In this document: piece by piece, positions 1 to 64,000 of the stretch
How positions within the stretch are numbered: the first letter of the stretch is position 1
Layout of the letters: each line of letters starts with the position of its first letter
Assembly: GCA_022495995.1 (NCBI GenBank)
Contig: JAFEMH010001451.1
Location: 276,501-340,500 of the forward strand
Direction: 5' to 3'
DNA from: Adenophora triphylla var. japonica
Taxonomy: Eukaryota; Streptophyta; Magnoliopsida; Asterales; Campanulaceae
Length of the DNA: 64,000 nt
The notes under the pieces: model-generated
What the model was told of the DNA's origin: nothing
Database searches by the model: none
What the model saw: the letters and a program-made list of their open reading frames with translations, nothing else
Program-made: the position numbers and the translations under genes

Positions 1-7
1 AACATAC

Positions 8-1951
8 CGAGGAGACATCAGATGGAAGGCGATAACCCTCAGGAATATGGTCCGGGATCGGGATGTGGCCCATCATCGGCATGCTCCCCATCATATATGT
101 GTAGCTCGGAGGACCATAATCCACCGTGAAAGGCAGAGGATCTGCATACTGGGAAGAAGTGCTGGGGGCTGACGAACCTGAGGCAGAGGTGGAGGTGGAA
201 GCCCGAGCAAATGACCGCCGAGCACCTACCAAGAGGGGACCTGATCCATCAGGCGAGGCAAGAACTCCGCATACGCAGCTCCTCGGACAATACAATCTGT
301 CGCCGCATAACCCTCCACAAGATCAGCATAATCATCATTAGGAATAAAGTAGGTAGGGTACATCGCCCTCGGCGGATCCGCTGGCACCACATATGGCAGT
401 GAACCCCGACCATGCTGTGGGAAGACTCGCTCGCCCAGATACATGGTATCCCCCTCCAGAGATACCAAAATCCTCTGCATCGCTGTGGCATCCCAAGCAC
501 GATGAACCTCCCGTTCCACCAAGGTCCACGGATAAAGGCCCAGCCGCTCAAACTCAAAGGCGTCCAACATGGCCCGCGCCTCTACAACCGTCAGGGTCCA
601 GTCCTAATCTTCCTCCTCATCAACAGTCCGATTGGGGTGGCTCCACCTCCTGATGTCCAGAAACAGAGGGTCCGGGCTATCCAGCTCAAACTTGTATAGT
701 CTAGAGACAACGTACCCCTATATTTGTACCAGAAAATAGAACAGATTCAGTACAAAACACAGATAAGAAGTGCAGATAAAAGACAGAGACAGAATCAAGA
801 GCATACCTCCCAAGCATAAGAATACCCTGACAGAGTATCCTTGGTGTGCCTACATGCCTCATCCATGGCATGATAACAGAAGGCCAGCCCAGCTGAGCCC
901 CAATCATAAGTCCTCACATCATTCAAATCAACCAACAAACCTAAGAGGGAGAGATGGGCCGTAGAAGAATGGTTCACAAAAATGGTCTCTGACAGAATGT
1001 ACTAGAGGGCACCCCGTACCAATCGATCAGTATCCGCATTCGGCTTAAGTGCATAAGCCTCAAGCTGAGATCGGAGAGGTGACAGCTCAACAGCAAAACC
1101 CTTAACCTTGTTAGGGGCAAAACCAATCAGCTGCCTCCATACAGCCGGACTCGCAGGCTTATAACCCGTAGTCTTCGGGTGGGGCTCACCGGTGAACTCC
1201 AACCCCGTGATAGCCAAAAAATCTGTCGGGGTCATGGTAGCTTCCCCGAAGCGAAGATGCACAGTGTTGGTAGTGTCCCACCACCTCTATTGGATTGGTC
1301 GAAGGACTTGGGGAGTCTGTCTCATCCCCTGGATGTTGTCAATGAAGGTCAAAAGCCCCGTTTGAGCCATCCTAGCTCGAACCCCATTGAGGCCCTTGAT
1401 TTTATCCCACAAATCTTTGGCAAGCTTCGGGCTCCCACGATAGTTTTTTGTTGTCCTGTACGACTGCAAAACAAAAGGAGAAGCAAAAGAGCAATGTTAG
1501 GCATCATCCCATGGCAAAATTTCAATGAAATAGAAGAAATTTCTCATTGAGACATTTCATCGAACGCTTAGTGTGCGCACAAGAAAAGCATGCCCAAAGA
1601 TGCATTTGACTACCCGAATCAACCCCTCCTACAATCCATGATATGTAGGGAACTCATACGCACACAATACAACGACAAACATCTAACAAATTCAACAAAA
1701 TAGAAACATGCAAGATAGAACCAAGTTCTAGACAAAAACAAGAAAAGCTGCCATTGATGAAATTGGAATTCAAAAATGGGATTCAAATGCAATGCAATGC
1801 ACAAAATGAGAAGTGAGAGAGAAGCTCTTACCAAACCTTCACGAACGGCGTGAGAAATGTGCATGCCCTTATCGAAAGTGAGGTCGTCACGGGGGTAATC
1901 CTTGCCAAGCAAATGACTCCCCAAAATTGGATTCTTCCTTCCTTGTGCCAT
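8..1951 (-). pseudogene. Antisense PMD gene of Tat-1 (PMD1), broken
   Basis: Plant mobile domain protein, a family including the Arabidopsis MAIN/MAIL1 silencing factors and many transposon-borne copies. Exon 1 is 1832-1951 (40 codons, starting MAQGRKNP, donor GTAAGAGC). Exon 2 is 807-1463 (acceptor after TTTTGTTTTGCAG, donor GTATGC), with the family block WWDTTNT, then GEATMTPTDFLAITGL. Exon 3 starts at 717 and holds the block MYLGERVFPQH. A Ser/Pro-rich tail is readable to about position 8, where another GTATG donor follows, so the gene may continue out of the window. In-frame stops lie at 1287-1289, 1002-1004 (where PMD2 has Trp) and about 606. The main frame ends at 226-228, and the tail reads in a different frame, implying an indel there. 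It runs against the element's own transcription. Exon boundaries are assigned by comparison with PMD2 and PMD3. Confidence 0.8.
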
Positions 1952-2096
1952 CGATATTGGAAGGAGAAGGGATTGAGGGTTGATTAAGAGAAGGAATCAA
2001 CAAGCAACAAGCAAAAATTGCAGAGAAAAATCGCCTTGGCTCGAGCTGGGAAAGAGAATTTGAAAATAAGTATTTTCAAAATAAACAGCTGCTGCT

Positions 2097-2154
2097 GTTA
2101 TATTGCCCCGACAGTTGATGTGTCGCACGAGACAAGATATCTCACGCGAGATAT
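2097..2154 (-). promoter_or_regulatory. Palindromic upstream region of PMD1
   Basis: About 150-200 bp upstream of the PMD1 start. It holds ATATCTCACGCGAGATAT (2137-2154; 7-bp arms) and TGTCGCACGAGACA (2121-2134). A TATA-like AATATAA lies at about 2097-2103 on the gene side. The same half-sites (ATCTCG, CGCACGAGA) occur in the Tat-1 LTR at 3163-3202. The promoter role is inferred from position and motif sharing. Confidence 0.5.
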
Positions 2155-2383
2155 ACCTTCTGGAAATGTACAAAATTGTCATCGGCAATAAGCGTCTACA
2201 CAACGTCAAAATTCAAAATTTTGACACATTAACCCTTGGAAGTAACACACTAGCAAGGAAATGTGGAAAAATCGGCACCACAACTCACGGAACGAGCCAA
2301 ATGTGACACCCGCACGATCGCCCGATATGGCACCAGTCGCCCGAAAATGATTGATCCAGAGATCAACTCATTCCACACGATTC

Positions 2384-2720
2384 AGAGCCCAGACAGGTGG
2401 ATCGTCAAATCAAAAGCCCAATCCAACGCCCAGACAGGTGGATCATCAAATCAAAAGACCGATTCAGAGCCCAGACAGGTGAATCATTAGATCAAAAGCC
2501 CAGTTCAACGCCCAAACAGGTGAACCGTCATCATAAAAGCTCGATTCAACGCCCAGAGACAGGTGAATCGTCATCCTCAACAACAAAAAGCCCGATTCGG
2601 AGCCCAGACAGGTGAATCATCACAAAACCGACAGGACTCAAAGGATCGGACAGGTAAGCCTTTATTTTCTAACATATTTCCCCGCAGGTTCGGAGCCCAG
2701 ATAGGCGAATCTTCAGACAG
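2384..2720. repeat. Minisatellite of about 40 bp in the Tat-1 3' region
   Basis: Seven to eight imperfect copies of a unit containing GCCCAGACAGGTGAATC and a tail like AAAAGCCCGATTC. Units vary in length by several bases. Short reading frames through it are repeat artefacts. Tandem repeats at this position, between the coding part and the 3' LTR, are a known trait of Tat elements. Confidence 0.85.
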
Positions 2721-2851
2721 ACAGGTATATTCAGAATTGGGTCTTGATTTGATTCCTCAGTATGAATTTACCTTTTCAAAACAAAATCTCCTCGATTTTC
2801 AAAATGATTTTCAAAATACCTAAAGCATCCTTTTCGTGTTTTGGAGTCGAA

Positions 2852-2888
2852 CTACGTTATGGTCTGATTCTCTGATAGAGATACGTAG
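2852..2888 (+). other. CTACG..CGTAG hairpin, Tat-1 copy
   Basis: Outer arms CTACG (2852-2856) and CGTAG (2884-2888) are complementary. An inner stem TCTCT (2869-2873) pairs with AGAGA (2877-2881) over a 3-nt loop. It lies about 95 bp before the 3' LTR. It is one of seven related hairpins in this window. Confidence 0.55.
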
Positions 2889-2934
2889 GAAGCCGTGCGG
2901 CCCGACCATCCCAATGTTCAGAATGATGTCTTTT

Positions 2935-2981
2935 CTATCGTCGAGATGACTTCTTCCATAAGACTTGTCGACGAGGGGCTC
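2935..2981 (+). other. Pre-LTR stem-loop and polypurine tract of Tat-1
   Basis: An outer stem CGTCGA..TCGACG encloses a small TCTT..AAGA stem. It is followed by ACGAGGGGCTC directly before the LTR start TGTAGACACC. The purine-rich run is the likely plus-strand primer site (PPT). Tat-G, E and F have the same arrangement. Confidence 0.6.
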
Positions 2982-3964
2982 TGTAGACACCCCATTCTGA
3001 ACCCATCGGATCACATTTATATCGCTCTAAGTCTCGCCTTGAGTCAAGAAGTAGAAATCCACCATTTCATCATGTTTCGCTAAATTTTGGCTAACCACTG
3101 TTAGTTTGGGACTGAACTGCATACGAGATAATGAGGGAAGGGAAAAATTTTCCATAGACTGCTTTATCTCGTGCGGAATATCATGTCTCGCGCGAGATAA
3201 AGGAGTTCTGCAGACTGCAGATGGCAGTTTCCTTGTCAATTTCAACTTCTTTCGGGATAAAACTTCATCCATCCAGCCAGCTAATGAAGTTTGGATTCTG
3301 GAACCTTCCCAAGGTGTTTGATCTCATCCTCAACACCTCTCCAACACCTATAAATACCTGAAGAATTTTAATATTTCTGATCCCTAAAAATCCCAAGTAA
3401 AAACCCACATTTACTGGTTTCTCTCCTTGAAAGATTCCTGTAAATCACCCCTAAAATCACCCAAAGTTTGTTTGTCAACCTTGTTGATAAACAAACATCG
3501 AAGCCCGAATCAAGGACTGAAGCGAAGCTCTGTCCGTGTCAATATTTGACTCTAAACTTGAGTCGTAACTCTGCCCGAATTACCTCACGCAAGGTAATCT
3601 TTATTTCCTTTCTAATTGATTGTTTGAGTGGTATAAATATATCGAATCTAGGATCAGCCTAGAGCCTGCCCAAATCATGGGGATGGTCTCGAAGCAATCA
3701 ATCCTATATTGCGTTTAACCCCGTTAAATGGATCTTTATTTTATTTATTGTTTAAAATCTTCTCCTTCTTTGAAAACCTCTCTTTTCTTTAGCAAGACCG
3801 ATCTCCGGATTGGGTGGAATGGGTGCTCCTTGACCTTCCCATTCCAAAACCTAAGCCCCGAACCCAAAATCTATTTCAAAATGGTTTTCTATGTTTCCAA
3901 ACAAATAATATAGGTGGCGACTCAAAAAGATGTTAAAAAAAGGGAAAAATTGTGCATCGCTTCA
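2982..3964 (+). repeat. 3' LTR of Tat-1
   Basis: It begins TGTAGACACCCC after the polypurine tract and ends ..ATCGCTTCA. A TATA box (TATAAATA, 3349-3356) lies 150-190 bp downstream of a palindrome cluster at 3163-3202, which includes the perfect 12-mer TCTCGCGCGAGA at 3186-3197. The LTR end region contains GGTGGCGACTC, a feature shared with the other Tat LTRs here. The second LTR is outside the window, so the boundaries rest on TG/CA ends, the PPT and the resumption of Tat-B gag. Confidence 0.8.
3163..3202. promoter_or_regulatory. Palindrome cluster in the Tat-1 LTR promoter
   Basis: TTTATCTCGTGCGG is followed by TGTCTCGCGCGAGATAAAG, containing the perfect palindrome at 3186-3197. Its half-sites match the PMD1 upstream region at 2121-2154. 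Confidence 0.5.
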
Positions 3965-5370
3965 ATGGCCATTTCACTTAACTTAAGGTTCCAGCATTTA
4001 TAAAAATCATCGATGTTCTCGTCATGGCGTTGCATAGTTGTTTGCAAGTCTACCCGATTCGTCTCCTATTCCAGGTTGGCTTTATATTTTTCGGTGAAGG
4101 CGTTGGTGATCTGTTTCCAAGTGGCCCTGGACTCGGGTTTCAACCAGAAGAACCACTTTAGAACCCCCAACTTTAAGGAGAGGCTGAAGTAATCAGCCAA
4201 CTGCTGATTCGTGCACCCTTTGGCTTTCATGGCTAGGGTGTAGGTGTCAAGGTAGGTCTTGGGGCAGGCAGTTCCATCAAACAGTTCCAAGTTAGGCATC
4301 ACGAACTTGTGGGGTAGAGGCACAATAGAATCAGAATTTGTGGGCCGGAGGGTAGCCTTCTTTCTTGTCAGTTCGGTGATCTGCGCTTTCATTTCCTTAT
4401 GCTGTTCCATGAACCAAGTCAGATGAGGGTCCAGTGGTGGAGCCGGAGCATTCAAACCAGTGACCGAGCTGGAAAGAGGCGTTACCATTGGCAGCACACT
4501 GGTGGAAGGGATAGCAAGGCCCGAGGCATAGGTATAAACCTGCCCTTGGTCTAAATTACCCTAGGGAACATAAGTAGGAGCCTGGGCAAAGGGATAGAAC
4601 CTAGCGGCCGTTGCTGATTTCCAATGGGCAAAGAGGGTGGTGGAAAACCAGACTGGCTGAGGTGATGGTGTATAACCGGGAGGATACTGTGGTCCCGGTG
4701 ATTCTGATGAGACTGGGATGGGGGCTAGCTGACCCACAGGACCTTGAGTGAGGAACGGGTTTGTGGAGGCTGGCGAGGCCCTGGGAGCTGCTGGACCAGT
4801 ACTGTTCTAAGGAGGGACAGCTGACTGTTGTCCTAAACCAAGCTGTGGCGGTGGCATTCCAGATTGTTGGTGTGACACTCTGAACTGTTGCTGTGAAGAC
4901 CTGGACTGATTGGTTCCAGACTGCGGTGGGATCCCAACTTGCTGCGGCATTCCAAGGTACCCCCAACCACACATTCCATACTGATTTTGTCCCCACTGAG
5001 GGACTACAAACTGGCTTGTCCCGCTGGACTATATTTTGCCACTGGACTACAGCTGAGGAGCTGGCTGACCCATAGGTCGAGGAGCATAGGCTCCGACAGT
5101 GGTACCATAGAAGACTGGTAGTGGCATCATGGTGTAGTCAGGGCGACCGAGAGTGGGATTAGGGTTCTCTTCATCCTCCACGGTGAAAGTGCCATCGGGG
5201 TGGAGACTGGCGGCCAAACCGTGGCTCCTAATAGCCTCCAGAAGGCTGTTCATTTGAGCTTCATGTCGCATTCTCATCTGCTCTGCCAATTGATTCCACT
5301 GTTGTTCTGTTTGAGGAGTCTCGGGAGGCGAAGTGGTATTATCCCCATTGTTACCAGCTGATGCAGACAT
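3965..5370 (-). pseudogene. Tat-B gag, broken
   Basis: Retrotransposon capsid polyprotein. The start at 5370 gives an N-terminal part beginning MSASAGNNGD. A Gln/Pro-rich stretch follows, with stops near 5047, 4810 and 4562. The conserved capsid core lies at 4066-4497, with motifs such as MPNLELFDGTACPKTYLDTY and SRATWKQITNAFTEKY. A stop lies at 4066, after which homology continues (ENIDDFYKCWNLKLSEMAIE) to the Tat-1 insertion. The zinc-knuckle half is therefore missing. Family assignment comes from the core motif, which resembles the Tat-E gag (ATWSQISDAFLDKYKG). Confidence 0.75.
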
Positions 5371-6532
5371 TCTGAAAGCCGGAGTTGAAGCGAACGATGA
5401 AGCTGATGACGTGCTTGATTCTTCTCAACTGACCAGACGGTGACCCGGTGTTCGTACCCAAGCTTTGCGAGGTGCTGCGAGAGGAAGATATAAGGGAGGT
5501 TCAGACTTTGGGAGTTGAAAGAGGGGTAGGTGTTTTGGCTCAGGGCTCACGCAACATGCAGTTATTTGTTTGAGTTTACTTAACCCTAAGCGGTTGGAAA
5601 AGATTGCTCTTTTTTTTTTACTACTATGAGTCATGGATCAGTGGGACCCATCACTATGCCTACGGACCCTCAACCTGTAACCTCGAACAAGGGTTCCATA
5701 GGGCAAGCGGGTCCCATCGACCGAAAAGGAAAACAGACCTAAGGTTTGGCGGATCATGAAGTCTTAACGCGCATTCGATGTAAATTACCGGCAAACCAGC
5801 GTCGAGGGTCAAGATCGAGTTAAGGTGCCTGACGAAAAGTCGGCATGACCTTGACTGATAATTGTCCACAAAAGATCTTGACTCGTCATTGGTTTTGCTG
5901 TAATTAAGCATAGACTGGGCATTAATCCTTGATGACTCGGTGTTACACCGGGAGCTGGTGCATAAATCGTGCAGGTCAAAGTCAAAATCCAAGCCCAGTC
6001 AAGATCTAGTCAAGGTTTATGACGAAAAAACGGCATGCCCTCGACTGATTTAGCTCCACGAAGGATCTTGACTCGGCACATTGACTAGGGTTTGACCGAC
6101 ACGAGGTATACACTGACATGGTCTGACACGAACCAGACTAAAAAAAACCAACCAAGTCTCAGACAAAATGTGTGTCACGGACAAGTGTAGGGTCAACACG
6201 AGGGTAAACCAATGGCTGTTTGGGTCATCCCGTGCTCGCACCAAGAGGCATAGTAAGGCCTCCCAGGCTGCTACTGAGATTTCCCGGGTTAAGGATGTAG
6301 TGTGCAGTGTACGGTCAACGTGCGCGTAGTTTGCGGCAGTCTAAATTCCTTTTTTGAGCAAAAACAGAAATTTTCAAATGTGTCTTAAAGGTACGATGCA
6401 TGCAAAAGATATATTTTTTTTAAATGAGACTAGCACGTGGCATTTTTAAACCATAATTTATCCCAGGCTCCAATAATGAAGCGTTTAACGGGAAGTTTAA
6501 TGGTTTCCATCCTTTATACTAAGTATCATCTT
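5371..6532. other. Tat-B leader, no gene seen
   Basis: Non-coding sequence upstream of gag. It contains two diverged copies of a block (about 5808-5900 and 5998-6090, offset about 190 bp) sharing GACGAAAA..CGGCATG and GATCTTGACTCG. A full primer-binding site was not found here. The origin of 6090-6532 is unclear. Confidence 0.5.
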
Positions 6533-7303
6533 GGAGATGAACTCCAAGATGACCACATTTTAGGTCAAAAGAGCAAGTAACAAGTAAATACTAGTTAATG
6601 TAAAAGGGACAAAGGGTAATACACAATAAAATGTGGATCCTTGTAGAGAATCATCCATGGAGATGGACTTCATGGAGATCCTCTTGGATCCTAGGACAAA
6701 GGGGAAGGGGAATAAACAACAAGTAAGTAAAATCACATCATGGAGACATGAAATGGATGCATGAACAAGGGAGTTTTGAGTAGGGAGAACAAGGGTTTAC
6801 CAATGTTTCTTGGGTTTGTGATTAAGGTTTGAGGATTTCAATGGCTTAGGAGTGGTTTTGGAGTGGATTTAATGTTGAATTTGGTGTGAAATTTGAGTGG
6901 TGAGAGTGTTGAGGGCTGTTTGAGGATGAATTTTGACAGAGTAATAGTAAGATTTATCAACTTTTGGCCTCTTTAAACTGAGGGAGAAGGGCTGTATTTA
7001 TAGGTTGGCTGGGATGCAATCTTATGAGCATGGATAAGATTGTAGGCACAATCTCATCCGCGCGGATGGGTTCAGTAGCGTGCCTGGTCCTGTGCAGAAA
7101 GCAGTTTTGGATTTTTCTAAATAGTCAATATTCCTTTTCCTTGGAAATGACACATTTTCAATGAGGTCCTTAACCATTTTCTTATTCCTAAGAGGCCCTT
7201 CCTCATTCAAATTGTCAAAATAATGTCCAAAATTCCCCTAAATGATTATAAATCATTAATTTGGGCTGACGAAACATTAATGACCCAGATTGGGGCACTT
7301 ACA
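6533..7303 (-). repeat. Truncated second LTR of the Tat-B family
   Basis: It aligns by eye with 8263-8999: the GGAGATGAACTCCAAGATG block, the TATA region TATTTATA (6995-7002), a palindrome at 7055-7068 and the end GGGGCACTTACA. Sequence to the left of about 6533 no longer matches the other LTR, so roughly the last 900 bp of the LTR (minus-strand sense) are missing. Confidence 0.75.
7055..7068. promoter_or_regulatory. Perfect palindrome in the Tat-B LTR promoter
   Basis: CATCCGCGCGGATG, 14 bp, lies upstream of the minus-strand TATA box at 7002-6995. Diverged versions occur in the other Tat-B LTR at 8715-8770 and 7695-7745. Confidence 0.5.
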
Positions 7304-7313
7304 GTTGCCACTG
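7304..7313 (-). other. 10-bp LTR-LTR junction with partial primer site
   Basis: Between the two LTR copies only GTTGCCACTG remains. On the minus strand this is CAG followed by TGGCAAC, the first seven bases expected of the Tat primer-binding site (TGGCGACTC.. in Tat-G, with one change). Confidence 0.6.
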
Positions 7314-8999
7314 TGATGTAACCGATTTTTTGGCGCCCACAAACTTGGTGTTTGAAAAGATTTTTGGAATGGGTAAATCTTTATCGTACTTTGAAAAATA
7401 ACCAGAGTCGCCACGCCATTTTAGTTTAGGGCCAAAACTTTAAAAAAAAGCCCGAAAGTAGAGAAACGAGTTCGGAGGTCACGTTACACTTCGGGATGAA
7501 CGTTTGGCGTCCACCCGAAATGCCTCGTAAAACGAGTCTTCCATACTTGAGACTTTTATGTGTGTGTGTGTGTGTAAAAAAAGGGTTTGATTTAAAAGGA
7601 CTTTCTGGGAATAAAAGGAATTTGAGGGACTGGACTGGAAAACTGTTTAAAAACAGTGTTGTAACTGAAAAAATAACAGAAACTGGAAACTATTTGCAGA
7701 TGATAATGTCATCTGCGTGGATGAGTTCGTAGTGCAACTTCATCCGCGCGGGTGCAGTCTCAATATTTTACGGTTTCCTAATCAGTCACTGTAATTTCCA
7801 GAGACTTAACTGGATTTACAAGACTTAACTGGAAATGTAACTGAAAGGCAAAAAACAATGGGCATTTGATTTTTTTGGCATCCATGTTTGTCCTCTCTTT
7901 CCCTAGACTTTGATTAGTGGTCATTAGTGATTAATCCACTTAATCAAGCTATCCCGGGGGTACATTAGGACTTTAAAACATGTCATTTGCAAGGAAAAGA
8001 GGGATTTTGACACGAAAAGTAAATCAACAAGAAAATTAGGTCAAGATGTATCAACTATAAAGGAAGATCTCTAAGGTGGTCACAAGAAGGACCATCCTTG
8101 AGATCTATACTCAAGTGTATCGCCTACATCTTGTATGACCTAAATGTGTAAGTCTTAAGGATGTTCATCCATGGAAATGATTTCAAGGTGAACATCTTAG
8201 ACTAAGGGGGGACATTTGCAAGAAAGTAAAGACTATAGACCATTTGAAGTGATCATCTATGGAGATGAACTCCAAGATGACCACATTTTAGGTCAAAAGA
8301 GCAAGTAATAACTAGTAATGTAAAGAGACATGGGAGGTGAAAACATGTAACACTTGTAGAGAATCATCCATGGAGATGAACTCCATGGAGGTCCTCTTGG
8401 ATCCTTGGGACAAAGGGGGAAGGGAGGTGATCAACAAGTAAACCAACAATACTACATCATTTATATATGAAATGTATGTATGAGTGAAGGATATTTGAGT
8501 AAGGGAATGAGGGTTTTACCAATGTTTCTTGGGTTGGTGTTTAGGGTTTGAGTGATTTCAAGGCTTATGAGGGATTTGGTGTTGGATTTGAGTGGTGGGA
8601 GTGTTTAAGGTTGTTTCGAGTATAAATTTCGACAGAGTAACAGTAGGAAATAGGATTTCTTGGCCTTTTAAAACTGAGGGGGAAGGGCTGTATTTATAGG
8701 TTGGCCAGGATACAATCTCATCTGCGTGGATGAGTTTGAGGCTACAGTCTCATCCACGCGGATGGGATCAGTAACGTGCCTGTTTTTTGCAGAAAGTTGT
8801 TTTGGCTATTCTCCCTTGGTCAATATTCTCTTCTTTCTTGGAAATGACACATTCCAGCGAGGTCCTAGGTTTTTTTCTTATTCCTAAAAGGTCCTTCCTC
8901 ATTCAAATTGTATAAATAATGTCCAAAATGCCCCTAAATGATTATAAATCATTAAATTGGGCTGACGGAACACTAACGACCCATATTGGGGCACTTACA
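7314..8999 (-). repeat. 5' LTR of Tat-B (1,686 bp)
   Basis: Minus strand, from TGTAAGTGCCCC at 8999 to ..GGTTACATCA at 7314. The TATA box (TATAAATA) is at 8698-8691. Upstream of it are CTCATCCACGCGGATGGG and CTCATCTGCGTGGATGAG (8705-8775). Related sites occur at 7693-7745. A short (TG)n microsatellite lies at 7558-7575. Confidence 0.8.
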
Positions 9000-9350
9000 A
9001 GACCATGATCTGAGATGATAGTATGTGGCACCCCGAAGCGACACCAGATGAAGTCATGGACAAAATTGATTGCATTCTCCTCTGTAATTTTTGCCAAAGC
9101 CTTTGCTTTGACCCATTTGGAGAAGTAGTCAATTGCCACGATCACATATTTGCAATTACCTCGGGCTGGAGGGAAGGGTCCGATGATGTCAATTCCCCAC
9201 ATATCGAATGGCCACATAGGTATTATAAGAGTTTGCTGAACTGCTGGGAGTCTAGGAATGTCAGAGTATCTCTGGAACTTGTCACATTTTCTTACATAGG
9301 CTTGCACTTCCTCTCACAGATTCGTCCAATAGTAACCTAGCGTAATGATT
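9000..9350 (-). pseudogene. Tat-A integrase, N-terminal part
   Basis: The zinc-binding remnant CDKF and a core with WGIDIIGPFPPARG (first catalytic Asp) and IISDHG (second catalytic Asp) are readable. The frame then runs into the Tat-B LTR at 8999, and the third catalytic residue (Glu) and the C-terminus are lost. A stop interrupts the frame near 9315, and the join to the RNase H part is out of frame. Confidence 0.8.
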
Positions 9351-10184
9351 TTATCTACTAAGGTTCTGGCCCCCCGGGTGTCCGCCACAAACGCCTTCAT
9401 GGACTTCTGCCAAGAGATTCTCTATTTCCTTTGGATAGACACACCTCAGTAGGGGCTTGGTGAATGATCTTCTGTAGAGAATTCCATTCATCACAGTGTA
9501 TCTTATTGACTTTTTCTTGATAAGCCTTTCATCATTCGGTAGTTGGTCCTTGTCGATGTAGTCCATGTAATCGTCAATCCAACACCTTTCATCTCCATCT
9601 AGGAGCATCACTTGTAATCTCTCGTAGGCAGGTTCTTTAGGAAAGACTACATGTGGGTTAGAACTTGTTTCTGCCACGTTGATAGTTGCTAATTTAGATA
9701 GAACGTCTGCCTCTTGATTGTCTTCCCTTCCTATCTCACTTATCTCAAAAAATTCCAGCTTTTTCTTCATGTCCAGGACCAGGTCTTTATAATTTGTAAG
9801 TATAGGATGTTGCGTGCTATACTCTCCTTTCACTTGCTTGACTACTAGTTGAGAGTCGCAAAAAGCAGTGGTTGCTCTATAAAAGGATGCCAATGCAATG
9901 CCAAATATCAGGGTCTCATACTCGGCTTGATTGTTGGAGGCGGGGAACTTGAATCTAATGATGTCTTGGATGGTGTGCTCCCCATCGGGACTTGCCAGTA
10001 CGATTCCAGCTCTGCTTCTCTCCTTGGTTGCGGAGCCATCAGTATATAGGATCCAACAATTGGATGAGAGCTCGATGGTTGACTCCTCCCCCTCAGGCTT
10101 TTTGCGCTTTCGGGAGGTGGGATCGTGCTCACCTACGAAGGCAGTTTCGACCATGAAGTCAACCAGAGGCTGAGCTAGGAGCAT
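9351..10184 (-). pseudogene. Tat-A archaeal-type RNase H and spacer
   Basis: Residues LYTDGSA and NNQAEYETL mark the RNase H active-site region, with CDSQLVVKQVKGEY and EDNQEADVLSKLA following. The spacer ends in GGHPGGQNL, the usual entry into the integrase zinc domain. The domain is intact in frame over about 277 codons. It degrades the RNA strand of the replication hybrid or dilutes RNase activity in Tat elements. The frame is lost at 9351 before the integrase. Confidence 0.85.
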
Positions 10185-11111
10185 CTTTATAGATTAGTAT
10201 TTGATGTCAAACTCAGTGAGCTTGATAGACCAATTAAGGAGACGTCCAGAGCTATCTAACTTGTGTAGGATTTTCTTCAGTGGTGCATTGGTATATACGG
10301 TGATGGGAAGTGCAGAGAAGTATGCCCGTAGTTTTCTTGCCGCGATAACTAAAGCGTAAGCTATCTTTTCCGCATTGAAATATCTACTTTCCACATCCTA
10401 TAGTGCTTTAGAGACACACTAGATAGGTCTTTGTGATGCACCTTCATTCCGGACTAGCACCGCTGCTATAGTGTTGTCCGTTGCTACTAGGAAGACATAT
10501 AGTATCTCTCCCGTGACTAGGATGCTTAAAAAAGGAGGGGATCCCAAGTAATCCTTCAACTAGTTGAATGATTCTGTGCATTCAGGTGTCCGAGAGAAGC
10601 TCTTGGCCCCCTTCAAGACTATAAAGAAAGGCAGCGACTTTTCAGCGGATTTAGCGATGAATCTTCCTAGGGTAGCTATTATTCCATTCAACCTTTACAC
10701 CCCCTTAATGCTAGTAGGTTCCTTCATGTCAATCAAGGCCTTGATCATCTCCGAATTTGCCTCGATGGCTTTTTGCGATACCATGAAGCCAAGGAATTTT
10801 TCGGCAGTTACTCCGAACACGCATTTGCTTGGATTTAGTTTCATGTTGTTGGCTCGAAGATTGTTGAAAGTTTCCTTCAAGTCAGGTGCGTGACTGCCCT
10901 CCTTAGTCTTGATGACCATGTCATCTACGTAGACCTCAATGTTACGGCCTATTTGTTCCCCGAAGACCTTGTTGACCATTCGTTGGTAGGTGGCGCCTGC
11001 ATTTTTGAGCCCGAAGGGCATCATGGTATAGCAATAAATTCCTTCAGCTGCCTTGAAGGCTGTTTTCTCAATATCTTTCTCGGCCATTTTTATCTGATGG
11101 TAGATAGAATA
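10185..11111 (-). pseudogene. Tat-A reverse transcriptase second half and RNase H
   Basis: RT motifs: IYCYTMMPFGLKNAGATYQR and the catalytic EVYVDDMVIK, then KCVFGVTAEKFLGFMVS (10695-11087). RNase H remnants (YFNAEKIAYALVIAARKLRAY) lie at 10194-10394. Stops lie at about 10695 and between 10395 and 10690. The coding sequence resumes upstream at 19166 across the Cop-1 insertion; the last codons before the break read AY, and SIYHQIK follows. Confidence 0.85.
11107..11111. other. Target-site duplication of Cop-1, left copy
   Basis: GAATA immediately left of the LTR start, repeated at 19161-19165. Confidence 0.9.
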
Positions 11112-12791
11112 TGCTGGGTTTTGGGGTTACAAACGCAGCTAAAGAACTTTATAAAACAACAAAACCCTAGCCTTGAATCCGTCTAACATGAATAGATAAA
11201 ATTATGAAATAGATTTTACATACCTTATTAGCGATTTGATGTTCAAAGAATGGATCTTAAAACGAATCCTTGAACCGTTGACGAACCTTTAATTTTCTCC
11301 TTGGTCTTTATTGTGATGAATTTCAAGCCTTAGGTGATAACGGAATCACCCTCTAATGGTAATCCACATGCGAACGAACCAATATCTAATCTTGTAGGAT
11401 TGCTAGATGATCCTCCGATTATTGAAACACCTTTCAATAATCAATGACTGAATTTGGAATTGATTTGCGATGGTTTTGATCTTTGATTCTTAATCTTGAT
11501 CAATATTTTAGTGTTTCATAAACTCCAAAATAATAATATGTTTATGGCTGAGGAGAAGGTTTATATTTATACCAATTATAAATCCCTAACCATTAGGGAG
11601 AAACCTAGTCCAAACCAAAAACCAATCCAATAAGGAAAACGCGTACGGAACAGATTTGGCCACAGGCACGACTCGTGTTGGAGGGCATGAGTAGTCCTTT
11701 GGCAAAATCATTCGTTATACGAGTCGTTCCAATATTTGAACTCATGCTAATTGAATGCACGACTCGTGCCTAAGAGCATGAGTCATTCCCAAGCCTCAAT
11801 TTGCGCAAATTCATGAGTCATACCAAAAACGCAGTCGTACTGATTTTTAAGGCATGAGTCGTGATCCTAGGCAAGATTCGTGACCCAGGGCACGAGTCGT
11901 GCTCCTGGTCACGAGTCGTGACAATCTCCGAATTTCCAATTTTCAGCCAATTCAATTCGTTCTTTGCGTGTAACCCTTTAGGAATTATATTTATATTGGT
12001 AGTGAGTTGAAACATTGACCTCACAAGACATAAGTGGTTTCTAGCAAACCAATATATCCACCCAATTAATATAACATCAAAGCTTGATTCCTTGATAGAT
12101 CAAATCTCACAATCCCTTTGTCCACGATGTCAAATTGAACATGAGTCATGGTCCATGTCAACTCATAATGTTTAATGCTTTCTCGATTTTGAATATGTTG
12201 ATAATCCAAGTGCATTTGATCTCTATCAAATCTCTTGAGTGTGGCCACACATTTCATCAACATTATTCATCAAGGGGCCCAAGCAAGCATCTCTCTCAAC
12301 TAGAGGAACAAATCCCATCTTGACTTATCATTCTTCCCTACAAGAATCCAATCGTGCCAACATAGCCCTTATTGCTATCCTATTAAAGACAATGTTAGAC
12401 TACATCAAACTCAACGTTCATCATGTGGAAGACGATGATAATCTTAGGTACAAAGGATTCTAATGGCACGACTATCATGAGATTTAATCATGACATATAT
12501 GACTATAGACCCTATCATAAATCTCATAGGTAGGTCATGTCCAGTACCTTGTTCTCTAACAAGTACCCATAAGTGTAATTTGCATCACATGCATATAATC
12601 ATCTCTATGATTATCCATTACCAACTTATACTAGTTATTCACAATAACTAGGGACGTAGGTTATTATAATAAACATGTAAACATATAATAAACCAAATAA
12701 ACATGCTCCATAATAAATGAGAAAGATGACTACATAGCGGTATTATGTTATAAGTCAAACATAACTAAATGCCTAGGGCATTACTCCAACA
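11112..12791 (-). repeat. 3' LTR of Cop-1
   Basis: Minus strand from TGTTGGAGTAATGCC at 12791 to ..CCCAGCA at 11112. It is collinear with 17483-19160. A TATA region lies near 11563-11575. A cluster of GGCACGACTCGTG-type near-palindromes lies at 11665-11931, upstream of TATA on the minus strand. Confidence 0.93.
11665..11931. promoter_or_regulatory. Cluster of CACGACTCGTG near-palindromes (Cop-1 3' LTR)
   Basis: Six or more copies of GCACGACTCGTG or its complement, some decayed to CATGAGTC. The 5' LTR has the matching cluster at 18034-18290. The same motif occurs in the unrelated Chr-C LTR at 36031-36141. Confidence 0.6.
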
Positions 12792-13405
12792 ATCTCCCAC
12801 TTGCACAAGGCTCCATCTGTTATGTATAGTATACCCATGGACCTAACATGACAATCATGCTTTGCTTGTGCGAGGGGCTTTGTAAGCGGATCCCCAATGT
12901 TATCATCGGTTGATACTTTGCATATCTTAACGTCTCCCCTATCAATGAACTCTCGAATGATATGGAAATGTCTAAGTATGTATTTGGATTGCTGATGTGA
13001 CCTTGGTTCATTTTCTTGCGCAATGGCATCATTATTGTCACAATAAAGTTCCACCATATTAGTGATACTTGGAACAACTTCCAGATCACTAATGAACTTT
13101 TTGATCCAAACTGCCTCTTTAGCTGCATCGGATGCCGTTATATATTCGGCCTCAGTTTTAGAATCGGCTATAGTACTTTGCTTGGAACTCTTCCAACATA
13201 TCGCACCTCCGTTAAGCATAAACACAAATCCCGACTGCGATCGGAAATCATCTTTGTCGGTTTGGAAGCTTACATCTGTGTAACCTCTTACAACAAGATC
13301 ATCTTCCATTCCTCCAAAGACCAAGAACGCATCCTTAGTCCTTCTTAAGTACTTAAGGATCATCTTAACTGCCATCCAATGGTTCTCACCAGGATCAGAT
13401 TGGTA
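12773..13405 (-). pseudogene. Cop-1 RNase H
   Basis: Copia RNase H with GYTDVSFQTD, TEAEYITASDAAKEAVW, LYCDNNDAIA and a C-terminal DPLTKPL. It follows RT after an in-frame TGA at 13406-13408, where related elements have Arg. The frame runs a few codons into the 3' LTR, as is common. Confidence 0.88.
12792..12806 (-). other. Cop-1 polypurine tract
   Basis: On the minus strand GTGGGAGAT abuts the LTR start TGTTGG. Confidence 0.85.
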
Positions 13406-14455
13406 TCAACTTGTCATGCTTAGAGCATACGAGACGTCGGGTCTAGTACAAATCATGGCGTACATGATAGATCCAATAGCCAAAGCGTATGGAACCTCAT
13501 TCATCCTCTTTCGCTCACCAGTTATCTTATGACACTGAGTCTTGCTAAGAGTAACACCATGACCTATTGGCAAGTTACCTCTCTTAGAATTTTCCATCTT
13601 GAATCTTCTAAGAACCTTGTCAATGTAAGTACTTTGACTCAAACCAATTATCCTTTTAGATCTATCTCTATAGATCTTGATACCAAGGATGTAAGCGACT
13701 TTACCCATATCTTTCATTGAGAAACATTTCCCTAACCAAGACTTGACAGTCTGAAGTGCATGAATGTCGTTTCCAATAAGTAAGATATCATCGACATACA
13801 ATATTAGAAATAGTATTACGCTCCCAGTGAATTTCATGTATTCACAAGGTTCATCTTCGTTCTTGTCAAAATCAAACTCTTTGATCTTTTCGTCAAAGCG
13901 AAGATTCCAACTCCTAGAAGCTTGCTTTATACCATATATGGATCTCTGCAACTTGCATACTTTGTTAGAATTTCTTGGATCAAAAAACCCTTCAGGCTAT
14001 GTCATATACAAATCCTCAACCAGCTTCCCATTAAGGAACGCTATTTTGACATCCATTTGCCATATCTCATAGTCATAATGTGCGGCTATGGCAATCAAAA
14101 TTCTAACATACTTAAGCATTACAACTGGCGAAAAGGTTTCGTCATAGTCAATACCATGAACTTGCCTAAATCCCTTTGCTACAAGCCAAGCCTTGTAAGT
14201 ATGCACCTTCCCATCCATGTCAGTCTTCTTCTTGAAGACCCATTTGCACCCTATGGTTTTTACACCTTCAGGTGGCTCAATCAAGTTCCAAACTTGATTG
14301 TCCGACATGGATTGTAATTCGAATTTCATGGCTTCTAGCCGTTTATCCGAATCAGGAGCGGACATCGCCTCTTGATAGGAAGTAGGTTCATCATTCTCAA
14401 TGGCTTCCACTTCATTACTTTCCGAAACTTGAAATCCATATCTCTCGGGTTCGGA
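13406..14455 (-). pseudogene. Cop-1 reverse transcriptase
   Basis: Copia RT with CKWVFKKKTDMDG, DYDETFSPVV, IWQMDVKIAFLNG, SIYGIKQASRSWN and catalytic LYVDDILLIGN. Stops are at 13997-13999 (TAG where Gln is usual, between YMT and PEGF), 14456-14458 and 13406-13408. Motif order and spacing are otherwise normal. Confidence 0.9.
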
Positions 14456-15240
14456 TCATAACCTATCCGATCTACGATGGACTTGTGGATCTTGAACCGG
14501 TTCCACAACTCCTTGTGAATTTGGTTCTGTATCTACTATTGGTTCCATGTTATTTTTGGGTTCTTGAACTTCTTCAAGATCAATTTTACTCCCGCTAGAT
14601 GCTTTACTGAGAAATTGTTTCTCAAGAAAAGTACCATATTGAGCAACAAACACTTTGTACTCATTGCGGTTGTAAAAGTAATATCATTTGGTTTCCTTAG
14701 GATAACCAACGAAAATAACCTTGTCAGATTTAGGTGCTAACTTATCGGAGACAAGTCTCTTCACATAAGCTTCGCAACCCCAAATCTTCATGAAAGACAA
14801 ACTATGTTTTCTTCCATGCCACATCTCATGTGGGGTCTTAGGAGCCGATTTAGTAGGGACTTTCTTCAGTGTGAACGTGGCAGTCTCTAATGCATATCCC
14901 CAAAAGGAAATGGGAAGGTCAACTTGACTCATCATCGAACGAACCATGTCTAATATGGTTCTATTCCTCCTCTCGGACACACCATTCCATTGTGGTGTTC
15001 CGGGTGGAGTCAACTCTGAAACAATTTCACAGTTTTTGAGATAATTGTCAAACTCTTGGCTCAAATATTTGCCACCACGATCGAATCGAAGTGCTTTAAT
15101 AGTTTTGCCAAGTTGATTTTGTACTTCATTTTGAAATGTTCTAAACATCTCAAATGATTCGCTTTTGGACTTCATCAGATAGACATAGCCGTATCTAGAT
15201 AAGTCATCAGTGAATGTGAGTCTAAAAGTCCGTCCTTATG
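14456..15240 (-). pseudogene. Cop-1 integrase with internal deletion
   Basis: The core retains LRFDRGGKYLS (second Asp) and NGVSERRNRTILDMVR (Glu). The region joining the pre-integrase zinc part to FTDDLSRYGYVYL has lost about 65 codons, by recall of related elements. The missing part holds the CX2C half of the zinc finger and the first catalytic Asp. The junction is also out of frame (about 15175-15235). Stops are at 14684 and 14456. Confidence 0.85.
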
Positions 15241-15834
15241 GAGTTTAAATATGTGTTTCTCATTTATATGACCAAGTCGGCAATGCCACATGAAGATGTT
15301 GTTCACGTCATTCAGTTTAGACTTCTTGTTAACATGATAAATATCTTCAATATTAATTTGTTTCTTAACATTAAGAACATAAAGGCCATTAAATGAATTT
15401 GCAATACAATAGAGCATATCATTTAAATAAATAAAAAATTTCTTATTCTCAATAAGAAACCTAAATCCTTCATTATCCAAACAAGAAATTGAAATAATAT
15501 TTCTACTCAAATCCAGAACGTAATAACAATTGTTCAAAACAAGTACTAGTCCGCTAGGTAAAGTTACATCATATGTCCCTACGACTAATGCATCTACTCT
15601 TGCTCCATTTCCCACACGTAGGTCAACTTCACCTTCTTTGAGTAGCTTTCTATTCCTTAGTCCCTGCACTAAACAAATGTGAGATCCACATCCGGTAGCT
15701 AATACCCATGAACTAGAAATAGAAAGGAAAATATCTATCACATAGATACCTGAATTAGTAGCAATCGTATTGCCTTTCTTTGCCTTTAGGCCTTCCTTAT
15801 AAGCCTTGCAATTACGCTTCCAATGACCAACTTC
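15175..15834 (-). pseudogene. Cop-1 zinc knuckle, protease and pre-integrase
   Basis: After the TAA at 15835-15837 the frame completes the knuckle (CYHC..GHWKRNC). The protease reads WVLATGCGSH, where the family has WVLDTGCGSH. The catalytic Asp is therefore Ala and the protease cannot work. The pre-integrase signature MWHCRLGHINEKH follows. Confidence 0.87.
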
Positions 15835-16611
15835 TTAGCAATGGTAGCAAATCGCATCCTTTTGAGATACTTTGGGTGCTGTCTCTCCGGTATTGGAAAC
15901 ATTTGCCTTAGGTTTAGCAACAATTGATTTACCTTTACCTTCCTTTTTGAACCCTTTACCTTTGTTAACCATTAACACATTTTCCATTCCAGGCTTCTTG
16001 ATATTCTTCTCTGCAGTCTTAAGCATCGCATGCAATTCTGAGAGATTCTTATCCATGCCACTCATGTGATAGTGCATAATAAAATGACCATAACTTTCAG
16101 GCAATGAATTTAATATCATATCCGTGGCGAGTTCCTAACTCATCGGATTTCCAAGCCTTTCTAGACGCTCAATATGTCCTTTTATCTTAAGAACATAAGC
16201 ACCAACTGACTGCCCCTCTTGCATCTTGCATGCATTCAGGGCTTTCACCACATCATACCTCTCTTGTCTAGCTTGCACTTGGAACATTTCCTTTAAGCGC
16301 TCAGCTAGATCAATAGCAGCTTCCATGTGTTCAAGGTCCTTCTGAAGAGCCTTACACATGGTGGAAAGCACAAGGCATGCAACATCAGTAGAATCATCAA
16401 CGTGTTTCGTATGTGCATCCTTATCTGCCCTTGAAGCATTAGCAGCAGGTTGAGGTGGAATGGGTTCATCAAGAACGTACATTTTCTTCTCTTGCCTTAG
16501 AACAATTCTTAGGCTTCTGATCCAATCAGAATAGTTTGTATCATTCTCTTCGAGCTTGTCCTTCTCAAGGACTGATCGCAGTGACAGGGGTTGATTATTG
16601 TGAGTTTCCAT
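15835..16611 (-). pseudogene. Cop-1 gag
   Basis: It begins METHNNQPLSLRSVLEKDKL at 16611, a typical copia capsid start. It has NYSDWIRSLRIVLRQ, then a TAG at 16135-16137, after which MILNSLPESYGHFIMHYHMS continues in frame. A lysine-rich linker and the zinc knuckle follow. Confidence 0.88.
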
Positions 16612-17468
16612 TACTACAATAAGATATACAAACGATTAAACATATAGGCATCAATGCATTTACCATCTAAGAGCAAATAATGTATTTCAAAAATACTCCC
16701 ATTCAATTATACACCTTCAAATACAAGCATGTATCATATAATAAAAAGGGCTAAGATCCATATTTCACTTGATTTTTGTTTAACTGAGTCAATGCCCGAA
16801 ATCAAGCTATTTAGGTAGATAACATCAATCATATCATATATGACTCTTAGATCTTTTATGAGATTTCTATACATCATATGTCAATACATGTTTTAATCTC
16901 ATCTATGACTTGGGTCAAATCTCATTTGAAAGCACCAATTAAGTAAAACCTCTTTCAAACATATGAGACACGGAACGATGCACCTAACTGAGTCAAAACT
17001 ACATCAACCGTTATCTCATCTTGATCACAAATTAAGATATAATGATGCACCCAACTGAGTCGAAACTACATCAAAATATCCTAAAATTTCACAAGTGTTC
17101 TAATCAAGGGGTGACATAAAACTTAAACATTTAGAAGGTTTTACACATAACAATAAACATCGCATGGTTGTATCATAAAACTTATGTGTAGATAATTATG
17201 ATCATAGGACTTCACAAAATATTCCAACCAAACAATTTGATTCAATTTTGAGAAATTACTAATATAAATAATCATATTAAACAGATCAATAACCCATGTA
17301 AAAGATTAATCATATTACTCAATTATTAATCATAATCATGGTATATCATATACAATTGTTTTCTCAAAACAACACACATAAAATCATAGATCTATTTCAA
17401 ATAGCATGTAAATCATTTAATCAAATTAAATCTAGCATGCCAATTTCAACATAATCATGATAAAACGC
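16612..17468 (-). other. Cop-1 leader, AT-rich, no gene seen
   Basis: Between primer site and gag start. It contains two related blocks (16975-17010 and 17040-17070) sharing GATGCACC..AACTGAGTC..AAACTACATCA. Probable untranslated leader. Confidence 0.7.
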
Positions 17469-17481
17469 GGCTCTGATACCA
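17469..17481 (-). other. Cop-1 primer-binding site
   Basis: TGGTATCAGAGCC on the minus strand, complementary to initiator tRNA(Met), one base from the 5' LTR end. Confidence 0.95.
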
Positions 17482-17482
17482 C

Positions 17483-19160
17483 TGTTGGGTTTAAGGGTTA
17501 CAAACGCAGCGAAAGAACTTTATAAAACAACAAAATCCTAGCCTTGAATCCGTCTAACATGAATAGATAAAATTATGAAATAGATTTTACATACCTTATT
17601 AGCGATTTGATGTTCAAAGAATGGATCTTAAAATGAATCCTTGAACCGTTGACAAAACTTTGATTTTCTCCTTGGTCTTCCTTGTGATGAATTTCAAGCC
17701 TTAGGTGATAACAGAATCACCCTCTAATGGTAATCCACATCCGAACGAACCAAGATCTAATCTTGTAGGATTTCTAGATGATCCTCCGATTATTGGAACA
17801 CCTTTCAATAATCAATGGCTGAATTTGGAATTGATTTGGGATGGTTTTGATCTTTGATTCTTAATCTTGATCAATATTTTAGTGTTTCATAAAATCTAAA
17901 ATAATAAAATGTTTATGCCTGAGGAGAAGGTTTATATTTATACCAATTATAAATCTCTAACCCTTAGGGAGAAACCTAGTCCAAACCAAAAACCAATCCA
18001 ATAAGGAAAATGCGTACGGAACAGATTTGGCCGCAGGCACGACTCGTGCCGGAGGGCACGAGTCATCCTTTTGCAAAATTAGTCGTTATACGAGTCATTC
18101 CAATATTTCCATTCATGCTGATTGAAGGCACGACTCGTGGCTGAGAGCACGAGTCGTTCCCAAGCCTCAATTTGCACAAATTCACGAGTCATGCCAAAAA
18201 TGCAGTCGTACCGATTTTGAAGGCACGAGTCATGATCCTTGGCACGAGTTGTGACCCAGGGCACGAGTCGTTCTCCTGGTCACGAGTCGTGACAATCTCT
18301 AAATTTCCAATTTTTAGCCAATTCAATTCGTTCTTTGTGTGTGACCTTTTAGGAATTATATTTATATCGGTAGTGAGTTGAAACATCGACCTCACAAGAC
18401 ATAAGTGGTTTCTAGCAAACCATTATATCCACCTAATTAATATAACATCAAAGCTTGATTCCTTGATAGATCAAATGTCACAATCCCTTTGTCCACGATG
18501 TCAAATTGAACATGAGTCATGGTCCATGTCAACTCATAATGTTCAATGCTTTCTCGATTCTGAATGTGTTGATAATCCAAGTGTATTTGATCTCTATCAA
18601 ATCTCTTGAGTGTGACCACACATTTCATCAACACTATTTATCGAGGGGCCCAAGAAAACATCTCTCTCAACTAGAGGGACAAATCCCATCTTGACTTATT
18701 ATTCTTCCCTGCAAGAATCCAATCGTGACAACATAGCGCTTATTGCTATCATATTGAAGATAGTGTTAGACTACATCAAATACAATGTTCATCATGTTGA
18801 AGACAATGATAATCTCAGGTACAAAGGATTCCAATGACACGACTATCATGAGATTTAATCATGACATATATGACTATAGAACAGGTCATAAATCTCATAG
18901 GTAGGTCATGTCCAGTACCTTATTCTCTAACAAGTACCCATAAGTGTAATGTGCATCACATGTATATAATCATCTCTATGATTATCCATTACCAATATAC
19001 TAGTTATTCACAATAACTAGGGACACAGGTTATTATAATAAACATGTAAACATATAATAAACCAAATAAACATGCTCCATAATAAACGGTAAAGATGATT
19101 ACATAGCGGTATTAAGTTATAAGTCAAACATAACTAAATGCCTAGGGCATTACACCAACA
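17483..19160 (-). repeat. 5' LTR of Cop-1
   Basis: Minus strand from TGTTGGTGTAATG at 19160 to ..AAACCCAACA at 17483. Length 1,678 bp against 1,680 bp for its partner. The promoter-proximal near-palindrome cluster is at 18034-18290. The GAATA duplication follows at 19161-19165. Confidence 0.93.
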
Positions 19161-19165
19161 GAATA
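19161..19165. other. Target-site duplication of Cop-1, right copy
   Basis: GAATA, identical to 11107-11111. Confidence 0.9.
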
Positions 19166-19660
19166 GGCATTTAAGAAGCTGAGAGTGGAAGGTCTAGCAA
19201 TGGAATCTACTAACTTGTCTATTCGGGGGAGAGGATAAGTGTCCTTTGGGCAGGCTTTGTTGAGGTCTGTAAAGTCTACGCTCATTCGCCTCTTCCCATT
19301 TTGTTTTATAACCATGACCACGTTGGCCAACCAAATAGGGTATGTTGCTTCCCAGATGATTTCGGCGCTTAGTAATTTTTGCACCTCTTATTTGATAGCA
19401 ACCTCCTTGCCGTTGGCAAAAATTCTTCTAGTCTTCTTAATAGTTTTAGTGGACAGATCAACCTCCAATTTGTGGAGGGATACATCCTCCTTAATTCCTC
19501 TCATATCCTCGACTTTCCAAGCAAATACATCTATATTATTTTTCAAGAGGGTGACGATTTCCTCCCTCTCTTCCGGGGAGAGTTGGCCTCCGATTTTTAT
19601 TTTTTGCTCGGGATAGTCCGGATTGAGGATTATTTCTTCCAGTTCATCTACGGGTTCCAT
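19166..19660 (-). pseudogene. Tat-A reverse transcriptase, first half
   Basis: Spacer and fingers region: EEREEIVTLLKNNIDVFAWK, then a TAA at 19388-19390, then WLANVVMVIKQNGKRRMSVD and FTDLNKACPKDTYPLPRID. It ends LSFLNAYS at the Cop-1 insertion; the palm with YVDD continues at 11111 downward. Confidence 0.87.
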
Positions 19661-19809
19661 TTATGGACCGTCTCGGAACTCTAGAGATTCAATTATTATC
19701 TCTTTAAGTCTTATACCTTCTTCACCATGCAAGTCTAGGTTTTCAGCTTCCATCAATTCGTCAACGTTCGGCGCTCTCCATGTCTCAAGTCATGGTTGGC
19801 CCTCGAGTT

Positions 19810-21015
19810 CTAGCCGCTGAAGAGATTTGGGGCTGAATCTGGGACGGACAGAACTGTGTCAGTATTATCACTAGTTTCTAGCACCATGTGCTCTGCTTCA
19901 AAAATGAGATTCACCCTAAAGCTGGTGTGGGTAGTTTTCCTAGACCTAGAGATTTTCACATTATCTTCCGGTGTGTCTACCTCCACTTTTCTAGATGTTT
20001 TTCTGCTCCTTACGACATGTTCCAAGAAGTCCTTTGGGGTCACCCTCACGCATTCGACCCCAGCACGAGTGGGAAATTTAACACGTTGGTGGGAGAGGGA
20101 GGCGACCAACCCTAGTTTTCCTTGACTTTGAATGCCTAGGATGCCGTGATAATCGCTCGCCAAATCCATGACCACGAATGTGACAGTGGCCTGGGCACAG
20201 AAGGGATGATCACCCACTTCCAGTAGTAGATCAATAGTGCCCATAGCACTGACCTTGTGGTTGGCGAAGCCTTCTAGCCTTCCAGAGTAATGCTCCAATA
20301 TACTGTCTTTCAGGCCTATCTTCTGAAAAGTGGAATAGTAAAGAATATCAAGAGAGGCCCCCGAGTCGATGAGCAGTCTCTCGGACTCACAATTATCGAT
20401 TCTCCCTTTTATCACCAAGGGATGTTCGCGGGCTGCACGACTTCCGGCAAGTTCATTCGGGGAGAAACTTATGACCTCCTCTTCCTTATGAACCCAAGCG
20501 GGTATTTGGTAGACCTTACTCAATTCGTGGATTTGGTCCTTCAGTTTTTTGGTGGAGACCAACTCTTCCCTGATGACATGGAGCCTGGCTCTAGGCGGCC
20601 TTTGCTCCTCTTCATATTCCTTATCTTCATCATCCTCATCCTCGTATTTCCTCTTTCGCTTTTTATCTTTTTTCATCACATAACGATCGAGTTTGCCTTG
20701 ATCTACCCATTTCTGGATCATTCTCTTGAGGGAGATGCAGTTTTCGGTATTGTGACCATGGTCCTTGTGGAAGGCACAATATTTTGAGGTGTCGCGGGTG
20801 TACCTTGATTTTTCGTTGAGTGGACAAGGATTGGGCACATTCACCAATTGCATGATTTTAGTGATTGGTTTGGTGAGGGGAGTGAAGATCTCGGATTTTT
20901 CAGTGCCTTGGGTTCTGTTCTTCCCTTTGTAGCCATTTCCATTGGAGGCATGGTTGGTGCCAGCTGCCTCTGCCTCGGGTTTATCAGATCTTTTCTTACT
21001 TTTCTCTTTAGACAT
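19810..21015 (-). pseudogene. Tat-A gag C-terminus and protease
   Basis: One open frame of 401 codons. A Tat-type zinc motif, CAFHKDHGHNTENC, lies near residue 80. A basic/acidic linker (KKDKKRKRKYEDEDDEDKEY) follows. The aspartic protease has LLIDSGASLDILYYSTFQ near residue 216 (DSG catalytic triplet intact). It processes the polyprotein in the particle. It is open in itself, but cut off from gag upstream and RT downstream by frame breaks. Confidence 0.85.
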
Positions 21016-22395
21016 TGCTATGGCATAGGCTAAATTATATAGGTCGGATTTTGATTTCAGCTCTCGGGCAGAAAGCTCATAACCAGCTATCCGGACCTTA
21101 ATCCAGAGTTGAAGTAAACAATTACCTCCCTATCGGTCAAACTTTCCTCCACTTGGTCACCCATTGCTCTGAATCTATTATAATAGCTCATAGTGGTTTC
21201 ATTCTTTCCTTGCTCGATGTTAGCAAGGTCAGTCAACCTCTTCTTCCTTTTCCAACAGTAGCAAAATGGTCCAGGAACTTCCTTCTCATGGTTCTCCAGC
21301 TGTCGATACTTCCCTTTTTCAGCTCACGGAACCAGGACAAAGCTGTTCCGGAGAAGGTACTAGCGAAATATTTGCAGAGGATGTCATCTGCCTTGGTGAG
21401 GAGGGCCATAGTGGACTCAAAGCTTTGAACATGGTCCCTTGCATCAGTGATTCCTGCATACTTATCAAAGCTGAGAATTTTAAGAGTGGGGTTAGGAGGG
21501 AGATCATTGATTTCCTGTGAGAATGGACGGGTGGCACTTGTGTCATCTTCTTCCGTTTCTTTCTTACCCATTTCCATCTCATCTAGCCTCTTTTTCAGCA
21601 TCAGTCTCTGGCATCAATACTAGAACTGAAGTGAGAGCTCCGGTGGGACCTTTCTCTTCTTCTGTCTCCATTCACCCGACTATGTTCCTCGGGCTCCTGG
21701 TGGTTATCTCCATGTCTGGATAGTGTTTTATCTCTCCTTTGCTCCTTCTCGGGGAGAGGAGGAATTCTGTGATGAGGAGAGCTCCTCGGCCGATGAGTGC
21801 TCCTGTGATGAGGAGGGCTCCGATACCGAGGAGGGTAGTAAGGACGAGGAGGGATGTTATGATGAGGTGGAGTTCTTTGTTTTCCCTGAGTGAGCCTTGC
21901 TCGCAAGTCAGTAGACTTCACCTCTTGCTCCCTTTGAGTGTTCAAATGACTCCTCAAGTCCACCACATTCCTCTCGTTTCCATTCTCATTCGACCTACAA
22001 CGAGGAGGGACGTCTCGGGGGTTTTGCTTTGATTTGACAGCAAGGTCAAAATGAGGGGGATTTTGGCCATGGGGAAGATTCCCTTGACTACCACGCCTGT
22101 CACCTTGACTTTCCCCTCCAAGGGAATTTCTAATCCTTGCAGGTCTTATAAATTCAGCCAGGGAATTTACTGGGTCCAACTGCAGTAGAACATTTTGAGT
22201 TTCATAAATACGCTGCAAGGTCTCTATCTGTTGGTGCAGGAGAGTTCTACGATCAATCTGTTGGATAGAGGTACCCGTTGCTCCCTTCTCGATATTCCTC
22301 GTTGTCTGGCTTCCAGGTCGTCTTCCTCGCTTAAAATGAGGAGGATTTTCCATAATTACCTCGGTGGTCGGCTGTCCCCTAGGACGCAGAGTCAT
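21016..22395 (-). pseudogene. Tat-A gag, N-terminal and capsid part
   Basis: Frame 21601-22395 is basic and Arg/His/Pro-rich. Frame 21233-21601 carries the capsid core (LKILSFDKYAGITDARDHVQ, LSWFRELKKGSIDSW). The frame shifts near 21233 before the next piece at 21015. The start at 22395 is the first Met after the leader. Confidence 0.75.
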
Positions 22396-22777
22396 TCCTA
22401 GGGGTGGTAGCCCGTCAATCAGTGGTGGTGGAGGAGGTAGCTCTCCATTGGTGAGAGGACGACCAATCCTGGGGTTAATGGGGGATGTCCTTCACTTGAA
22501 CACGCTCTTCATTCGTAACACTTGCGGTACGCCCGTCTTCCATTGGAATTCAGGATTGTGATTCAAAACAGAATATTTATGAGAACATGATTTTTGCAGC
22601 CAAGCAGAATTTTCAGGGGCCCAAATTTACAAGCAGACAGATTTTCAGGCGGTGCAGAATTGTTTCAGGCGTGAACATTATATTTTTCGGCCAAAACTGA
22701 ATTTTTTCCAGCCAAAACAAAAAGATTTCAAGCTATTCAATGGAAATTCGAATCGTTTCCCGGCAATGGAACCAAAC
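22396..22777 (-). other. Tat-A leader with primer-binding-site-like sequence
   Basis: On the minus strand the LTR end GGCATCATCA is followed by G and then TTTGGTTCCATTGCCGGGAA (about 22776-22757). This resembles a diverged plant gypsy primer site of the TGGCGCCGTTGCCGGGGA type. No gene seen. Confidence 0.6.
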
Positions 22778-22965
22778 TGATGATGCCAAAAATGTTCGGA
22801 TCAGCCCAAATTCGGCGGAAGGTTGTACTCCGACGATTGAATAGCCTGAAAAAAATGAACAAACATGTAAACTAAGCTGGGGCTCCACCGGCGAAGGCCC
22901 TCCGGCGTGAGAATAAGCTTATGTGCTTTTGAGAGAGAGAAATCAATTGACAAGAGTTTAGAGTT
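22778..22965 (-). repeat. Tat-A 5' LTR, inner part
   Basis: It ends in GGCATCATCA at 22778 next to the primer site. It is broken at 22965/22966 by Tat-G. The outer part resumes at 34402. No second copy of this LTR is in the window. Confidence 0.65.
22961..22965. other. Target-site duplication of Tat-G, left copy
   Basis: GAGTT, repeated at 34402-34406 after the right LTR. Confidence 0.88.
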
Positions 22966-23110
22966 TGTTAGTAATTGGTCCTAAAAAAGGGTATTTCAAA
23001 TATCTTGGCCCGGTTAATTAAAACAAAACCCTAAAAACCCTAAAAATCTATTCATTATTCTGTCCCCTCCGCCGTCGGCCGTACGCGTGGAAAGTACGCC
23101 AGGAGATAGT

Positions 23111-23242
23111 GCCGATCGGCCCTTATCCTTTAAATGGCCGATCGACCCTTATTTTCTATGCCGATCGAACCTTAGCTTTAGGGCCGATCGACCCTTTGTT
23201 TCTGTGCCGATCGAACCTTATATTTAAGGCCGATCGACCCTT
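23111..23242. promoter_or_regulatory. Palindrome array in the Tat-G LTR promoter
   Basis: Six copies of GCCGATCG-centred sites, alternating GGCCGATCGACCCTT and GCCGATCGAACCTTA, within 160 bp upstream of the TATA box. The right LTR repeats the array at about 33379-33510. The antisense PMD3 upstream region has three more. Confidence 0.65.
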
Positions 23243-23271
23243 CCTCTGGTCCAGCCCAATTACCGAAGCAC

Positions 23272-23280
23272 TATAAATAG
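23272..23280 (+). promoter_or_regulatory. TATA box of the Tat-G LTR
   Basis: TATAAATAG, the probable core promoter of the genomic RNA. It is duplicated in the right LTR at about 33540-33548. Confidence 0.75.
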
Positions 23281-24154
23281 GCATCCTCGGTATCAGTTTT
23301 CAACACAGTTTCGTTCCTCATTCTCAACACACACGTACACACACACAATACAGTTTTCTTCCACACAATACTGTTTTCTTCCACACACATTATTTTACTC
23401 CGGAAAACTCAAGACTAAACTTGTTTTGTCCGCATCTCTCCCCACGTTCTTCGAATCGCCCTAGATTCGATCCCAAAGTCTTACTACAATTGGTAAGGCT
23501 CTTATTAATATTTTATCCCCTATTATTATTATTGTTATGTTAGAATAAATTTACTTGCATGCTTAATATGTTTTAATTGTACCTTTATGCTAGATTTATG
23601 ACTATTTTAATATATTTAAATATGCATAGCCGAGGATGATCTAAGGTTTCGCCCAAGAAAACCCAATGGATCTAGGAACTATTTCTTACTTTCCACCTTA
23701 GTAATAATTGTCCCATGATCAACAATCCCCCAAGGATGAACGTTGATTAGTGCACCTTCCGAGGGCCTAACTCAAAGGTTCTAGGGTGTGATCATCAATT
23801 AATTCTTTCTCTCCCCTCCTCCTTATGCATGATCCCGTTTCTTCTATCTATTCCTGTAAACACCGCACACAACCAACACCCCACATGCTAGAAAGACCGA
23901 TCCGTCGGGCAATAGGAGTGATAGCGTTTCTTCTTCTGTTGTAACTTGACCCCCGAACCCAATTAACTATTTAGCTTTTTTTCAAAGCTTTGGGCTATAT
24001 CAAAGTGGCGTGGCGACTCTCAAAAATTAAACTAATATTTTAATATGGTTTAAATCGAGTGTCACTAAATGAATATCCCATTTCGGTCCGACATTATATA
24101 ATTATTTATTTCAAACCTCCGAATGCGCGTTGCATCGGGACGGGGTATTCACAG

Positions 24155-24172
24155 TGGCGACTCTGCTGGGGA
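24155..24172 (+). other. Tat-G primer-binding site (tRNA-Arg type)
   Basis: TGGCGACTCTGCTGGGGA starts one base after the LTR. From memory of plant tRNA(Arg, ACG), whose end with CCA is complementary to TGGCGACTCCGCTGGGGA, 17 of 18 bases match. Ogre elements are known to use tRNA(Arg). Confidence 0.9.
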
Positions 24173-25334
24173 CTGTTTTGAAACTTTTTCAAACTAAGTG
24201 GGTCAGACTTTCGTTTTCTTGTATGGTGTTGTATTTTACTTTCTTTTTCTTTTCCTTCTATTCTTAACTGTTGCATTGCATGCATGCATCTCCTAAAACA
24301 AAAAAAAAATCTTTCTCTTAAAAAAGAATTAGACTTCTTTACCTCACACTACCACTGTCCGTGTCACACCGCACGCCTACCCCTTAACCCATCGGAAAAG
24401 CCAAAGTGCGGGAAGTGTGGTGATCATGTCGCCTCCTTCCGAGTCTCACTTGGCCATCCACTCATCGCTGCGCTTCGGCCGCACGGTGGGAGCCTGAAAC
24501 CTAACCCTTGTGTCACCCACTTTGCTAGGAGTACACTCCCCGTGACCGGTTGGTTTGACTAGCTTTTTCATGTAGACAATTAATAAGGTCTTTGTGTTAA
24601 GTCACTACGAATCAATGATAAGTCAAGATCTATAAAGAAAATAAAGACACTAAAAAAAAATTGATTTTCCTTTTAAAGGACGTACCATGTAAAGTTTGAA
24701 TGCTTGATCTTGTCCTATCATGGGTCTGTAGTACTTTCCATAAATATCATATTAAATGTCTATATGAGACGGTTAGTCGTTAGGATCCACCACTTTAGGA
24801 CATTTAGTTAGTTGCGAAAAGGGGTATCCCTTCCAACCAAGAGTAGGTTCTATAAAAAGTTTTTTGTAAATAAAATGCTTAACTATCCTTCAATCTAGGA
24901 CCCTTCAAAGTTCTACCTCTCATCTCTTGAACCTTCCATAGTCTGCTCCCTTATCCTTAAAACCATCCATAGTTTAGATCCTTTATCTCTAGCACCCTTC
25001 AGCCAAAGACCAACCAAGGCCAATCCTCACCCAAGCCCAAATTAACTCACCTAGATCACCCTCATTTGACCAAGGATCGAGTCATCTTCCTCTTTTACAT
25101 TCATCCCCCTCGAACTACGGTGACTGAGACTCGTATCTTAAATGGTAAGGGTTACGTAGGCAACTTCAAATGGCCAAACTCAAAATTGTGGAGGTCAAAT
25201 ATTTTCTCAAGGATGCCTTAAGATTAATTATGAATCTAATTCAACTCATTGGTTTGACTCCGCCATATGTTCTTACAGAATTCCACATCATGTCTCTGTA
25301 GAAAAGCATTGAAGCCCTCAAAGAAGTCTCAAAC
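24173..25334 (+). other. Tat-G leader, no gene recognised
   Basis: Untranslated leader between primer site and gag remnant. It includes one CTACG..CGTAG hairpin (25115-25159). A frame at 24284-24562 shows no recognisable domain. Confidence 0.6.
25115..25159 (+). other. CTACG..CGTAG hairpin, Tat-G copy 1
   Basis: Outer arms CTACG (25115-25119) and CGTAG (25155-25159), inner CTTA..TAAG, followed by GCAAC. It resembles the first-type blocks in Tat-E (45150) and Tat-F (56662). Confidence 0.5.
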
Positions 25335-25853
25335 ATGAGGTTGGGAGTGATCAACCTCCTCAAAGACATGCATGAAATTGAGCAGCACCATTTGTCTTAC
25401 ATTCAGGAATACTTGAGAAGAGTTCCTCCTCCTGTTCAATTCCAGAGTCCCTACCATCCACATGCTTGTGATCCCACTTATCGTTCAACGCATCAGAATT
25501 TCTCATTCAAAATGCCTGCTGTGGCCACCAACCGACGAAGGGCACCAATACCCGAGTCACCCCCAAATTCAATCCAAGAGAAGAAGATAAACAAGGAACA
25601 TTTTGATGACTTGGGAATGCCTGTGGGTGAGTTCTTCGACATTTTGGTAGGAAAGAGTTTGATCAAGCCGCTCGAGAATTACAAGCCTATTAATAGGAGA
25701 GCTAACTTGGATACATCCAAGTTTTGCAAATACCACAAGTACGATGGGCATACCACTGACAACTGTAAATGGCTGAAACGCTTGATTCAAAGTTTGATCA
25801 ACCAAGGCCTCATTGATGAAGAAACCCTCGCCCTCCAAAGGAAGATTTAGATT
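25335..25853 (+). pseudogene. Tat-G gag fragment (C-terminal, zinc knuckle)
   Basis: 171 codons. An N-terminal helical piece is followed by the conserved block FDDLGMPVGEFFDILVGKSL and a Tat-type knuckle, CKYHKYDGHTTDNC. The near-identical layout in Tat-E gag (DDLGMPIEEAFNGL, CLYHQYPGHVTNDC) confirms the assignment. The capsid core is missing, so this is a remnant or a minimal gag. Its retained open frame could still bind RNA. Confidence 0.8.
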
Positions 25854-27850
25854 CATTCAGTCTTGTAGGTTCTAGTGTGTCTTTCTTACTTCCACTTTGG
25901 GCATTGGTATGTAATGTCCACTTTAGATCAGTTACTTCAATAATAAAAGAGTCTTTCTTTCTTTTCTCTCTAGACTTGAGACATAATCTCGCTTTACTTT
26001 CAAGAAGATTGTTTTATTTATAATTATCACTTGATTGCTAATCTCACTGATAAACTCACCGGCTAATAAAGTAAACCATGAATGAATGCTTTGATTGGAG
26101 TGAACAACTCACCGTCCCTTCCTCATATACACCATCTCTATGCACCATCTCCATACACCCTTCTCCTATACACTCCCTCCATACTCCACCATATACTTTT
26201 CGTACACTATCTCCAGACCCTCTCCTTATACATACCCTCTATGCTCTCTTCCCCAAATACACTCTCCCCCGCTTGACCTCCTTTCCATATGATCAAGACA
26301 AACACGAAGACCATTGTTGCTCGTCATCAGAAAATAGCTGCTCACGCCACTGCAATTTAAAGAAGATGCAAGGAGTTGTTCTTATCCTTCACAAGTGCTA
26401 CATGAATATCAACTTGGGGCTCACCAACCCCCAAATCTCGCGTCTCCTCTGATTTTCCATTTGATCGATAAGCTTTCATTGAATACGCTCACATATATTT
26501 CTCATGGTCTGAATATATTTTGCCTTACATTAATAAGTCGATTAAATGAGTTTGCATTTATTTTAAAAATACTCTTTTGAGAATGCTATCCAGTAGCGAT
26601 TGAAGCTTAAACCTCTCACCATAGGAAGCCATAACCTTATCCTCACTAAATAATACCCTTTCATTTCAAGATCGACAAGTTTTGAGACCCTAAGGAAGAA
26701 GCCCATACTAGGGGCTCCCTTGATTCACAAAGGAAGTAATCACCTCCAAGCTCAAGAAAGGCGGAATGCAGAAGAAACTCAGACAAGGGGCTCCCTCAAC
26801 TCACAAAAGAAGGAACCACCTCCAAGCCCAAGAGGGAAAAGGTAAAAAACATCCTAAAGCATACGCTAGGGGCTATCGCGAGCAAACGAGTCCGAAGGCT
26901 TTCCTCGAGAATAGGGTGTCAAAATAAAAAAAAAATGAGACATCGAGTGAAAGTCCTATCGTAATCAAGTTACCTGCTGAAATCACAACGAACTCGCGAG
27001 AAGAAGCAACAAAGATTCCCTCTTGGACGAATCCCGTAAACCAATTCCAAAGTCCATCCTCTCACTTTTAGAGGATCCCATCACCACCCTTGACCTTGTC
27101 AAAATCAAAGTTAACCTCGCTCTTAGAGGTTCTGAAGAAGCAACAACAAGAAAATCCCTTCACCTTAGAGATCCCAAACACATCCCGCAAACTAACCTCT
27201 CAGCGAAAGGCCCAGCCAACCTCTCACTTTAAGAGGTCATGTTAAGCATCACCCAATGATCGATCACAACCCAAAGACCAGCTACAACCTCTACCGGATG
27301 GCATTCTCATTCTGATTCACTTGTTATCCTATGTGAGCATATTGCATACCCTCTCCAAGTTTGGGAACTCGTCCTATTCTTGAAATTCTTTCATTCGACT
27401 CCTCAAACACTGTCTGCAAAAGTCTCATTGGGGCTTCGCATCTGTGCCTCTCAGCGGCACTCCGGTAAAAGCAAGGAGACGCGCGCCAGGGACTACTCCC
27501 CTCGGCTTGCGAGAACGAAGGAACAATGAATCTTAACTCAAAAGACAGAAAAATAGAAGGGGCTATAATCGGTCAAATCCCACCTTTTCTTCCATCCCAA
27601 TCTTTTTTCTTTCCATCCCAATCTTTTTTCTCCCAATCTTTTTTCTATTTTTCATCCTTTCTCATAAAGAAGACCAATGCAGCGGCAGCCCGCACTATAA
27701 TTACCATCAAACAGTCCAGAGCAGCAAGCAACAACGGAAAATCCTACTCCTTCTAAAGTCGGGCCCAATTTCACCATCAGTCGATTTTCCCTCTCCTATT
27801 CCAGCTTCAAATCAAAGCAATCATTATTTGTTTACTTATATAATTGGAAT
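25854..27850. other. Tat-G gag-downstream region, no gene recognised
   Basis: Non-coding. It includes two copies of an approximately 75-bp block (from about 26697 and 26775) sharing AGGGGCTCCCT..AACTCACAAA. Short CCTCT..AGAGG inverted repeats (27058-27235) resemble the hairpin repeats of Tat-E at 45740-45960. Confidence 0.55.
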
Positions 27851-27869
27851 TTGATAAACCAATCAGTGA

Positions 27870-28234
27870 GGTCCATTCTCGAGCAATCAAAACATAATTC
27901 TGAATAAAACAAGTCTTCAAATGTCTCGACAAGTCTTCTTTTTTTCTACATCATAGGAAAATAGAGCCAAACACTGTCTTTCTGTCAAGCAGGGGCTTCC
28001 ATACACTTTTCCACACCTGGTGATGCCTATACTCTCCCAAAAGAGTCAAACCCAAAAAGCGAGAGTGTCATACACGAAATCGGGATCCATTCCCCCCTTC
28101 GAAAAATGTGCCCCTGCACATATACATCTCCGAGTCTTGTCCAGCGACTGATTGACTGTTGTTCGAAACGAGGGGTCGCCTCCATGGCCGCAAGATGACT
28201 CTGTCTGCAATAAGGATACATTAAATCTCTCCAA
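27870..28234 (-). pseudogene. Second antisense frame of Tat-G, unknown, conserved with Tat-E
   Basis: On the minus strand from ATG at 28234 a frame starts MERFNVSLLQTESSCGHGG. With one frame change it reads GGMDPDFVYDTLAF, then after another CLTERQCLALFSYDVE. The Tat-E plus strand from 44600 gives the same series (MERYDERSN, SSCGQGG, GMNPEFVYDTLALGL, LLTER.CLALSS). Both lie downstream of the PMD-type antisense position. I do not recognise the family. It may be the remnant of a second antisense protein, at the place where Tat-F has a DUF7745-like gene. Confidence 0.5.
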
Positions 28235-28281
28235 GCCGGGGCTTTTGTTATGCTGTTCTCTCAGGCTTTCTTTACCAGATT

Positions 28282-28496
28282 CCCTTCAGGTTTGCTTTGC
28301 ATCATCAACTGGGGCTTCGCCATTCCCTTCAGGTTTGCTTTGCATCATCAACTGGGGCTTCGCCATTCCCTTCAGGTTTGCTTTGCATCATCAACTGGGG
28401 CTTCGCCATTCCCTTCAGGTTTGCTTTGCATCATCAACCGGGGCTTCGCCATTCCCTTCAGGTTTGCTTTGCATTATCGACTGGGGCTTCGCCAAG
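28282..28496. repeat. 43-bp tandem repeat, five copies
   Basis: Unit starts CCCTTCAGGTTTGCTTTGCA and ends GGGGCTTCGCCATT. Copies begin at 28282, 28325, 28368, 28411 and 28454. The period is not a multiple of three, so the overlapping frames through it are artefacts. Confidence 0.93.
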
Positions 28497-29290
28497 GTCA
28501 CTTCATCAAACATTGAGGCTCCCCTCAACGGAAATGGGTCGACTATGTGATTCTTTAGAAAAGGCCAAGGGCTCTAAATCGAGGCTCCGACAAAATCATA
28601 TCTAGCAAGAAGGGCATCCCTTGTCATCAAGATCAGCATGTGGCAAACTCTTTGAAACATAATTAATCATAAGGCCTCTTTATCAAATAAACATACTTTC
28701 AAAATGCCAACCTCTTTGGCACCTTGTTTACAAAATCACTCTTTGGTCTCCACAAATTTTCAAAACTCTTCAAGTCTATCAAAGACACCTCTCTCTCGAG
28801 ATGACTCGATCCTACCCTTTATCACTGGACAGCAAACCTACCCAAACCCCATCTTCTATCATAGACACCTACTCAGCCTCGCCCTGCTTAAACCATAACC
28901 TTTTTGCTCAAATTGCCTTGTTCAGAAGTGCCACAAATCTAAACCCTAGCCTCAAGCCTAGGTGACCAAAAACCTCTCAAAACCCTAGCTTCAAGCCTAG
29001 GAGACAAGTACCTTTCTAAACCCTAGCCTCAAGCCTAGGTGACAAATGCCTCCCAAAACCCTAGCTTCGAGCCTAAACCCCTCTCTAAACCATAGGGTAA
29101 CTGCCTTATACGTCAATTTCTAGGATAACTTTTCATTGCAATGTACAAAATAGAAAATAGAAACATTCAAATTAACTCATTAAGCTTGTACATAAAGCAT
29201 TTGCATTACATCAGTGAGTCAGCATAAAAAAATAGAGTCTGCATGCTTCTTTCCTACTTTTTCCCTACAGGTACTACAAAATAAAAAGTC
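28497..29290. other. Spacer with AAACCCTAG-type repeats, no gene seen
   Basis: Contains an array of about four imperfect 38-40-bp units at 28938-29095 with AAACCCTAGC(C/T)TCAAGCCTAG. Otherwise unremarkable AT-rich sequence 3' of the antisense PMD gene. Confidence 0.6.
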
Positions 29291-31667
29291 CTAAAGACCC
29301 CGACGGGAGGTCGAAGCGCGACCGCGGGAAAATCTGGATGTCGAGCTACCCTCATCATGGGATCTCCGTCTCCGCTGCGCCAGATCCATGTCCACCGACC
29401 TCCGGGATTGGCAGGAAAGTGCCTGCACTGCACTCCTCAGCAGACGGCTCAGTACATTGGTCTGCCTCACAGCCCGCACATAAGAATCTCAGGTGACCTA
29501 CATAATCAGGCGCAAGAGTTACACCATGGCTAAAACATAATGATCGATGCATAAGAAGGAAAAGTAAGAGGCATACCCCGCCGGCACCGCCTGGAGGAAG
29601 CTGAGCACCCTCTACCTCATCGGCCTCTGTGGGCGTCAAGTCTACCCTCACCTCCCCGTCGGCCATATGCACAAAGAAGTGGTCGGGAAATGGAGGCATA
29701 TCTACAATCTCGGGATGTCCAGCACCCATCGGCTCGGGGATAACCAAACCCTGCTCCCCTATACCGGCAAATTTCTGGCCTCAAATAGTCCGCCTCACCA
29801 CCTGCGGTGATCTCAGAAAAAGCTCCACAAAGTCCACATAGCCCATATCAAGCCGGAACTGATAAGCAGGGACCCCAAGTAGATACTCCGCCCTCCTCGC
29901 CAATCGGTTCGGATACCACATGTTCCTGGGAGGATGTTGGGGCGCATAAAGCGGAGCCCACGCATAGTGCTGTCTCGCCACCCGCTCACCCAAATACATC
30001 TCATCAGCAAGCAATCCCACCAACAATCTGCGGGAAGCAGTTACATCTCGGACAGCACCAACCGTCTCTGAGGCCTCAGGAGTCCAAGGGTAGAGCAAAA
30101 ACTCGGGCCTACTGGGACCATCAAGAACAGCCCTCAGCTCAGACTCGCGGACCGTCTTCGGGAACCCCTCAATCCGATTCTCCTTCCTCCAGTAGCGCAA
30201 GACGGGCACATCCCGAGTCTGGTCCCGCAAAGTGAACGGCGCGACGCCGAAAATCTCATAGACCCATGCCTGCAAAGGACACGGAAAGCAGGTATTTATA
30301 AAGGCAGAAAGACAAGTAATAAATAAAGAGGACAATAAAAATGACAAAATTGACATACCTCCAGAACAAACTGAAAAGCGTCAAAAGAAGAGGTATTGGA
30401 CCTCGAGTCAGTATCAAGGGCCCGATACAGCTCGGCCAAGCCGGCCCCTCCCCAAGAGATATCTCGCACTAAGCTCAAATCAGTCAAGGCACCCAACAAA
30501 GAGAATCGGCATACTGGGCCCGAGTTGGGGAAGAGGGCCACTGAGAATCCGTACCAAAGGAATCCCCTGACAAGTGCGTCAAGCCCGTACTGGCCAGCCC
30601 TATACTGATCAATAGCAGCCCTAACCAGCCTGTACAACTTCCCCGCATCAACACCAAAATTCCTACTCGAGCCCAGGCTAGCACCAAACAACTGGACCTG
30701 ACGAGCCGGATCAGCATGAAGAGTATCATCAAAGGGCAGTGCTATGTCTGTGAACCTCAAGCCGGTAAGAACGGCGAAGTCTGTAGGAGTGATCGTGGCC
30801 TCTCCCCAACTCAAATGGAAGGTATGTGTCGTGTCCCACCAAAACTCCCGACACGCCTTCACCACCGCAGTGCACTTCCTGGTCTGGCCCATCTGCAGGA
30901 CCATGTCAAAAAAGGGGGCCAACCCCAAGCTCTGTACTCGCTCCCGAGGACTACCCTCACCGGCCGGCAAGGCCGCCCACAACTCACCTACCGCCTTAAG
31001 GGAGCTCCGTCCCTTCATCTTCTTCCCCTGCAGGTAAACACAACACAGGTACGTGTCATTACTCGCATTTTAATAAACACTTTGTACATGCATGAATTAT
31101 TCTGTTGTTAAATAAAAAAAAAATTTGTACCTTCATCCCGACACGGGAGCGAAGACCGGTGGACCCATGAAAAGCCAAGCCCGGATAAAAGTCAGACTGG
31201 TTGAACAACAGAAAATGCAGCCTCGAGGGTCGATAATTGCGCGAAGCCCGCCGCCTCCAAGCCTCAACGTCCCCGCCGGCGTCACTCCTATCACTCTCCC
31301 CGGCGTCAGGATCACCTTCCTCTTCATCATCATCTCCACCATTACCACCGCCATTGCCGCCACCATGACCGCTGTGTCCGCCACCACTGCCGCCATGACT
31401 GCCGCTGCCACCGCCGCCATGGCTGCCATCATCACCGCCACCATAACCTCCATAACCTCCATAACCACCATCAAAACCACCACCCATATTGCCATAACCA
31501 CTCCCAAAACCACCAGAACCGTGGCTGCCCCCGGCACCATGGCCACTAGCACCAACCCCGCCGCCATAGCCAAAGAAAACATCACCCATACCACCGGTAT
31601 ATGAGCCCAAGGATTGATCATCCGGTCGATTGAGCAAAAACTCCAAGGCGGCAACAGCAGGATCCAT
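29291..31667 (-). pseudogene. Antisense PMD gene of Tat-G (PMD3), four exons, two stops
   Basis: Exons: 31131-31667 (179 codons, start MDPAVAALEFLLNRPDDQ), 30359-31027, 29577-30269 and 29291-29497, all joined in phase 0 with GT..AG introns. Exon 1 encodes a long Gly-rich, Ser/His-containing low-complexity region and an acidic patch. Exon 2 has FWWDTTHTFHLSWGEATITP and GFLWYGFSVALFPNSG. Exon 3 has LLVGLLADEMYLGERVARQH. Exon 4 is a short basic Ser/Arg-rich tail. Two in-frame TGA codons (29781-29783, 29489-29491) break it; both could come from CGA by C-to-T change. It is otherwise collinear with PMD2. MAIN/MAIL1-type PMD proteins act in silencing and development. The function of this transposon copy is unknown. 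Confidence 0.88.
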
Positions 31668-31785
31668 GGCAATCCCTTGCAAACTTGACACAAAACAAAG
31701 GAGGAACTCGAAGGTTTTCAGGCGAAAAAGTTTCAGAGCTCGACGGAGAAGAAGAAGGCGTAAAAGGTAGAAGAAGACGGGCGGA

Positions 31786-31949
31786 TTTAAAGGCCGATCG
31801 GCCGAGGATCTGGCCAATAAGAAGAAGGGCCGATCGGCCCTTGATTTTGTGTTTCTTCTGATCGAGCGAACGGTCAGGATTCCATCTCAGCGACACGGAT
31901 CCGCGTCAATCATCCTTAGCCAATCAGGAAGAAGGGCCGATCGACCCTT
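31786..31949 (-). promoter_or_regulatory. PMD3 promoter region with LTR-type palindromes
   Basis: Upstream of the ATG: TTTAAAT (TATA-like, 31786-31791), GGCCGATCGGCC (31792-31803), the perfect 18-mer AAGGGCCGATCGGCCCTT (31825-31842) and AAGGGCCGATCGACCCTT (31932-31949). The same sites form the LTR array at 23111-23242. Confidence 0.65.
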
Positions 31950-32004
31950 CATTTTATACGCCTCGGAAAGCGTAGCCTTGGTCCAAGTGTTTGACCAGGC
32001 TTTT

Positions 32005-32710
32005 TAATAAAACCGTTTTTTCAAAAATATACTCTTTTTATTATTATCAGTCAAATTTCTATTTTTTCGGGGTGACTCCCACAGAGTCAAATTTCTATTT
32101 TTTCGGGGTGACTCCCACAAAGTCAAATCCTTATTTTTCGGGGTGACTCCCACAGAGTCAAATTTCTATTTTTTCGGGGTGACTCCCACAGAGTCAAATT
32201 TCTATTTTTTCGGGGTGACTCCCACAGAGTCAAATTTCTATTTTTTCGGGGTGACTCCCACAGAGTTAAAATTCTTATTTTCCGGGTAACTCCCACAGAG
32301 TTAAAATTCTTATTTTCCGGGTAACTCCCATAGAGTTAAAAATTCTTATTTTCCGGGTAACTCCCACAGAGTTAAAATTCTTATTTTCCAGGGTGACTCC
32401 CACAGAGTTAAAATTCTTATTTTTCGGGTGACTCCCACAGAGTTAAAAATTCTTATTTTCCGGGTAACTCCCACAGAGTTAAAATTCTTATTTTCCGGGT
32501 AACTCCCACAGAGTTAAAATTCTTATTTTTCGGGTGACTCCCACAGAGTTAAAAATTCTTATTTTCCGGGTAACTCCCACAGAGTTAAAATTCTTATTTT
32601 CCGGGGTGACTCCCACAGAGTTAAAATTCTTATTTTCCGGGTAACTCCCACAGAGTTAAAATTCTTATTTTTCGGGTGACTCCCGCACAGTTAAAATTCT
32701 TATCTTCCGT
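32005..32710. repeat. Tandem array of about 34-36 bp (GTGACTCCCACAGAGT)
   Basis: About 20 copies of GGGTGACTCCCACAGAGTCA plus a TTTCTATTTTTTCG or AAATTCTTATTTTCC half. The second type takes over from about 32260. Its complement resembles the Tat-E array at 42380-42600 (GGGGAGTCACCC, TTTGACT). Confidence 0.93.
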
Positions 32711-32960
32711 GTGACCCCCTCATAGTCATACTCTCACAATTCTTGGATGACAACCGCACAGTCATATTCTTGGATGACAACCGCACAGTCATATTCTTGG
32801 ATGACAACCGCACAGTCATATTCTTGGATGACGACCGCACAGTCATATTCTTGGATGACGACCGCACAGTCAGACGTTGGGTGACGACCGCACAGTCAGA
32901 CGTTGGGTGACAACCGCACAGTCAGGTGTTGAGTGATTCCCACACAATCATATCTTCGGT
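32711..32960. repeat. 27-bp tandem array (GACAACCGCACAGTCATA)
   Basis: About eight copies of TTGGATGACAACCGCACAGT-type units, grading from the preceding array. Confidence 0.9.
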
Positions 32961-33014
32961 TTGAGACGCCGCACGTCCGCCATTCTCGGGTACTAAACAC
33001 CCAATCTTTATGAA

Positions 33015-33049
33015 CTACGACTTGGCTTGAGTCCTCTTGGGATACGTAG
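33015..33049 (+). other. CTACG..CGTAG hairpin, Tat-G copy 2
   Basis: Outer arms at 33015-33019 and 33045-33049. The interior GGCTTGAGTCC..GGGATA matches the second-type blocks of Tat-E and Tat-F. GGGTCCAGCC follows, also conserved. Confidence 0.6.
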
Positions 33050-33192
33050 GTAGCCCGACGTGGGTCCAGCCGCTCGACCTACCTGGTCATCTTCCATTTG
33101 CAACTCAGCTCGAGTCCAAACCTCACATCCGCAAGATCATCGTTTCACCTCCTGAAATCCCTTTTTTCAGGACGGATCTTATTTTTTATCGT

Positions 33193-33233
33193 CGACCCCA
33201 CTTGTCTTACAAGAAGCGTCGCCGAGGGGCTAC
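33193..33233 (+). other. Pre-LTR stem-loop and polypurine tract of Tat-G
   Basis: Outer stem CGAC (33193-33196) with GTCG (33218-33221). Inner stem CTTGT (33201-33205) with ACAAG (33209-33213) over CTT. Then CCGAGGGGCTAC abuts the LTR. Confidence 0.65.
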
Positions 33234-34401
33234 TGTTAGTACCCGGTCCTAAAAAAGGGTATTTCAAATATCTTGGCCCGGTTAATTAAAACAAAACCCT
33301 AAAAACCCTAAAAATCTATTCATTATTCTGTCCCCTCCGCCGTCGGCCGTACGCGTGGAAAGTACGCCAGGAGATAGTGTCGATCGGCCCTTATCCTTTA
33401 AATGGCCGATCGACCCTTATTTTCTATGCCGATCGAACCTTAGCTTTAGGGCCGATCGACCCTTTGTTTCTGTGCCGATCGAACCTTATATTTAAGGCCG
33501 ATCGACCCTTCCTCTGGTCCAGCCCAATTACCGAAGCACTATAAATAGGCATCCTCGGTATCAGTTTTCAACACAGTTTCGTTCCCCATTCTCAACACAC
33601 ACGTACACACACACAATACAGTTTTCTTCCACACACATTATTTTACTCCGGAAAACTCAAGACTAAACTTGTTTTGTCCGCATCTCTCCCCACGTTCTTC
33701 GAATCGCCCTAGATTCGATCCCAAAGTCTTGCTACAATTGGTAAGGCTCTTATTAATATTTTATCCCCTATTATTATTATTGTTATGTTAGAATAAATTT
33801 ACTTGCATGCTTAATATGTTTTAATTGTACCTTTATGCTAGATTTATGACTATTTTAATATATTTAAATATGCATAGCCGAGGATGATCTAAGGTTTCTC
33901 CCAAGAAAACCCAATGGATCTAGGAACTATTTCTTACCTTCCACCTTAGTAATAATTGTCCCATGATCAACAATCCCCCAAGGATGAACGTTGATTAGTG
34001 CACCTTCCGAGGGCCTAACTCAAAGGTTCTAGGGTGTGATCATCAATTAATTCTTTCTCTCCCCTCCTCCTTATGCATGATCCCGTTTCTTCTATCTATT
34101 CCTGTAAACACCGCACACAAACAACACCCCACATGCTAGAAAGACCGATCCGTTGGGCAATAGGAGTGATAGCGTTTCTTCTTCTGTTGTAACTTGACCC
34201 CCGAACCCAATTAACTGTTTAGCTTTTTTTGAAAGCTTTGGCCTATATCAAAGTGGCGTGGCGACTCTCAAAAATTAAACTAATATTTTAATATGGTTTA
34301 AATCGAGTGTCACTAAATGAATATCCCATTTCGGTCCGACATTATATAATTATTTATTTCAAACCTCCGAATGTGCGTTGCATCGGGACGGGGTATTCAA
34401 A
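33234..34401 (+). repeat. 3' LTR of Tat-G
   Basis: TGTTAGTACCCGG..ATTCAAA, 1,168 bp, nearly identical to 22966-24153 with about 15 single-base differences by eye. Confidence 0.95.
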
Positions 34402-34406
34402 GAGTT
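34402..34406. other. Target-site duplication of Tat-G, right copy
   Basis: GAGTT, matching 22961-22965. Confidence 0.88.
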
Positions 34407-34571
34407 AAAAGATGACCTACCAAAATATGTGAATTATGGCTTGTATATATAAGCATAACAATGTATAATCCACGTTCAATTGGATTGCTAAGAAATAAGA
34501 TATCAATCCTAGGAGAATTATTGTGGGCTCCTCCCAACTCCCGAGACCTATAAACTCGTGTCCCAGGATGG
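34402..34571 (-). repeat. Tat-A 5' LTR, outer part (boundary uncertain)
   Basis: Sequence that resumes after Tat-G. On the minus strand it holds a TATA-like CTTATATATACAAG. Its outer end could not be fixed; it may instead run into the Chr-C LTR. Confidence 0.35.
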
Positions 34572-37047
34572 AGAGTCCCAAAATACCATTTCTAAAAAAA
34601 AGTTTTCTTTACTTTAACTTGCAAAGTATACAACTCGTTTTCAAAACAATTTCAAAATAATCTCTTTACACTGAGGCGATATATAAACCTGTTTGCCACC
34701 ACACACAACCTGTTTTTACAAATATACAACTGGTAAGGCTTACACAAGCCAACCATACAACAGACCAACTCAAGTTGAATTACAATACAATCCAACTGAA
34801 AACATGTTTAAGAAAGTTTGATTTACAAAACCTTTCCCCAAAAGAATAACAACCAACAATCCCAACTCCCCATTACAACACATACCCCGACAACCAAAAG
34901 ATGTCCAAACTCCTGCCACGGCTTTACTGGTCCGGTCTTCCTGTCTCAGCGGGATCTAAAACAATAAAGGGAGAAGGGGTGAGATAAAATATCAGCAAGC
35001 CATTATGTATGCAACAATATGCCATACAAGATGCAACACATAAACAGGTTGCTCAATACAAATATGCAACACCAAACAGGTTGCTCAATCACATTGGGAA
35101 AAAAGTAAACACGTTACATTACCTTTCCCTTTACCTTTTCCCCATCTGGGTCATATGTAGTACTACGGTAGGAGTTATACTTATACTCCACTCATTTGGT
35201 GAACTGCTAGTGCACCTTCACCTCTTATACAATCCCTTATAGAGATCCATATAAGATGCCTCGCTATCATGTGGCATGACTACACATATCCACAGAAGCT
35301 GAACCCCTCAATCTTTGGCCACAGAAGGGGGTGAATGGTTCAAGTATAAGGACATCCAATCACTCTATGAAATATCTTCTCATAAGTGGTTGCATTCCCT
35401 ATACCCCCAAAGATCAACTGGTATACCATATTCAAGCACATTACAGATACTTGAAAATAAGTCCACCCAATGGGACATCAACATATATATAACATGGTAC
35501 TGCAATTCATGTTAAACCATTGAAACAGTGCAACACGTATCTCACACTATGTGCACAAGTAGCTATGAATTTGTAAACTCGTATGACACAAATTAGATCA
35601 CGTAAGTCCTACACATTCATTACACAATCTGTAACCTAGTAACAGGATGCTACCCCTCCTGTCCCAACCAAGTAAATAGTGCACAACACAATTGAGGCAC
35701 TATAAAACAAATAACCCTACCTAGGTCATCACATAAGGCTACCATATCATATAAGTAACCCTACGCGTTCACAATACAATATTAAACACCTTCTCTTAAG
35801 GTTCCAAGTTCATTTACCAAGTTTTATAAACTTTGGTTCAAGTTGCACACTAGCCTCTCAAGCATTTTCAAGACATTATTTAAAGCACTTCCCATTATCC
35901 ATTTGGACTAATTCAAGTTCCACAATGTAGTACTAAAGTGGTACTAGAATCCTAGTTAAAGTGTGTACCAATACATGGCCATTAAACTAGGTTCACAAGG
36001 CTTCAAACAATGTTCAAGGTCTGCAGGGTAGGGCACGACTCGTGCCCTTTAAACCCCCACCAGATGTAGTCGTGCACGGATGTGTCACGACTTAGTGTAT
36101 CTTCAAGGCACGACTCATGCCTCTGGGCACGACTCGTGCCCTTGCCCAGAAACTATCATTCTCTGCTGAACAACATCAAAAACAACAACAACAACACTAT
36201 TTCTCAGTCCAGCTATGGTAAAGTGATTCTAACTTTACCCTAACAGTATTATAACACATAAATACATACTCTTCATGCCATACAACCCATCTATAACAAC
36301 TTTAACCCCTTTAATTCATAACCCCAAGGCAAGAACTCCAAGTATTCAACCAACTCTTTACTTTCTACTTCAAACACCAAGAACAAGTCTCCAACTTTTA
36401 CCAAACTGATCCATAACAGCATAATAACAACATTAAACATATTATGAGCAGTTATAGAAGGAAACCATAACAACTTACCAATATTTACCAAAATAAAAGA
36501 CAAAGATACTCGGATACTCTTGTTCTACTCAACTCCCTTAGCAAGAATTTGAGGTTGGAATCAACAACACATCAAGGGGTGAATTTCTGGGAATTTTGGA
36601 AGCTAAATAGGGTTTAAGGAACCTTCAAGAACGTAAAATCCATGGAAGAACTGAGGAGGTGACAAATGCTTCCTTAAGAAGCTTAAAATGAGATATATAT
36701 AAAACAAGTTACAACTAAGCCCCTCCGAGATTGAAATGCAACGAATAACTACCTTAAACTTATAGTTACACCTAAGCACCTTGATACTTTAACAACACTT
36801 TCAACTCAAATTTCCATGTGCTAACAATTAACTACACAACTTTCCTTTATTTAGACATTATATGATTAAATCAAGTTATAACATCTAAATCACTTTAACA
36901 ACATCTAACATCACATAGCTCACAACAATGCCAAAAATGAACACGTAATCTTTTCAAATGCCAACAAATAAGGGATGAGATGCAATGCAACCCAACCCCA
37001 CATGCTTCATGTGTAACCAAAATGTGCCTAGGTTGAGGGTCGTGACA
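34572..37047 (-). repeat. 3' LTR of Chr-C (left end approximate)
   Basis: It starts TGTCACGACCCTC at 37047, next to AAAGGGGAGTGAG. Length near 2.4 kb suits Tekay-type elements. It contains GGGCACGACTCGTGCCC twice (36031-36047 and 36125-36141) and related decayed sites. No gene inside. Confidence 0.65.
36031..36141. promoter_or_regulatory. CACGACTCGTG near-palindromes in the Chr-C LTR
   Basis: Two identical 17-mers GGGCACGACTCGTGCCC plus GGCACGACTCATGCC and TAGTCGTGCACGG. The core is the same as in the Cop-1 LTRs. Confidence 0.6.
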
Positions 37048-37069
37048 CTCACTCCCCTTTAAATAAAAT

Positions 37070-38372
37070 TCATCCCGAATTTGGACTTCCCTTACCTGAA
37101 TGCTCAAACAAATCCGAATATTTCTGTCTCATCTCTAATTCCAATTCCCAAGTAGCTTCCTCAATGGTGTGATTCTTCCAAAGAACTTTCACCACAGGAA
37201 TACTCTTGGTACGCAATTCCTGGACCTGCCTCTCCAGAATTTGCAAAGGTACCTCCACATAAATCATGTCTGCCTGAACATCCTCAGGAGGAGAACTCAA
37301 CACATGAGAGGAATCATAACAGTACTTCCTCAACATGGACACATGGAATACATCATGGAGAGAAGAAAGAGAGGGAGGTAAAGCCAAATGATAGACTAAC
37401 TCACCTACCTTCTCTAAAATATCAAAAGGACCAACAAATCTAGGAGCCAATTTCCCTTTGTTGCCAAACCTCTTGATCCCCGTTCTTGGTGAGATCTTCA
37501 AGAACACAAAATCACCCACCTGAAAGGATAACTCCCTTCTTCTAGTGTCGGCATAGCTCTTCTGGCGACTCTGAGCTGTCCTCAATCTGTCACGGATCAC
37601 TTTGATCTTCTCAGTTGAGTCTCTAACCAAATATGGACCCCAAAGTCTAGCCTCACCAAATTCATCCCAACACATTGGGGACCTATATTTCCTCCCATAC
37701 AGTGCCTCATATGGTGCCATCTCAATGCTGGATTGGTAGCTATTGTTATAGGCATACTCCACTAAGGCAAATGGTATTTCCAAGATAACTGGAAGTCCAT
37801 CACACAAGCCCGTAGCATATCCTCTAGAATCTGAATGGTCCTCTCTGTCTGCCCATCAGTCTGAGGATGAAAAGCTATACTGAAACTCAACTTAGACCCT
37901 AAGGCTTCATGTAAATCCCTCCAAAACCGTGAGGTGAACCTTGGATCCCTATCAGATACAATGTTGACATGTACTCCATGCAATCTCACAATCTCACGTA
38001 TGTACAACTGAGCCAATTTCTCCAATGAATACTTGGTTGAAACTGGAAGAAAATGAGCTGATTTGGTCAACCTATCCACAATCACCCATATAGCATCCAT
38101 CTTCCTCAGAGTAGGAGGCAATCCAGTCACGAAATCCATAGAAATTCCCTCCCACTTCCATTCTGGAATATCCAAATGTTGAAGCAATCCTGTAGGCCTC
38201 TGATGTTCCGCTTTGATCTGTTGGCAAGTTAGACACTTTGACATGAATTCTGCAATTTCCTTTTTCATGCCATTCCACCAGTAACCCCTTTTCAAATCCT
38301 GATACATTTTGGTGCTTCCTGGATGAACATCAAATCGGGACTTATGGCCATCCTCTAATACCTGCTTCTTGA
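37070..38372 (-). pseudogene. Chr-C integrase and chromodomain
   Basis: Zinc finger CLTCQQIKAEHQRPTGLLQ, core ISMDFVTGLP (Asp), IVSDRDPRFTSRFW (Asp) and AFHPQTDGQTERTIQ (Glu). A frameshift at about 37805 separates it from LVEYAYNNSYQ..APYEALYG. The C-terminal region includes VGDFVFLKISPRTGI and a chromodomain-like end (VKVLWKNHTIEEATWELE). Chromodomains bias integration to chromatin marks in this clade. Confidence 0.9.
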
Positions 38373-38373
38373 T

Positions 38374-39762
38374 TTATGGGGAAGAAGGTACGCAAATCCT
38401 GCCTTTGAAGGTGATTCCATCCTTGTTCAATGAAAACTCCCCAGACTTGCCATCTTGCAATTTCTCCCTGATTTTCTTCAACTCATCATCATTCAACTGA
38501 GCTTCCCTAAGATCCCCATAAAGAGTAGGAACAGCTCTAACATTGGCAAACAACATATCAACTCTCACCTCCCAAGATACCAAGGATGATAGATGAGCCT
38601 TACGGCTAATAGCATCAGCTACCACATTGGCCTTCCCGGAATGATAAGAAATAACACAATCATAGTCTTTCAGGAGCTCCAACCATCGCCTCTGTCTGTT
38701 GTTCAGTTCCTTCTGAGTAAACAAGTACTTCAGGCTCTTGTGATCTGTAAATATCTCAAACTTGGCCCCATACAAGTAGTGCTTCCACTTATGCAATGCA
38801 AACACAATAGCTGCTAACTCCATATCGTGGGTAGGAAAATTCTACTCAGCTGGTGATAACTTCCTCAAAGCATACGCAATTACCTTCCCATTTTGCATAA
38901 GTACACAACCCAATCCCTCTTTAGAAGCATCACTGAAGATAACGAAATTCTCACAACCCTCTGGAAGTGTAAGAATAAGAGCTGAAGTCAATCTCTTCTT
39001 CAGTTCAGTAAAGCCAGCTTCACACTTAGAATCCCAAATAAATGGTACATCCTTCCGAATCAATCTGGTCAATGGAGTTGCAATCCTCAAAAATCCCTCA
39101 ATAAATCTTCGATAATACCTCGCTAAACCAAGGAAACTACGAACCTCTGTCACAGTAGAAGGCTGTTTCCAGCTGACTACAACCTCAATCTTTGAAGGAT
39201 CCACTGCAATACTAGTACTGGATACCACGTGACCTAAGAAAGAAATCTGTTCCAGCCAAAACTCACATTTGCTGAACTTTACAAACAACTGTTTCTCACG
39301 AAGCACGGATAACACAATTCTCAAATGCCTCTCGTGATCTTCCCTGGATTTTGAGTATACCAGGATATCATCAATAAAAACAACCACAAAACTGTCAAGA
39401 TACGGCTTGAAGATCCTGTTCATCATATCCATAAAGACTGCTGGTGCATTAGTCAACCCAAATGGCATAACAAGAAATTCATAATGCCCGTACCTTGTTC
39501 TGAAAGTTGTTTTAGAAACATCATCTGGCTTGATTTTCAACTGATGGTATCCGCTACGTAAATCCAACTCGGAACCTTGGAGTTGATCAAACAAATCATC
39601 AATGTGAGGAAGAGGATATTTGTTCTTAATAGTAGCTTGATTCAACAATCTGTAATCAATACATAACCGCAAAGTACCATCCTTCTTCCTAACAAACAAC
39701 ACTGGTGCTCCCCAGGGCGACACACTGGGACAAATAAAACCTCTATCTAACAACTCCTGCAA
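38374..39762 (-). pseudogene. Chr-C reverse transcriptase and RNase H
   Basis: RT from [10 protein letters not shown], with [49 protein letters not shown] and catalytic [11 protein letters not shown]. RNase H has [13 protein letters not shown], then a TAG at 38842 (usual Tyr), then [17 protein letters not shown] and [16 protein letters not shown] at 38374 precedes the integrase. Confidence 0.92.
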
Positions 39763-40430
39763 CTGAATTTCAACTCTTTCAACTCAGCTGGAGCCATTCT
39801 GTAAGGTGCTTTAGAAATTGGTGAAGTACCCGACAATAAATCAATGCAAAATTTCCACCTCTCTATCAGGAGGCATACTATACTCAGTTGAGAACACATC
39901 ACTGAACTCATTCACAACTGGAACACAAGATAAATCAGGAGACTTCTTACCAGAGTCTACCACATATGCCAAGTAACCCTCACACCCCTTAGACAACAAC
40001 TTTCTAGCCTTTATAGCAGAAATAACATGAATGCCAAATACAGATTTATCAGCATCAAAGACAAATATAGGCACATCAGGCATAGAAAAGGTGACTCGCT
40101 TTCTACGACAGTCCACCAAGGCATGACAAGAACTCAACAGTCCATGCCTAAAATAACATCAAAATCATGGATTGGCAACTCTACCAAATCCACTGGCAAT
40201 ACATGCCCACAAATAATCACCTCACAGCCATGATAGATCAAAGAGGATTCGAGGTGTTCTCCCACAGGAGTAGAAACCTCTAACACATAAGGTAACAACA
40301 TAGGCAACTTATGCAATGTAAATGCAAAATGAGATGCCACATATGAATGAGACAATCCAGGGTCGATAAGAATACGAGCCCTGACCCCTGAGACAGGGAC
40401 AATACCTCTAATCATCGCAGTAGGATATAC
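39763..40430 (-). pseudogene. Chr-C protease and spacer
   Basis: Protease with LIDPGLSHSYVA where the family usually has D-S/T-G; the change to Pro in the triplet suggests loss of activity. The spacer has [15 protein letters not shown]. Frame breaks lie near 40135, 39841 and 39765. Upstream gag is cut off by Tat-E. Confidence 0.8.
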
Positions 40431-40435
40431 CTGAA

Positions 40436-42163
40436 TGAACGCCCTCCGAAAAAATCAAAACAAAAATCTTCCTTTTTTTTTTTGAAAATACAACTTGTTG
40501 TTTTTATCTTTTAATTTTGGGAGTAGCCACGCCGTTTTTAAAGGAAAACATTAAAAAACCTTCGGAAATGAGAAATGGGTTCGGGGGTCAAGTTACGATG
40601 TGGGAAGAGAATAATGAACTCACCCACATCGCCTCTTTCGAGACTTTCAATCAAACATTGGACAATTATAATCATTCAAAGTGTGTGCAATTTGTGTCAA
40701 TCAAACAAGGCATGCAAATTTGGATTTTATTGATGGCATTGAAATTGGATACAACTTGTGAGCCATGACAGGGGGCCACACCCTTACAAACGATTACAAA
40801 ACAGAAGATGAGACAATCTGTCCAGGGAGCTCGGATGTCATCCGACACAGGACTTCCTCAGAGAGGGATGTCGGACGACATAAGTCCTCCTGATTAGGTT
40901 GCCTCTTACAACACCAAGGCTATTCTAGAATTTAAACAATGCTATTTTAACTAAGAAGAGACACTATTCAGGGTCTAAGACCAGTTTGGAGTTGACTGGA
41001 GTGAGCAAAGTCAAGATTGACTTTTAATGATACGGATGTCGTATGACATAGGACATCCAAGGCTGTCCATGTCACACGACAAACCGTCTCCATCAATAAA
41101 TTGCACCCAAACAGATCTTAGGTCTCCCAAATAGTGATAAATGAACTGAACACTATTAAAACACAGCTTTGAGTCACAAAAGGGGATCAAATCTGGGTAG
41201 ATCTGAAGTCGCTGAAAGCCAAATGGCTTTCCGGGAACTCTATGTCGTATGACACAGGACCTCTTGAGGTGTCCTGTGTCGTCCGACATAGGCGACCTGT
41301 TTCAGTGCCCTTCAGCAGACTGATCCCTCCTTGCTCTCAATGCACAACTAAGCTACAATATTGACTAAAAGCAGTAGAATAGTAACACTACGTGAGTATT
41401 ATGGGAGGATCACATGGCTTTAATGGCCAAATGTGATGAATCACATATTTATGGCCATTATCATGTAGCCATCACCTCCTAACTCAAACACAAGTAAACA
41501 AGATGCAAACTTTAATGCAACTAATGCTACTAAATTTCCAGATCTGAGGTGAGGAGATGTGAATATGGAAGATTCACATCTCCACCACCTTTGTCATGCA
41601 AAAATCCCAAATATTCACATACTATTGAGCAATATAAGCATGCAATTTAAATAAATGAAGATGCAAGATGTAATCAGAGTGAGAGGGAGTTTAGGGACTA
41701 CCTATTGTAGTCCACAAGGTAAAAGCACCAGTAGTATGGTGTTTACCCCTTCAAAACACAAACAAAGGAAGTCTTTCTTTGGATCTTGGCTTGGATGTGT
41801 GTATGTATGAGGAGGGAGGTGAGTGTGTGTGAGAGAGAGAGGGTGACCTCTATTTTGATAGAGTTTCTTTACTTGCCAAAGTCCTCCTTAAAATGATCAG
41901 CCATGCCCTTTATTTATTGGCATGCTGATGGGAGGTCCTTTGTCGTCCGATATGGAGCTTCCACCGCCTTGGGAGTGTCCTGTGTCGGACGACACCGGTC
42001 AACTTTATGACCAGTTGGGCCGCAGGAAGGCAGGCCCAATGGATCAAGCATGGCTTTAGGTAATTTAGGCTCAAAATGCACTTTAGAAAATAAATGAGCC
42101 CAAAATTAATGCCAACCATGGAAAGTGGACCCAAAAACACGAGTTCGGGTCGGGGTACTCACA
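40436..42163 (-). repeat. 3' LTR of Tat-E
   Basis: Minus strand from TGTGAGTACCCCGACC at 42163 to ..GGAGGGCGTTCA. It has the Tat LTR end features (TTGACCCCCGAACCC, GGCGTGGCTACTC). TATA-like AATAAATA is near 41918. Palindromic TGTCGTNNGACA-type sites plus AGGAC occur at 40830-40887, 41038-41085, 41241-41292 and 41936-41997. Confidence 0.8.
41936..41997. promoter_or_regulatory. Palindromic sites upstream of the Tat-E LTR TATA
   Basis: TTTGTCGTCCGATATGG and GTGTCCTGTGTCGGACGACA. Six or so further copies lie deeper in the LTR, for example TGTCGTATGACACAGGAC at 41243-41260. Confidence 0.5.
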
Positions 42164-42205
42164 GAGCCCCTCGGTGACGTCACTTCTGCGAGAAGTGGGG
42201 TCGTC
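42164..42205 (-). other. Pre-LTR stem-loop and polypurine tract of Tat-E
   Basis: On the minus strand CGACCC is followed by CACTTCT-CGC-AGAAGTG (7-bp stem), then ACGTCACCGAGGGGCTC against the LTR start. Confidence 0.65.
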
Positions 42206-42296
42206 GATAAAATGAGAATCTCGAGCCGGACAACGAACGGCGGGGAAAGAGATGACCAAGATGGTCGAGTGGCTGGACCTTTTACGAAAAGGATTT

Positions 42297-42332
42297 CTAT
42301 GTATCCCGTGAGGGAATCAAGCCGAATCGTAG
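42297..42332 (-). other. CTACG..CATAG hairpin, Tat-E copy 2
   Basis: Minus strand: CTACGATTCGGCTTGATTCC, then TCACGGGATACATAG. The inner TCCC..GGGA pairs. One outer base is changed relative to the other copies. Confidence 0.55.
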
Positions 42333-42379
42333 TTCAACAAAGAGGTGGCACTAATGAAAGGCCACGAGCTTTGTACCAA

Positions 42380-42600
42380 AGGTTTGACTGTTTCTTTAGG
42401 GAGTCACCTGAGGAGTTGACTGTTTCATTGGGGAGTTACCCCGAGGAGTTGACTGTTTCTTTGGGGAGTCACCCGAGGAGTTGACTGTTTCTTTGGGGAG
42501 TCACCCGAGGAGTTGACTATTTCTTTAGGGAGTCACCCGAGGATTTGACTGTTTCTTTGGGGAGTCACCCGAGAATTTGACTATTTCTTTGTACCCGAAA
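42380..42600. repeat. 32-33-bp tandem array in Tat-E
   Basis: About seven copies of TGACTGTTTCTTTGGGGAGT followed by CACCCGAGGAGT. It is related to the Tat-G array at 32005-32710 in the same element-relative orientation. Confidence 0.9.
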
Positions 42601-42639
42601 GAAGAATAATCCTAAAAGCATAACATGAAAGATAATCAC

Positions 42640-43500
42640 AAGATGGTTCAGAGAGATAGGAACGAGCCTAAAGGGGTGTAGGAACAAGCCTAAAAGGGTA
42701 TAGGAACAAGCCTAAAGGGTATAGGAACAAGCCTAAAGAAATATAGGAATAAGCCTGAAGGGGTATAGGAACAAGCCTAAAGAGGTGTAGGAACAAGCCT
42801 ATGCATAGGAACAAGCCTAGCGTGATATAGGAACAAGCCAAAAAAGATATAGGAACAAGCCTAAATAGATATAGGAACAAGCCTAAAAAGATATAGGAAC
42901 AAGCCTGAAAAGATATAGGAACAAGCCTAGCTAGATATAGGAACAAGCCTAAGGAAGTGTAGGAACAAGCCTACGGAAGTGTAGGAACAAGCCTATGCAT
43001 AGGAACAAGCCTATGCATAGGAACAAGCCTAGCGAGATATAGGAACAAGCCTAAGGAAGTGTAGGAACAAGCCTACGGATAGTGTAGGAACAAGCCTACG
43101 CATAGAAACAAGCCTAGCGAGATATAGGAACAAGCCTAGGGAAGTGTAGGAACAAGCCTACGGATAGTGTAGGAACAAGCCTACGTATAGGAACAAGCCT
43201 AGCGAGATATAGAAACAAGCCTAAGGAAGTGTAGGAACAAGCCTACGAATAGTGTAGGAACAAGCCTACGCATATGAACAAGCCTAGCGAGATATAGGAA
43301 CAAGCCTAAAGAAGTGTAGGAACAAGCCTACGAAAGTGTAGGAACAAGCCTACGCATAGGAACAAGCCTAGCGAGATATAAGAACAAGCCTAAAGAAGTG
43401 TAGGAACAAGCCTACGAAAGTGTAGGAACAAGCCTACGCATAGGAACAAGCCTAGCGAGATATAGGAATAAGCCTACGCATAGGAACAAGCCTAAAAGGG
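42640..43500. repeat. Array of about 20-bp units (AGGAACAAGCCTA)
   Basis: About 40 copies of TATAGGAACAAGCCTA plus a variable 2-7-bp tail. The fixed core with variable tails superficially recalls spaced repeats, but the tails are too short to be spacers. Confidence 0.93.
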
Positions 43501-43784
43501 GGTAGAGATTAATTTAAAAGTATCGCGGGATGAACTCCAAGAAAAGGAAATGACTTTTTCGAGAAAGTAAACATAAGACAAGATGATTTGCAGTTGAAAT
43601 GAGATATACTTTCATACCTGTGATGTGCTTACCTGCAAGGGTCGTGCACATGACGATCACTTGAAGTGATGGGCTGACTTTGGAAATATTTTTCGGGTAG
43701 AACACGAACTTTGCTGTTGATATTACCGTTGCAAGATGGACTCTGCTGTTAATTTGCCATTGCGAGACGTGTATTGCTGATGAT

Positions 43785-44051
43785 TTGCCATTGCAAGATG
43801 GGCCTTTGACGATGATGGTGAGGATGATCCTCTCCAGCCCCCCGCTTGCCGCAGTGCTCCAGTGGCACGGATATTACGGCGAGCCCCAGCCTTGGGCCCT
43901 AGATGAGGAGGATGATGACTCTGATGGCGAGATCCATGAGGAGCAGGAGGGCGACGGCGATGGCCAGAAAGAGAGTGATTCAGGGGAGAGCGGTGACCGC
44001 GACTCCGAGGAGGGTGGTGAGCACCATGGCGATGACTCAGAGCCGGATTGA
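43785..44051 (+). pseudogene. Acidic C-terminal exon remnant, antisense in Tat-E
   Basis: Frame of 88 codons ending in a strongly acidic Asp/Glu/Gly/Ser-rich tail (DEEDDDSDGEIHEEQEGDGD) and a TGA stop. It lies where Tat-F and Tat-G have the end of the PMD gene. It may be the last exon of a lost antisense gene, but no PMD motif is visible. The family is not identified. The upstream 43500-43784 holds no recognisable exon. Confidence 0.35.
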
Positions 44052-44599
44052 TTGCGGTGGCCCCCTTTTGCCATGCTTTTAGGACTCTTAGAGAGAGAGA
44101 GAGAGAGAGAGAAGAAACAATGCATGCACTATTCTATTATTTCTCACTTTGTAAAACAATATTTTTTTATTTTGCAACTAATGCACTCTCTTGATAGCAT
44201 CTAAACATATTTGTTTATATGTATTAGTCTGTCCCAAGGAATGGCAAAAAAGAATGGCATTTGTTGGGGGTTGGGTGTTTTTATGGTTTGGTATTTATTG
44301 GGTGTTATTTGTTGTGCCAAATCCTCTCCCATGCATTTGGTGAGTAAGGGGAATGGATATATACAGTTTTGGGCTGTTTTGGACAGGTTTGAGCAAGTAT
44401 CGGATTGTCGATGGAATGCTGCAGATGCAACCAGCGCTGATGTCTGATGGATGGTCACATTAACAAACATTCTTGGGAAACCATCCCCAGCATTTATAAA
44501 AGGACAGATTCGCAAAAAGGCAACTTCCAGCAGTCACAGCAGCCCAAAAATTGACCTTCAACACCAAAATTAGCCCCGAGATCCAACATTTGGCCCAAA
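44052..44599. other. Spacer with (GA)n and a possible promoter
   Basis: Microsatellite (GA)n at 44092-44112. TTTATAAAAG at about 44491-44500 is TATA-like and lies about 100 bp before the ATG at 44600. No gene seen. Confidence 0.4.
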
Positions 44600-45000
44600 A
44601 TGGAACGTTATGATGAGAGATCCAATGCAGTCCCGTTACTGGCAGAATCATCATGTGGTCAAGGAGGCACCCATCTTTTCAGATCTCAGTCAATCAGTCC
44701 TAGACTCGGAAATATATACGCGCAGGGGGATATCTTTTGAAAAGATGGAATGAATCCCGAATTTGTGTATGACACACTCGCTTTGGGTTTGACTCTTTTG
44801 AGAGAGTATAAGCATCGCAAGGTGTTGAAAAGTGTATGGAAGTCCCTGCTGACAGAAAGATAGTGTTTGGCTCTATCTTCCTAAGATGTAGAAAGAGAAG
44901 ACTTGTCGAGACACTTGAAAAATATGTCTTATTCGTGATGATCACAAGGCTGCTTAAAACCCTTTATTAATGTTCGGGTTATTCAAACACTAAGTCTGAT
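44600..45000 (+). pseudogene. Second antisense frame of Tat-E, unknown, conserved with Tat-G
   Basis: From ATG 44600 the frame reads MERYDERSNAVPLLAESSCG, then PRLGNIYAQGDIF, a TGA, KDGMNPEFVYDTLALGLTLL, KSVWKSLLTER, a TAG (Gln in Tat-G), CLALSS and a TAA (Tyr in Tat-G). Similarity to Tat-G 28234-27870 continues into VEREDLSRHL. Because the stops in one copy are sense codons in the other, a once-coding sequence is likely. No family recognised. Confidence 0.5.
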
Positions 45001-45149
45001 ATGAACAAATATTTTGATTAATCACAAGGAGAAAACCAACTGATATCGAGATCAAGCTCGGAAGGATGGAAAGTGTATAGGAACGGTTCTTGATGAGACC
45101 GAATTTTTTGAGATTTGTTTGTGATTTCGACCGGACCAATTATGGTTGC

Positions 45150-45188
45150 CTACATTCCCTCCATTATGAAGAGCTCAGGTCGCCGTAG
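45150..45188 (-). other. CTACG..TGTAG hairpin, Tat-E copy 1
   Basis: On the minus strand CTACGGCGACCTGAG..GGGAATGTAGGCAACC; one outer base is changed. It matches the Tat-F copy at 56662-56708. Confidence 0.5.
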
Positions 45189-45589
45189 TTTGGGCAAGTC
45201 CCGATTGAAAAGAGAATGAAACTTCAAGATTTTGAGGACCTTTGAGGATTTTTTCGAGGATTGGAGGATTGGAAAGCATGTCCTCCTGGAGTGTCGATGA
45301 AAGACACGGATGCGAAGCCCCAGTGGACATCCACGGCAAGTGTTTGCGGAGGAGAAATGAAATATGCTCACATGAAGTGTCGAAGAGAAGGGTTGAATTT
45401 GCACAATCTTTGATTGAGGATCATTTGAGCCAAGATGGATTTGGCTCCGATTTAAGCGAGCAATGAAGCATTAATCTAATTTAAATCTCGAAGATATTAG
45501 AATGAAATTACTATCCGGTAGGGACTGTAGCTGGGTTTTCGGGCTTCGATCCGCCATCGGGTAATTTTGGAAGTGGATGACCTCTTAAG

Positions 45590-45960
45590 ATGAGAGCTCG
45601 GCTGGGCCTTTTACTGACTATACCTCTAAAGATGAGAGGTTGGCTTGCAGGGATGTGTTTGGAATTTCTAAGGTAAGGGAATTGATTTACCTCTAAGAAT
45701 GAGAGGTGCAAATTGGATTTGCCAAGGGCAAGGGTAATGGTAATGGTGTTGGGAATATCCTCTAAAATCGAGAGGATGGCTTGGGATTGGTTAAGGAAAT
45801 GGAAATATCCTCTAAAATTGAGAGGATGGCTTGGGATTGGTTAAGGAAATAGGAATATCCTCTAAAATAGAGAGGATGGCTTGGGATTGGTTAAGGAAAT
45901 GGGAATATCCTCTAAAATCGAGAGGATGACTTGGGATTGATTAAGGTAATGGTGAGAGGA
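45590..45960. repeat. Tandem 50-bp units, each with an internal inverted repeat
   Basis: Four near-identical copies of AATATCCTCTAAAATCGAGA plus GGATGGCTTGGGATTGGTTA (45748-45960), preceded by looser ACCTCTAAAGATGAGAGGT-type units. Each unit can fold as ATCCTCT..AGAGGAT. Confidence 0.88.
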
Positions 45961-46874
45961 AGTCCAAGCTATCGAGAACTTTTGTGAACTTGCGAGAATT
46001 CGGGCTCCTTTTTGATCATTGGAGAGCTTTCTGAGAAGTCGGGGATTTTTGCTGAATTGTGAGGATTTAAAACCCTTCTTTTTAGAATTTGGAAGGCCTC
46101 TTTGAGGAGTTGAGGATTATATCTGAGATTGTGAGGATTTAAAATCCTTCTTTTGAGAAATTGGAAGGCTTCCCGAGGAGCCGAGGATTATATCCGTCCT
46201 TCCTTCATGGCTTGAGATATTTTGCGCATCGCCGACTCTCGAAGCTAACTTCTTAGGCTTGCTTGGACTTCATGGAGCAAAGGTGATGGCTAAACGGGTT
46301 TCGAAACATGCCGATCTTGAAATGAAAGGATATTATTTTGTGAGGGTGAGGTAATGGCTTCCCTAGGGTGAAAGGCTTCAACCGCAACCCCTACCGGATG
46401 ACCTAAACGAAATTGAGTCTTCATTGCTTGCTTAAACTTTAAATGAGAAAAGATTTATGCAAATTCATCGAGCAACGAAATGATTAAGACGATGAAAGAA
46501 ATGTGAGCATATGAGATGCAAGATGGGGACTTGGTAAGCCCCAAATTGAGAAAGATATCAGTTGATTTTCTTAATCGGATCAATTTAAATATTAATCATT
46601 TCAAAGAATTAGTGATTGAGCAGCACAAGTGATCATGTGGAATAAAACCATTTCAATCAGGTGTAATGTGGGTATGCAAGTTATGTCTCGAGTCTAGCAA
46701 GAAGAGAAACAAAAAATTTTTATCATTGGAAGAAAAGACTAGTCCAACGTGGACTTAACGGACTCTTGTCCAATAAAGGACATTCATTCAAGAAACAGAC
46801 GGATAATCTAGAACCTACACAGACTGATTGACTGTATTAATATTGGATGGGAGGGCCCTGGGTTCTGGTGAAGA

Positions 46875-47569
46875 TCACGAAAGAAGATTAGTGATCACAT
46901 CGGGGCGAGGAGCCTTTTCGATCTTCCCCTCATTAATAAGCCTTTGGATGAGCAGCTTCAAAGGGACGCAGTCATTGGTAACATGTCCAGGGTACTGATG
47001 GTAGAGGCAAAACTTGCTAGTGTCCAGATTGGGATTTGCCTTAACCGGGTTGTAATTATCTAGAGGCTTGATCAGCCCAGTCTTTACCAAACCATTAAAT
47101 GCCTCCTCAATTGGCATCCCCAAATCATCATATTTCTGTCGCTGAGGCTTTCCTCCACCACGGCCTGATAACTGACCCTTCTCCCCTTGAATGTAGTTGA
47201 CGGTGTTAGAGACAGCAGTTTCCTTACCCATCGAAGCGACGGGGGTAGAGCTTGGAATGATGGAATAGGTGGCATTCTCGCTTTCGGCCCCTGCACTCAC
47301 CATTTCTCATAGATTCGGGTAATACCCACGCCCAATGGCTTCCCTAACAGTTGGCTTGACACATGAAAGAAAAATGGACTTCTCGTCAGATAGGGGAATT
47401 GGATGAACCAACTCATTAAGCTTCATGTTCCACCTCTTATAGAAGTCTGTTACGGACTCATCGTGCCCCTAGATGGTGCCGATCAAATCACTACGAGTGG
47501 AGTACCACTCGACACTTCCCTTGTATTTGTCCAAAAAGGCATCACTGATCTGGGACCATGTAGCCCTTG
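46875..47569 (-). pseudogene. Tat-E gag, C-terminal half
   Basis: Capsid piece ATWSQISDAFLDKYKG and DFYKRWNMKLNEL, with stops near 47470 and 47305. A continuous frame at 46875-47303 carries KYDDLGMPIEEAFNGLVKTG and the knuckle CLYHQYPGHVTNDC, then ends. The upstream half is separated by Tat-F. Confidence 0.82.
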
Positions 47570-49596
47570 TGAAATTACCCGGGATTTCGCGCGGACGCGA
47601 AACGCGGTTGTCTTTCGCGGGGGGTTAGTGTCTGAGACCATGCTTCATGGGAAGGAAAATGAGGAGTCGCCATGCGGTTTTTTGTATTTTGAGCCCAAAC
47701 GTTGAGAAACGGCTATTGTGAAAATGGTGTCGTTTTTATTGGTAGCAAAAACTTAGGAAAAGGCTTTGAAAACAGGGGATCATTTTTATTGGTAGCAAAA
47801 ACGAGTAAAAAGCTTTGAGTACCAGAGATTGTTAGGTTCGGAGGTCACGTTACGTTTCGGGAAGAGTATTATGAGATCACCCGAAACGCCTCGCATGACG
47901 AGTCTTTCTACCTTTCTCGAAAACGTGTGTGTGTGTGTTTTGAAATGGGGGCTTGAATGACAAGCTTAATTTTGGTTTGAATGTCAAACGTTGATTGGGT
48001 GACTTTATTTGAAAATACGAGCGTTTGAATGACAAACATCGGTTTTGAGTTTGAAATGAGCGTTTGCGTGGCAAACGTCGATTTTGAGCTTTTGAAAGAG
48101 TGTTCGAAGGACGAACTCCGGTTTTGAACCGGGCGAGTCATTGTTAACGATTTTTACGGGAAAAACGTATTAAATGATTTTATGTGTCAAATGGCGGCTT
48201 TTAGTTTGAAGATGAGCATTTGGAGGCCAAACGTCATTTCGCGCGTTTTGAAAGAGAGTTCGAAGGACGAACTCCGGTTTTGAACCGGGCATTACATTGT
48301 TAACAATTTTTACGGGAAAAACGCGTATTAAATGACATGCAATCAACGAATCGGGTTGCGACTCGGACTTTGAAAAGTAAATACTATCACGATCCAAACG
48401 GGTCGGACTTTGTAAATGACAGTATTTAAAGCAGTATCAACGGAATCAAACGATCCGGAATTGTAAATGACGATCAACGAGCCAAAACGGCTCGAAATTG
48501 TAAATGACGATCGACGAGCCAAAACGGCTCGGAATTGTAAATGACGATCAACGAGCCAAAACGGCTCGGAATTGTAAATGACGGAAAGTAAGTGACGATC
48601 GACGGATCGATTGATCCGGAATGGTAAATGACATAAAAAGTAAACAGAACGGGGTCGGAACGCCGTTTTAACCCGTGATTACTTCTCTTACGGGAAGAGA
48701 AGAGGATCGAGGGGCTAAAACGTAACGGACCCCGTTAGACGGAGGCGTCTACATTTCAATAACGTTGTTCGAAACGGTTATAGCGACTGGCGCGTAAACC
48801 GAGACGAAACGAGAGGTTTAGAGAGAGGGAGTTATACCTATGGCTAGGGTCGACTCCTTTGGCTCGGGGGGTGTGTACGGGACACGGAAAGTAGTTTGAA
48901 ACGGTGTTTCAGAGTGGTGAGGGGCATATTTGATTGAAATACGGAAGTTTCACGCGAATCGAGACAAAATGGGAGCTCGGGAGGGGTGAAACTGCTTAGG
49001 GCCGTGGGGTAGAGTGATTTTGGGAGTAAAAATCTTCCTCTTTTGGCTTTGACAGCAACTTCTATTTATAGGTGAAAAATGCAGTAAGAGTCCGGACGGA
49101 CTTAGACTGTTTTCCAGGGTTTTTTGGTATTTTGGAATTTTGAGGGGCTTGCTGGCAATTTCAGAAAATTTGCACAGGAGTCCCACGGACTTTGACTGAA
49201 ATCCAGGGGTATTTTGGTCTTTTGGCCTTGATTTGTGATTGAAAGGTGACTAGAGGGAGGTGGCATGGCTGCCACGTGCCCTGTGAGTCACCAAAGGTGT
49301 GGGAGTTCGTTCCCCGGTCCCGATTTTGTCCGTTTTTTAAAATAACAGTCCGAAAAATGTCCGAAACGCCCCCGAAAAGTGCCGGAAAGTGCGTTTTTCA
49401 GGGAAAGCCGTACTTTTACGTGCGATGACACGTGTTAAGTACGCTTCGACGTCGGGATGCACGGGGCAGTCCCGGGACGTCTCGTTGGCATGGCAACGGG
49501 GAGTTTAACGAGTTCCGGTTAACCTGGAGCGGGCCAGTTAACGGATTTCGGTTAACTTTCTGACGGATTTTGACGATCCGGATTTGGGTACTTACA
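47570..49596 (-). repeat. 3' LTR of Tat-F (2,027 bp)
   Basis: Minus strand from TGTAAGTACCCAAATCC at 49596 to ..GGGTAATTTCA at 47570, breaking Tat-E gag. TATA box TATAAATA (49070-49063). AGTCCGGACGGACT (49089-49102) and GGAGTCCCACGGACT (49177-49191) lie just upstream of it. Internal 36-bp repeats lie at about 48435-48580, each with GAGCCAAAACGGCTC. Confidence 0.82.
49063..49193 (-). promoter_or_regulatory. Tat-F LTR promoter: TATA and palindromes
   Basis: TATAAATA with two AGTCC..GGACT sites upstream, each followed by a TNGACTG and CCAGGG extension. The antisense genes have the same composite site at 51394 and 54799. Confidence 0.6.
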
Positions 49597-49640
49597 GTTA
49601 GCCCCTCAGCGACGTCTCCTCCGAAGGAGGTGGGGTCGTT
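49597..49640 (-). other. Pre-LTR stem-loop and polypurine tract of Tat-F
   Basis: Minus strand: CGACCCCA, inner stem CCTCC-TTC-GGAGG, then AGACGTCGCTGAGGGGCTAA next to the LTR. The outer CGAC pairs with GTCG. Confidence 0.65.
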
Positions 49641-49723
49641 GAAAAAGATAAGGATCCAAATCGGGATGCCTTACTTTGAAAGACTTGGGCGGTCAGCTGG
49701 CTGGACCCTTAGCGAAAGGATTC

Positions 49724-49758
49724 CTACGTATCCCGAGCGGGAATCAAGCCGATCGTAG
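49724..49758 (-). other. CTACG..CGTAG hairpin, Tat-F copy 2
   Basis: Minus strand: CTACGATCGGCTTGATTCCC, GCTCGGGATACGTAG. Inner stem TCCCG..CGGGA, outer CTACG..CGTAG. Confidence 0.6.
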
Positions 49759-49779
49759 TTCGTAGGTGCAAGGGCCGCG

Positions 49780-50285
49780 CGTGGGGACCTTGACCTGAGC
49801 GAGACTGTTTGGAGGCGTCTGAACCTGAATGAGACCATTGCGAGGTACCGGAACCTGAATGGAGACTATTGTGAGGCGTCTGGACCTGGGATCCCTGAAA
49901 CCTTTGAGGGCGTGTGGCGCCTCAGACCGGAGTTGCTGATACTGACGAGAGCGTGTGGCGCCTCAAACCGGAGTGAACGAGGGTACGCTTATCCTGGGAC
50001 GAAGGCGTTCGTGCCTTAGGTGCTGGGCTTACGATGACTGCCAGGTTTATCCTTCCGGGGATACGGTAACAATAATGGGAACGGTTGTGTTAAACTGGCG
50101 TTATTAACAACTCGGAAGGATCAACGTTTCTTCTTTAGAATCCTGCTGGGGATGAGCATTCGGGCTTACCTTGATGGCCGAAGAAGGATTGTTGTGCGGG
50201 CTTACTTTGATGGCCGCTGCAGTGGGACGATCGGGCTTACGACTGGCGGCCGGGGAAGTGAACGATGGTGAAAACCACTAGAAAT
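49780..50285. repeat. Degenerate short repeats in the Tat-F 3' region
   Basis: Imperfect repeats of GAACCTGAATG, GTGTGGCGCCTCA, and CGGGCTTAC with GATGGCCG. No gene seen. Confidence 0.65.
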
Positions 50286-51260
50286 TTTAACGTCGGGAGA
50301 CGGAAATGCAATTGGAATGTCCGGAGACATGATTGAGCGTTTGAACGTCAAACGTCAACTGGGGATTGAATTTAACGTCTGGAGACGGAATTGTAACTGG
50401 AATGTCCGGAGACATGATTGAGCGTTTGAATGTCAAACGTCAACTGGGGATTGAATTTAACGTCTGGAGACGAGCGTTAGTGAAAACTAACTGGGAATTT
50501 AACGTCTGGAGACGGAATTGTAACTGGAATGTCCGGAGACATGATTGAGCGTTTGAATGTCAAACGTCACCAGGGATTGAATTTAACGTCTGGAAACGGA
50601 ATTGTAACTGGAATGTCCGGAGACATGATTGATCATTTGAATGTCAAACGTCAACTTGGGATTGAATTTAACGTCGGGAGACGGAATTGTAACTGGAATG
50701 TCCGGAGACATGATTGAGCGTTTGAATGTCAAACGTCAACTGGGGATAAAATTTAACGTCTGAAGACGAGCGTTAGTGAAAACTAACTGGGAATTTAACG
50801 TCTGGAGACTAACGTTAGTGAAAACTAACTGAGAATTTAACGTCTGGAGACGAGCGTTAGTGAAAACTAACTGGGAATTTAATGTCTGGAGACGAGCGTT
50901 AGTGAAAACTAACTGGGAATTTAACGTCTGGAGACGAGCGTTAGTGAAAACTAACTGGGAATTTAACGTCTGGAGACGAGCGTTAGTGAAAACTAACTGG
51001 GAATTTAACGTCTGGAGACGAGCGTTAGTGAAAACTAACGGGGAATTTAACGTCTGGAGACGAGCGTTAGTGAAAACTAATGGGGAATTTAACGTCTGGA
51101 GACGAGCGTTAGTGAAAACTAACTGGGAATTTAACGTCTGGAGACAAGAGTTAGTGAAAACTAACTGGGAATTTAACGTCTGGAGACGAGCGTTAGTGAA
51201 AACTAACTGGGAATTTAACGTCTGAAGACAAGCGTTAGTGAAAACTAACTGGGAATTTAT
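50286..51260. repeat. Tandem arrays: about 87-bp units, then a 42-bp array
   Basis: 50286-50755 holds units mixing AATTTAACGTCTGGAGACG, GAATGTCCGGAGACATGATT and GAGCGTTTGAATGTCAAACG. 50756-51260 has about 11 copies of a 42-bp unit (TGGAGACGAGCGTTAGTGAA, AACTAACTGGGAATTTAACG). Its 14-codon period creates a false open frame at 50860-51225. Confidence 0.93.
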
Positions 51261-51393
51261 CCTCGGGGGATAGGGTGTTAGAAATGTCTAACTGGAGGGA
51301 AATTTTACACTTTTGGGGGCCAAAAGGAGTAAAATTGGAACTGCCAAAAATTGAGGGACTGAAATGGAAGGAATCTTTTTAAATTGCAGCAGG

Positions 51394-51407
51394 AGTCCGG
51401 CCGGACT
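51394..51407 (+). promoter_or_regulatory. Palindrome upstream of PMD2
   Basis: AGTCCGGCCGGACT, perfect, 150 bp before the PMD2 start. It is followed by TGGACTGAATTTGACCAGG, as in the LTR sites. Confidence 0.6.
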
Positions 51408-51557
51408 TGGACTGAATTTGACCAGGTTCAAATCAGCTCCAAGTCCGACGCAAACCATCCCTTTTCCCCCATTATTTCCGACGAGAGAGAGAGAGAGGAG
51501 AGAAAAATTTCCACCCCAAATTGCAAGATTTGCTCAAATTTGTGAAGGAAAATTGCT

Positions 51558-54395
51558 ATGGAAGGTGATTGGGAACCAATGGCTCGTCATGGAAGGACCG
51601 ATGACGAAAGAACGCGGTTGGTTCGGACCATTCGAACCATCATTCATCCATTGAATCCGGCGGAGTTTTACCCGGCTAGGGATAGACACAACTCCAAGGG
51701 AGGGATCGAAAGACAAGTAAGCTTCCTTCAAATTCCATTAATTTTAAGAATGTGCATTCTTTAAATGTTAGAAATTTGATTAGGAATGAGTTAGGGATTT
51801 TGGTGCCCGAATTTGGGCTTTTGACTTTGCTATGAATTTTTGTCGAAATTGACTAGGCTGTAGTTCAATTGACACTGTGGGTAGATGACATAAAAATTTT
51901 GGTTGCAAAATTCCATGTCTAGATGCATTTTCCAAAATTAAAGTAGCTTTAATTCGGGACGGAGTAAATTTTCGAAATGTTCGAAAAGATTTGAAAGTTC
52001 CGGTTTCGACGGAGTTTTCAAAATGATTTTGAAAGTTCCGGATTCGACGGAGTTTTCGGAATGATTTTGAAAGTTCCGGAGTCGACGGAGTTTTCGAAAG
52101 ATTTTGAAAGTTCCGGATTCGACGGAGTTTTCGAAATAATTTTGAAAGTTCCGGATTCGACGGAGTTTTCGGAATATTTCGAAAGTTCCGGATTCGACGG
52201 AGTTTTTGAAAGATTTTGAAAGTTCCGGATTCAACGGAGTTTTCGAAATGATTTTGAAAGTTCCGGATGCGACGGAGTTTTCGAAATGATTTTGAAAGTT
52301 CCGGATTCGACGGAGTTTTCGGAATGTTTTGAAATCTTGGACCGTCAATACTCCAACCGGGATGGAAGTATTTTAGGAAAGGAATAAGAACTGCCATTGC
52401 ATTGCATCATTCTGACATGCGTCGTGCATTCTGTTGATGTTGCTATTGTCTTGTTCACCCGCAGGGGCGAGGGACGGTTGATACCCACATCCAGAAGAGT
52501 CGGGGTGCCTTTGAGGCAGTGCGAGCGTTGTGGGAGGCCTTCCCGGACGTGGCTCGAGAGGGAGAGAGGAGTCCGTGGCAGCTGGTGCTTGAATACGAGT
52601 TGGCTGGGTTTATCAGTGCGGTAGCTGCGATAGCTGCGACGCCGAGGGCCAGGTCCATCTATGTAGCTCTGAGCGAGTATTGGTGGGATACGACCGATAC
52701 TTTCCATTTCAGGTGGGGGAGGCGACGGTGACTCCCACGGATTTTGCTGCTATCACTGGGTTGCCGACCTATGGCAACACGCTGGTGTGGGTTGACGGTT
52801 ACACCCCGGAGCAGTTGTCTGAGCTGCTGGGTTTTGACATTACCGATGCCAGGGGCTTAGGCATTCGGTACAGGCCGATGGAGAGGAATCTGGAGGCGGG
52901 TATTTCCGATTATTTGGATGGGTCTTTGAGGATGACTGCGGAGCGCCTGGCTCGAGGGTTCATTTGGTTCACGTTGTCAGCGACTTTGTTCCCGACTTCT
53001 AACACATCCTGTCACTTCCCTCTGCTCGGGTCGCTGACAGATCTGGATGCCGTGAGGGGGTACGCCTGGGGGGAGGCTGGACTGGCCGAGCTCTATCATT
53101 CCCTGGACAGATTCTCGCGAGGAGAGGAGAACTCCTTGAGCTGCTTCACACCCGTCTTGGATGTAAGTTCACGTCCTTTTTCTCTTCCTTGTCTCTTTTA
53201 TGTACTCGTATGTATCTGCTCTGTAGCTGACATAACTTTCCATTTGCTTGACAGGTCTGGTGCTATGAGGTGTTCAGTCCGCAGGATTGGGACATCAAGG
53301 AGGCGTATCGACCCCTGTTCCCTGTCATGCTGATTTGGCAGAAGAAAGCGAAGAGGGCGGTCTCGTCGAGAGTCGGCACTCGAGTGTCATACGAGGAGGT
53401 ATCTCTGGCACTGAACCGGGAGTTCTCCGAGAGGATCCAGCTGACCTGGTGGAGTCGGTTCCACTATGGCGTGGTTCAGGTTGCTAGCGAGGTGACGCGG
53501 CGGAGGAAGCTCCTGGTGGGACTTCATTGCGACTCTATGTATCTGGGGGAGCGGGTGACCCGTCAGCACGGCCCGGGGTCCATTCCGTTGGTGCCGGTGG
53601 ATCCTCCTATGCACATGCAGCATCCTCGGGAGATGCCGATGGAGGAGTTGGAGAGGTATAGACAGGGCGCATTCTATACCGAGTATATCATAGCGGGGGC
53701 TGCCTATGATACTTTCTTGAGGATGAGGCTGAGGAGCCCACAGGTGCAGCATAGGGAGGGCGATGGCCCTGGATATCCCCGAGATCTCCCGCTCCCACGC
53801 GCTAGGCTGGCGTACGAGGGGCTGGACGGTTCGCGCAGGCGACTTGTGATCCCACTCCCGGATGAGCCGAGACCACGATACAGGGCTGACCCCAATGCTT
53901 CGGTGAGCACTTTTTGATTTTCTGCATTTGATAGTAGTATTCTGCAAATGTTGCATCTGTACTTTCTGTTCGTCTTCTGATGACCTTCCTGGTTCGCAGG
54001 TGTCTGGCCGTACAAACAACGACGCTATGAGGCTGGTGGACGGGTGGTCTGCCTATGCTAGGAGGCTCGTGGCGTTCATGCGATGCAGTTCCCGGAGGAG
54101 CGTGGATGTCCGTGAGCCGAGGCCGTCTAGGCCGAGAGGTTCGCCTGCTCCCACGGCTGGTGGGGAGGACTTTGCACAGGGATTTGGCCAGTTCGCGGGT
54201 GGAACGGCTGGATTTGGAGCTCATTCTTCTTCGCACCCGGGGCGCGAGAGGGGAGAGTCCTCGAGTTCGCATACGCCGAGGAGGCCTTTTGCATATTCCC
54301 GCCTGGAGGAATTTGGCGAATTCCTGTTTGCGACGGATCCGGCAGCGGCGGAGCAGTGCGTCGAGTGCTCGGATGACGAGCAGGACTCGGAGTAG
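51558..54395 (+). pseudogene. Antisense PMD gene of Tat-F (PMD2), four exons, one frameshift
   Basis: Exons: 51558-51716 (53 codons, start MEGDWEPMARHGRTDDERTR), 52465-53162, 53255-53902 and 54000-54395; introns are GT..AG and phase 0 once corrected. Exon 2 carries EYWWDTTDTFHF, then GEATVTPTDFAAITGL, but a G run at about 52713-52723 is one base short, splitting it into two frames. Exon 3 has RRKLLVGLHCDSMYLGERVT. Exon 4 encodes a Gly/Ser/Arg-rich tail ending DDEQDSE. Apart from the one-base gap all blocks are open, making it the best-preserved of the three PMD copies. If the G run is a sequencing error, the gene could be intact. Confidence 0.88.
51976..52335. repeat. 38-bp minisatellite in PMD2 intron 1
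   Basis: About nine to ten copies of TTTTGAAAGTTCCGGATTCG plus ACGGAGTTTTCGAAATGA, wholly inside the 748-bp intron 51717-52464. It creates false minus-strand frames (51780-52397). Confidence 0.92.
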
Positions 54396-54937
54396 TCCTT
54401 TTTTACTGCTTTCTTTCTCTTTTTTTTTATGTATCGTCTGGAACGATTTGATTTGAACTGTATTCGAAAAAGGCGCCCGTGGGGCGGAACCTGTACTTCG
54501 CACATTTATTCTGTGATCACCTTTTGTTATTTTTGACAAATAAGGAAGTAGGTTAATCAAAAATAAATAAAATGAGACATGTATTAAAAATTGAACAGGT
54601 TAAAAGTTAAGCCTACATGCACTGATTATTAATTATTTGCACTGTTGCACGAGCCCGGGGCGGAAGGGATATTGACATTGGTTGAATGAAACTAGGGGCA
54701 GCACGCAGGTTTCATAAAGGATGAACAGGGAGTTATTTGGAATTGTTTCCAATTCAGGAGCAGCTGGCTGCAGAGTTGACCAAGTCAACTGCAGAGGGAG
54801 TCCGGCCGGACTAGGAGTGAATTTCCAGATTCTTTAAATTGCAGTTTCAGCTTTGCAATTTGTAAGAAACTGCGCATTTCTTTTGATCAGTTTAGCTGAA
54901 TTCTCTCAAATTTCTTAGGCTTCCTTCACTTTCTGTC
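54396..54937 (+). promoter_or_regulatory. Intergenic promoter region of the DUF7745-like gene
   Basis: It holds AGTCCGGCCGGACT at 54799-54812, followed by AGGAGTGAATTTCCAG, and a TATA-like TTTAAAT at about 54835. The ATG follows at 54938. The rest is unremarkable. Confidence 0.55.
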
Positions 54938-56475
54938 ATGGCTCCCTTTCCCAAGCTATCGTCTCGGATGCAAGAGCGATATTTGGACAATTTTCAGTCG
55001 TGGGTGCGGAACCACACGAGGCAGAACAAGGGGTTTTTCGAAGGCTGTTACAGGATTAAATCTGTTTCGGCTTTGAAGGAGCTCATGCCAGATTGGGATC
55101 TTTTGAGAGTCGCGTCTCGCTTCTGGGACATAAGGAGGAATGTGTACAACTTTTCGTACAACGAAGTCACTCCTACGTTCGAAGATTTCCGGGCCATTCT
55201 GGGAGGACCTGAGACGGAACAACTAGTTCTTCCGTATGCTGGTGGCATGGCCACTGTTGAGAAGCTAGTGTCTTTGCTTGGTATCTCGGCTGGAGAAGCA
55301 TACGGGATGCTGATATTGGATACTGATTATGTTGACATTTCGGGACTGCCTGAAAGGTTTGCCGGAGCTGAGGGGAGCGTCTTTTGTGGGACGCGTTTGC
55401 TCTGTGTGCGATCTCTACTCTGTTCACGTTCACGTCTCTGGGTGTGTGCCATCACAGCAGATCGGACTTGGTGAGGCAAAGGCCGGAGCGGGGAGACATC
55501 GTGCCGTTGGTCTTAGGCGAGACGTTCCTGGGCATAGGTCGGATGGCGACCGGAAGCCGATACATGTGGGGAGGGAGTTCCGCTATGCTTACCATGTGGT
55601 TGAGGGAGAGACCGCAGATGATGCCCGAGGTGCCAATGTCCCGCGACGCTTGGTCCTTCTCTCGACGTCCTCTCGGTGATGGGGCGATCAGCCGAGCCGG
55701 AGCTCGGATGGCCGTACTCCGCACGCATCACTTGCGATGGTGGGTTCCCCACCGGAAGTTACAGACTTGTCGGACCACTCAGAAGGTCACTTGGTTGTCG
55801 AGTGCCGGGGCCGTCTCGCACGTCTTTCTATATTCCATCGTTGGTTCTGCGACAAGACGGGCCGGAGCAGTGCCATTGACGGGTTTGAGTTATGCCGCTA
55901 CCTTTGAGGTGGGATCTCTCGCCGATGGAAGATCCTTCGACGCTATTGCCGCTCACGCGGTGGTGGCAATACACGTCCTTTCCGCCAGGGTTCTCCTTCA
56001 CCGAAGAGGGGGCACTGCTCGTCGACGCAAAGATCCGAACCGGTACGAAGAGTGTATAGGGAGACACAGATGGCTATCTTGTGGAGACGGGAAGAGTCAG
56101 CTGGTGTGGCCAACTTGATGCTCGACTTTGAGGAGGACCAAAGCGAGAGCTAATCCTAGGGATCGTACTCGGAATGCCATGGCTGACTATGAGGCCAATG
56201 CTGATCGGGAGGCCAATCAAAGCACTGTTATGATGGCTCGAAGCGAGGCAGCTCGAGATAGAGCCAGAGAAAGGGCTGCTGATGCCTACAAGCTTGACGG
56301 AGGCATCGGGAAGGGTCCCCGAGCCAGTAGAAGGACTACCGGAATATTTCCCGTGAAGGTGAAGAACACTCGTCGAGGAAGGGGAAGGGGAAGAAGGATG
56401 AAGGACCAAGTACGGGAAACTAGGTTGACCTTGCTGTCCATAGTATCCACCCATTGTCATTTGCAGAAACATTAA
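54938..56475 (+). pseudogene. DUF7745-like antisense gene of Tat-F, several frameshifts
   Basis: Start MAPFPKLSSRMQERYLDNFQ. The first frame (54938 to about 55370) has WDLLRVASRFWDIRRNVYNF and EVTPTFEDFRAILGGP, the layout typical of DUF7745 plant proteins. After a shift near 55370, WDAFALCAISTLFTF and VPLVLGETFLGIGRM follow. A piece with FYIPSLVLRQDGPEQ lies in another frame (55676-55879). The C-terminal part (56128-56475) is charged and probably helical. At least three frame changes make it dead. DUF7745 has no known function. I assign it from recalled family pattern. Confidence 0.65.
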
Positions 56476-56906
56476 TTGATTAAAGTTTTATTGTAGTTTT
56501 GCTAGCGCGTAGCGAGTCAAGAGTTGACCGTGCTTGAACTCATCAAAGATTGTTTTAACCGTAATGAATTTGTAGGTTAAATGAAAAGAGTTTTTCGAAA
56601 CACAAGCAATTGATGCTTATTGTATTTTTTTTGTTTTTTAGACCGAACCAATGATGGCTGCCTACGTTCCCCTTTTACAATTGGACTAAGGGGCTCAGGT
56701 CACCGTAGTTCGACACTTTAGGTGAATTTGAGAAAATCAAAGACAAAAGAAGTGCGACTGCTTTTTACCTGGATCATTAGCGGGAATGTATCCAAATGGG
56801 TATTACTCTTTTAGCACTTTTAATTTTACCGAAGGGACGGTGTATGGGGAAGGAGAGTTGACTCGTGCTCTTCCTCAAACGAAGTATCTCATGAGCTTGC
56901 TTCCAT
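56476..56906. other. Spacer between Tat-F integrase and antisense gene
   Basis: No gene seen. It contains the hairpin block at 56662-56708. Confidence 0.6.
56662..56708 (-). other. CTACG..CGTAG hairpin, Tat-F copy 1
   Basis: Minus strand: CTACGGTGACCTGAGCCCCT, inner CCCCTT..AAGGGG, then AACGTAGGCAGCC. Confidence 0.55.
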
Positions 56907-57970
56907 TCACGGGGTTAACGAAAGGGTTTCCGTCCAAGTCTGGCTAACTTCATGGCTCCTCCTGAGAAGATTCTTTGTACCACGAACGGTCCTATCCAGG
57001 TAGGCTCCCACTTTTCGAGGGGATTGGTCTGCGTAGGAGGCTTTTCCTTTAGCACCAAGTCGCCTTCTCTGATGTCTCGGATCTTGACTTTCTTGTCGAA
57101 TGCTCGTGCCATTCTGCTTTGGTAGGCTCAAGTGTGTTCCATGGCTTTCAATCTGCGCTCGTCGAGTAGAGCAAGTTCGTTGTGATGGCTCTGTAGCCAT
57201 TCAACTTCATTGATCCCGTTTTCCAAGAGGACTCGGAGGGATGGAATTTCCAATTCCACGGGCAACATTGGTTCCATTCCGTAGGTAAGCGCGAACGGAG
57301 TCTCCCCTGTGGCGGTTTTGACTGATGTTCGGTATCCCCAGAGGGCTAGATGTAGCTTTTCGGGCCAGTCCCGACCTCTGGTGGTCATCTTTCTTATTAT
57401 CATGGCGAGAGTCTTGTTGGCTGCCTCTACTGCACCATTGGTTTGTGGTCTGTAAGGAGAAGATTTGTGACGTGTGACTCTGAATTCGGCCGCAGTTGGT
57501 CACAATCTCCTTCGAAGTGGGTCCCATTGTCGGATATGATCTCGTTGGGCACTCCGTATCGGCACATAATGTTCTCTCGGATGAACTCGGCCACCTTCTT
57601 AGAATTCAGTACCTTGTACGATCTGGCTTCTACCTATTTGGTGAAGTAGTCGACTGCGACTAAAATGAACTCGTGACCATTGCTCCCAGGAGGAGTGATC
57701 TTGCCGATGACGTCAATTCCCCATGTGGCGAAAGGCCATGGCGTAGTCATGCAATAGAGTTCATGTGGAGGGATGTGATTGAGGTTGGAGAACCGTTGAC
57801 ATTTGTTGCAGCCTTCGGACGAACCGGATGCGCCTCGTTTCCATCGATATCCAATAGTATCCCATACGGAGAATGATCTCGTGTCAATGCTCGGGCGTTC
57901 ATGTGCGGACCGCAGTTCCGTTGTGAACTTCGTTCATTAGCTCGCCGGCTTTTTCTTTGTTTACACACCG
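56907..57970 (-). pseudogene. Tat-F integrase
   Basis: Read in pieces: CNKCQRFSNLNHIPPHEL, WGIDVIGKITPPGSNGHEF (Asp), VAVDYFTK then TAG for Trp, EIISDNGTHFEG (Asp) and NGAVEAANKTLAMIIRKMTT (Glu). LALWGYRTSVKTATGETPFAL and the C-terminal GDLVLKEKPP, WEPTWIGPFVV follow. All three catalytic residues survive, but the frame is broken by a frameshift near 57510-57530 and stops near 57640 and 57126. Confidence 0.85.
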
Positions 57971-59385
57971 AAGGAGTGGCCCTTGGTGGCGCTTCTTGTA
58001 CAACATACCCCTGTAATGACGAAACGGGATGCCAAGCGTTCTAATGCCATCATGTTTTTGGCTTTGATCCCTTCTTTGTATTTTCCATCTTCATTTGTGA
58101 AGGAAGCTTCTCCGTTTTGGAGGTACTGGTAAATTTGATTGTACCAGGGTTCGTCGATCGTTTCCTTTTTTATTTTGATCTCACAAAGAATAGATGGGTG
58201 TTTCCGTCCGCCTATTCTCGAGGGGTTTTACTACTTTTCCATCGGGAATTTCGACAAGCGAGGCGAGGGTTGCTGTGGCATCTCGCGAAGCGGTTCCCGT
58301 CTCTTGGCAAATAATGGAAAGAGATGTCCTTGAACCGAGCAATGAGCTCCTCCATGTACGCGTGGTACTTCGAAGGCCGAATCTACCGTCTTCCACTTGT
58401 TGGACACTTGATTGATGATCAATGCCGAGTCTCCATATACATCCAGCTTCGAGATGTTGCGCTCGAGGGCGGCTTCCAAACCGGCCGCACAGCTTCGTAT
58501 TCGCCGCATTGTTGGTTGTTTCAAAATTCAGCTTGATGGCTATGGGAGTGTGCTCGTCCTTGGGATCGACAAGGAGCATTCCCCTTCTTGTTGGCTGCCC
58601 CATCGAAGAAGAGTTGCCAGCGGTTTACGTTGTCAAGTGAGAAGATTCCGTCGTCCGGAAATTGCGGATCGTGACCCTTAGGTTCACCGCTCGGGAAGTC
58701 TGCCAGTTGATCTCGCCATGACTCGCCCTTTGTTGATTTTCTCGACCATGAACTTGATGTCGAACTCACCCAGAAGAATGACCACTTGGCTAGTCGCATT
58801 GACAGGATGGCTTGTCAAAGAGATATCGGACGGGGTCCATTTTGGAGACCAGGAGCACCGAATGTGACCGCATGTAGTGTTTCGCTTCCCGACTACCCAT
58901 ACCAAGGAGGTACAAGTTTTCCGATGCCGAGTAGCCGAGTTCACTTCCTTGAAGCTTCCGGCTTACAAAGTAGATTGCATGCTCAACCTTGGAATCTTTC
59001 TGTTCTTGCGCCAGATTGCTCCGATTGACGTGTCTCGTTAACGATACAGAGTAGTGGCTTGTCTTTATGTGGCGGGCAATGCACTGGGGGATTCACCAAG
59101 TAGGTCTTGATATTCTCGAAAGCCGGGCACTCGGAGTCCCAGCTGATGTCGGCATTCTTCTTCATCGCTGAACATTGGCTCGCAGAGAGATGTCAACCGG
59201 TTGATGAAGCGACCGATGTATCAAGTCTTCCCATGAAACTCTTCACTTCGTCGAGTCTGAGGCGGCTTCATGTCGATGATGGCCTTGATTTTCTTGGGAT
59301 CGGCTTCGATACCCCTTTCTCGTAACCATGTACCCCAAGTACCTTGCCGCGTTTGACGCCGAAGGTGCACTTCGCAGGTTCAACC
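57971..59385 (-). pseudogene. Tat-F RNase H domains and spacer
   Basis: Fragments in several frames. RNase H region (TYLVNPPVH; LLGEFDIKFMVEKINKG) lies at 58684-59165. Archaeal-type RNase H starts WQLFFDGAANKKG at 58521-58799 and continues LDVYGDSALIINQVSNKWK at 58231-58524. Dual RNase H places Tat-F in the Tat lineage. Many frameshifts and stops. Confidence 0.78.
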
Positions 59386-60339
59386 TCATGGAGTGTTTTC
59401 TCGAGTCTCGTTGAAGAACTTTCTCAGATCTGTCAAATGCTGCATGTTTGATCCTCTTGAGTGGATGATCATGTCATCGACATATACTTCGATTTCTTTG
59501 TGAATCATGTCATGGAAGAGGGCTGTTGCAGCCCGCTGGTAAGTAGCCCCAGCGTTCTTCAGACCGAACGGCATGACCGTGTAACAGTATGTCCCCCACG
59601 GAGTGGTGAAGGCAGTCTTGGGTTGATCCTCCTCGGACATCTTGATCTGGTTGTATCCAGTGAACCCGTCCCCGAAGGAGTTTACTTCGAAATTTGCCGT
59701 GGTGTCGACCAGCATGTCGATGTTAGGTAGTGGGAAATCATCTTTAGGGCTGGCCTTGTTGAGATCCCGGAAATCCACACAGCATCTGACCTTTCCATTG
59801 GCCTTGGTGACCGTCACGATGTTGGAGAGCCAAGTCGGGTACTCAATCACTCTGATGAAACCGACTCGGAGCATTTTCTCAATTTCTTCTTTAACTTGCA
59901 AGGACCACTCTGGCTTGATCTTGCGCAGCTTTTGTTTGACAGGCTTGGATTCGGGATCCAGGGGAATTCTGTGCTCTACGATCGAGGGATCGAGTCCAGG
60001 CATGTCCTGGTATGACCAGGCAAATACGTCAACATACTCCTGGAGGAGGCTTATCAGGGCTTCTTTTTCTACATCGGCGAAGAAACTGCCCACTTGTGTC
60101 TCTTTAGGCTCTTGCACTGACCCCAGGTTCACTTTGGTCATAACCTCTTCGGCAGCTTGGGCCCGGTTGTCCTCTTGGTCAACTACACGCTCGAGAACTT
60201 CTCTAATGTATTGTTCATTTAATGTGTCTGCTTCTTTATCAATTGAATTATTAACGTCTTTTAAGTTGTTTGTTAACTTATCAATTGTTAAAGTGGCAAT
60301 GAGGGGATACTCCGAAAGGTCAGACTTTTCATTAAGCAA
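59386..60339 (-). pseudogene. Tat-F reverse transcriptase
   Basis: 317-codon open frame. Linker SLLQEYVDVFAWSYQDMPGL, then WLSNIVTVTKANGKVRCCVD, FRDLNKASPKDDFPLPNID, VMPFGLKNAGATYQRA and catalytic EVYVDDMIIHS. The palm is intact. The frame is lost after LRKFFNETRE, before the thumb. This is the best-preserved pol segment of the element. Confidence 0.9.
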
Positions 60340-61261
60340 GAACGGAAATACATGGTTGGCTACATTATCATGGTCCTCCGGCGTAAGGCCATTGGATGAC
60401 TCAAGACCGGACTCGACAAGGACTCGACTCGCAGGGTTTGAGACCGGGTTTAGGGAGATGTGGGTGCAGCCCGGCTTGTCTTCCGCCCGCCTGGCTTGCC
60501 CTTGGTTCGGTGAAGGTTACCTAATTCTTCAGTGGCATTGCTGGATGCTTGATGAGGGTGCGGGGATCGAGAGGCTTGGCTTTTGTTGTCCCAACCATGG
60601 CAATCATGTTGTTTTCGGAGCCCAGGTCAATCAGGTTCGGCACCTCCATGACTTCTTCAAAAAGACTCTGTAGAGCTGGTCCACTGAGAGCATCTTCTAT
60701 GAATTCTGGTTCCTTCTGCTTTAGAGTTACTGTCTCGAATGTGGCCTCGGAGGTTGATCCAAACAGTCTGTTTCCCATGGAGAGTACTTTGAGTTGCTCT
60801 TCCGTATCTGGGATTCCCTTGAATGTGTACTCGTGCTGGACTGTGGTGGCAGTTGGTCCAGGTAGAGCTGTGATGTCGAGGAACGCTCCCCTTATCGGAT
60901 TAGCTTTAAGTCCTCTGAAACGCTTGAGGTCCCGTGCTAGCTGTTCCATCCTTTCTGTAGTCTCGGTGTTGACTATCCCTGCTTCTTTCTCATCTTTATC
61001 AGTTCCACTGTCGGTCCCCTCAGTTCTGCTGTCGGTCCCCTCAGTTTTGCTATCGGTTCCCTTGTTAGTCCCCTCAGTTCTGCTGTCGGGTCCCTTGTTG
61101 GTCCCCCCAGTTCTGCTGTCGGTTCCCTTGGTGAAGTAATGAGCAAGGTCGAAACTGTAAGGTCGGAGGTTGGGTGTGCCGTCGGAGGTTCCCCTTTTGC
61201 GGGCTGCTGCCTTGGTGCGGGAGAGCCTTTTGTTCTCTCTGATGTCAGCCGGTGTTGGCAC
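60340..61261 (-). pseudogene. Tat-F protease-RT spacer with internal repeats
   Basis: Open frame at 60521-61261. The centre (about 61000-61135) repeats TDSRTEGTNKG-like units four to five times, one of them reading GPDSRTEG. The part after has GIPDTEEQLKVLSMG and VPNLIDLGSENNMIAMVG, which resembles the long Ogre-type linker. A frame break separates it from the RT at about 60340-60520. Confidence 0.65.
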
Positions 61262-61273
61262 GTAGCCAAGCTC

Positions 61274-61836
61274 CTAGACCGTGGTGTGGTCCTTGACTTC
61301 AATGACTTGGTGTTGGCCTTGTAACCTTTTGCTGAGCCCCAGTCCTGGGATGAAGTTCATGAGTTTCATCATCTTCATGGCAGGAGGAATCTTGTCGTGA
61401 GACAGTGGAAGGTCCACGTTGCATATTTGGATCTTGGAGGTCTCCAGAGTGAATCCAGTTAATGCCATGTCGTCATTATGCTTGATTTCTAACACCGGAA
61501 TGTCGTTGGTGCTGGTCCCCTCGGTGGTGACGCTGTCGCCGTAGACTGTGGTGAGCTCGTTGCCTTGCATGAACTTGAGGCACTGATGAAGGGTGGATGC
61601 CACGCCATTGATTTGATGCAGCCAGGGATGCCCCAGGATGGCTGTGAAAGTGATTGGAATGTCCAACACTTGGAATTCGGTGGGAATCATCCGCTTGCCG
61701 AACCAAATATTAAGAGTAGCAACCCCGAGAACAGTACGGGAAGTAGAGTCATAGGCCTTGACAGTGTGGACTGAAGGCTTCAGATCTGTGGGCTTGATGT
61801 CAAGCAGGTTGTTGGTCCCAAAGGTGGCAACAAGGG
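61274..61836 (-). pseudogene. Tat-F protease, C-terminal part
   Basis: Reads VKAYDSTSRTVLGVATLNIW, FQVLDIPITFTAILGHPWLH and LHQCLKFMQGNELTTVYGD, the second half of the Ogre-type aspartic protease. The catalytic Asp segment lies upstream, beyond the Cop-2 insertion at 61836/61837. It ends in a G-patch-like FIPGLGLSKRLQG, seen in Ogre elements, then a stop near 61274. Confidence 0.8.
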
Positions 61837-63268
61837 TGAAAATACAGCTAGAGGGGGGGTGAATAGCTGTTACAAATTTTTCGCCCTCTATAAAAACTAA
61901 ACCTCTAAGCTTACAAAACCTCTTGCAGTGTGTAAGAAACTGCAAGTAGAGTTGTAAAATGCACAGCAGAATATATAAGTTATAAAGCGGTTTGGGGAGA
62001 GGCGGTTTTGCAAAGCGGTTTGATAGTGCGGTATACAGAAGGTGCAGTTTGCAAAAAGTGAGGCTTTGACACAGTTAACTCCAAACACTATTTCACAATA
62101 AAGGATAACTATATAAAGATCAAACAGAGACAGAGATAAATAATTAGCAAGCACAGAAAATATAAATGCAGTAAAGTACGAACAAGCTATTTGGAGTGGT
62201 TCAATCGATAAACGATCTACGTCCACTACCAAGATGGTTAGTCTTGGTTTTCTAAGAGAGATTTTATATTGAGTATTGAGAGATTACAAAGTACAATAAA
62301 ATCTTTTCTATGAAGAACAAATCCTAGACTATAACCAGTGTATCTCAAATGAATAAACTATGTGTTTAAACAAGTGAGGTGTGTGTGTGTTCAAGATCAA
62401 GGCTCTTTAAATCTGAGAGATGTAGAGCTCAATGATTGTTGAATGTGTTAAGGCTTGATTTCTGGGCTGGGGAATATTTCTTGAAGGTTGAAGATGAAGA
62501 TTCAAAGGACTTAGAATTTCTGGGCAGAGCTTCAACTTCTTATGAACACAGCAATTTCTCAAGTTTCAAGCAATCTTCAAATGATGAAGGTTGGGGGTAT
62601 TTATACCCAAGCATCAGGAATATAGCCGTTAGACACAGCTGTTGTAAGGACAGTCCTTGATGCAATCCCATTGGTCCACAGCAACCACTTTTGTCCTTTG
62701 GAACTGTTGATGCAGGTAAAGCTGATCAGACCTTAGCTGCAATCAAGGTGGTTAGGACATATGTCACCTTTTTAAGATCCTTGCAGATCTTGTCTGAAAA
62801 GTAGTCACGTGACAAGATATGGTAGTTGACTTTTGATATTGCTGACGTGGATTCCAACGGTCAAAGGAGTTCACTTCAAGTAGCCAATCATTGGGGCGGT
62901 TCTGGGGTCAAGCGGTTTGATGTGAAAGCGGTTCCACCAGAAGAAGGATTTCCATAGGTGCGGTTTGCACATAGGTTTTCAAGCGGTTCCAAAAGAAGGG
63001 ATCACAAGGCAGTTAAGCTATAAGCGGTTCTGCCAAGCGGTTCTTTGGGAAGCAGTTTTGAAACCTCTGAACTGCAATCCTTGGGTCCAATGATTCTTGT
63101 GCCAGTCTTCAAGCCTAAAATTAACCTATACTATAAAATGGACTTAGCTAAAAAAATGAAGTCTAAGCTTCATTACATAGGGTCCTAAAGTCCTTAAAAT
63201 AGACAGGAGGTTATGGTATCAATCAAATCTAATACAAAATAGGAGGGTTAAAATATGCATACCCAACA
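61837..63268 (-). repeat. 3' LTR of Cop-2
   Basis: 1,432 bp with TG..CA ends. Two clusters of AAGCGGTT(T/C) lie at 61985-62030 and 62894-63060, at least ten copies. A (GT)n run lies at 62372-62383. Confidence 0.8.
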
Positions 63269-63789
63269 ATCTCCCCCTATTTGATTGATGCCATTACCTA
63301 CTACAGCAAAAGCAAACATTGTACTTAGTAAAAACATGTCCATAAGAATTAACATGGTAAGTCATGTCCCAAGTCAATGCACACACTAGCTTAAGCTATA
63401 GATTTCTATACTTTTGAAAGATTGAAAAACTTACAATTTGAAGAGTATAGAAATGCATTCAGTGCACTTAAAAAATGTGAGTTTAAGTTCAAGTGCAGTT
63501 TAAACTGAATGTTTAAACATCAATTCAAAAGAGTGATTTTTAAGTTGAAAAATTTTTGAATGAGGTTTAAGACCTTAAGTGGTTTCATTGTTCTACAAAC
63601 AAGCAGTTTTATATGAACAAGGTTTTGGAACCATGATGCAATTTCCATTAATTCCTAAGATGATTACAAGTACAGGAATGAAGGAAAATTACAAGGTTAC
63701 AAAAAAAACAAAACAAAGTAAGTTGGACAAAGAGAATACAAGGAGAGTGCGGTCCAACTTACACAAGCGGTTCAAAAAGGAAAAGCGGT
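63269..63789 (-). other. Cop-2 polypurine tract and 3' untranslated part
   Basis: ATAGGGGGAGAT next to the LTR, then AT-rich sequence with no gene. Two AAGCGGTT sites lie near 63765-63790. Confidence 0.65.
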
Positions 63790-64000
63790 TTACTGCTGGG
63801 GCGGCTTGTTAACTTCATGATCAGCTCCACTTGGCCCAGCTCTTGATTGGTCAGGGGCAAACGCTTTCCTCAATCTTCTCACTTCTTCTGCGGTTCTGGT
63901 GAGAGTAGCTTCAAGCTTCTTTATGACATTGACAGAATGAGCAGAGGTAGAATTGGTGGCACCAACCGCTTTGGTATTTTCCACAAGATTTTCCTTGATA
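63790..64000 (-). CDS. Cop-2 C-terminal open frame, cut by the window edge
   Basis: The frame is open from the window end (..IKENLVENTKAVG) through KKLEATLTRTAEEVRRLRKA to a stop at 63790-63792. The charged central part looks coiled-coil. It lies between pol and 3' LTR, where SIRE-type elements can carry an env-like frame, but no transmembrane segment is visible in this piece. Not identified. Confidence 0.4.
   Translation of the reverse strand, partial: IKENLVENTKAVGATNSTSAHSVNVIKKLEATLTRTAEEVRRLRKAFAPDQSRAGPSGADHEVNKPPQQ

What the first reader, a model, noticed from the sequence alone, without database searches (positions are those of the whole stretch)
1..56475. Each of three Tat elements shares a private palindrome between its LTR promoter and its own antisense gene promoter(s)
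Tat-1: TCTCGCGCGAGA in the LTR (3186-3197) and ATATCTCACGCGAGATAT upstream of PMD1 (2137-2154). Tat-G: six GGCCGATCG sites in the LTR (23111-23242) and three upstream of PMD3, one the perfect 18-mer AAGGGCCGATCGGCCCTT. Tat-F: AGTCCGGACGGACT in the LTR (49089) and AGTCCGGCCGGACT upstream of both PMD2 (51394) and the DUF7745-like gene (54799). The motif differs between elements but is the same within one, and in the LTRs it lies just upstream of the TATA box. This suggests sense and antisense promoters of one element are read by one dimeric DNA-binding factor. By analogy with VANC proteins of VANDAL transposons, which bind motifs of their own family, an antisense-encoded protein could be that factor; this is speculation.
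Basis: partly seen in the sequence, partly recalled or inferred. Interest (0 to 1): 0.88.

Follow-up and report, generated by a model that had tools for sequence, protein, structure and literature searches.

The report
Retrotransposons with private shared promoter palindromes
In this plant genome, three families of retrotransposons each place their own short mirror-image DNA word in their main promoter and in the promoters of their backward-running genes, which suggests that each family runs its own small gene-control circuit.

Summary
All six stated coordinates are right. Genome-wide the palindromes of Tat-G, Tat-F and Tat-1 occur 135, 11,099 and 5,887 times, against 0, 4 and 0 for reversed controls. 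Across Tat-G copies the sites sit in the LTR and upstream of the antisense PMD gene. In 11 of 11 copies with a second antisense gene (DUF7745/PMD-like) they also sit upstream of that gene; 0 of 8 evaluable copies without it have that third cluster. Second-gene promoters sampled without using the motif have it in 8 of 8. Motif CpGs are kept in 76/77 and 132/136 comparisons, against 210/350 and 105/145 elsewhere. Both antisense genes show purifying selection. The motifs share a CGNNCG core.

So each element looks like a regulon, most likely read by one dimeric factor. I favour an antisense-encoded PMD-superfamily protein, but no binding was tested. A host factor remains a serious rival: a Copia element in the window has LTR palindromes and no antisense gene was found for it. 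Not found in print in the searches made.

The parts
1002..1951 (-). Tat-1: antisense PMD1 gene, 5' part (start codon at 1949-1951; PMD domain in 1002-1286)
   Evidence: Pfam PF10536 E 3.7e-7, below the curated cut-off; ATG position
2120..2154 (.). Tat-1: site doublet upstream of PMD1 (degenerate partner plus ATATCTCACGCGAGATAT)
   Evidence: a 16-bp TATCTCGCG[C/T]GAGATA stands there in 4 of 4 other copies fetched
2982..3700 (+). Tat-1: 3' LTR, start at 2982, TATA box 3348-3357; right end not determined, 3700 is arbitrary
3165..3199 (.). Tat-1: LTR site doublet, 19 bp apart (TATCTCGTGCG.. and TCTCGCGCGAGA)
   Evidence: present in 2 of 2 evaluable of 4 other LTR stretches (L047, L051)
22966..24151 (+). 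Tat-G: 5' LTR, TATA 23269-23281
   Evidence: 97.1% identical to 33234-34399
23107..23242 (.). Tat-G: six CGATCG sites (23113, 23139, 23162, 23185, 23208, 23231)
   Evidence: motif CpGs 132/136 kept v 105/145 elsewhere in U3
29355..31667 (-). Tat-G: antisense PMD3 gene in several open pieces (start codon 31665-31667)
   Evidence: Pfam PF10536 E 5.2e-17 in the piece 30296-31069; purifying selection across copies
31789..31949 (.). Tat-G: three sites upstream of PMD3 (cores 31795, 31831, 31938), including the perfect 18-mer 31825-31842
   Evidence: CpG retention 76/77 at the two sites not used for picking copies
33234..34399 (+). Tat-G: 3' LTR with the same six sites (33381, 33407, 33430, 33453, 33476, 33499)
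49062..49596 (-). Tat-F: LTR from its start (49596) to TATA (49062-49074); the other LTR end was not determined
49089..49191 (.). Tat-F: LTR palindrome at 49089-49102 and a broken second site at 49179
   Evidence: pairs 91-94 bp apart recur in the genome
51394..51407 (.). Tat-F: palindrome upstream of PMD2
   Evidence: present in L033 and L034, which were chosen by site spacing
51559..54395 (+). Tat-F: antisense PMD2 gene region (PMD domain in 52593-53333)
   Evidence: Pfam PF10536 E 2.2e-13
54799..54812 (.). Tat-F: palindrome upstream of the DUF7745-like gene
   Evidence: palindrome 110-140 bp before this gene's exact 18-base start at 371 places genome-wide, control 0
54938..56475 (+). Tat-F: second antisense gene, DUF7745/PMD-like
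   Evidence: PF24924 E 0.0025, below cut-off; its N-terminal part aligns with the Tat-G second gene, 33% identity
59386..62074 (-). Tat-F: pol region (reverse transcriptase 59386-60516); gives the sense direction of the element
   Evidence: Pfam RVT_1 E 5.1e-19

Best explanation
Each Tat element is a small regulon. Its sense promoter (LTR) and the promoters of its antisense genes carry a family-private dyad operator with a CGNNCG core. Most likely one dimeric factor reads all of them, and most likely that factor is an antisense-encoded PMD-superfamily protein (PMD or its DUF7745-like paralogue). The protein would drive or protect the LTR and its own promoter in one loop, by activation or VANC-like anti-silencing. 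Shown by sequence: the shared sites, their retention, selection on the genes, and co-occurrence of site cluster and gene. Inferred: dimeric binding, identity of the factor, activation rather than repression.
For: Genome-wide counts 135 v 0, 11,099 v 4 and 5,887 v 0. Tat-G: 19 of 20 copies have 3-8 sites within 230 bp upstream of a TATAAATA box; all 20 have 2-4 sites at the PMD promoter, but they were picked by the 18-mer there. The third cluster is present in 11 of 11 copies with gene 2 and 0 of 8 evaluable copies without it. Motif-independent sample: 8 of 8 gene-2 promoters. Tat-1: 4 of 4 PMD1 promoters, chosen by a 682-bp match that includes the site. The flanked motif is absent from 48.2 kb matching PMD3 and 21.0 kb matching the inner region 24300-29300 in the 20 copies. 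CpG retention. dN/dS at 80% or more protein identity: 0.13-0.30 for gene 2 (5 loci) and 0.15-0.35 for the PMD core piece (10 loci). Tat-F: palindromes 86-100% identical between promoters of one element, 30-base flanks 27-53%. A PMD DNA transposon has GGAGCGATCGCTCC at its ends (612 v 0). A gag-only relative keeps the Tat-1 sites with no antisense ORF of 120 codons, as expected if the factor acts in trans.
Against: No binding, expression or methylation data. PMD has no demonstrated DNA binding in the two MAIN/MAIL1 papers of which I read passages. The AlphaFold model of gene 2 is worthless (pLDDT 33). Copia LTRs (and 36034/36128) carry CACGANTCGTG palindromes, and the LTR-like repeats 6521-7303 and 8247-8999 carry CATCCNCGCGGATG, with no antisense gene found: palindromes before a TATA box are not special to PMD elements. 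In the PMD DNA transposon the sites could be transposase sites. In the gag-only relative the inner sites lie in the leader before gag, not at an antisense gene. The C-terminal PMD piece is less constrained (dN/dS 0.17-0.72 over 19 rows).
Confidence: 0.5

Rival explanations
1. Host transcription factors read the palindromes. Each family has adopted a different host dimeric factor and uses its site in all its promoters, so that sense and antisense genes are expressed in the same cells.
For: Copia LTRs and the 36034/36128 sites share CACGANTCGTG though no antisense gene was found there. The LTR-like repeats at 6521-7303 and 8247-8999 have CATCCNCGCGGATG before TATA. CCAAT boxes conserved next to the Tat-G antisense sites show ordinary promoter architecture.
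Against: Three or four unrelated private palindromes with one common CGNNCG core would need as many host factors of one kind. The listed Tat-F sites fall at element-specific spacings. No host family with these sites is known to me (recalled, not searched).
Confidence: 0.33
2. The element protein binds its own sites as a repressor: negative autoregulation and LTR shut-off (copy-number control), not activation.
For: A site abuts a TTTAAA box in the PMD3 promoter and another lies 15 bp from the Tat-F TATA, close enough to block initiation; antisense transcripts could also silence.
Against: A gag-only relative keeps the sites, whereas escape from a repressor would favour loss. Groups of 3-8 sites look more like activator sites or VANC targets (inference).
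Confidence: 0.1
3. The shared words are inherited sequence: an ancestral promoter piece was copied within the element and has no present role.
For: Some flanking likeness is seen between Tat-F promoters beyond the palindrome, up to 53% over 30 bases.
Against: Within one element, flanks are 27-53% identical while palindromes are 86-100%. Motif CpGs are kept where other CpGs are lost (Fisher 5.7e-14 and 4.0e-9, copies not independent).
Confidence: 0.05

Closest known systems
VANC proteins of VANDAL (MULE) transposons, Arabidopsis (PMC5735166; passages read)
   Same: Private short motif per family, often in tandem arrays in non-coding DNA, changing between related families; an element-encoded protein reads it.
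   Different: VANC motifs (YAGTATTAY; AGTTGTCC/AGTTGTAC) are not palindromic CG words; VANDALs are DNA transposons; here the carrier is an LTR retrotransposon, the candidate is a PMD/DUF7745-like protein coded antisense, and no binding is shown.
Antisense additional ORFs (aORFs) of Retand, Grande and related retrotransposons (PMC11963269, PMC7264820; passages read)
   Same: [quoted passage not shown] Grande gene23 has its own promoter; a regulatory, possibly DNA-binding role was suggested.
   Different: The Retand ORFs mostly carry TRP28; the passages report no site shared between LTR and antisense promoter. Here the genes are PMD and DUF7745-like.
MAIN/MAIL1 plant mobile domain proteins (PMC7156037, PMC9899485; passages read)
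   Same: Genes that need these PMD proteins are enriched for a promoter word ('DOWN' motif), and the proteins are tied to transposon silencing.
   Different: The DOWN word (CATGCAGTTT in MORC1) is unlike the palindromes here; direct binding was not shown there either.
Antisense genes of deltaretroviruses (HTLV; named in PMC7264820 passages, otherwise recalled)
   Same: An antisense gene of a retroelement proposed to regulate it.
   Different: The HTLV antisense promoter lies in the 3' LTR; here antisense promoters are internal and share a private operator with the LTR.

Membership tests
VANC-like anti-silencing system | Family-private short motif, repeated in non-coding parts of the element | tested here: met
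   Sites in LTR and antisense promoters of three families; flanked motif absent from coding matches in 20 Tat-G copies
VANC-like anti-silencing system | Element-encoded protein binds the motif | not testable with these tools
   Needs EMSA, ChIP or DAP-seq
VANC-like anti-silencing system | Loss of DNA methylation caused in trans | not testable with these tools
   No methylome held
VANC-like anti-silencing system | Protein homologous to VANC | not tested
   Pfam hits are PMD and DUF7745 only; no direct comparison with VANC was made
Ty3/gypsy Tat lineage with antisense aORF | Genes antisense to the element, on the 3' LTR side | tested here: met
   Tat-F: RT on -, PMD2 and DUF7745-like on +; Tat-G and Tat-1: by LTR direction and order in copies
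Ty3/gypsy Tat lineage with antisense aORF | Reverse transcriptase groups with Tat in a tree | not tested
RVT_1 found in Tat-F; no RT match in Tat-G 24300-29300; Tat-1 pol lies outside the window
Ty3/gypsy Tat lineage with antisense aORF | TRP28 domain in the antisense ORF (Retand) | tested here: not met
   The antisense pieces scanned hit PMD or DUF7745, not PF04195
Plant mobile domain (PF10536) | Pfam score over the curated cut-off | tested here: met
   PMD3 62.5 and PMD2 50.6 bits against 34.9; PMD1 30.1 is below it; gene 2 scores 25.3 and 27.9, below

The most novel reading that the evidence does not exclude
PMD-superfamily proteins are a class of sequence-specific, dimeric, CG-reading regulators that mobile elements carry. 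Each LTR or DNA transposon lineage co-evolves its own CGNNCG palindrome with its own PMD/DUF7745 protein, so that sense and antisense promoters form one self-sustaining, methylation-aware circuit that gag-only derivatives then parasitise. Host MAIN/MAIL1 proteins would be domesticated members.
Probability: 0.35. Interest if true: 0.92.

Novelty: new variant of a known kind. Interest (0 to 1): 0.8.

Why it matters
The role of antisense genes in plant LTR retrotransposons is called undetermined or unknown in both papers on them that I read in part (PMC7264820, PMC11963269). A private operator shared between the LTR and those genes' promoters gives a direct, cheap test: does the antisense protein bind that word? 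It would also give PMD proteins, tied so far to transposon silencing without a shown DNA contact, a candidate activity, and would supply DNA-word/protein pairs evolved by transposons.

Tried and rejected
Large shared promoter duplication: disfavoured, flanks are far less alike than the palindromes. Chance palindromes: rejected. Reading the roughly 990-bp spacing of Tat-1 sites as LTR to antisense promoter: rejected for the one locus read (L035), where it is 5' LTR to leader, upstream of gag, in a gag-only element. Structure: AlphaFold on 8 sequences gave pLDDT 33, so no fold search was made. Protein homologues of gene 2 in the large database: none of 7565 candidates at E<=0.001. Solved structures: two weak matches for gene 2 (best E 0.053, taken as chance) and none for a PMD piece. 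The strong PF10536 hits (149 matches; 115 of 36,013 candidates scored) were hoped to be further Tat families; the four places read look like DNA transposons instead, though an RT piece lies in L029 and an integrase piece in L028, kilobases from PMD. Never answered: all starts of the Tat-F DUF7745-like gene (the denominator), CATCCNCGCGGATG and GGGCCGATCGRCCCTT genome-wide. Cross-check with the 40 copies: of the 10 on contigs covered by the printed list (up to C656), 5 show exact palindrome plus exact start word; the other 5 miss one or both words or the spacing. L001-L004 are shorter cuts of the loci L024, L005, L006 and L007 and were not counted as extra copies. Left unused: 1 structure job, 3 genome searches, 6 protein-family searches, 2 large protein searches, 1 paper search.
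Full report
WHAT WAS CHECKED. Refinements: in Tat-G the six LTR sites are CGATCG cores, five of them in a 23-bp register and the first 26 bp off; Tat-1 sites in the window are doublets 19 bp apart in both promoters; Tat-F has a second, broken LTR site 90 bp from the first.

ELEMENTS. Tat-F: reverse transcriptase on the minus strand at 59386-60516, PMD2 (PF10536, E 2.2e-13) and a DUF7745-like gene (PF24924, E 0.0025, below cut-off) on the plus strand, LTR start at 49596 on minus. Tat-G: LTR pair 22966-24151 and 33234-34399, 97.1% identical, plus strand by LTR start and TATA, PMD3 on minus (E 5.2e-17); no reverse transcriptase match was found in its inner region. Tat-1: PMD1 on minus (E 3.7e-7, below cut-off), LTR from 2982 on plus. 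So in each case the PMD gene opposes the element. 'Tat' itself was not tested by a tree.

A COMMON FORM. Tat-1 CT-CGNNCG-AG (in the window's antisense site one CG reads CA); Tat-G GGC-CGATCG-GCC; Tat-F AGTC-CGGNCG-GACT. In the window, 11 CGNNCG sites have three or more symmetric flanking bases, against about 1.6 expected from a first-order Markov model. Six of the 11 belong to the finding's three elements; the rest lie at 7059, 40872, 41280, 41986 and 49734.

GENOME-WIDE. Exact 18-mer of Tat-G: 135 places, reversed control 0. AGTCCGGNCGGACT: 11,099 forward and 11,105 reverse, control 4 and 1. TATCTCNCGCGAGATA: 5,887 and 5,892, control 0 and 0. Of the 62 distinct Tat-F sites in the printed part, 38 pairs lie within 8 kb (about 2 expected if scattered): 11 pairs at 91-94 bp, 15 at 1.66-2.36 kb, 4 at 3.19-3.34 kb, 8 at 4.99-7.62 kb. 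The first three distances fit the LTR pair, LTR to PMD2, and PMD2 to DUF7745-like gene. Two loci read (L033, L034, about 80% identical to the window) have the palindrome, or for the LTR of L033 imperfect forms of it, at all three promoters; they were chosen by the spacing. The palindrome stands 110-140 bp before the exact 18-base start of the DUF7745-like gene at 193 + 178 places, control 0. The denominator was not obtained; 5 of 10 independently listed copies that could be checked show both exact words.

TAT-G COPIES. Twenty stretches of 9.9 kb around 18-mers were read. They were picked by the 18-mer, so its presence is not evidence. A PMD3 homologue lies behind it in 20 of 20 (L011 has two inverted copies). 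In 19 of 20 there are 3-8 CGATCG sites within 230 bp upstream of a TATAAATA box; L005 has no such box in its stretch. Neighbouring cores closer than 60 bp are exactly 23 bp apart in 68 of 138 pairs. Over 214 sites the commonest letters read AAGGGC-CGATCG-[GA]CCCTT, the left half being weaker. The flanked motif is absent from 48.2 kb matching PMD3 and 21.0 kb matching the inner region; bare CGATCG cores do occur there now and then.

A THIRD PROMOTER. Eleven of the 20 copies (L009, L011, L012, L015-L019, L022-L024) hold a further cluster of sites beyond the 3' end of PMD3. In L015 and L024 it lies about 165-330 bp upstream of the start codon of a second antisense gene, open over 473 codons in both. 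tblastn finds this gene in exactly those 11 (L015 being the query). In the other nine it was not found; in eight of these the inner region of the window type follows PMD3 directly and there is no cluster, while the L005 stretch ends too early to tell. The protein hits DUF7745 in its N-terminal part and PMD in its C-terminal part and aligns with the Tat-F DUF7745-like protein (33%), so Tat-F and this Tat-G type carry the same two-gene antisense module. Sampling by protein, not by motif: 90 copies were scored out of 52,071 first-look candidates, 81 of 90 without an internal stop (the scored ones are the best, so this leans to intact copies). The promoters of 8 of these 90 were fetched: 8 of 8 have 4 or 5 CGATCG cores.

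TAT-1 COPIES. A DNA search with PMD1 start plus promoter gave 40 scored copies of 2452 candidates, the window itself and 39 at 91-94%. Of four read, 4 of 4 have a 16-bp TATCTCGCG[C/T]GAGATA upstream of PMD1. Of their four LTR stretches two show the doublet (L047, L051, one with a C-to-T change), one ends before the place (L049) and one diverges soon after the LTR start (L045). L035 is a gag-only relative (Retrotrans_gag): a doublet in the 3' LTR, a single site in the 5' LTR, doublets twice in the leader before gag, and no antisense ORF of 120 codons. So sites can also serve sense-side positions, and they persist without a PMD gene in cis.

SELECTION. In the antisense promoter, CpGs of the two motifs not used for picking are kept in 76 of 77 comparisons with the window, other CpGs in 210 of 350 (Fisher 5.7e-14). 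In the LTR U3 (14 of 20 copies, those aligning from the LTR start): 132 of 136 against 105 of 145 (4.0e-9). Copies are related, so these probabilities are too small, but the contrast is clear. dN/dS against L015 is 0.13-0.30 for gene 2 (5 loci with at least 80% protein identity) and 0.15-0.35 for the PMD core piece (10 loci; 13 rows, three being second cuts of the same loci). Poorer alignments of these two, many with stops, give 0.19-0.86. Against L019, the N-terminal PMD piece gives 0.09-0.32 (14 rows) and the C-terminal piece 0.17-0.72 (19 rows) (all). Both antisense proteins appear to have been maintained.

NOT JUST A COPIED PROMOTER. In Tat-F, comparing LTR, PMD2 and DUF7745-like promoters within one element (nine pairs in three copies, one LTR site per copy), palindromes are 86-100% alike and the 30 bases on either side 27-53%.

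A SECOND KIND OF ELEMENT. The strongest PMD matches in the genome include loci that do not look like LTR elements. At the four places read (L025-L032) there are clusters of CGATCG words such as GGAGCGATCGCTCC, mixed with TCCGGA words, upstream of PMD, and further CGATCG words beyond its other end in three of the four. One place shows inverted ends 86% alike (L031/L028); MULE transposase matches lie near two (L027, L028). GGAGCGATCGCTCC occurs 612 times, control 0. PMD genes thus keep company with CGNNCG palindromes in two kinds of transposon, although at transposon ends the sites may serve a transposase.

MECHANISM. I think each family has one dimeric reader for all its promoters (about 0.85). 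For it: the words are private but of one form, the antisense protein family common to these elements is PMD, PMD DNA transposons follow the same rule, and a gag-only relative keeps the sites. Against it: Copia LTRs in the window carry CACGANTCGTG, also at 36034 and 36128, and two further LTR-like repeats carry CATCCNCGCGGATG before TATA, with no antisense gene found. A host reader per family is therefore a live rival (0.33). Activation or anti-silencing fits better than repression because a derivative keeps the sites, but this is inference.

KNOWN WORK. VANC proteins read private motifs that form tandem arrays (PMC5735166, passages). Papers on antisense ORFs propose a regulatory role, a DNA-binding prediction for TRP28, and mention the own promoter of Grande gene23 (PMC7264820, PMC11963269, passages). 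Genes that need MAIN/MAIL1 are enriched for a DOWN motif, binding unproven (PMC7156037, PMC9899485, passages). PMD was previously reported in plant Gypsy elements and MULEs (PMC9289625, passages). I found no report of an operator shared by LTR and antisense promoters in the searches (open-licence papers only, listings); no held paper names DUF7745.

Noticed in passing
window 11112-12791 and 17483-19160: LTRs of a Copia element (pol pieces 13406-15834, minus) carry CACGANTCGTG palindromes at 11667, 11758, 11891, 11910 and 18038, 18129, 18281; the same core stands at 36034 and 36128. No antisense gene was found; a useful control for host-read palindromes.
   Followed up: partly
window 6521-7303 and 8247-8999: Two LTR-like repeats (79.6% alike, TATA on minus at 7003 and 8699) with CATCCGCGCGGATG and CATCCACGCGGATG about 50 bp upstream of TATA; another CGNNCG-type palindrome, no antisense gene identified.
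   Followed up: partly
window 40869, 41277, 41983: Three TGTCGNNCGACA palindromes within 1.1 kb of unassigned sequence near a chromovirus-like element.
   Followed up: no
L025-L032: PMD-bearing DNA-transposon-like loci with CGATCG and TCCGGA words at their ends, inverted ends in one, MULE transposase matches near two; palindrome GGAGCGATCGCTCC 612 times in the genome.
   Followed up: partly
L035:136-7601: Gag-only retroelement that keeps the Tat-1 palindrome: doublet in the 3' LTR, single site in the 5' LTR, two doublets in its leader.
   Followed up: partly
window 50286-51379, 32029-32774, 51935-52372: Tandem arrays between LTR and antisense gene (42-bp unit in Tat-F, 35-36-bp unit in Tat-G) and a 37-38-bp array inside the PMD2 region.
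   Followed up: no
window 31786-31803: In the PMD3 promoter the first site abuts a TTTAAA box, and CCAAT boxes between the sites are largely conserved across copies.
   Followed up: no
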